From: Desulfobacterales bacterium
GTDB lineage: Bacteria; Desulfobacterota; Desulfobacteria; Desulfobacterales; JAFDHS01
Length of the DNA stretch: 35,559 bases
Direction: 5' to 3'
Assembly (NCBI GenBank): GCA_030589165.1
Contig: JAUUWG010000004.1
Coordinates: 1 to 35,559 of the forward strand
The notes under the pieces were generated by a model. That model did no database searches and was not told the DNA's origin. It was given only the letters and a program-made list of their open reading frames with translations. Position numbers and translations under genes: made by a program. How positions within the stretch are numbered: the first letter of the stretch is position 1; every line of letters starts with the position of its first letter. Positions 1 to 35,559 of the stretch are shown here, one piece after another.

Positions 1-4
1 CCTT

Positions 5-190
5 TTAGGGACTTGGCACGAATAAAGTGTCCCAGATAGCGCTCATGTTCGGGTCAAATTTATTCGATCCGAAATCTAATCGCCACAGGAATAGTCGTTC
101 TATTTCGAGGACGATTTGATTGAGTATCGAATAAAGATGGCCTGAAGAGGAGATGCTAAATGGGATAATTTATTTGCGCCGAGTCCCTTA
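5..190. repeat. MITE-like non-coding element with imperfect ~22-nt terminal inverted repeats
   Basis: TTAGGGACTTGGCACGAATAAA (5-26) vs reverse complement of TTTATTTGCGCCGAGTCCCTTA (169-190): 18/22 match; no ORF between. Confidence 0.5.
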
Positions 191-282
191 AGCCTTGCAG
201 GCGCCCAGTTAACCTATATTCTCTATTGAATGGGAAATGGATTGTCAAGGATTAATTGGTACTGTAATTTATTTAAATATGC

Positions 283-930
283 TTACATTCTTTCCTTTGT
301 ATGATTTGAAGAGCGTGGGGTTCCGACAATTTTTGCAACCTTCAAAAGTTTTGGACTGATTTTTAAACCCGCTTTTTTTGCAGCCTGCACATTAATTTCA
401 ACATAAACTCGTTTCTGTTTTTGATTTAAATTGATAACCCCGCCTTGGTGAGCAAAGCCTCCAACCTCACCGACTGTAAGAAGACCATATGCATGGATGG
501 TGTTAAATATTTGCGGCAGTTTTTCTTTCAACGAAGAACTGATAAAAAGGATATGGCAGGGGCAACAGTTACAGATGTTCGTAATTTGTTTGATAGCGAT
601 CTGTCTGCCATTTACTGTTTCGCCTTGAACGATTTTATCCAGTAAAACAGTGACCGGATTCTTACCGAGAATGCAGATTGTAATTGGCGTGTCCGGACCA
701 TTAAATTTATTAACCGGCCATGAAATAAAATGTGTCAGATTATAAAGAAAAACCGCTTTAACCTCATAGTCCCGAAAGGGGTCTGAGCCAGCCTGAAGAT
801 TAGGGATCGGGACTGACAAAAATAATAATAAGCATGTAAAGAACTTTATCGGCCACATCGGAGTTTTCATGAATCGGAAATGCATAAAAACGGATTCAGT
901 CATGAGAAAGTTCTTTTTTAGAAGTAACAT
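283..930 (-). CDS. YfiR family (DUF4154) periplasmic protein
   Basis: ORF with signal peptide (FFTCLLLFLSVPIPNLQAG), YfiR-type 'YEVKAVFLYNLTHFISWP', 'ITICILGKNP', 'GLLTVGE..GFAHQGGVINL'. True start is probably an internal Met; the ORF overlaps the stop of the upstream receptor gene. Confidence 0.85.
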   Translation of the reverse strand: MLLLKKNFLMTESVFMHFRFMKTPMWPIKFFTCLLLFLSVPIPNLQAGSDPFRDYEVKAVFLYNLTHFISWPVNKFNGPDTPITICILGKNPVTVLLDKIVQGETVNGRQIAIKQITNICNCCPCHILFISSSLKEKLPQIFNTIHAYGLLTVGEVGGFAHQGGVINLNQKQKRVYVEINVQAAKKAGLKISPKLLKVAKIVGTPRSSNHTKERM

Positions 931-2987
931 GTGATTTTGCCGTATACATTGCGTTCAACTTCAGTTGGGCTGATTCCCCTTGCCTGACCAAATTCCGAAT
1001 GCCTGTTTTCAAGCAAATTCTCCAGGCTAAGGCTTATTTCAAAGTTATCGGTCGGATGCCATCCCAACCGTACATCCAAACGGGTATAACTGGGAATCTT
1101 TTGATTGGTTAGATTATCAACGTAATACAGAGCACTATCAAATTCTAAGGCATGGGGCAGATCAATATAGGAGCGGATTTGAAACGAGTGTTCCGGACCG
1201 TCGCCTTCTGCCGATTCCGCCGTGATATCCTTGCTTGAAGAATCTTTATGCAACTGAAGTTTGAGTAATGAATAGCCGCTGAACAACCGCCAGGCGTCAG
1301 TTAACTTTAAATTGGCCCCGATTTCAAAGCCGTAGGTTTCACCTTCCATCCGGTTTTCGATTTGCATCGGTATAACCAGGTGCGGCGGGAAGGGGGTGAT
1401 TTCAAAAAACCGGTCAGCCAACTCAACCTCAACAGTTCGGAGGTCGTCGTAATCATTATAGAAGAGAGTCAGGTCCAAAGAGAGTCGATTGCTTGGCTGC
1501 AGGCGATAACCGAGTTCACAGGCAATGAGTTCTTCAGAATCAAAATCATTGTTGCCCAAAAGAGCCATGAGGCTGATGTCGCCCCGGCCGTTTTTACCTG
1601 TTGCCAAATTGGTCCGCATGTCATGCTCTGCCCGCGAGGGCGTTCTGACCGCACGTGAGACGGCTGCCCAAATGGAGTGCCGATCCTTGGGGGTCCATAG
1701 CAGCCGAATGTTGGGCTGGATTTCGAAGCCGGTATAGCCATTATGCTCAAACTTTGATCCGATGGTGAGGTTTAAGCGGTCGGGAAATAAACTGATTTCC
1801 TCCTGAATAAAAGCACTGAAGAGATTATCCTCCCGACTGTCCGGAGTAATTGATGCGCTGAACGTGCCGTCCACTTCGTCACGGACATACCGGTAACCTA
1901 TGCCCCACACGACTTCCTGCCGTTTGCCGATGGCAAACCGGTGCCGGCAATCAAAATCAAAGATGTCGTAAGTCAAATCTATAACACCTTCATTCCGCCT
2001 TGACCGATCATAATAGAACTGAAAGGATATATCGGAAGTATCTGAAAAAATACGGTTCCAGCGGGTCAGAACATTTCCTCCAGCGACCTGCATGTCATCC
2101 TTAGTTGTCCGGACGAACGGTTCAGACAGAAAACTGCTCAGGGTGAGGGTTTGATTTTCATCACCATTGTAAATATCTCCCTGAAAGGTCAGCGAATCAT
2201 TTTCAGATAGGGTCCAATCCACACGAAACCCTCCACGGATCATATCCCATTCATCATCCGCATCATTACCGGAAGCGTCAACAAACTCGTCCCGATTAAA
2301 ATACTTTGCATAAATTCTGAAACAGGCGTCATCTCCGATCTTTCCGCCATACCGGCTGCCGAAGCCTTTTTCTTCAGAGCCCAGACCTGCGCTCGCCAGC
2401 GTACCCTGGGTCTCTTTTGCCTGTTTGGTGATAATATTGATCACCCCGTTGACCGCGTTGGCACCCCAAAGCGTTGCTCCGGGACCCCGAATAACTTCAA
2501 TGCGATCGATATCTTCCAGCAACGTGTCCTGTACGTCCCAGTACACACCGGAATATAAGGGCGTATACACACTGCGGCCGTCGATCAGAACCAATAACTT
2601 GTTTGCAAACCAGCCATTGAATCCCCGCGAGCTGATGGCCCATTTATTGGCATCGATATGGGCCACCTGAAGTCCGGGTACCATCCGAAGGGCTTCGGGA
2701 ATACTCGTGGCACCGGATCGCCGAAGGTCCTCGCTGGTGATGACGTAAGCTGCTGCCGGCGCATCAAAAAGTTCTTCTGATTTTTTGGAAACTGAAGTCA
2801 CCTCAACACGGAGAAGCTCCTCAAGGCTGAGGGTTTTGAGGTATAGAATTTTATCATCCATTGGCGGCTCTTGGGCCCGACAGACAGTCATCAGCACTGA
2901 AAAAAACAAAAAGCTGATGATTACTGTCGGGCAAAACAGCAAAATAGATTTTTCAAGTTTTCTTTTGTAGTATTTGTTTTCATTCAT
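918..2987 (-). CDS. TonB-dependent outer-membrane receptor
   Basis: 689 aa; plug domain 'SGATSIPEALRMVPGLQVAHI...LVLIDGRSVYTPLYSGVYWD...IDRIEVIRGPGATLWGANAVNGVINIITK', C-terminal beta-barrel ending in F. Confidence 0.93.
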   Translation of the reverse strand: MNENKYYKRKLEKSILLFCPTVIISFLFFSVLMTVCRAQEPPMDDKILYLKTLSLEELLRVEVTSVSKKSEELFDAPAAAYVITSEDLRRSGATSIPEALRMVPGLQVAHIDANKWAISSRGFNGWFANKLLVLIDGRSVYTPLYSGVYWDVQDTLLEDIDRIEVIRGPGATLWGANAVNGVINIITKQAKETQGTLASAGLGSEEKGFGSRYGGKIGDDACFRIYAKYFNRDEFVDASGNDADDEWDMIRGGFRVDWTLSENDSLTFQGDIYNGDENQTLTLSSFLSEPFVRTTKDDMQVAGGNVLTRWNRIFSDTSDISFQFYYDRSRRNEGVIDLTYDIFDFDCRHRFAIGKRQEVVWGIGYRYVRDEVDGTFSASITPDSREDNLFSAFIQEEISLFPDRLNLTIGSKFEHNGYTGFEIQPNIRLLWTPKDRHSIWAAVSRAVRTPSRAEHDMRTNLATGKNGRGDISLMALLGNNDFDSEELIACELGYRLQPSNRLSLDLTLFYNDYDDLRTVEVELADRFFEITPFPPHLVIPMQIENRMEGETYGFEIGANLKLTDAWRLFSGYSLLKLQLHKDSSSKDITAESAEGDGPEHSFQIRSYIDLPHALEFDSALYYVDNLTNQKIPSYTRLDVRLGWHPTDNFEISLSLENLLENRHSEFGQARGISPTEVERNVYGKITCYF

Positions 2988-2997
2988 GATGTTTTTT

Positions 2998-5190
2998 CTA
3001 TTGTCGGTTATCTGATTCTACAGGCAGTACAAAACTGAAGGTACTGCCTTCTCCCAGCCGGCTCTCCACCCAGATAGTCCCTTTGTGCAATTTCAGAAAT
3101 TTTTTACACAGGGAGAGACCCAGTCCGGTTCCATTGTGTTTTCTGGAAAGAGGGCTTTCTTCCTGTAGAAATACTTCAAATACCTTTTTAAGAGATTCAG
3201 GTTTTATCCCTATACCGGTATCCGTAACCGACACCTTGATATACGAAGATTTATCCTTTTCCATAGCTGAAAAGACTTCATCCCTGAACAGGGCCGGCAC
3301 ATTGTTTTGCAGGCATTGCCGGTCCACGACCTCGGCATTGAGTTGAATTTTACCGGAATCAGGGGTAAACTTGATAGCGTTGGACAGTAAGTTAAAAACA
3401 ATTTGTTTGACCTTTCTTTCATCCGCCTGGATGATTTCAGGAATGCCGTCAACATCAATGGATAATTTGATGCTGTGTTTTACGGCCTTTTCCCTGATCA
3501 TGTTCAGACTTGTGGAAAGAAGGGACTTGATTTCAATATCGGATGGGCTGAACTCCATCTTACCTGCCTCAATTTTGGACAAATCCAGGATGTCATTAAT
3601 CAAAGAGAGCAAATGTTTACCGCTTTCAAGGATATCTCCTATGTATTCCTCCTGGGTCTCATTCAATTCACCGAAGTATTTGTCAGTCAGCACCTCGGAA
3701 AACCCGATAATGGCGTTGAGGGGTGTTCTGAGTTCATGAGACATATTGGCCAGAAAGTCGCTTTTCATTTGAGAGGCCCGCGCAAGCTCCTGATTGCTTT
3801 GTTCCAGTTGGGCTGATTTGTATTGCAGTTCCTGAAAGGTAAGAGCATTGTGAAGTGCTATACTGAGCTGTCGGGTGGTGTTTTCCAGAAAATTTTTGTC
3901 TTCTGAATTAGACTTGCCGTCAGCTATCAGAACCAATACCCCTAGGCATTTTTTCTGAAACATCAGAGGATAGCCCACAGCAACAGGCGGAAAATACTCA
4001 TCCTGTTTACCCGGTAAAACAACAGATTCAGACATCAGCAGATGCTGCTTGTTAAAGACTTGCTCAGCGAATTTTTGTGCTCTTTGCCGGAGGGGTATTT
4101 CCTGTTTTTTATCATCACCGTCTCCTTTGTTAGAGGAAAATGTTGTCTTAGGTAAAAGTTTTCCTTCTTCCCGACAGAGATAAACTCCCCCCCACCGAGC
4201 ATTAACTTGCATAACAATCCGATTAAGACTTCTTTCCAGAATTTGACTGATATCAATGGAATTGATGAGAGAAAGCAGTTCGCCATAAGCCCGTTGGCTT
4301 TTTTTCTGTAAAGATAACTGTTTTTTTTGTTGTTCACTTACCTTAAGTTCTGCAGTACGCATTGCTACCTGTTTTTCAAGCTCTCCTTGTTGTTCATTCA
4401 GTTTTTTTTCATGTGCCTGAATTTGTCGCAGCATCTTGTTAAATCCGTCAATCAGGATTCCTATTTCATCTTTGCTTTTGTTTTCTATTCGGATTGAAAA
4501 ATTTTTTTGGCTGGACACGTTCTTCATTGTTTGGGCCAAGGTCGATATGGGGTCCGAGATAATTTTCTGGAGTTTTGAAGATATCAGATAAGCAAGAAAG
4601 AAGAATCCTATAAAGATACAAAAAACTATACTGACAGACCGTTTCAAAGTGGAATACAGGCCCTTCAGTTCGGTCCGGATATAGACACTGCCGATTTTTT
4701 TACCGTTAAGAATGATCGGTTTCACAAGACTCATGCAATTACAGGAAAAGCAGTAGCTTTCCTGGCCCGGCGCGAAAAATTTTTTGCCTTGTTTATAAGA
4801 ATGAGGTTCAACACAACTTCGAGTTGTTGGTGATGTCATCGAAAGTTCATTATTTATGTATTCAGCGAAGACTTCCCCATGATCTGTGTAAATATATGCG
4901 GCTATGATATACGGTTCGGCACTCAAACCTTCCAGAATTTCAGTTGCCGTTTCCGGATACTGAAAAGTCAGGGCAGCCGTACTGTTGACACCGATGACTG
5001 ATGCCAGGGTTGAAATATTGTGAATCATCTCCCGGCGGAAGCAAATCAGGTCATTTACAACAAAGACTGCACAGGTCAATAATAACATCAGGCTGCATGC
5101 CGACATAATTATACCTGTCAACTTGTGCTTTATGGAAAGATCATTAAACATGAGCATTTGTAATATCCAAAAAATAAAAAAGCCGAACAA
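2998..5190 (-). CDS. Membrane sensor histidine kinase (periplasmic sensor, HAMP, GAF, HisKA, HATPase)
   Basis: H-box 'SDFLANMSHELRTPLNAIIGFSEVL', N/G boxes 'NLLSNAIKFTP...DTGIGI...GTGLGLSL', HAMP-like region after second TM, GAF-like middle region. Confidence 0.93.
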   Translation of the reverse strand: MFGFFIFWILQMLMFNDLSIKHKLTGIIMSACSLMLLLTCAVFVVNDLICFRREMIHNISTLASVIGVNSTAALTFQYPETATEILEGLSAEPYIIAAYIYTDHGEVFAEYINNELSMTSPTTRSCVEPHSYKQGKKFFAPGQESYCFSCNCMSLVKPIILNGKKIGSVYIRTELKGLYSTLKRSVSIVFCIFIGFFFLAYLISSKLQKIISDPISTLAQTMKNVSSQKNFSIRIENKSKDEIGILIDGFNKMLRQIQAHEKKLNEQQGELEKQVAMRTAELKVSEQQKKQLSLQKKSQRAYGELLSLINSIDISQILERSLNRIVMQVNARWGGVYLCREEGKLLPKTTFSSNKGDGDDKKQEIPLRQRAQKFAEQVFNKQHLLMSESVVLPGKQDEYFPPVAVGYPLMFQKKCLGVLVLIADGKSNSEDKNFLENTTRQLSIALHNALTFQELQYKSAQLEQSNQELARASQMKSDFLANMSHELRTPLNAIIGFSEVLTDKYFGELNETQEEYIGDILESGKHLLSLINDILDLSKIEAGKMEFSPSDIEIKSLLSTSLNMIREKAVKHSIKLSIDVDGIPEIIQADERKVKQIVFNLLSNAIKFTPDSGKIQLNAEVVDRQCLQNNVPALFRDEVFSAMEKDKSSYIKVSVTDTGIGIKPESLKKVFEVFLQEESPLSRKHNGTGLGLSLCKKFLKLHKGTIWVESRLGEGSTFSFVLPVESDNRQ

Positions 5191-5477
5191 CCCAAAAGGC
5201 AGCTCGACTTTTCTTATAAATAATTTTCGTGCAACCCGGCTGTCTTTTTCAGAAAAGACCCGTAGCTTTCCGTCTCTGCCTCACGACAAATTTGGCCATT
5301 TTTAAACAAGGTTAATAGATAAATTGAGAATTTTTGTCAAACTAAAAAGTTTTATGAAAAGCATGAATAAGGAGACATCTTTGTTGACAATCACCGGTTC
5401 AGGCACTAAAGGAAAATTAATTCTTTTTCGTGTTCTCCAGATGAACGGCTGACCGATCATGCAAAAAGGAGTTTGAG

Positions 5478-7256
5478 GTGCAAAACAATACTATTCTTGT
5501 AATCGAAGATAATCAGTTGAATATGAAGTTGGTGAGGGGGTTGCTATCGATTGGCAAATATCAGGTTCTGGAGGCGGTTGATGCCGAAATCGGCATCCGG
5601 ATGGCCAAAGAGCAAAAGCCGGATCTTATTTTGATGGATATTCAATTACCGGGTATGGACGGCTTGACTGCCACCCGGATCATGAAAAGTGATCCGGAGC
5701 TTAATGGTATCCCTGTTATTGCCCTGACCTCTTTTGCTATGCAGGGAGACGAGGAAAAAGCCCTGGAAACGGGCTGTGACTGTTACATCAGCAAACCGAT
5801 AGATACTAAGGCTTTTCTAAAAACCATAAACCGTTTTTTCAACAAAACCGAAAGCATAAACGAATCCCGGAAAGAAACGGTTTGCAATGCCAAAATATTA
5901 ATTGTTGATGATGAACCTATCAATGTCAAATTGCTGGCAGCAAAACTCGCCAGAGAAAAATTTGAAACATTTAAGGCCTATGGGGGGAAAGAGTCCCTTG
6001 AAAAAGCAGTAAGTGTATGTCCGGATCTGATTCTCCTGGACATCATGATGCCCGACATGAACGGATACGAGGTGACCAGACGGATAAAAAGCAACCCTGA
6101 GATCAGCCATATTCCGATTATTCTGCTCACTGCCCTGAGTGGATCAGAGGATAAGATAAAAGGTTTGGAGGCTGGTGCCGAAGAATTCCTGACCAAGCCG
6201 GTTAATACGGTTGAGCTTCTGGCAAGAATAAACTCTATGCTTCAATTAAAACAGTACCGGGAGCAATTAGCAATTCGTACGGAGTCCGAAGAAAATTTTT
6301 CGAAAACTTCGCATAAGGAAGAAGCGATTAGAGAGGAAAAAGATCTTTTCCGGGTACTTCTGGTAGATGACGATAAAAGAGATATCAGGCTCATTCAGAG
6401 TTATCTTCATGGGCAACCCTACGAGATTATCGTCGCCGGCAATGGGGATAATGTCATATCCCTTGCCATAAGAGAGAAGATCGATCTGATTTTGCTGGAC
6501 ATTCTCCTGCCGGGTTTGGATGGTTTTGAAGTATGCCGTCGTCTGAAGAAAATGGATGAAACCAGAGACATCCAGATTATTTTGATCACTTGTTTAAAGG
6601 ATCTGGAAAGTAAAATCAAAGGTACGGAAACCGGGGCTGATGATTTCATAGTGAAGCCGATTAACGGCAGGCACCTTCGGGCCAGAATCATGGTCTTGTT
6701 AAAACAAAAAGCATATCTGGACAAGCTTCGCTCCCACTACGAAATTGCCTTGAACTCGGCCATCAAGGATGGACTGACCGGTCTGTATAATCAGACGTAT
6801 TTTAAAAATTTTTTGGAACTCGAGGTGAAAAGGTCAACCCGGCAGAAATATCCGACGGCTCTGATAATGATAGATCTCGATGATTTTAAATACTATAACG
6901 ATACATTGGGGCACCTGGCCGGAGACCGTATAATACGTGAAGTGGCCCGGATAATAAAAAAGACCGTTCGAGAGATTGATCTGCCGGCCCGATACGGTGG
7001 TGAGGAGTTTGCTGTTGCATTGCCTTATGCGGACAAGAAAAGTGCATTCAATATTGCAAAAAGAATTCAAAAAGCGATTCAGAGTTACGACTTTCCGGAT
7101 GAGACTGTGTCACCACTAGGCAAAATAACGGTCAGTATGGGTATCGCTCTTTGTCCGTCAAGTGCTGTTACAACGGAAGAGTTGATAGAAAAAGCAGATT
7201 CCATGCTCTATAAAGCCAAAAAAGAAGGAAAAAATCGGGTCTGTGCTTTTGACTGA
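5478..7256 (+). CDS. Response regulator with three receiver domains and a C-terminal GGDEF (diguanylate cyclase) domain
   Basis: GTG start; three REC repeats (LILMDIQLPGMDG, LILLDIMMPDMNG, LILLDILLPGLDG) and 'KDGLTGLYNQ...RYGGEEFAVALP' with upstream RxxD (REID) I-site. Confidence 0.94.
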   Translation: MQNNTILVIEDNQLNMKLVRGLLSIGKYQVLEAVDAEIGIRMAKEQKPDLILMDIQLPGMDGLTATRIMKSDPELNGIPVIALTSFAMQGDEEKALETGCDCYISKPIDTKAFLKTINRFFNKTESINESRKETVCNAKILIVDDEPINVKLLAAKLAREKFETFKAYGGKESLEKAVSVCPDLILLDIMMPDMNGYEVTRRIKSNPEISHIPIILLTALSGSEDKIKGLEAGAEEFLTKPVNTVELLARINSMLQLKQYREQLAIRTESEENFSKTSHKEEAIREEKDLFRVLLVDDDKRDIRLIQSYLHGQPYEIIVAGNGDNVISLAIREKIDLILLDILLPGLDGFEVCRRLKKMDETRDIQIILITCLKDLESKIKGTETGADDFIVKPINGRHLRARIMVLLKQKAYLDKLRSHYEIALNSAIKDGLTGLYNQTYFKNFLELEVKRSTRQKYPTALIMIDLDDFKYYNDTLGHLAGDRIIREVARIIKKTVREIDLPARYGGEEFAVALPYADKKSAFNIAKRIQKAIQSYDFPDETVSPLGKITVSMGIALCPSSAVTTEELIEKADSMLYKAKKEGKNRVCAFD

Positions 7257-7351
7257 AAAAAACAACAAGTTTCTTATTCAACTAAGGAATTCGCTATAAT
7301 CTGTTTATAGTTTACCGACTTTGAAACCTAACACTTTGTGAAACATCTTGC

Positions 7352-7421
7352 TTCTGGTGGGCACAGCCCACCCTACGGTTATCAATATTGTAAAATGTAG
7401 GTTGGGCTGTGCCCACCAGAA
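7352..7421. repeat. Inverted repeat (25-nt arms, one mismatch)
   Basis: TTCTGGTGGGCACAGCCCACCCTAC (7352-7376) / GTAGGTTGGGCTGTGCCCACCAGAA (7397-7421). Confidence 0.8.
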
Positions 7422-7791
7422 TTTGCCCGCAGTTAAGAATTAAGTAGCAAAAAGTTAAGCTTCTGTATCGAATGACTATAGTGCTTGAACGAAAACTACT
7501 AATATGACAAAATAATAGGTGATTAAAACTGTTTTTACTATCGAAGTTTCAGGGAAACACCTCTTCCTGGTTCAGATTCTTTACTTATTTATAGCTTTTG
7601 ATTCCTAAAAATAGGATGAGATATCAATACCTTCGCCAATTATATTACTCCAGCAATTGCATGAATACGTCCAAGAGCTGAAAGTTCATCATGTATTTGT
7701 TTAATAAAAATCGGTTCCGGTTTTTGTGGCAGTAATTTTATTACGGGGAGCATCTTAAAGTTCGCATATTTTTACTTCCTGTCTTATATTT

Positions 7792-7831
7792 CAATGGTTC
7801 GGTAATTTTTTAAAAAATTACCGAACCATTG
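7792..7831. repeat. Perfect 40-bp palindrome
   Basis: CAATGGTTCGGTAATTTTTT|AAAAAATTACCGAACCATTG; 20+20 nt, no mismatch, no spacer. Confidence 0.85.
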
Positions 7832-7994
7832 TATGCCTGAGTAGTTACGATTACTTTTACGGAGATGGTTATGCCGCTCTTCCGCTTACATGGATTGGAG
7901 GGGTAAACTATAGCTTTTAAGAGTTTTTTAGGAATGTTTTTTATTTTTTACTTGATTTTTATACTCTATTCTACTAAAAATGCTTACTCTCATT

Positions 7995-8155
7995 CAGGTG
8001 CTCAACAAGGCTTAATAGGGAACTCCGTGGAAATCGGGGACGGGCCCGCCGCTGTAATCGGGGACGAACACCGCATACATGTCACTGTCTGTATGAAACA
8101 GATGGGAAGACGCGGTAATTAGGATGAACTGAAAGTCAGAAGACCTGCCTGAATA
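7995..8155 (+). promoter_or_regulatory. Cobalamin riboswitch (leader 1)
   Basis: Aptamer core 'GGTGCTCAAC..GGCTTAATAGGGAACTCCGTGGAAATCGGGGACGGGCCCGCCGCTGTAATCGGGGACGAA...GTCACTGTCTG..GATGGGAAGACGCGG..GGATGAACTGAAAGTCAGAAGACCTGCCTG' (B12 box at the end). Confidence 0.95.
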
Positions 8156-8160
8156 AATAG

Positions 8161-8242
8161 TGAGCGTTTTACACAACCTTTTTTGTTTTGTTTGAGCCTG
8201 ACGCAGAAATCGGGCAAAAGAGATGGTTGTGAAAGGCTCTCA
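8161..8242. repeat. Palindromic insertion in the expression platform of riboswitch leader 1
   Basis: Absent from leader 2; arms TGAGCGTTTTACACAACC (8161-8178) and GGTTGTGAAAGGCTCTCA (8225-8242), imperfect inverted repeat. Confidence 0.6.
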
Positions 8243-8305
8243 CAGGCTTAACCTTCGTGGAAAAAAGGTGGCTGTTTCAGGATCTTGTGGATAAAAAAGG
8301 GACTT

Positions 8306-8343
8306 CCCCGGATCGATTTTATATCGGTTCGGGGTTTTTTTTT
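8306..8343 (+). terminator. Intrinsic terminator of riboswitch leader 1
   Basis: CCCCGGATCGA..TCGGTTCGGGG stem followed by a nine-T run. Confidence 0.8.
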
Positions 8344-8372
8344 GCCTCGGACCTCGAATGTCATAATTATTT

Positions 8373-8405
8373 AGAGCCGATTCGTCAGTTTTTAAACAGG
8401 CTCTT
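8373..8405. repeat. Short palindromic element between terminator and RBS in leader 1
   Basis: AGAGCCGATTCGTCAGTTTTTAAACAGGCTCT, flanked by TTA; absent from leader 2; right half resembles 27133-27160. Confidence 0.55.
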
Positions 8406-8416
8406 AGACAAGGAGG

Positions 8417-10501
8417 ATGAAGAAACAGATGAAAAGGTGGATTGCGATAGTTTTATGTTTGATTTTAGTGCCGGTAAGTAGTGCTTTCGCTCAAAATGAA
8501 TCAGAAGAGATTCATGAACTGGAAGAAGTGGTTGTTACGGCCACGCATAAGATGAAAATGCTCGATACTCCGGCAAGTATTTCCATCATAACAGCCAAGG
8601 AACTGGAGGAGATGGGAGCGAAAAATATTGTCGAAGCCCTCAGGAAGATACCCGGGGTGGATGATACAAGCTCTAAAGACTCCGCTATCTCAATAAGAGG
8701 CACCAGGAGTTCTATGGCCGGAGGTCCGGTAATACTTATTGACGGGGTTCCTCAGAAGATCGGAGATTACAGGTATGATGAATTAAGTTTTATTCCGGTT
8801 TCCCAGATAGAGAGGATCGAGGTTCTTCGTTCTGCCGGAATCGCCTATGGTCCCGGTTCTGCAAGGGGAGTTATCAATGTGATTACCAAAAAAGGAATCA
8901 AGGACAAACCGTTCAGCGGAACAGTTTCAGCTTCATATGGCTCATGGAACACTCACAACGAAAGCGCCGGGTTTTCAGGAAGAACAAATCAGTGGGACTA
9001 TTTTGTAAATGCTGCCAATTACAGCACTGAAGGGTATGAAGACGAAGAAACGGATCGGATATCAGGCCTTTTGAAGCTCGGTTACAATTTTTCGGATCAA
9101 ACCCGTATCGGTATTCGCGGTAGTATAATAGACGTGGACTCTGAGTCTGCATATGGAATGAAAAAAAAGAAATGGCAGTTGGAGAATTACCGAGAGGAAA
9201 AACATTTTCCTGTCAGTGAAACGGATTCAACTCTGTACTGGCACAATGAAAAAGATCAGGATAACTCAGTCCTTGCCCTTGAATTCTCTCATAAAAAAGA
9301 CAGGCTGTTTGTAGATTCAAACCTGTCGTGGACCAAGTATGAAGAAGACTACAAAAGCACGTACCCACTGTATACCAGCTCTAAAAGTGTCTATTATGAT
9401 TCCAAGGATCAGGACACTTATACGTTTGGAGTTTCCGGTGGTTATCTTTTTGATTTCGGAAATGTCAGCTACACGCCTTCCTTTGGTGTTAATTTTGAGG
9501 ATATAGATTTTGACCAGGACAGGGCTTACCCTTATGTCCCGACCAAAAATACGGATAAATATAATATTGATTTAGATGAGACCCAATACGGCCTGTTCTG
9601 GGATAATGATTTTCTTATTGGGCAACACTGGGGGCTGAAGATCGGTGGTCGTGTGGATAAGGCAGAGGTTAAACTTAAAGACAAGGCCTCTACTGATATT
9701 GATGAGGATGAGACCATGTTCAGTTGGGTTGTGGCCCCTTCTTACCGAATAAATGACAGGGCGAATACCTATGTCTCCGTAGCAAGAAATTACTGGTTTC
9801 CAAGCCCCCGATATTATGTCTGGGCTGCGGAAAAAGGGGGTGATCTGAACCGCCCGGAGGATTTGGAGCCGGAAGAATCCCTGACATATGAAATAGGATA
9901 CAAACATCTCTTCAGCAAGGCACTTAATGTAAACCTGACCGCTTATTTGACGGAGTATGATGACAAATTTTCCTCTGCTTATGATGCTGACGATAATTAT
10001 TTAGGCCAGAAAAATATAGGCGAGGCAGAGGCAAAAGGTATTGAACTGGAGATAGATGGGCGCCTCTGTTCCTTCTTTGGTTATCGTCTTTCCGGAGCTT
10101 ATCAGAATATAAAATGGAAATCGGGTCAGGCAAGAATCAGAAGTGGAATTTATAAAGGTATATGGGATTTGGATGGATATTATATCAAAGGAATTCCAAA
10201 ATTCAGTGGCGTCATCGGTTTGGATTTTTACCCCATGGAAGGCCTTAAATGTAGTGCGGATATAAACCATACCGGGTCTAAGTATTCAGATTATTTAAAC
10301 AAAGTGAAATACAGTTCCAAAACGACTGTTGATGTGAATATATCTTACCGGATGAATAACTGGGAAGTCTGGCTGCTGGGCAAAAATATTTTTGATGAAG
10401 AGATCGAAGCGGAATTTAACAGTACCGGCGTTGAGGACGATAGCTATTATTATGTCCAGGACGGTGCTTACGTTGAGGCGGGTTTAAGGTATCATTTTTA
10501 A
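8417..10501 (+). CDS. TonB-dependent receptor, BtuB-like corrinoid/cobalamin receptor (start more likely ATG 8429)
   Basis: Signal peptide MKRWIAIVLCLILVPVSSAFA, TonB box 'EEVVVTAT', plug 'VEALRKIPGVDD...VLIDGVPQ...IERIEVLRSAGIAYGPGSARGVINVITKKG'; B12 riboswitch upstream; AGGAGG at 8411-8416 suits ATG 8429. Confidence 0.92.
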   Translation: MKKQMKRWIAIVLCLILVPVSSAFAQNESEEIHELEEVVVTATHKMKMLDTPASISIITAKELEEMGAKNIVEALRKIPGVDDTSSKDSAISIRGTRSSMAGGPVILIDGVPQKIGDYRYDELSFIPVSQIERIEVLRSAGIAYGPGSARGVINVITKKGIKDKPFSGTVSASYGSWNTHNESAGFSGRTNQWDYFVNAANYSTEGYEDEETDRISGLLKLGYNFSDQTRIGIRGSIIDVDSESAYGMKKKKWQLENYREEKHFPVSETDSTLYWHNEKDQDNSVLALEFSHKKDRLFVDSNLSWTKYEEDYKSTYPLYTSSKSVYYDSKDQDTYTFGVSGGYLFDFGNVSYTPSFGVNFEDIDFDQDRAYPYVPTKNTDKYNIDLDETQYGLFWDNDFLIGQHWGLKIGGRVDKAEVKLKDKASTDIDEDETMFSWVVAPSYRINDRANTYVSVARNYWFPSPRYYVWAAEKGGDLNRPEDLEPEESLTYEIGYKHLFSKALNVNLTAYLTEYDDKFSSAYDADDNYLGQKNIGEAEAKGIELEIDGRLCSFFGYRLSGAYQNIKWKSGQARIRSGIYKGIWDLDGYYIKGIPKFSGVIGLDFYPMEGLKCSADINHTGSKYSDYLNKVKYSSKTTVDVNISYRMNNWEVWLLGKNIFDEEIEAEFNSTGVEDDSYYYVQDGAYVEAGLRYHF

Positions 10502-10610
10502 TTAAAACTTATAACCTACAGTGGATCACGGAGTCATGGTGTGTCCATAGGCTTAAGTTCTTATTGATTTTTATGTTCTAATTATATAATAAAACTGAAA
10601 ATTTTGTTAT

Positions 10611-10770
10611 CAGGTGCTCAACTGTAGCTTAATAGGGAACCCCGTTAGAATCGGGGACGGGCCCGCCGCTGTGATCGGGGACGAATACCGCATAGATGTC
10701 ACTGTCTGGCTGAAACAGATGGGAAGGCGCGGTAACCAGGATGAACCGAGAGTCAGAAGACCTGCCTGAA
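10611..10770 (+). promoter_or_regulatory. Cobalamin riboswitch (leader 2)
   Basis: CAGGTGCTCAACTGTAGCTTAATAGGGAACCCCGTTAGAATCGGGGACGGGCCCGCCGCTGTGATCGGGGACGAA...GTCACTG...GAAGGCGCGG...ATGAACCGAGAGTCAGAAGACCTGCCTG. Confidence 0.96.
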
Positions 10771-10832
10771 TAACAAGGCGTAATCCTCGTGGACGGAGGT
10801 TGCCTGAAGATTTTGAGGATAAAAAAGGGATA

Positions 10833-10870
10833 TCCCCGGATCGGTTTTAATCGGTTCGGGGATTTTTTTT
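10833..10870 (+). terminator. Intrinsic terminator of riboswitch leader 2
   Basis: TCCCCGGATCGG..TCGGTTCGGGGA followed by an eight-T run; same sequence type as leader 1. Confidence 0.8.
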
Positions 10871-10917
10871 GCCTCGGACCCTGAGTTTAACATGAATTTA
10901 GGTAAGGAGGAAAACAA

Positions 10918-12888
10918 GTGAAGAAATGGTTTTTTTTGTTTTTAGGTGTTGCTGTTTTAGTATTGCCGGGATTCAGTGAGGCTAAAGAGATTGAAGAGAT
11001 GGAAGAGATGGTGGTGACGGCTAGCAGGGTGAAAGAACCCAAAAAAGAGATTACGACCAATGTCAGCGTTATTGATCAGGATGCGATTAAGATCTCTTCC
11101 GCCCGAAATCTCGGTGATCTGTTGGCGGAACGAGCCGGAATTAATATCAGAAAATATACTGGAACGTTAACATCCGTAGGAATCCGAGGCTTCCGGACGG
11201 AATCCCACGGAAACGATCTTTTAGGAAAAGTACTGATACTGTTGGATGGTCGCAGAGCGGCTACCGGCAACGTGGCCAAAATCATGACCCGTAATATTGA
11301 AAGGGTCGAGATCATCCGGGGGCCGGCTTCCGTTCAGTATGGTTCGGCCGCAGTTGGTGGCGTCATCAATGTGATTACCAAACAAGGTCGCGAGAAACCG
11401 GAAGTTTTTGCAGAAGGGGGGCTGGGCAGTTTCGGCTATGAAGAGGCTGCGGCCGGTTTTTCGGGTAAGTACAATATGTTTGATTTTTCAGGCAGCTTCA
11501 GTCGTTCCTCCAGGGATGATTATGATACCGGTGATGGCGATGAATATAAAAACACCGGTTATGATGAAATTGAAAACATCAGTTTAAACCTGGGATTGGA
11601 ATTTTTGCCGGGAAATCGTCTGGGGTTCATTTACACTGCTTTTGATGCCGACGGAGTAGGGAGTTCCGGAAAATTAAGTGAAAATGATCTGGATGATTTC
11701 AAGGACAGCCGAAATGAATCGATCGATTTCGTGTATGACGGGCATACCCCATCCGGCCTTTTTTCATGGATGGCACGTTATTTTCAAGTTGATGACGATG
11801 ACAAATGGGTATCTGGTCAAGAAAGTGATCCCGACGGTTTTGATCTCTGGTATCCGGAACCTTCGAAGAGGAACACCGATTCGGAAGGTGCTCAGGGGCA
11901 GATATCGCTCAATCTGAAATATTCAACCTTGACCGCCGGCTTTGACTGGTTGAACTACGACATAAAATCGAGCTTTTCGCCGAACAAGTCGGAATATGAC
12001 AACACCGCCGGTTTTATTCTGGGTAAAACCCGCCTTCTGGATGAACGCCTGATTCTGACCGCTGGTTTGCGTTACGATGAATACGAAGTGGAAGTCATAG
12101 ATCCGGCTGGCCGAAATGAAGATGATGATAATTTCAGTCCAAGTATTGGCGTTGCATATTTGCTGAATAATCATTTGAAATTCCGAGCCAATTATGCTGA
12201 GGCCTTTGTCATGCCGGCAGCGGATCAGCTGGCAGCGGACTATGTCTCATGGACTCATTTTGTCGGCAATCCTGATCTCGACCCGGAGGAAAGCAAGACT
12301 TATGAAGGCGGAATCGATTTTTCTTATGCCGGCTTTAATTCTGCGTTAACCTATTTTTACACCGATTTTGAGAACAAGATTGAAACGGTTTATCCAAGTG
12401 CCACCGAACAAACCTGGGAAAATCTGGGCGAAGCCACGGTATCCGGCTTTGAAGGTGAAATATCATATGATTTCGGAGCATTATTTTCATGGGATGTTCA
12501 AGTCAAGCCGTATCTTTCCTTTACCTATCTCACCGAATACGAAGATGAAGAAACAGGTGAGGATCTGCAGTATACCCCCGATCTGACAGCTTCCTATGGG
12601 CTTACCATTTCGCAATCGGATGATTTTTCGGCCAATTTGAATTTTGCTTATTTCGGAGAACAAGATATCGAAATATGGCAAGGTATGATGGGCAGTACCC
12701 CTGCAAAAAAAGGCGGTTTTACGGTCGCCAATTTTACGATCAGTAAGAAGATTCTTCAGGCCGAGAAATTCGGTGGACTGACGCTCAAGGGTGAAATTCA
12801 GAATGTTTTTGACAGGGACTATGAATACAATGAGGGGTATCCGATGCCGGGCAGAAGCTTTTTTCTTGGTCTAAGGTATGATTATTAA
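10918..12888 (+). CDS. TonB-dependent receptor, BtuB-like (cobalamin/corrinoid)
   Basis: GTG start after AAGGAGG; signal peptide; TonB box 'EEMVVTASRV'; plug 'RNLGDLLAERAGINIRKYTG...VLILLDGRRAATGNVAKIMTRNIERVEIIRGPASVQYGSAAVGGVINVITKQG'; B12 riboswitch upstream. Confidence 0.93.
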   Translation: MKKWFFLFLGVAVLVLPGFSEAKEIEEMEEMVVTASRVKEPKKEITTNVSVIDQDAIKISSARNLGDLLAERAGINIRKYTGTLTSVGIRGFRTESHGNDLLGKVLILLDGRRAATGNVAKIMTRNIERVEIIRGPASVQYGSAAVGGVINVITKQGREKPEVFAEGGLGSFGYEEAAAGFSGKYNMFDFSGSFSRSSRDDYDTGDGDEYKNTGYDEIENISLNLGLEFLPGNRLGFIYTAFDADGVGSSGKLSENDLDDFKDSRNESIDFVYDGHTPSGLFSWMARYFQVDDDDKWVSGQESDPDGFDLWYPEPSKRNTDSEGAQGQISLNLKYSTLTAGFDWLNYDIKSSFSPNKSEYDNTAGFILGKTRLLDERLILTAGLRYDEYEVEVIDPAGRNEDDDNFSPSIGVAYLLNNHLKFRANYAEAFVMPAADQLAADYVSWTHFVGNPDLDPEESKTYEGGIDFSYAGFNSALTYFYTDFENKIETVYPSATEQTWENLGEATVSGFEGEISYDFGALFSWDVQVKPYLSFTYLTEYEDEETGEDLQYTPDLTASYGLTISQSDDFSANLNFAYFGEQDIEIWQGMMGSTPAKKGGFTVANFTISKKILQAEKFGGLTLKGEIQNVFDRDYEYNEGYPMPGRSFFLGLRYDY

Positions 12889-12963
12889 TGTGCTTGGCAG
12901 GGGAGTTATCCAAATGGATAACCGCCTTGCTCAACTATAAAGGTTCTCGAAAATCATTATTAA

Positions 12964-13008
12964 AATTCCTCTGCTCTCCCTTTTAAAGGGGGGGGCAGGG
13001 GGATTTAG
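12964..13008. repeat. Imperfect inverted repeat upstream of DUF2162 gene
   Basis: AATTCCTCTGCTCTCCCTTTTAAAGGGGGGGGCAGGGGGATT. Confidence 0.5.
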
Positions 13009-13023
13009 AATTGGAATTGAATA

Positions 13024-13782
13024 ATGGAACTTAAAAGTTTATTGCTCGGTCTTTTTTTCAGCGTCGGTATTTTTGCTGTTAAAAGCGGAATAGGATTGTA
13101 TTATTTTTGGGGCTGGAAAAAAGGTTTAAAATCGAAGCTTGGTTTGCTTTGTCTTTTTGGCGTTATCTATTTTTTTATTTTTATGGTTTCTTCCCACATT
13201 CTGGAGAAAATAGATTTTTTAAAATATTTTGAGACGGTGCAAAATTTTCTTAAAACGGGAATGCTCATCCATATCCTCATGGCGGGATTGCTTCTCATAT
13301 GGGGGGTGGCCCTTTTAAAGAGACAAAAGGGAGATCGGAAGAAAACGTATGGGTGGGCGGTCCTGGCCGTTCCCTGTCCGGTTTGTGTTACCGTAATTTT
13401 TTTTACCGTGGCCTTTCTTTTGTCCTATTTTCCTGATTCCGGAAATGCGGCTGTTTTGTCGGCATATGCAGGATTTGTGGGGATCAATCTTTTGACCGTG
13501 ATTCTGCTGAGTTTTTGGCAGACCCGATCAAAATCGACTCCGGAATCCCTGCTGGGCGCAGCCATGTTGATCATTGCCGCCTATTTTTTCCTGTCTGTTG
13601 TCATCATGCCCCAGTTCGGCGATCTGGACAAGATATACCGGTTGGCTCAGTACAAAGGGCAAAACCGGATGATGGATATAAAACATACTGTTTCTCTTTA
13701 TGTTCTTATAGCGGCTTCTTTTACTGTCGGATTTTTGTCGATGAGGAGAAAAACAGCCCAATCCTCAATCAGACCATTGTAA
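13024..13782 (+). CDS. DUF2162-like polytopic membrane protein (putative transporter)
   Basis: 252 aa, about seven hydrophobic segments; 'AVPCPVCVTVIFFTVAFLLSYF' signature; genomic context with ExbB-like/DUF2149/CobN-like genes. Confidence 0.75.
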   Translation: MELKSLLLGLFFSVGIFAVKSGIGLYYFWGWKKGLKSKLGLLCLFGVIYFFIFMVSSHILEKIDFLKYFETVQNFLKTGMLIHILMAGLLLIWGVALLKRQKGDRKKTYGWAVLAVPCPVCVTVIFFTVAFLLSYFPDSGNAAVLSAYAGFVGINLLTVILLSFWQTRSKSTPESLLGAAMLIIAAYFFLSVVIMPQFGDLDKIYRLAQYKGQNRMMDIKHTVSLYVLIAASFTVGFLSMRRKTAQSSIRPL

Positions 13783-13837
13783 TAAACAGCCTTGATCGTA
13801 TCTTCGACCACACCATGGATTAGGCTGAATTTTTTTT

Positions 13838-13910
13838 ACCACGAAACGCACGAAGATTCACGAAGACAAAATATTAATCATTTCTTCGCGTTCTTTCTGC
13901 GCTTCGTGGT
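13838..13910. repeat. Imperfect inverted repeat (intergenic, REP-like)
   Basis: ACCACGAAACGCACGAAGATTCACGAAGA ... TTCTTCGCGTTCTTTCTGCGCTTCGTGGT. Confidence 0.6.
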
Positions 13911-13966
13911 GAATTAAAGAACTCAAATCATGACCAAACTATAAAAAAATAAGGAGATTTAAAAAA

Positions 13967-14590
13967 TTGGACATCGGCGCACTCTTAAAGTCATTTATCT
14001 ATCTTATCGCTTCATCTCTTCTTTATCCGGTATTGCTGCTTCTTGTACTGTTGACATTGTGGGTACTGGTATATTCCGGTTCTTTTTTTGCAGAATGGCT
14101 GGAACGGCTGAGGCTTGACAAGTACAAATCGGAAGAACTCCCGGCTATTGTAAGAGAGGGAGAAAATATGAAGGTATTCTCCCATCGGGTTAAAAATTAT
14201 ATCGACAGCTTTAAACGGTTAATTGAGAGCAATGAACAGGCTGAGGAAATAGAAATAAAGATTGAGAACATGATTCAGGAAAACACCTTGAAGATATGGA
14301 AGTCTATGGATTTTCTGAGGATCCTTGTCAGGGTGGCGCCGGGACTTGGACTGATCGGCACCCTCATTCCCATGGGAACCGGGCTGGCGGCATTGGGGCA
14401 GGGAGACATGACCAAGCTTACAACCGACCTGGTGATTGCCTTTACCACTACCGTGGTAGGACTGGCGCTGGGCATTACCGCCTTCTTTTTTTACACGGTT
14501 AAAAGAAGGTGGGTGGAAGAAGATATTAAAAATATGGAACTGGCTACCGAGATGTTGGCCGAGCCGCTTTTTGGGGGTCGGAAAAAATGA
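13967..14590 (+). CDS. MotA/TolQ/ExbB-type proton channel family protein
   Basis: TTG start with AAGGAG RBS; three TMs; 'RVAPGLGLIGTLIPMGTGLAALGQGDMTKLTTDLVIAFTTTVVGLALGITAFFFYTVKRRW'. Confidence 0.9.
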   Translation: MDIGALLKSFIYLIASSLLYPVLLLLVLLTLWVLVYSGSFFAEWLERLRLDKYKSEELPAIVREGENMKVFSHRVKNYIDSFKRLIESNEQAEEIEIKIENMIQENTLKIWKSMDFLRILVRVAPGLGLIGTLIPMGTGLAALGQGDMTKLTTDLVIAFTTTVVGLALGITAFFFYTVKRRWVEEDIKNMELATEMLAEPLFGGRKK

Positions 14591-14943
14591 GATATTTCAA
14601 AAAAAAGAGAAGCGGCATCGACAACAAGTCTTTTGAAAGCCGAGCTTTCAGAGATGATGATCCGATGACGGGTCTTGCCAATCTTTTTGATATCGGACTG
14701 GTCTTTATTGTGGGGCTACTTCTGACGTTGTTTTCGGTCTACAACCTCCAGGATCTTTTTAATGAGAAATCGGATCTGACCATCATGAAACAAAGCAAGG
14801 ACGGTCAAATGGAGATCATCATCAAAAAGGGCAAAAAGATAAAGGTAATCAAAGTGACGAAAGATAAAACCCAAGGCCGGGGCCAAAGACTGGGGATCGC
14901 TTATAAACTGGAAGACGGAAGCATGGTTTATGTGCCGGAATGA
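14587..14943 (+). CDS. DUF2149 family single-TM protein (ExbD-like partner)
   Basis: ATGA overlap with the ExbB-like gene; 'DDPMTGLANLFDIGLVFIVGLLLTLFSVYNLQDLF' then a soluble basic C-terminal domain. Confidence 0.85.
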   Translation: MRYFKKKRSGIDNKSFESRAFRDDDPMTGLANLFDIGLVFIVGLLLTLFSVYNLQDLFNEKSDLTIMKQSKDGQMEIIIKKGKKIKVIKVTKDKTQGRGQRLGIAYKLEDGSMVYVPE

Positions 14944-15017
14944 TGAAAAACTTTTGATTAGTCTCTTAGTTTTGAAATTTGTGCTTTTTATGGCAGAAAA
15001 TTTCAGAATTAAAAAAA

Positions 15018-15092
15018 GTGTGAAGTGCCTAAAGTGATCTAAAGTGCCTAAAGTTGAGGGATTCTATAACCTTAGCTCACTTTAGGCACTTT
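15018..15092. repeat. Direct plus inverted short repeat (AAGTG-CCTAA type)
   Basis: GTGAAGTGCCTAAAGTGATCTAAAGTGCCTAAAGTTGAGG; AAAGTGCCTAAAGT (15041-15054) pairs perfectly with ACTTTAGGCACTTT (15079-15092). Related sequence at 25231-25260. Confidence 0.6.
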
Positions 15093-15140
15093 TCCGGTTT
15101 ATCCGGGTTAGGAACAGCTTATACTCAATGATCAAATTTT

Positions 15141-15207
15141 TTCCTGTTGACTGAATTTATTGATAATTTTTAAACAGGAATTTTATGGGGCAGTCAATAA
15201 ATTCAGT
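15141..15207. repeat. Interleaved inverted repeats (A-B-A'-B') upstream of cobN-like gene 1
   Basis: A TTCCTGTT 15141-15148; B ACTGAATTTATTGA 15150-15163; A' AACAGGAA 15173-15180; B' TCAATAAATTCAGT 15194-15207. Confidence 0.7.
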
Positions 15208-15340
15208 ATCTTATATTTTTAAGGTTTGAAAGTAATATATTTGACCCCTGTTTTTAAGTTATTGAAAATTCAATATATACAGAGTCAAGTACAAAAAACT
15301 TGATCATCGAGTTATAGGCTTAATGATGGGAGGATGATTT

Positions 15341-18300
15341 ATGTGCCGGATGAATAAAGTAAAAACTGAGGAGGGCGTAAAAAACAAGAAGTTAAAAAGC
15401 AAAATATGGTGGATAGGTATAATTGCCCTTTGTCTATCTATTTTCGTATCTTCTCGAGCTTTTGCACAGAACAAAAGCAAGATTACCTTGCTTGTAGGCG
15501 TATCTAATTCTTATAAAGTAACTCAGGCTATTTCAGAGGTCATTAAAATTTCTGAAGCAGCTAAGAGTTATGACTTTCACTTTTATACCGACAAAGATCT
15601 GGAAAATGAAGAAATTGACCAAGAGATTATTGCACAATCCAAAATTATTATTGTCGATGATATGCATCGTAACCTTACAGAGTATGTTCTAAAAAATGCG
15701 GATTTCGAAAAAACAAAGGTTTATGGCCTTTGCAGCAGGGCAAAAGAACCTGAAAAGATTATCTCCGACCCCAAAGTACAACGATACTATTATCCGGCCA
15801 CCCAAGAGAATATCAAAAACCTCCTTCTTTTTCTCCTCAATCGTGATTGCGGACTTGATATTAATTACGGAGGACCACAAAACATACCGAAAACAGGTAT
15901 TTTCCATCCGAAGAGTGACAGAATTTTTAATAATTATGAACAATATCTCGCCTGGTACAAAGAAAAAGGGCTTTATTCCGGAGATGATTTCTGGGTAGGC
16001 ATACCCGATATGTCCACCTATGCTTTTCCCGGAGAAACCGGAGTCATTGTAAGTTCGCTCATAGAAACTCTTGAAATGAATGATATCAATGTGCTGCCGG
16101 TTTATTCCTACCCCGCATATGTTGCTTTGAATAATTTTTTTGTAGATAAAGACGGACGTTCCAGAGTTGATTTAATTGCGGCGCTATCCTTTAAGTTTTC
16201 TTCTGTTCTTAATGAAAAGGCGCGAAAAAATCTGTCAAACCTGGGGGTTCCTTTCCTGAACGCCATTAGAATCAATTTCCTGACGATCCCGGAGTGGACG
16301 GAATCTTCCCAAGGATTGGGACCCATGGAAATTTCTTACGCCATGAGTACTCCGGAATTCAACGGTCTGATTGAACCTTCTGCTCTTGGCGGAAAGGAAA
16401 TCCTGAAAGACAAGCGAACGGGCAAAAAAGTTTATAGGTTTAAACCGATATCGGAAAATATTGACTTTTTCGTCAGGCGGGTAAAGGCTTGGAAAAATCT
16501 CCAAGAGAAAGCGAACAAGGACAAAAAGATTGCCATTATTTATTGGAACCACACGCCGGGCAAGCAGAATATAGGCGCGACATACCTTAATGTTTTTCGC
16601 AGCCTGGAAGAAATATTAAAGAGAATGCGCAAGGAGGGCTATACGATTGAAGGAAAACTTCCTTCGGAAGAAGAGATTAAAAGTCTTGTTTTAAAAAGTG
16701 GCCGTAATATCGGTTCCTGGGTTCCGGGTGAACTCGATGTGCTCATCAATACCAAAGGGGTCATCCGGCTGCCTGTGGCCAAATATCTGGAATGGTATAA
16801 GAAGATAGATGAGGACTACAAGGAGAAACTGGAAGCCGAATGGGGCAAGGTGGAAGATTCGGAAATTATGATCAAGGATAAGGAGATTATCATACCTTAC
16901 GTAAACCTGGGCAATGTTATTCTTGTCCCCCAGCCTTCAAGGGGTTGGGGTGATGACCCGATGAAACTGTATCATTCCACACAACTCTGGCCGCATCATC
17001 AATACACGGCTTTTTATCTCTGGCTGAAGCATGAATTTAAGGCTGATGCTATTGTTTCTCTGGGAACACACGGCACCCACGAATGGCTTCCCGGTAAGCA
17101 GGCAGGTCTCAGCCAGTCCTGTCCACCGGAAGTTCTCATCCAGGATCTGCCCAATCTTTATCCCTATATTATGGATGATATCGGAGAGGGGATACAGGCC
17201 AAACGCCGGGGACGGGGCGTGATTATCGACCATCTTATTCCGGCAATGAAAAAGGCGGGGATTTATGAGGAGTATCGGGACCTGGCTGTTTTAATAAATG
17301 AATACAACGATGCCCTTACCCGCAGTGATGCACTGGCTAAAGAGAAGTTCAAAAGAATCAAAACCCTGGTGAAAAAACTCGGTCTGGATAAGGACCTTCT
17401 TTTAAAAGAGGTGGATGAAGAGGCGGTAGAGGAGATTGAACACTATCTCATTGAGTTGCAGGAGGCCAATTTGCCTTATGGCCTGCACACCTTTGGTATC
17501 TCTCCGGAAGGGGAGGCATTGAAAGAATTCAGCCGGTTGATCAAACAAAGAAATGAAGAGCTGTCTTTAGGTGAGATCGAGAAAAGATTAAGCCTCTGCC
17601 ATCTGGAGATAGACCGTCTCATTGCCGGTCTGGAAGGCAAGTATATCCCTTCGGGTGAAGGGAATGACCCCTTGAGAAATCCCGAGGCCATCCCGACGGG
17701 GAAAAACTTTTACGGATTTGACCCGGCCAAGGTCCCTTCAAAGGATGCCTATGCCCTGGGGAAAAAGCAGGCCGAAGAGATGATAGAAAAATATCTAAAG
17801 GAAAAAGGAGAGTATCCGGAAAAAATCGGACTTGTCCTTTGGAGCATAGAGTTACAGCGTAATGAAGGGACTCAGGTAGGGACAGCGCTTTACCTTTTAG
17901 GGATGAAGCCTGTCTGGGATAAAAATGATAAAGTGACTGGTGTTGAGCCCATTCCCGGGGCACTGCTGGGTCGGCCAAGGATAGATGTTCATATGCAGGC
18001 TTCCGGACTTTTTAGAGACAGTTACCCCAATGTTATTCTTCTTTTAGATGAGGCCGTGCGTCAGGCAAGCCGGTTAAAGGATGTGGAGAACTTTATCGCC
18101 AACCACAACCGGAAGATAAAAGATTCTCTGCTAAAGAAAGGATACAGCGAAGATGATGCAGAGAATTTAAGCAAAATAAGAGTCTTTTCTGCTCAACCCG
18201 GCAGCTATGGAAATACCATAGAGGATCTAATTCCCAATAGTGGTCTCTGGGAAAGGGACGAAGAGATTGCCGATGTGTTCATTAATTTTGTATCCTTTGG

Positions 18301-19336
18301 ATATGGCAAAGGTGTCTGGGGAAAACCACTGAAATCCGCGTATAAGAGAAACCTCGAAGATATCAAGATTACCATGCACACCCGGTCCAGCAACCTTTTT
18401 ATGAATATGGACACCGATGATGTGTTTGTATGTCTCGGCGGCCTTTCCTTAGCAGTAAAAAAGGTAAGCGGTGAATATCCGGATGTCTTGCTTTCTATCC
18501 AGAAAGATCCTGATGCCGCTCATATTGAAGATATTGAAAAAATCCTGGGACAAGAACTGCGCGCCCGTTATCTCAATCCCAAATGGATTGAAGGGATGAA
18601 AAAGGAGGATTACGCCGGGGCAAGGGAGATGAAAAGATTTGTAGAACATATGTGGGGCTGGCAGGTGACCACCCCATTTGCCATTGATGAGACCAAATGG
18701 GAGCAGACCTACGAGGTATACGTGGAAGACAAATACGGCCTCGAAATAAAGGAGTTCCTCAACAAGGCAAATCCCTGGGCCTATCAGTCCATCACCGCCC
18801 GGATGCTGGAAGCTGTCCGGAAAGGCTATTGGAAAGCCGATCAAAAAGTGAAAAAGAAGCTGGCGGTTGAATATGCCGTAAATGTCGTTGAAAAAGGAGT
18901 CGCCTGCTGTGATCATACGTGTAATAATCCCGTTTTGAACCAGATGGTGGTCAATATCATATCCCTTCCCGGGGTGATGTCTCCTGAAATGGTTGAAAAG
19001 TTCCGGTTGGCCATCGAGCAGGCTACAGGCAAGTCTCTGATAGAGCAGGTAACGGACAGAAAGGAATTGCAAAAAAAGCTGAATGAGGGGTTTGATAAAA
19101 CAACACGGATAGATGAACAAAAGATGTCTGACCCCAAATCAAAAAAGGAGATTCAGAAAGATGACACCCAAAAGGGAAGTGAATCCAAATCGGTGGAAGG
19201 GTATAAGATGGAAGAGGTAAAGGCAGGGGAGGAAACCACGGATCTTGCATCTTCCGGCGTCCAGTGGTTTGCTTCTCTTTTTGTTATCCTCATTATCGGA
19301 TTGTTTGTCTATGGCGTAAAAAGCCGGAAAGGGTAA
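15341..19336 (+). CDS. cobN: CobN/BchH-family chelatase-like protein 1, predicted periplasmic with C-terminal TM anchor (HmuS-like)
   Basis: 1331 aa; 'LGTHGTHEWLPGKQAGLS', 'GEGIQAKRRGRGVIIDHLIP', 'YIPSGEGNDPLRNPEAIPTGKNFYGFDPAKVPS' CobN/BchH signatures; N-terminal hydrophobic segment ending SRAFA; C-terminal TM 'WFASLFVILIIGLFVYGVKSRKG'. Confidence 0.92.
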   Translation: MCRMNKVKTEEGVKNKKLKSKIWWIGIIALCLSIFVSSRAFAQNKSKITLLVGVSNSYKVTQAISEVIKISEAAKSYDFHFYTDKDLENEEIDQEIIAQSKIIIVDDMHRNLTEYVLKNADFEKTKVYGLCSRAKEPEKIISDPKVQRYYYPATQENIKNLLLFLLNRDCGLDINYGGPQNIPKTGIFHPKSDRIFNNYEQYLAWYKEKGLYSGDDFWVGIPDMSTYAFPGETGVIVSSLIETLEMNDINVLPVYSYPAYVALNNFFVDKDGRSRVDLIAALSFKFSSVLNEKARKNLSNLGVPFLNAIRINFLTIPEWTESSQGLGPMEISYAMSTPEFNGLIEPSALGGKEILKDKRTGKKVYRFKPISENIDFFVRRVKAWKNLQEKANKDKKIAIIYWNHTPGKQNIGATYLNVFRSLEEILKRMRKEGYTIEGKLPSEEEIKSLVLKSGRNIGSWVPGELDVLINTKGVIRLPVAKYLEWYKKIDEDYKEKLEAEWGKVEDSEIMIKDKEIIIPYVNLGNVILVPQPSRGWGDDPMKLYHSTQLWPHHQYTAFYLWLKHEFKADAIVSLGTHGTHEWLPGKQAGLSQSCPPEVLIQDLPNLYPYIMDDIGEGIQAKRRGRGVIIDHLIPAMKKAGIYEEYRDLAVLINEYNDALTRSDALAKEKFKRIKTLVKKLGLDKDLLLKEVDEEAVEEIEHYLIELQEANLPYGLHTFGISPEGEALKEFSRLIKQRNEELSLGEIEKRLSLCHLEIDRLIAGLEGKYIPSGEGNDPLRNPEAIPTGKNFYGFDPAKVPSKDAYALGKKQAEEMIEKYLKEKGEYPEKIGLVLWSIELQRNEGTQVGTALYLLGMKPVWDKNDKVTGVEPIPGALLGRPRIDVHMQASGLFRDSYPNVILLLDEAVRQASRLKDVENFIANHNRKIKDSLLKKGYSEDDAENLSKIRVFSAQPGSYGNTIEDLIPNSGLWERDEEIADVFINFVSFGYGKGVWGKPLKSAYKRNLEDIKITMHTRSSNLFMNMDTDDVFVCLGGLSLAVKKVSGEYPDVLLSIQKDPDAAHIEDIEKILGQELRARYLNPKWIEGMKKEDYAGAREMKRFVEHMWGWQVTTPFAIDETKWEQTYEVYVEDKYGLEIKEFLNKANPWAYQSITARMLEAVRKGYWKADQKVKKKLAVEYAVNVVEKGVACCDHTCNNPVLNQMVVNIISLPGVMSPEMVEKFRLAIEQATGKSLIEQVTDRKELQKKLNEGFDKTTRIDEQKMSDPKSKKEIQKDDTQKGSESKSVEGYKMEEVKAGEETTDLASSGVQWFASLFVILIIGLFVYGVKSRKG

Positions 19337-19346
19337 AAGTGAGCAT

Positions 19347-22300
19347 ATGAAAAAACTTCTTACTGTCTCTATGCTTGTTCTTTTCTTGTTTCCTTCCATC
19401 ACGATTGCCAAGCGCATATCATTTCTGGTGGTCGACGCCAACACCTGCCTTTTGAATAAGGCCATTAAAGACTTAAGTCTTCCTGAAGGCATTGAGGTCA
19501 GATTTTTTATACACAAGGATATGAGGGATGATACTCAGGCACAGGAATTTGTTTCTTCATCCGAGGTCATCATCGTTGATGTTATGATGAAGGAAATGAG
19601 CGAATATCTGGTTACCAATGTCGATTTTGCGAACAAGCGGGTTTATGCCGTAAGGGGGTCGAGGGATGATGAGACGCTGGAAAAGCAGGGATTTATTTTT
19701 GATCCTGCCGTCAAAGCGTATTATCAATACATGACGGTGAAAAATATTCAAAACCTGGTTTACCGGGTGGTCAATAAAGCCTTTGATCCGTCTTTTCCCT
19801 ATGAGGAACCGGAACGACTGCCTGAGTTGAGGATCTATCACCCGGATAATAAAGAAGCTTTTACCTGTTATGAAGACTATTTGAAATGGTATGAAAAACG
19901 GTCGGGGTATGTAAAAAAAGCCCCTTGGGTCGGTATCATGGCTTTTTCCTCCATGCTCATGGAAGGGCAGACGGAGAGCATGGATTATTTAATAAAGCAG
20001 CTTGAAAAACAGGGGTTCAATGTCATTCCTGCGTTTGGACGAGACCTGAAGATCTTGACCCAAATTTTTCTGGATGAGAAGAGAAAGTCAAGAGTTGACC
20101 TTGTGCTGGCCTATACCCTTAAATTTTATTCTTCGATCAACGATAAAGTCAGGGCTGCCATCAAGGCTCTGGATGTTCCGATGGTAAATGCCATCCATCT
20201 GTATGGCAGTACCATCGAAGAATGGGCAAAAGACCCGAAAGGTCTTTTGCCCATGGATGTGATGTGGAACATCGCAAATCCCGAGATATCCGGAATCATT
20301 GAACCGACCCCTTTGTCCGGCAAGAAGGAGATGGTTGATGCGGAATCGGGCAGGCATTATTTCGTGCACCGGCCTGTAGAAGAAACCATTGATCTGCTGA
20401 TTCCCAGACTGAAAAAATGGGTGGCGTTAAGGCAAAAGGCCAATGAAAAAAAACGGGTTGCCATTCTTTACTACAATCACAGCCAGGGTAAGCAGAATAT
20501 CGGTGCCAGCTATTTGAACGTGTTTAAAAGCCTTGATTTGATTTTAAACCGCATGAAAAATGAAGGCTATCAGGTAAAAGCGGATCAACAGATCAGTGAA
20601 AATGCCGTCAAGGATCTGATTTTAAAATACGGCAGAAATATCGGAAGCTGGGCGCCGGGAGAATTGGACCGGATGCTCAGAGAAGAAAAGGTGATTCGGC
20701 TGCCGGTTTCAACCTACCGGAAATGGTTTGATGATTTGCCGGAAGATTTTAAAACAAAAGTGATCAGCCAGTGGGGCAGGGCGGAAGCGTCGAATATCAT
20801 GATCAAAGACGGGCATTTTATTATCCCGGCGGTTTTGCTGGGCAATGTCATGGTAATGCCGGAACCCTCCCGCGGCTGGGGTGACGAACCCATGAAGCTC
20901 TACCATGATCCCACCTTGTACCCCCATCATCAGTATATCGCAGCCTATCTGTGGCTCAAGCATGTGTTCAAGGCCGATGCCATGATTCATCTGGGAACCC
21001 ATGCCACCCATGAATGGCTTCCGGGAAAACAGGCCGGACTTTCAGCATCTTGCCCGCCGGATGTTCTGATTACCGACATCCCCAATATTTATCCTTACAT
21101 CGTGGATGATGTCGGCGAGGGAATTCAGGCCAAACGAAGGGGCAGGGGCGTGATTATCGATCACATGATTCCCCCGCTCAAAGAGAGTGAACTTTATCAC
21201 GAGTACGCTCAGATTTACGATTTGATCAGCAGTTACAGCCGTTCAACCTCGGTGGCCAGTAAAACTACAGGCCTCAAGTTGAAGAAGATCATTGATCTGG
21301 TTAAAAAAACGGGGATTGATAAAGATCTCGGCATAACTGAATTTGATGAGGAAGGTCTGGAAGAAATCGAGCATTATCTTTTGGAAATCAGAGAAAATTT
21401 TATGCCCTACGGCCTTCATACCTTTGGCCGGGCATATGAGGGAGAGGCCCTTGAGGAGACAGTCAACTGCATTGTTAAACGAAATACCGGGTTTGATAAG
21501 GATCAGGCCCGAAAAAAGGTTTATGATTCGGGAAGACGAGAAATCGATAACCTGATCAAGGGGTTAAACGGCGGCTATATTCCATCGGGGGAGGGGAATG
21601 ACCCGATTCGAAATCCGGCCGCTGTCCCCACCGGAAAAAATTTTTACGGATTCAACCCGGCAAAGGTACCTTCGAAAATAGCCTGGGAACTGGGTAAAAA
21701 AGCAGCTCAGGAGATTATCGATAAACATATAAAGGAAAAGAAATCCTATCCCGACAAGGTGGCTGTGGTGCTATGGGCCACGGAAACCATTCGAAATGAA
21801 GGGGTAAACGAATGTACTATTTTATACCTGATGGGGTTAAAGCCTAAGTGGGACCGCTCGGACCGGGTCACCGGCACTCAAGTGATTCCGGGAAGAGAGT
21901 TGAAAAGACCCAGAATCGACGTGTTGATCAATCCGTCCGGGCTTTACCGGGACCTTTTCCCCAACATGCTTGATTTTCTGGATAAAGCAGTCCAGAAAGC
22001 AGCCGCCCAGCAGGATATCGAAAACCTGATCCGCAAGCATAATGAACAGATCAAGACCCGTCTGATAAAATCCGGCATGGATGAAAAAGAGGCGGATGTG
22101 TTTTCCCGCATTCGGATATTTACGGAAAAGCCGGGTTCCTATGGGACCGGTGTGGCTGAAATGACCGGGGCGTCCGGTTTCTGGGAATCGGATGATGAAA
22201 TCGTCAATGTCTATGAAAACCGGGTCGGTTATGCCTTTGGCCTGGGGAAATGGGGAGAACCGGCAAAAGAGGTGTTCAAGGAGAATCTCAAAGGGGTTAA

Positions 22301-23273
22301 AATAGCCGTTCATTCCGTTTCCTCCAGTTTGTATGGGACCATGGACAATGATGACGTGTTTCAGTATCTGGGCGGACTCTCCCTTGCGGTAAAAAAAGAG
22401 AGCGGAGAAGCACCGGATACCATGGTTTCCATGCAGAGAATTCCCAACCGGATTGAAGTGGAAGATATCGCAAAAACCATCGGCAGAGAACTTCGAACCC
22501 GGTATCTCAATCCCAAATGGATAGAGGGGATGAAAAAGGAAGACTATGCAGGCGCCCGTGAAATGGCCCATTTTGTAGAATACATGTGGGGCTGGCAGGT
22601 GACAACGCCCCAGGCCGTTGATAAAAACAAATGGCAAGAGACCTATGAGGTTTACGTTGAAGATAAGTACGGCATGGAGATAAAGGAATTCTTTAACAAA
22701 GCAAATCCATGGGCCTATCAGTCCATTTCCGCCCGTATGCTGGAGGCTGTCCGAAAGGGATACTGGAAGGCCGAAGAGAAAGTGAAAAAGAAGTTGGCGG
22801 TTGAATATGCCGTAAGTGTTGTTGAAAAAGGGGTGGCCTGCTGTGATCATACCTGCAACAACCCTGTTTTGAACCAGATGGTGGTCAATATCATATCGCT
22901 TCCCGGGGTGATGTCGCCCGAGATGGTGGAAAAATTCAAAATGGCCGTTGAGCAGGCTGCAGGCAAATCTCTGGAAAAACAGGTAAAGAACCGAAAGAAA
23001 TTGCAAAAAAAGCTGAATGAGGGGTTTGATAAAACAACACGGATAGATGAACAAAAGATGTCTGACCCCAAATCAAAAAAGGAGATTCAGAAAGATGACA
23101 CCCAAAAGGGGCCTGAATCCCAAACAGTGGAAGGGTACAGGATGGAAGAAATGAAGCCAAAGGATGAGACCACGGATCTTGCGTCTTCCGGGGTCCAGTG
23201 GTTTGCTTCCCTTTTTGTCATGCTGATCATCGGCTTATTCGTCTATGGTGTTAAGAAAAATAATTTAAAGTAG
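19347..23273 (+). CDS. cobN: CobN/BchH-family chelatase-like protein 2 (tandem paralog), predicted periplasmic with C-terminal TM anchor
   Basis: 1308 aa; same signatures as protein 1 ('LGTHATHEWLPGKQAGLS', 'YIPSGEGNDPIRNPAAVPTGKNFYGFNPAKVPS'); signal peptide MKKLLTVSMLVLFLFPSITIA; C-terminal TM. Confidence 0.92.
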   Translation: MKKLLTVSMLVLFLFPSITIAKRISFLVVDANTCLLNKAIKDLSLPEGIEVRFFIHKDMRDDTQAQEFVSSSEVIIVDVMMKEMSEYLVTNVDFANKRVYAVRGSRDDETLEKQGFIFDPAVKAYYQYMTVKNIQNLVYRVVNKAFDPSFPYEEPERLPELRIYHPDNKEAFTCYEDYLKWYEKRSGYVKKAPWVGIMAFSSMLMEGQTESMDYLIKQLEKQGFNVIPAFGRDLKILTQIFLDEKRKSRVDLVLAYTLKFYSSINDKVRAAIKALDVPMVNAIHLYGSTIEEWAKDPKGLLPMDVMWNIANPEISGIIEPTPLSGKKEMVDAESGRHYFVHRPVEETIDLLIPRLKKWVALRQKANEKKRVAILYYNHSQGKQNIGASYLNVFKSLDLILNRMKNEGYQVKADQQISENAVKDLILKYGRNIGSWAPGELDRMLREEKVIRLPVSTYRKWFDDLPEDFKTKVISQWGRAEASNIMIKDGHFIIPAVLLGNVMVMPEPSRGWGDEPMKLYHDPTLYPHHQYIAAYLWLKHVFKADAMIHLGTHATHEWLPGKQAGLSASCPPDVLITDIPNIYPYIVDDVGEGIQAKRRGRGVIIDHMIPPLKESELYHEYAQIYDLISSYSRSTSVASKTTGLKLKKIIDLVKKTGIDKDLGITEFDEEGLEEIEHYLLEIRENFMPYGLHTFGRAYEGEALEETVNCIVKRNTGFDKDQARKKVYDSGRREIDNLIKGLNGGYIPSGEGNDPIRNPAAVPTGKNFYGFNPAKVPSKIAWELGKKAAQEIIDKHIKEKKSYPDKVAVVLWATETIRNEGVNECTILYLMGLKPKWDRSDRVTGTQVIPGRELKRPRIDVLINPSGLYRDLFPNMLDFLDKAVQKAAAQQDIENLIRKHNEQIKTRLIKSGMDEKEADVFSRIRIFTEKPGSYGTGVAEMTGASGFWESDDEIVNVYENRVGYAFGLGKWGEPAKEVFKENLKGVKIAVHSVSSSLYGTMDNDDVFQYLGGLSLAVKKESGEAPDTMVSMQRIPNRIEVEDIAKTIGRELRTRYLNPKWIEGMKKEDYAGAREMAHFVEYMWGWQVTTPQAVDKNKWQETYEVYVEDKYGMEIKEFFNKANPWAYQSISARMLEAVRKGYWKAEEKVKKKLAVEYAVSVVEKGVACCDHTCNNPVLNQMVVNIISLPGVMSPEMVEKFKMAVEQAAGKSLEKQVKNRKKLQKKLNEGFDKTTRIDEQKMSDPKSKKEIQKDDTQKGPESQTVEGYRMEEMKPKDETTDLASSGVQWFASLFVMLIIGLFVYGVKKNNLK

Positions 23274-23294
23274 AGACGTGTCGGTGACACGTCT
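23274..23294. repeat. Perfect short hairpin between cobN-like 2 and receptor gene
   Basis: AGACGTGTC-GGT-GACACGTCT; no poly-T, so probably not a terminator. Confidence 0.65.
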
Positions 23295-23308
23295 TAAGCA
23301 CAGAAAGG

Positions 23309-25195
23309 ATGTATCTTAATATGAGGCGTACCTGGCTGCTGGTTTTTGGGTTTTGTTTATTTCTCGTTTTGGTTTGTGTAGCTCCCGCAATGTCTGACCA
23401 TGCGCCTGCTTATTCCTTGGGGGAAATTGTTGTTGTGGCTGAAAAACTATCCGAATATGTAAAGAATCATCCCCAGCGGGTTTCTACTCTTGACAAAAAG
23501 GAGATCCAAGAGCGGAATTTTCTGGATCTTAACGAGGCTGTCGGTTCCATGCCGGGAGTGGATGTCAGTCAATCGGCCGGTGGTCTTGGGTCAAGAATCT
23601 CGATCCGCGGCAGCGGAGGATCAGGGTCGGTATTGGTTCTGGTAAACGGCAGACCCGTTAATTCCGGGCAGTATGGTGGAATTGACCTGAGCACCATTCC
23701 CATTGAAATCATAGAGAAAATAACCGTATTCAAACCGCCGGTACCGGTCTGGCTAGGCCCGGAGAGTACAGGCGGAGCGATTAATATTGTGACGCGCACC
23801 TCCGGACTAACCGATTCCAAAGAAGAGAAGAAGAAAAGAACGCGCCTCAGGATGAGCGGCGGCTCCTATGGAAGAGCCGATGTGAATTGCTCTCATGTGA
23901 TGTCCCTGGATAACGGCAGTTTCATGGTTACTGCCGGTGGCGGCCACAAGGACGGTAAACGGCCTAACGCCGACAAGGATACCGCTAATTTAAGTCTTCA
24001 TTGGGACCGGGAACAGGATAACCTTGTTAAATATGATATAAACGGACGTTATTATTATTCAGAACACGGTTCCACGGGTCCTGTAGACAATCCTACGCCT
24101 GACGCCCGGCAGTATTACAACAAGGGGGCTTTGGACTTTCGTGCCAAGGGACTTATGGGGGATACCGGTGAATTTTCTATCAAGTCATATCTTGATGCAG
24201 CGCGTCTCAAGGACAAGTCCCAGTTCGATTATACCTCCACTCTCGAAACCTATAAGATCGGTATCAAAGGTGACGGCAACTGGGCCGAAGAAGCCGGAAA
24301 ATGGGCATTGCGCCTGGGGGGAATGTTTGAAGAGGATATTGTTGATCATTCCATCACCGGTGATCATCACCGGGAAAAGACATCGATCAATAGCCAGTTT
24401 GACCGGGATTTGGGTGATGTTACCCTCAGTCTTGGCCTGAGGGGAGACCATACCAATGATTTTGGATTTTTCCCGGCTTTTTCCATCGGTCTCGGTTATG
24501 CTCTCGGACCGGCCAGTATCCTTAAAACCAATGCGGGATATTCCGTGAACGTCCCCACCTTTGGTCAGTTGTATCAACCCAGCCATGGTTCCATCGATCA
24601 GGTCAGGGGGAATCCGGATTTATCGGAAGAAGAGGTCTACTCCTATGATTTCGGGCTTGAACATAAATTCAGCCCGGATTTTATTGTTGAAGCCGTATTG
24701 TTCAGGAGCGATACCCAGGATTTGATAAGCTACCGTCGAGGCGCAGACCTGATTTATCGGCCGGTCAATATTTCCCGGGCATACAAGCAAGGGGTAGAGG
24801 TTTCCATCAAATACAAGTGGAAAAAGGATGCTTCCATAGATATCAGTTATATTTTTCAGAAAAGCAAGGACAAGGAGACTGATGGCGAGCTGATCTATAC
24901 GCCCCGGCATAAGGCCAAGATTACCGGAAAATATGTTCTTGCGACCAACACCCGGCTTGAGGCGATACTCAGGGCCGTAAGCGATCAGTACAGTGATTCG
25001 GAAAACAGCGATTCGAAAAAAATCGACGATTACACGAGTGTGGATTTGAAGATGATTCAGCCTTTTGCCGATAAATCCCTGCCCGGTGAATTCTTTATTC
25101 ATATTCAAAACCTGTTTGATACGGATTTTGAATTTCATCAGGGCTATCCCGACGATGGAATCCGATTTGTTTGCGGTTTGAACTTAAACTTTTAA
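23309..25195 (+). CDS. TonB-dependent receptor, third in the locus (start more likely ATG 23321)
   Basis: Signal peptide MRRTWLLVFGFCLFLVLVCVAPAMS; TonB box-like 'GEIVVVAEK'; plug 'LNEAVGSMPGVDVSQSAGGLGSRISIRGSGGSGSVLVLVNGRPVNSGQYGGIDLSTIPIEIIEKITVFK...GGAINIVTR'. Confidence 0.92.
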   Translation: MYLNMRRTWLLVFGFCLFLVLVCVAPAMSDHAPAYSLGEIVVVAEKLSEYVKNHPQRVSTLDKKEIQERNFLDLNEAVGSMPGVDVSQSAGGLGSRISIRGSGGSGSVLVLVNGRPVNSGQYGGIDLSTIPIEIIEKITVFKPPVPVWLGPESTGGAINIVTRTSGLTDSKEEKKKRTRLRMSGGSYGRADVNCSHVMSLDNGSFMVTAGGGHKDGKRPNADKDTANLSLHWDREQDNLVKYDINGRYYYSEHGSTGPVDNPTPDARQYYNKGALDFRAKGLMGDTGEFSIKSYLDAARLKDKSQFDYTSTLETYKIGIKGDGNWAEEAGKWALRLGGMFEEDIVDHSITGDHHREKTSINSQFDRDLGDVTLSLGLRGDHTNDFGFFPAFSIGLGYALGPASILKTNAGYSVNVPTFGQLYQPSHGSIDQVRGNPDLSEEEVYSYDFGLEHKFSPDFIVEAVLFRSDTQDLISYRRGADLIYRPVNISRAYKQGVEVSIKYKWKKDASIDISYIFQKSKDKETDGELIYTPRHKAKITGKYVLATNTRLEAILRAVSDQYSDSENSDSKKIDDYTSVDLKMIQPFADKSLPGEFFIHIQNLFDTDFEFHQGYPDDGIRFVCGLNLNF

Positions 25196-25280
25196 TTCGG
25201 AACGCGTAACGACTTAGCCTGTTAAAAAATGTGAAGTGATCTAAAGTGATCTAAAGTTGAGAAATTCTGTCAATTTTATT

Positions 25281-25352
25281 ACACTTGGCGATTCTTTGCG
25301 TTCCTGGCGGTAAAAAAAATAACCGCAAAGAGCGCAAAGAATCGCCAAGTGT
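25281..25352. repeat. Long perfect-arm palindrome (20-bp arms)
   Basis: ACACTTGGCGATTCTTTGCG (25281-25300) / CGCAAAGAATCGCCAAGTGT (25333-25352), plus inner GCGGT/ACCGC. Confidence 0.8.
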
Positions 25353-25512
25353 TTTATATATAAAAAAACGGAGCGAAGCGACTCCTTAACCCTGGCCCAG
25401 ACCGGGTTTACTTATTTCTTGGTTGATTCATCAGCCAACTTCGGAAAAGGCCTGAGTCAAAGCAAACGAATATATCGCACCAGGGCGGGCTTTAGATCAC
25501 ATTAGCTCACTT

Positions 25513-26982
25513 TTAACTGTTAATGTATTTTTTTACCGTGCGTCGGTCCAGCCGGGTTCGTCTGGCGACCTCTTCAAACGTTCCATGGCGTTGGTAGAGC
25601 AGGCGGCAATACCCCGCAAGAAGGCTCTGGGCGTCAATATTACCGCTGGTCAGACCTTCCACAAGGCGGGAACGCAAATCAGGTGAAACGGATTTGTCGT
25701 CCCCTTCGTAATTACGCTTGAGCAAAACCCTGCGGACACATTGTTCCAACTCTCTTACGTTTCCCGGCCAGGGATATTCTCTGCCCAGTTTTTTATCGAT
25801 AACCTCTCGCACGATTCCGGTAAGTTCCTGAGAAGGTTTGCCTGTCATACGTTCCACCGTTCGGGCCAGAAGATCATCCAGCTCGCTGGGATCTTCCCGG
25901 ATTCGACGGCGCAGGGGAGGGACCGTGATGATGTCCGAGCATAAACGATAATAAAAATCATCACGGAATATAGCCTTTTCCCGGATTTCGTTGATTGACC
26001 GGTTGGTAGCGGCTATGACCCGGCCTTGAAATCGCTCTTTCTGATGGCTTCCCACCGGAGAGAAGACTCTTTCCTGGAGCACCTGAAGGAGTTTGATTTG
26101 TACCGGAATCGAAACCTCCCCGATTTCATCCAGCAAAATCGAGCCATAGGGGCTGCAAAGGCTTAATACCCCTTTATGATCTTCCATCGCACCGGTAAAA
26201 GCGCCTTTTTTATGACCGAAAAGTTCCGATTCGATTAAGGTTTCGGGAAACTGGGACAGGTTTAAGGACACAAAAGACTTGGTAAAACTTTCGACAAAGC
26301 GCTCTTTGTTTTCATCAAAAGGAATGAATCCCGAACGGCCGATGGCCATGGCCGCCGTTCCTTTGCCCGTACCGGTTTCCCCCAGGATAAGGGTGGAAAA
26401 ATCCTCCATGCGGTTCCATAAATAACGTTCATACAGATCAATATCATATGTAAAAACATTGTTCCATAAATTCAGACGCAGTTCTTTCATGGTCGGACTG
26501 CGGCCGACTATGGTGCGATCGATGAAGAAAAACGCCCGCCGGAGCTGATAACTCAATGCGATATAGTGTCGGGTATGTTTTGAATTAAAACCTCTTTTTT
26601 GCAAAAAAGAAAATGCTTCACGGGCAAAAGGGACCTGGATTGAAACGTCTCCGGACCGAATTTGATCAAGGATAAGTTGGTCGAATCTGTTGCGGAACTG
26701 ATAAAAGAAATCAAAGATAAAAGCATTCTTGATCAGACTGCGGTCTTTGCCGGTAAACAAATTGATATCAGCCTTGCCCTGCTGTTCGAGATTTTTGATC
26801 CCGGCTTTAACTTCCTCAATGGTTTTGGCGACGCGTTTCAATCGTGAAACATCGGGAAACAACCCGGCGATTTTTAAATCGATCTCCACCCGCCTGTCAC
26901 TGAAGGGATTGGCAAAAACAGCCTCGTTGACAAGGGAGAAGAACTCACGCTGATCAATGGTTAAACGGTTTTTGGATTTCAT
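25513..26982 (-). CDS. Sigma-54-dependent transcriptional activator (AAA+ enhancer-binding protein, Fis-type HTH)
   Basis: Walker A 'GETGTGKG', 'GAFTGA' loop, Walker B 'GSILLDEIGE', 'PWPGNVRELEQCVRR', C-terminal HTH 'GTFEEVARRTRLDRRTVKKYI'; no receiver domain at the N-terminus. Confidence 0.94.
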   Translation of the reverse strand: MKSKNRLTIDQREFFSLVNEAVFANPFSDRRVEIDLKIAGLFPDVSRLKRVAKTIEEVKAGIKNLEQQGKADINLFTGKDRSLIKNAFIFDFFYQFRNRFDQLILDQIRSGDVSIQVPFAREAFSFLQKRGFNSKHTRHYIALSYQLRRAFFFIDRTIVGRSPTMKELRLNLWNNVFTYDIDLYERYLWNRMEDFSTLILGETGTGKGTAAMAIGRSGFIPFDENKERFVESFTKSFVSLNLSQFPETLIESELFGHKKGAFTGAMEDHKGVLSLCSPYGSILLDEIGEVSIPVQIKLLQVLQERVFSPVGSHQKERFQGRVIAATNRSINEIREKAIFRDDFYYRLCSDIITVPPLRRRIREDPSELDDLLARTVERMTGKPSQELTGIVREVIDKKLGREYPWPGNVRELEQCVRRVLLKRNYEGDDKSVSPDLRSRLVEGLTSGNIDAQSLLAGYCRLLYQRHGTFEEVARRTRLDRRTVKKYINS

Positions 26983-26996
26983 ATCACACTTTCTTT

Positions 26997-27158
26997 AGAG
27001 CCTGTTTAAAAATCAGGGAATCGAAGTGAAAAAGTGTGAGAGCGAGGGCAAATTGTTGCAAATTTGAGGTGAATAGCAAGCCTATTTGCCGAAAATTTAC
27101 GACAATTTGAACCGCTCTCACGGTTTTGCAGCGGATTCATCAGTTTTAAGCAGGCTCT
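26997..27158. repeat. ~160-bp palindromic element with terminal inverted repeats
   Basis: AGAGCCTGTTTAAAA (26997-27011) vs TTTTAAGCAGGCTCT (27144-27158), 14/15; inner GTGAGAGCG/CGCTCTCAC arms. Confidence 0.6.
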
Positions 27159-27291
27159 TAATGTTTCTATGCATAATATGTACTTTGATTGTACAATAAA
27201 TGTATGATTTTTATCCTACCACAGGTTTTCCTGAAAGAATATATTAATTTTTTTCAATGCAAAACAACAGGTTAAAATTTAAGTCAAAAGA

Positions 27292-27307
27292 TGGCACGGT
27301 CTTTGTA
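27292..27307 (+). promoter_or_regulatory. Putative sigma-54 (-24/-12) promoter for the PKS gene
   Basis: TGGCACG-GTCT-TTGTA vs consensus TGGCACG-N4-TTGCW; ~90 bp upstream of the PKS start and divergent from a sigma-54 activator gene. Confidence 0.75.
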
Positions 27308-27395
27308 TAATCTTCAAGGGTTTGAGTGGAAACAATTATTTTTTGCCATAAAAAGCATCGAAAGCAGATCATGTAAATTTCAGGAGAGACTTCTA

Positions 27396-30300
27396 ATGAT
27401 TAAAAGAATCGTCAATTCAAGATTGCCCCTTATCGTCTACAACCCGCCCAAGGTTTTCGATATGGATTACTTCAAGGAGACCTATAACGCCGGCGGGCTT
27501 CCCGTGCTGGATACGGAGTTTTTTGAATATGATGAGACCGTTGAAATAATCGAGCGATTATCCAATGAGAGCATTTTGTTCGGCATCAGGCTCTTTGTCA
27601 AAGACCAAAAACTGATAAACTTTATTAATGAAAGATATCTTCTCAATCTGGATTTAATTGTTTTTGCCTATCATCAGTCCGATGAGTTGTCTGATTTTTC
27701 CTTTGAAAACACCGAATACAAATTTTTTATCGAAACGCTCGATATTCAAATCAATGACACGCTCGACAGAATCTCTCCCCATGGTCTGATCCTGAAAGGC
27801 AACGAAGCGCCGGGCAAGGTTTCCAGATACGCTTCCTTTGTGTTGATGCAATGGTATCTTGAGAATTCATCCCATCCGGTCTTTATTCACGGCGGGGTGG
27901 GGTTTTATACTGCTGCCGGTATGTTTGCCGCAGGGGCCGCCGGTGTCGTACTGGACGATCAGTTATATCTGTCCGAAGAAGCACCGCTGTCGGATGATTT
28001 CAAAGCCGTGATCGCAAGTCTTGAAGAAAAGGATTCTGTTTTAGTCGGTCAAACTTTAAATGTTCAATATCGTTTTTTTGCAAAACTCGGGACAAAAATT
28101 GTCAAAACACTCAAAGAAAAAGAGGCGTTTTTATGTTCGGAATCCGGGTTGGACTCGGTGCTCTATAACGAAATAACATCGAATGTGGTGGCGCTCGATG
28201 ATCCGGACTCCACTCCCATTCAGAGTCTTTTTTATCTGGGACAGGACGCTGTTTTTTCCAAGTATTTTGTTAAACAATCAAAGAAATTAAAAGATATAAT
28301 TCACGCATTTTTTAAACATATTGAAAAAATGCTCCTCGAGGTGGATGAACACGACCCCTTAAGACCCGATTCCAGTCTTGCCAGGGAACATGGAACCAAA
28401 CTTCCTCTTATTCAGGGGCCCATGGCCAATGTCAGTGACAATGCGGATTTTGCCTTGAAGGTCTTTGAAAACGGCGGTCTGCCTTTCTTTGCCATGGGGA
28501 ATCTGCCGGTTAATCTGGCAGAGAGCATGCTCTCCGCAGGTAAAGAGAAAGTCGCCCGGTTCGGAGCGGGCCTGATCGGCATTGAAGCCTTCAACCGAAC
28601 CATTCATGACCATTTCAGGCTGGTAAAGGAATACAAGGTGCCCTTTGCGCTTTTTGCCGGCGGCGTCCCTTCCCAGGTCAAAGATCTGGAGTCTGCGGGC
28701 ATCAAGACTTACCTCCATACGCCTTCTCTTATGATGCTTGAAAATGCGGTCACCCATGATTGCACCCGGTTTATCTTCGAGGGTACGGAAGCCGGCGGCC
28801 ATGTCGGCAGCCTGACCAGTTGTGTTCTCTGGGAATTGGCTCTGGAACGCTTGTTTGAGCAATCCGATGATATGGTGGGCCGGCAGTCCCTTATCTTTGC
28901 CGGAGGTGTGGCCACTGCAAGCGGTTCTCATTTTATAAGCGGTATATCTTCCATTTTTGCCAAGCGGGGCGCCAAGATCGGTATTCAGGTCGGCAGTGCC
29001 TATCTGTTTACCCGGGAAATCGTGGATACCGGCGCCATAAAAAAACAGTATCAGGATATTATTTGTGACCGGCATCAAACCTTTGTTATCGGAAACACGG
29101 TCGGATTGCCTTCAAGAACGGTTTTATCCCCGTTTTCAGAGAAGATGATAGAGAATGAGCAGCAACGTATCAAGGAAGGGATGCCCCTGAAAGAGAGAAA
29201 GACCGCTTTTGAAGGTGAAAACATGGGCTCCATGCTGATTGCGTCAAAGTGCTATTCTCCGGTTTTTAATGAAAACAGGGAATTTGTCAAATTACGGAAC
29301 TATACTGACGAAGAACAGTACCGGAAAGGAAACTTCAATGTCGGTGATTCACTGGCCTTTTTCTCCTGTTGTACGGCCATTTCAGACATCCACGACCGGT
29401 ATTTTAATTCCAAGGACGGGCTCATCCACAATCTGAACTCCCTGGAGGTCTTTTCAAGCGAAGATCATCAGATCAATGATGAAATCGCCGTCATCGGTAT
29501 GGGCTGCATCTATCCGGATGCGCATGACACTCAGGTGTTGTGGGAGAATATTCTTTCAAAAAAATATTCCATCAAACAACTGCCGAAAAACCGGTGTGAC
29601 ACCGATCTTTACTATGATGAAGACAAAACTGCCGAGGACAAGAGCTATACCCGGGTTGCCGGCGTGATCGATGATTTTGAGTTTGATTATGAAAAATACG
29701 GTTACACCAGGGAAAAAGCCGAAAATCTTTCAAGAACCCAGCAGATGATTCTTGAAACCGCTTACCAGGCTTTGGCGGATACCGGTTATATTGATGAAAA
29801 TCTCAGGATCAAGGAAAACCTCAGAAAACGAACCGCTGTTATCGTCGGGACATGCCTGGCCAATGAATTAAGCTATGATCTCCAGCTGAAATATTATTAT
29901 CCGGAGATCAAATTTAACCTGGATCAGATCGATGCGTTCAAATCATTGGATCAGGCCGAGAGAGAGACCTTTTTAGAAGAACTCAAATCCAGGCTCTACC
30001 AAGGTTCCGCCTATGATCCGGCGCACGGCGTGACACTGAATATTGAAGCTTCGAGAATCGCTTATCATATGGGGATCGAAGGGGTTAACTATGTGGTGGA
30101 CGCGGCCTGCGCCACATCTTTTTCGGCAATGGATTGCGGGATAAAAGAACTGTTGTCCGGCGATCATGACATGGTCATTGCCGGCGGTGCAAATACCAAT
30201 CTGGCTCCGGAGCCTTTTGTCGGGTTCTGTAAAATGGGCGCCCTGTCGGCCGACGGCTCTTATCCCTTTGATCAAAGGGCAAACGGGTTTGTCATCGGTG

Positions 30301-33300
30301 AAGGCAGCGGTATTGTCGTGCTCAAACGCATGAAAGATGCCATACGGGACAACGACAAAATTTTCGGGATTATCAAAGCCATGGCCGCCAGCTCGGATGG
30401 AAAGGGCAAGGCCATTGCCGCACCCAATACCTTGGGCCAATCCTATGCCTTAACAAGATGTTTTGAAAAAATAAAAACAGATGTTGATTTTTCGGACATC
30501 GATTACATCGAAGCCCATGGGACCTCCACAATCATGGGAGATATCGCGGAACTTGAAACATTGAAACAAGTATACAAAAGCGATACGCCCATCGGCATCA
30601 GTTCCATCAAATCCCAGATCGGACATCTTTTAGGGGGGGCCGGCACAGCCGGATTCATTAAGGTCTTACTGGCCATCAACCATAAGACACTTCCGCCCAA
30701 CGGCTTGTTTGAGACCCTTGCCAAAAAACATGATATCGAGAATACGCCGCTTTATATTATTGAAGAGCCTGCCCAATGGGAAGTCAAGGAAGGGAAGTCA
30801 AGAATGGCGGCAGTCAGCTCATTCGGTTTCGGCGGTATCAATTATCACTGTGCGGTTGAAGAATACACAAAAGCCTATAAACCTTTGCCACGAAGCATAT
30901 TCTCCAATCCGGAATATGATTTTAATGATGACCGCATCGTCATTGCCGGTCTCGGGGTTGTTCTGCCGGGTGCTAAAAATGTTGAAGAGTTCTGGGACAG
31001 GCTTGTTGAAGGCAAACCGGTTGTTTCCCAAATTCCGGATTCACGCTTTCATAACGACTATTATGCCCAGGAGCCTGCTGATTCCTATTATCGGATTCCA
31101 AAAGTCAAAGCCGGAATGGTCCAGGATTACAAGTTTAACAATGTAAAATACCGGATTCCCCCGGCTGCGGCAAAATCCGTTGACCGGGCCCAGCTTTTTG
31201 CCCTTGATGCGACAAGTCAGGCCATCGAGCGATCAAACCTGCAGCCCCAGTTGGTCAACGGCAACAAAATCGGCGTTGTTCTCGGAACCATATCCGGAGA
31301 GCAGAATGTTGAAAATGTATTAAGAGTACGAACCGATTTCATAAAACAGGTTATATCCGAAATTCCGGGTACAAAGACTGAGGTCAAAGCGGAAATTTCC
31401 GAAAAACTCTCTGAACTATTGAAAAATCGGTATGTTAAAAACACGGAAGATACCATTCCGGGACTGTTGTCCAATATCGTGTCCGGCAGGATAGCGAATT
31501 TTTTTAACTGCAACGCTGCCAACTTTGTCGTAGATGCTTCATGCGCTTCAGCATCCATTGCCATTGAACTGGCGGTCAAAGGCCTTAAATCCAAAGACTA
31601 TGAGTATGTTATTACCGGCGGGGTAGATGCCAACCTCTATCCTACGATTATGCTGGCGTTTAAGCGGCTGAGCCTTTTGTCGGATAATGAGTGCCGTTTT
31701 TTTGATAAAAACGCAAGCGGATATATCATGGGTGAAGGTGCCGCAATTCAGGTGATGACCACCTACAAAAATGCGGTCAAAAACAAGATGCCTGTTATAG
31801 GTGAACTTCATAACCTTTCGTTTCAATCCAGCGCGCCCAAACATATTCTTTCTCCTTCAGAAAACTGTTTCAGTGCGGTTATCGACAAGTGCTACAAGAA
31901 TACATCGGTGAACAAAAATCAGATCGATTATCTGGATGTATTCGGATTATGCAATGTGATGCTGGACCAGATCGAGAAACAGGCCATTGAAGCCAGCTTC
32001 AATAAAGATATCTATTTCGGTAATACCAAACCGGAGTTCGGATATTTCAAAGCAGCCAATCCGGCCGTGGTCCTGACCAAACTTCTTCTGATGAACAAGC
32101 ACAAGAAGATTTTGCCCAATAACAGCTATTCTCCTGAAACCACGATCATAAAGCAAGACTCGGTCCTTAAGCCCAACAAAGAACTGCTTGATGTCAGCGA
32201 CAGACATGCGCTTAATTTTGCATCCAATGTCGTAGGTATCGGTGGAAATCACGGGCATATGGTTGTCGGTTCTCTGCCTTCATGGATGACGGAAGAAAAG
32301 CTTACTGACACGGTTGCCAAATCGGTTTCTCAAGATGTTTCGGCCCGGGCTGAAGATCAAAAGGCTGAAACCGGCAAGGTTGCCAAAATCAAAGACGGGG
32401 CTTTGGTTCTTCTTTCAGGGCAGGGCGCACAACATGCCGGAATGATGCAGGAATTGTATGATTCAAACAAGATGATACGCGATCTCATGGACCAGGGAGA
32501 GAAAATTTTCCAGGAGATGCGAGGCTACTCTCTGCTGGAGCTGATGTTCGGCACGAACAAGGAGATTAATTCCACGGAGAATACCCAGCCGGCCATATTT
32601 ATCTCTTCTGCAGCCATTTATCGATATCTGCAGTCAAAAGGCTTTGAACCGGATGCTTTTATCGGCCACAGCATCGGTGAATATTCCGCCCTGTACTGCA
32701 GCGGCATACTCGATTTTGAAGACGCGATGCGGCTGATCATCAAGCGCTCTGATTTAATGAAAAAGGCGGCGGATGATTTCCCCGGGAAAATCATGGTTGT
32801 TTTCAAAAACGCCGAAGAAGTTTCAAGCTTAATCGATGCATCAAACATCAAGAATGTATATGTTGCCAATAAAAACAGCGAAAACCAGACCGCTGTTTCC
32901 GGCAATGAAGCCGAGATCAATGACTTTTGCGCATTTTTAAAGACGGAAAAAGTTATGTTTAAGAAACTGGCGCTTTCAGGGGCATTTCATACGCCTCTGT
33001 TTAAAACCGCGGCGGACCAGTTGAAAGACTACATTGGAAAATTGCGTTTTAATGATGTGGATTACAGCCGGATTATTGCCAATGTTACGGCTGAACCCTA
33101 CCCCAATGATGCCCAGGCGGTTAAAGAGATTCTTGTTAAACAGATCACCTCTCCGGTCGAGTTCGTAAAATCAATTGAAAATACTCGTGCTTCAGGCATG
33201 ACCCATTTTATTGAAGTCGGTCCGGGCAAGATTCTGATTAATCTGCTCAAGAATATTAATATCAAGGATTATACGTGCCTGCCCGCAGTTGATCCCAAGG

Positions 33301-35559
33301 CCGGCCAAGTCAAGTCACTGGATGCGTTAGTCAAGTACCTGGAGGAGAACGGCAAAATATCTTTGAAACCGGCGGTTTCCGTTCAGCGGATTGAAACGAA
33401 AAAAGTTGATGTTCCTCTGCCGGCAGATGACCTTGAGGTTGATTTCTACAAACATATTGATGGCGATATGGATTTTGAAACCTTTTTACAGGAAAACGAT
33501 GACGCCCTGAAAAAGGTATTATACAAGGAATTTTTAAAATCCAGGAGAGAAAAGGCCATTGAGGCTATTGAAAAATTTAATTTTTTTACCGGAAAGGTTG
33601 CCATATCCGGTGTCTCCATCGGCTTGCCCGGAACCGGCAATAAGGTTTTTAACACTGATAATTTTGATAAACTTCTGAGTGGGAACAATTTCATTGAGCC
33701 GTTGAATCAACAGGAAAAAGAAAGAATTGTCGATATGAATCTCACCCGGGTTTTTAAGGACCCGGAAGGACATGCCAAATTTGTTAAAATAGAGAGCACC
33801 GAAGAGGTGATTCAACTGGCCGGAAAGCTCGGATATTTTAACCTGAAAAATGAATATGGAATCGATTTTGATTATGACATTACTACTTCGCTGGCCATTG
33901 GCGCGGGTATCGAGGCTTTAAAAGATGCCAATATTCCTCTGGTCTTGAATTATAAGACAACATCCACCGGCAAACAAATACCCGCCGGGTTTTCTCTGCC
34001 GGAGCAGATGCAGGAGAATACCGGTGTTATCATCACGTCTCTTTTTCCAGGGTATGAAACCCTGATTAATGAGCTGAATAATTATTATTACAATAAATTC
34101 TATGTCAAACCGTATGATGAGCTTGAAAATATCTATTACCATCTGATGGAGAGTGTAAAAGATAAGGAGGTAAAGGAGCAGATAACCGACTGGTTCTTTA
34201 AAATTAAAGAGAGAAGAAAGGAATACGGTACCTACGAGTTTGAGCGAAACCTGTTGTTAAACATCATTCCTTTGGGTTCGGCGCACTTTGCCCAGTTGAT
34301 CAAAGCCAAGGGGCCAAATATGCAGTTAAGCGGGGCATGTGCCACAACAACCCAGGCGGTTGGCGTTGCAGAAGACTGGATTCGATCCGGAAGGTGTGAA
34401 CGGGTAATCATTATCGGTGGAGAGGCTGCGACCTCTCAAGCCCAGGGCCCATGGATCTGTTCAGGTTTTCTTGCTCTGGGTGCGGCTACGGTCAAAAAGA
34501 CCGTCGCGGAAGCTGCAAAGCCCTTTGATGTTACCAGAAACGGAACCATCCTGGGCAGCGGTGCCGTCTCCATTATCGTTGAACGTCAGGACAGAATAAA
34601 GAAAAGGGGCTTGAACGGTCAGGCGGAAGTCCTGGGTACCTATATGGGAAACAGCGCCTTCCATGCCACTAAAATCGATGTCAACCACCTGGCTGAGGAA
34701 ATGAAGCGTTTTATTTCAGGGGTCGAGGAACGTCACCATATCGAGAAGAAAGATTATACCGGTTCCATGGTATTCATGTCCCATGAGACCTTTACCCCGG
34801 CCAGAGGCGGTAGTGCCGCAGCAGAAGTTTCAGCCATAAAAAATACGTTCCCGGATCATTATCGGGATATAACCATTACCAATACCAAGGGTTTTACCGG
34901 ACATACACTGGGTGTGGGTATTGAAGATGCCGTTATCGTAAAGGCATTGCAAAAAGGGGTTGTCCCGCCGATCGCCAACTTAAAGAATGTGCCGGATGAA
35001 TTCAAGGACCTTAATCTCAATAAAAAGAATCGAGGCAGCTATGACTATGCCCTCCATTTTTCAGCGGGATTTGGTTCACACTTCTCCTTTTTATTCATCA
35101 GGAAAATAAAGGAGAATACCATTGATAATAACTCCAGGTACCACAAATGGTTAACGGAGATATCAGGCAGTACCGATCCGCTGTTGACGGTTATCAATAA
35201 CGCTCTTTGCGTGAAGCCGGATGATCTCGCCCCTGTTTTAAGATACGACCGGGCTGTTGAAGCGGTAATCGACACTGGGGCCGTACCACAGAAGGAGGCA
35301 CCTAAAGAGAAAGTCTATGAAGCAGTCACTGCCAAGCCTTTGCCTGTGTCACCGTCGGCTGCGACAGATACGGCCATCTTAAATACGGCCAAGGATATCA
35401 TCGCCAAGCAGACCGGGTATACGGTGGACATGCTCGAAGATGATCTGGATCTCGAGGCGGACCTGGGGAGCGACACGGTCAAGCAGGTGGAGATATTCGG
35501 CAAGATCTCCGAGCATTTTGATCTGAAGGTGCCCGAAGACTTGAAGCTTGCGGACCTGA
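27396..35559 (+). CDS. Giant PUFA-synthase-like / type I polyketide synthase (NMO-like, NMO/PfaD-like, KS, KS*, AT, KS, ACP), 3' truncated by window
   Basis: ATG 27396 preceded by AGGAG; open in one frame for over 2,700 codons. 'LPLIQGPMANVSD...GTEAGGHVGS' NMO/PfaD; KS1 'VDAACATSFSAMD'; KS2 'VDASCASASIAIE'; AT 'GHSIGEYSAL...GAFHTPL'; KS3 'LSGACATTTQAVG'; ACP 'DLEADLGSDTVKQVEIFG'. Confidence 0.93.
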   Translation, partial: MIKRIVNSRLPLIVYNPPKVFDMDYFKETYNAGGLPVLDTEFFEYDETVEIIERLSNESILFGIRLFVKDQKLINFINERYLLNLDLIVFAYHQSDELSDFSFENTEYKFFIETLDIQINDTLDRISPHGLILKGNEAPGKVSRYASFVLMQWYLENSSHPVFIHGGVGFYTAAGMFAAGAAGVVLDDQLYLSEEAPLSDDFKAVIASLEEKDSVLVGQTLNVQYRFFAKLGTKIVKTLKEKEAFLCSESGLDSVLYNEITSNVVALDDPDSTPIQSLFYLGQDAVFSKYFVKQSKKLKDIIHAFFKHIEKMLLEVDEHDPLRPDSSLAREHGTKLPLIQGPMANVSDNADFALKVFENGGLPFFAMGNLPVNLAESMLSAGKEKVARFGAGLIGIEAFNRTIHDHFRLVKEYKVPFALFAGGVPSQVKDLESAGIKTYLHTPSLMMLENAVTHDCTRFIFEGTEAGGHVGSLTSCVLWELALERLFEQSDDMVGRQSLIFAGGVATASGSHFISGISSIFAKRGAKIGIQVGSAYLFTREIVDTGAIKKQYQDIICDRHQTFVIGNTVGLPSRTVLSPFSEKMIENEQQRIKEGMPLKERKTAFEGENMGSMLIASKCYSPVFNENREFVKLRNYTDEEQYRKGNFNVGDSLAFFSCCTAISDIHDRYFNSKDGLIHNLNSLEVFSSEDHQINDEIAVIGMGCIYPDAHDTQVLWENILSKKYSIKQLPKNRCDTDLYYDEDKTAEDKSYTRVAGVIDDFEFDYEKYGYTREKAENLSRTQQMILETAYQALADTGYIDENLRIKENLRKRTAVIVGTCLANELSYDLQLKYYYPEIKFNLDQIDAFKSLDQAERETFLEELKSRLYQGSAYDPAHGVTLNIEASRIAYHMGIEGVNYVVDAACATSFSAMDCGIKELLSGDHDMVIAGGANTNLAPEPFVGFCKMGALSADGSYPFDQRANGFVIGEGSGIVVLKRMKDAIRDNDKIFGIIKAMAASSDGKGKAIAAPNTLGQSYALTRCFEKIKTDVDFSDIDYIEAHGTSTIMGDIAELETLKQVYKSDTPIGISSIKSQIGHLLGGAGTAGFIKVLLAINHKTLPPNGLFETLAKKHDIENTPLYIIEEPAQWEVKEGKSRMAAVSSFGFGGINYHCAVEEYTKAYKPLPRSIFSNPEYDFNDDRIVIAGLGVVLPGAKNVEEFWDRLVEGKPVVSQIPDSRFHNDYYAQEPADSYYRIPKVKAGMVQDYKFNNVKYRIPPAAAKSVDRAQLFALDATSQAIERSNLQPQLVNGNKIGVVLGTISGEQNVENVLRVRTDFIKQVISEIPGTKTEVKAEISEKLSELLKNRYVKNTEDTIPGLLSNIVSGRIANFFNCNAANFVVDASCASASIAIELAVKGLKSKDYEYVITGGVDANLYPTIMLAFKRLSLLSDNECRFFDKNASGYIMGEGAAIQVMTTYKNAVKNKMPVIGELHNLSFQSSAPKHILSPSENCFSAVIDKCYKNTSVNKNQIDYLDVFGLCNVMLDQIEKQAIEASFNKDIYFGNTKPEFGYFKAANPAVVLTKLLLMNKHKKILPNNSYSPETTIIKQDSVLKPNKELLDVSDRHALNFASNVVGIGGNHGHMVVGSLPSWMTEEKLTDTVAKSVSQDVSARAEDQKAETGKVAKIKDGALVLLSGQGAQHAGMMQELYDSNKMIRDLMDQGEKIFQEMRGYSLLELMFGTNKEINSTENTQPAIFISSAAIYRYLQSKGFEPDAFIGHSIGEYSALYCSGILDFEDAMRLIIKRSDLMKKAADDFPGKIMVVFKNAEEVSSLIDASNIKNVYVANKNSENQTAVSGNEAEINDFCAFLKTEKVMFKKLALSGAFHTPLFKTAADQLKDYIGKLRFNDVDYSRIIANVTAEPYPNDAQAVKEILVKQITSPVEFVKSIENTRASGMTHFIEVGPGKILINLLKNINIKDYTCLPAVDPKAGQVKSLDALVKYLEENGKISLKPAVSVQRIETKKVDVPLPADDLEVDFYKHIDGDMDFETFLQENDDALKKVLYKEFLKSRREKAIEAIEKFNFFTGKVAISGVSIGLPGTGNKVFNTDNFDKLLSGNNFIEPLNQQEKERIVDMNLTRVFKDPEGHAKFVKIESTEEVIQLAGKLGYFNLKNEYGIDFDYDITTSLAIGAGIEALKDANIPLVLNYKTTSTGKQIPAGFSLPEQMQENTGVIITSLFPGYETLINELNNYYYNKFYVKPYDELENIYYHLMESVKDKEVKEQITDWFFKIKERRKEYGTYEFERNLLLNIIPLGSAHFAQLIKAKGPNMQLSGACATTTQAVGVAEDWIRSGRCERVIIIGGEAATSQAQGPWICSGFLALGAATVKKTVAEAAKPFDVTRNGTILGSGAVSIIVERQDRIKKRGLNGQAEVLGTYMGNSAFHATKIDVNHLAEEMKRFISGVEERHHIEKKDYTGSMVFMSHETFTPARGGSAAAEVSAIKNTFPDHYRDITITNTKGFTGHTLGVGIEDAVIVKALQKGVVPPIANLKNVPDEFKDLNLNKKNRGSYDYALHFSAGFGSHFSFLFIRKIKENTIDNNSRYHKWLTEISGSTDPLLTVINNALCVKPDDLAPVLRYDRAVEAVIDTGAVPQKEAPKEKVYEAVTAKPLPVSPSAATDTAILNTAKDIIAKQTGYTVDMLEDDLDLEADLGSDTVKQVEIFGKISEHFDLKVPEDLKLADL

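Follow-up and report, generated by a model that had tools for sequence, protein, structure and literature searches.

What might two CobN-type chelatases be doing in a gene run that is headed by a cobalamin riboswitch and also encodes a candidate proton motor? The question is raised by a contig of a Desulfobacterales bacterium (GCA_030589165.1, JAUUWG010000004.1), of which we analysed a stretch of 35,559 nucleotides (the window). The first-pass annotation had placed two riboswitches, three TonB receptors, a DUF2162 protein, an ExbB-like protein, DUF2149 and two CobN-like proteins on one strand, and Rfam and Pfam bear this out in full, all of them lying on the forward strand (Table 1). The first aptamer begins 16 nucleotides before its starting point, position 7,995. 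Both aptamers score about 105 bits (the RF00174 gathering score is 31.5), and all Pfam matches at the locus exceed the curated cut-offs.

Table 1. Features of the riboswitch-linked locus, in positions of the window
Feature	Position	Strand	Evidence
Cobalamin riboswitch aptamer 1	7979..8166	+	RF00174, 105.7 bits, E 1e-25
Intrinsic terminator 1, likely expression platform of riboswitch 1	8306..8334	+	12-pair stem and T run, -19.8 kcal/mol, z -4.6
TonB-dependent receptor 1	8417..10501	+	PF00593/PF07715
Cobalamin riboswitch aptamer 2, head of the main gene run	10596..10783	+	RF00174, 105.3 bits
Intrinsic terminator 2, likely expression platform of riboswitch 2	10832..10863	+	14-pair stem and T run, -23.9 kcal/mol, z -5.1
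TonB-dependent receptor 2	10918..12888	+	PF00593/PF07715
DUF2162 inner-membrane protein, candidate metal permease	13024..13782	+	PF09930, E 7e-39
ExbB/TolQ-like proton channel subunit	13967..14590	+	PF01618 (MotA_ExbB), E 1e-16
DUF2149, ExbD-like partner, one TM	14587..14943	+	PF09919, E 7e-33
CobN-like protein 1	15341..19336	+	PF02514 (CobN-Mg_chel), E 0
CobN-like protein 2	19347..23273	+	PF02514 (CobN-Mg_chel), E 0
DNDDVFQYLGG motif of CobN-like protein 2, cobaltochelatase type (HmuS: SLDHVYEFMGG)	22344..22376	+	alignment
TonB-dependent receptor 3	23309..25195	+	Pfam match
Near-perfect inverted repeat past the last gene, possible transcript end	25280..25353	.	sequence; matches on both strands

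Regulation and recurrence of the module

Of the terminator-like sites in the region, the two best fall in the gaps between aptamer and start codon, one per riboswitch; because of this placement, and because the same arrangement recurs in relatives, a chance arrangement is excluded. The gene set is predicted to be repressed by B12 (an OFF riboswitch) and turned on when vitamin B12 is scarce.

The module is conserved in named relatives, mostly Desulfobacterota but also several other phyla. The co-occurrence that the first-pass annotation had proposed as a check was found: DUF2162, ExbB, DUF2149 and CobN recur together, with a riboswitch upstream in 44 of the 53 loci that have enough upstream sequence; within the order, all 7 loci that bear the module have one. 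Our own model gave no upstream riboswitch in nine loci, and an Rfam scan of eight of these added none on the strand of the operon; viral contigs contained no relative. A BtuF-CbiZ fusion lies near the module in 37/79 loci (it is missing from the window and from some relatives), and CbiK does so in about a quarter. In two lineages BtuF, CbiZ and CobN form a single chain that carries a signal peptide and, at the C-terminus, a TM helix, one of each.

Parts of this picture have been described before. The pSZ77 cobN cluster of Trichlorobacter (Geobacter) lovleyi has the same DUF2162-ExbB-DUF2149-CobN order and RF00174 riboswitches, differs in carrying ExbB-ExbD-TonB within the same gene run, and is described in the paper as a cluster whose exact role is unknown (PMC3403914). 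BtuS, a B12-linked CobN-like family distinct from CobN and ChlH, goes back to Rodionov 2003 (as cited in PMC6460266), and a cobalamin-riboswitch hmu-like operon was reported in B. fragilis in 2023 (PMC10100974); to judge from these accounts, the core idea is already in print. BtuS, as described in PMC6460266, and the B. fragilis operon have in common with the locus a B12-linked CobN-like protein, its predicted periplasmic, anchored position and clustering with receptor and motor genes; judged by that description, the locus proteins most likely belong to the BtuS family. What sets the locus type apart is its occurrence in Desulfobacterota and several other phyla, its two paralogues, the BtuF-CbiZ link and the single-chain fusions.

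Anchoring and active site of the CobN-like proteins

CobN-like protein 1 consists of an N-terminal export signal, the chelatase body, a CCxHxC motif and, by hydropathy, a C-terminal TM helix; protein 2, about 55% identical to it, has the same layout. Export signal and TM helix are present in nearly all homologues with complete ends and are lacking from those CobN proteins of the same phylum that are encoded close to ChlI/D-like ATPases; an SSGxxW tail goes with the anchor. Given signal and anchor, the bulk of the CobN-like proteins should be periplasmic, in keeping with the extracytoplasmic site proposed in the first-pass annotation.

The best-characterised anchored chelatase is HmuS, reported in 2025, which strips iron from heme (PMC12583661); NADH-dependent iron release is a defining trait of it. 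The Bacteroides thetaiotaomicron protein (hmuYRSTUV; PDB 9d26, PMC12583661) is likewise an anchored periplasmic class I chelatase with ExbB and DUF2149 partners and a TonB receptor, and it shares the superfamily residues His538 and Glu577 and a C-terminal Cys pair. It is also the best fold match: the AF2 model of CobN-like protein 2 gives a TM score of 0.85 to HmuS and 0.73 to CobN (7c6o), and the CobN-like clade of the module is the sister of HmuS, separate from cytosolic CobN. By analogy, the locus looks like a B12 counterpart of heme-stripping HmuS, from which it differs in its riboswitches, in having DUF2162 where HmuT stands, and in the active site.

The superfamily catalytic residues H506, H538, E542 and E577 (HmuS numbering) are invariant in all 73 homologues, whereas the HmuS-specific His254, Gln1198, Trp1202, His1209 and Glu1212 are replaced in the module proteins. 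At the aligned column of His254, a heme site 1 ligand, only 2/73 have His (neither window protein does), and 69/73 have Asp at position 1209. The HmuS motif LSLDHxxEFMGG gives way to a cobaltochelatase-type D[NT]DD, which in the alignment reads DTDDVFVCLGG in protein 1 and DNDDVFQYLGG in protein 2; SLDH is found in four HmuY-linked HmuS, while D[NT]DD matches true CobN. The CobN domain V motif D[SN]DDxxQ is complete in protein 2 (DNDDVFQ); protein 1 (DTDDVFV) has Val at the Gln position, and Ser at HmuS position 534. The methionine-rich insertion (about 120 residues) is missing, HmuS 701-926 being reduced to about 10 residues. The head region has an invariant Met80; the part of HmuS that holds Met79 (heme site 1) falls outside the alignments. 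No HmuY-like gene was found in the window, and HmuY is present in all three HmuS plasmid loci compared.

Candidate motor and permease, and the host genome

The ExbB-like protein matches the proton-channel Pfam model and has the channel threonines, Thr132 and Thr162 being conserved in 67/67 sequences. DUF2149 has an invariant Asp35 (60/60) in its single TM helix; its match to the ExbD profile is weak (E 0.06) and confined to the TM Asp motif, and a PDB search gave no match of value. The published view of HmuU/HmuV is that they energise the receptors. We rejected this role for ExbB/DUF2149, since separate TonB/ExbB/ExbD sets adjoin the module in several loci and also exist in the host, where the set is itself riboswitch-linked (RF00174). 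With the receptors served by another set, ExbB/DUF2149 would be available to the chelatase, which they probably drive. Purified HmuS has been reported to be active in vitro, so that a motor may not be required.

That the proton motive force would stand in for ATP, as the first-pass annotation had suggested, is consistent with the distribution of ATPase partners. Among 20 genomes, CobT is missing from 19 (the single match is weak) and ChlI/D-type AAA+ proteins above 100 bits from 13, the complete genome of Desulfonema magnum included; neither CobS/CobT nor ChlI/ChlD was found in the host, a genome only 64.6% complete in which absences are weak. Some carriers do encode ChlI/D-like proteins elsewhere; any CobN found near one of these is a different, unanchored protein.

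The annotation's statement that CobS/CobT, BtuCDF and corrin-ring genes are absent holds for the window only; elsewhere the host encodes the corrin-ring genes CbiK and CbiC (contig C184, riboswitch upstream), a BtuF-CbiZ fusion (C135) and, on C17, a FecCD permease, a member of the BtuC family of ABC permeases. Five RF00174 sites were found in the host: two at the locus and the others at a TBDR with BtuF-CbiZ, at ExbB-ExbD-TonB and upstream of CbiK and CbiC. For TonB receptor 3 the best NCBIfam model is a B12 receptor, with a score below its cut-off. DUF2162 is small, and soft-metal ligands are among its invariant residues (PCPxC 60/60, Met181 60/60; His83 57/60). No PDB sequence match was found for it, nor a PDB fold match for its AF2 model (pLDDT 88.9), and assignment of function by fold was dropped; equation with HmuT is not supported either, Pfam DUF2162 having no match to HmuT of three Bacteroidota.

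Proposed metal chemistry on imported corrinoids and its alternatives

Riboswitches, export signals, intact superfamily catalytic residues, a corrin-type motif, partner genes and missing ATPases can all be read from the sequence, and we infer with good support a link to corrinoids, a periplasmic site and use of the proton motive force. As in the first-pass annotation, the substrate would be a corrinoid and not heme, to judge from the riboswitches, the BtuF-CbiZ neighbours and fusions, the CbiK neighbours and the CobN-type motif. We tentatively favour, with a little less than even confidence, a B12-repressed envelope machine, driven by ExbB-DUF2149, that acts on imported corrinoids at their metal centre, likely by demetallation or exchange. 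TonB receptors powered by the separate TonB-ExbB-ExbD set would carry corrinoids into the periplasm, where the two membrane-anchored chelatases would bind the corrin ring. We further infer that the ExbB-DUF2149 motor, acting where other systems use CobST or ChlID ATPases, drives a conformational cycle of the chelatase through its C-terminal TM helix, that the reaction most likely runs toward demetallation or metal exchange, and that Co(II) is the cargo of DUF2162. In the cytoplasm CbiK would then build this cobalt into new corrin rings, with BtuF-CbiZ salvaging the ring side in parallel. Cobalt is very tightly held in corrins, and no enzyme is known to us that takes it out with the ring intact. 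The Val and Ser of CobN-like protein 1, the lack of a known fold for DUF2162 and the missing BtuF-CbiZ in the window and in some relatives also count against this reading.

The reaction could also run the other way, the anchored proteins using the proton motive force to load cobalt, in the periplasm, into imported corrins that lack it or carry the wrong metal, before ABC uptake. Cobalt-free corrins are, to our knowledge, known from few organisms. The active-site motif resembles that of a true cobaltochelatase, CobN being a cobalt inserter (a point against demetallation), the ATP-coupled direction of CobN is insertion, 11 of the 12 genomes searched have FecCD-type permeases, and the CbiZ neighbours indicate that the ring is used; we nevertheless consider insertion unlikely, as the closest tested relative works by removal (PMC12583661), CbiK already puts cobalt in at an early step in the hosts, and DUF2162 would be left without a clear role. 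We assign a similarly low probability to an importer or hand-off device for whole corrinoids, powered by the proton motive force and made up of CobN-like protein, DUF2162, ExbB and DUF2149, in which the chelatase fold binds without chemistry. The invariance of the catalytic residues, the FecCD-type permeases and the small, soft-metal-liganded DUF2162 all argue against such a device, even though one lineage has CobN fused to the end portion of DUF2162, fusion to a BtuF domain also occurs, and heme carriage has been suggested for HmuT (PMC10100974).

It is very improbable that the locus is an hmu operon for heme iron under odd regulation: its partner families are those of hmuRSTUV, HmuS is both sister clade and best fold match, and growth on heme iron is poor in a btuS1 btuS2 double mutant of B. 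fragilis (PMC6460266), but HmuY, the HmuS-specific residues and the methionine-rich insertion are lacking, and B12 riboswitches and CbiZ/CbiK neighbours are present. That the proteins are ordinary cobaltochelatases, inserting cobalt late in the cytoplasm, is hardly credible. They do belong to the CobN family, and some carriers have ChlI/D-like proteins elsewhere. CobN-CobS-CobT and CobN-ChlID share the CobN fold, with a D[SN]DD motif in the two solved CobN proteins, but are cytoplasmic, unanchored and driven by ATP through AAA+ partners, whereas the locus proteins have an export signal and anchor, and such partners are missing from most carriers.

If demetallation is right, the reaction of this branch would be cobalt release from corrinoids, for which we know of no precedent; cobamide metal chemistry would take place outside the cytoplasm at the expense of the proton gradient, and the view of cobalt and B12 exchange in anaerobic communities would change. 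The present analysis sets a B12-linked branch apart by regulation, neighbours and active-site motif; it suggests a definite class of substrates and offers, in the single-chain BtuF-CbiZ-CobN proteins, candidates for expression and assay. More doubtful is a whole family of periplasmic machines, driven by the proton motive force, that strip imported metallo-tetrapyrroles, with HmuS taking iron, the locus cobalt (in some lineages coupled, on one polypeptide, to side-chain cleavage by CbiZ) and Runella nickel, the active-site motif and the inner-membrane permease tuning the metal. In Runella the module lies within a hyp/NiFe-hydrogenase cluster, and a NicO/DsbD_2-like protein replaces DUF2162, a swap that we also count in favour of the machine proposed above. 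Azospirillum, where nikR lies about 7 kb from the module, was set aside as evidence for nickel, its protein having an HmuS-like motif (His254, STDHPFEYLG).

Probable riboswitch control and the corrinoid link

The elements read from the sequence by the first-pass annotation were all recovered on the plus strand: two cobalamin aptamers, three TonB receptors, DUF2162, ExbB, DUF2149 and two CobN-family proteins. Because a strong terminator separates each aptamer from the start codon (these being the top two terminator-like sites of the region), both riboswitches probably act as OFF switches at the level of transcription. The window is contig C74 of a host draft genome of 2.17 Mb in 247 contigs (64.6% complete), and what was recovered of this genome holds five cobalamin riboswitch (RF00174) sites, two of them in the window; on contig C135 one precedes a TonB-dependent receptor and BtuF-CbiZ and another a gene run with ExbB-ExbD-TonB, and the fifth lies upstream of CbiK and CbiC on contig C184. 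The window locus thus belongs to a regulon which, judged by the sites recovered, is concerned with corrinoids. Two long, near-perfect inverted repeats match miRNA models by shape only and are probably mobile repeat elements or terminators.

In the named genomes scanned there were 79 loci, mostly from Desulfobacterota and also from Synergistaceae, Planctomycetaceae, Victivallales, Omnitrophota and Poribacteria. CobN has ExbB and DUF2149 as neighbours in 63 of these and DUF2162 in 58, many of the loci missing them being on short contigs. With a covariance model built in this analysis, a same-strand upstream riboswitch was found in 44 loci, and 44 is also the count among the 53 loci whose gene run has over 1.5 kb of sequence ahead of it; a second scan, with Rfam, of eight of the nine exceptions again gave none on the operon strand.

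In 37 of the 79 loci the operon contains or adjoins a gene roughly 670 codons long; the examples scanned with Pfam combine a BtuF-like binding protein with CbiZ (adenosylcobinamide amidohydrolase, a known remodelling enzyme; PMC6461909) behind an N-terminal export signal, and the host's own copy is the one on C135. No paper on this fusion was found in the open-licence literature searched. Two genomes encode BtuF, CbiZ and CobN as a single chain, one from Synergistaceae (L058, 1968 aa) and one deltaproteobacterial (L077, 2024 aa; apparently damaged near the N-terminus, as L058 is not), each chain with one N-terminal signal, one C-terminal transmembrane (TM) helix and no hydrophobic segment in between. 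CbiK is nearby in about 20 loci.

Features of the window and of loci in other genomes
Feature	Positions	Strand	Remark
Terminator after aptamer 1	8306-8334		between aptamer and start codon
Terminator after aptamer 2	10832-10863		between aptamer and start codon
Inverted repeat	13827-13920		between DUF2162 and exbB
Inverted repeat	25280-25353		after last gene
CHASE8 histidine kinase, TonB receptor, YfiR-like gene	283-5190	-	
c-di-GMP-I-UAU riboswitch-like match	5226-5305	-	64.3 bits, below gathering 65.9
PleD-like diguanylate cyclase	5478-7256	+	
Open frame, at least 2756 aa	27291-35559	+	continues past contig end
L098, long frame	9833-15190		1785 residues; CobN-like start, TonB receptor end; candidate fusion or assembly error
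L108, Runella slithyformis pRUNSL01	1235-21717		TonB-dependent receptor, NicO-like permease, ExbB, DUF2149, CobN-like gene
L116, Azospirillum brasilense plasmid	4569-16527		CobN-ExbB-DUF2149, ABC importer, TonB receptor and nikR together

A predicted anchored chelatase with a CobN-like site

Each CobN-like protein has an export signal at its N-terminus and a TM helix at its C-terminus, with Lys/Arg after the helix; this layout predicts a large periplasmic body tethered to the inner membrane. Almost every homologue whose ends are complete has the same layout, together with a CCxHxC motif ahead of the tail and SSGxxW at the TM entry; in Desulfobulbus rhabdoformis and Desulfocicer, the CobN that neighbours ChlI/ChlD-like ATPases lacks both anchor and motif. 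Two cytosolic CobN proteins near such ATPases, with RF00174 nearby (L103, L104), have an SCTDYYNYYGG-type motif of neither known type.

Aligned with HmuS (PDB 9d26), 73 homologues keep H506, H538, E542 and E577 (HmuS numbering) invariant. In most of them the HmuS-specific LSLDHxxEFMGG is D[NT]DDxxQYLGG, close to the DSDDxxQ of M. tuberculosis CobN and of CobN 9uk9; His1209 is Asp in 69 of the 73, and His254 is retained in only 2. The HmuS residue set is kept in all four HmuY-linked HmuS proteins. By these residues the anchored clade falls into two branches, one for heme and one whose site resembles that of cobaltochelatase. CobN-like 1 has Val in place of the motif's Gln, which suggests that the two paralogues may have different tasks. 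In unrooted trees the B12 branch is sister to HmuS and separate from cytosolic CobN (the HmuS branch being long in the first tree), and an AF2 model of CobN-like 2 (pLDDT 87.5) fits HmuS best (TM 0.85; CobN 0.73, ChlH 0.68). The Azospirillum brasilense chelatase has an HmuS-like His254 and DHPFE.

Proposed proton motor and metal handling

No ChlI/D-type ATPase above 100 bits was found in 13 of 20 carrier genomes (the complete Desulfonema magnum among them), and CobT appeared in one of the 20, as a weak match. Asp35 of the DUF2149 TM segment, at the position of the ExbD Asp, is present in 60 of 60, and the channel threonines of ExbB are conserved. The host has a TonB-ExbB-ExbD set separate from the module; in several relatives (e.g., T. 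lovleyi pSZ77) such a set adjoins it. Because the ATPases are missing in most genomes, the motor residues are kept and the TonB set is separate, we infer that the chelatase is the client of ExbB-DUF2149, with the SSGxxW tail helix perhaps providing the link; the published proposal for HmuU/HmuV is, in contrast, the energising of receptors (PMC10100974; PMC12583661).

In DUF2162, PCPxC and Met181 are invariant and His83 nearly so; its predicted structure is confident and helical, and the model gave no fold match. Fusion of its last part to CobN (L015, L038) and its replacement in Runella slithyformis by a protein weakly NicO/DsbD_2-like suggest a connection of DUF2162 with the chelatase and with metal. 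The Runella module, in whose chelatase the D[NT]DD motif recurs, lies entirely within a hyp/NiFe-hydrogenase cluster, its locus having no riboswitch; it is possibly a nickel version, and this single locus, though thin as evidence, is the clearest clue that the metal is what the module delivers.

Proposed mechanism, precedents and neighboring genes

We are fairly confident in reading the locus as an extracytoplasmic system that is directed at corrinoids and based on a chelatase. Its most likely mechanism, held tentatively, is one in which low B12 would lift termination, the receptors would import corrinoids, and the anchored chelatase, driven by the proton motor, would open and close on the corrin ring; released cobalt would then pass through DUF2162 to CbiK, and ring fragments would travel by way of BtuF-CbiZ and an ABC permease. 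That cobalt is instead inserted is unlikely, and plain transport is improbable to the same degree.

Parts of this were already known: the structure of HmuS is solved and its removal of iron from heme shown (PMC12583661); BtuS had been introduced as a third type of CobN-like protein (Rodionov, 2003, as cited in PMC6460266); B. fragilis hmu-like operons with a cobalamin riboswitch were noted and interpreted as cobalamin-related (PMC10100974); and the pSZ77 CobN was recorded without CobST (PMC3403914). To these we add the division of the anchored clade by motif, the association with CbiZ and the fusions on one chain, the lack of ATPases, a TonB set apart from the module, the attenuators and the variant linked to a hydrogenase cluster.

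Elsewhere in the window, the c-di-GMP-I-UAU-like match precedes the CHASE8 histidine kinase run, from which the diguanylate cyclase is divergent, and the terminal open frame carries a nitronate-monooxygenase-like domain, three ketosynthases and an acyltransferase, comparable to polyunsaturated fatty acid or polyketide synthases.
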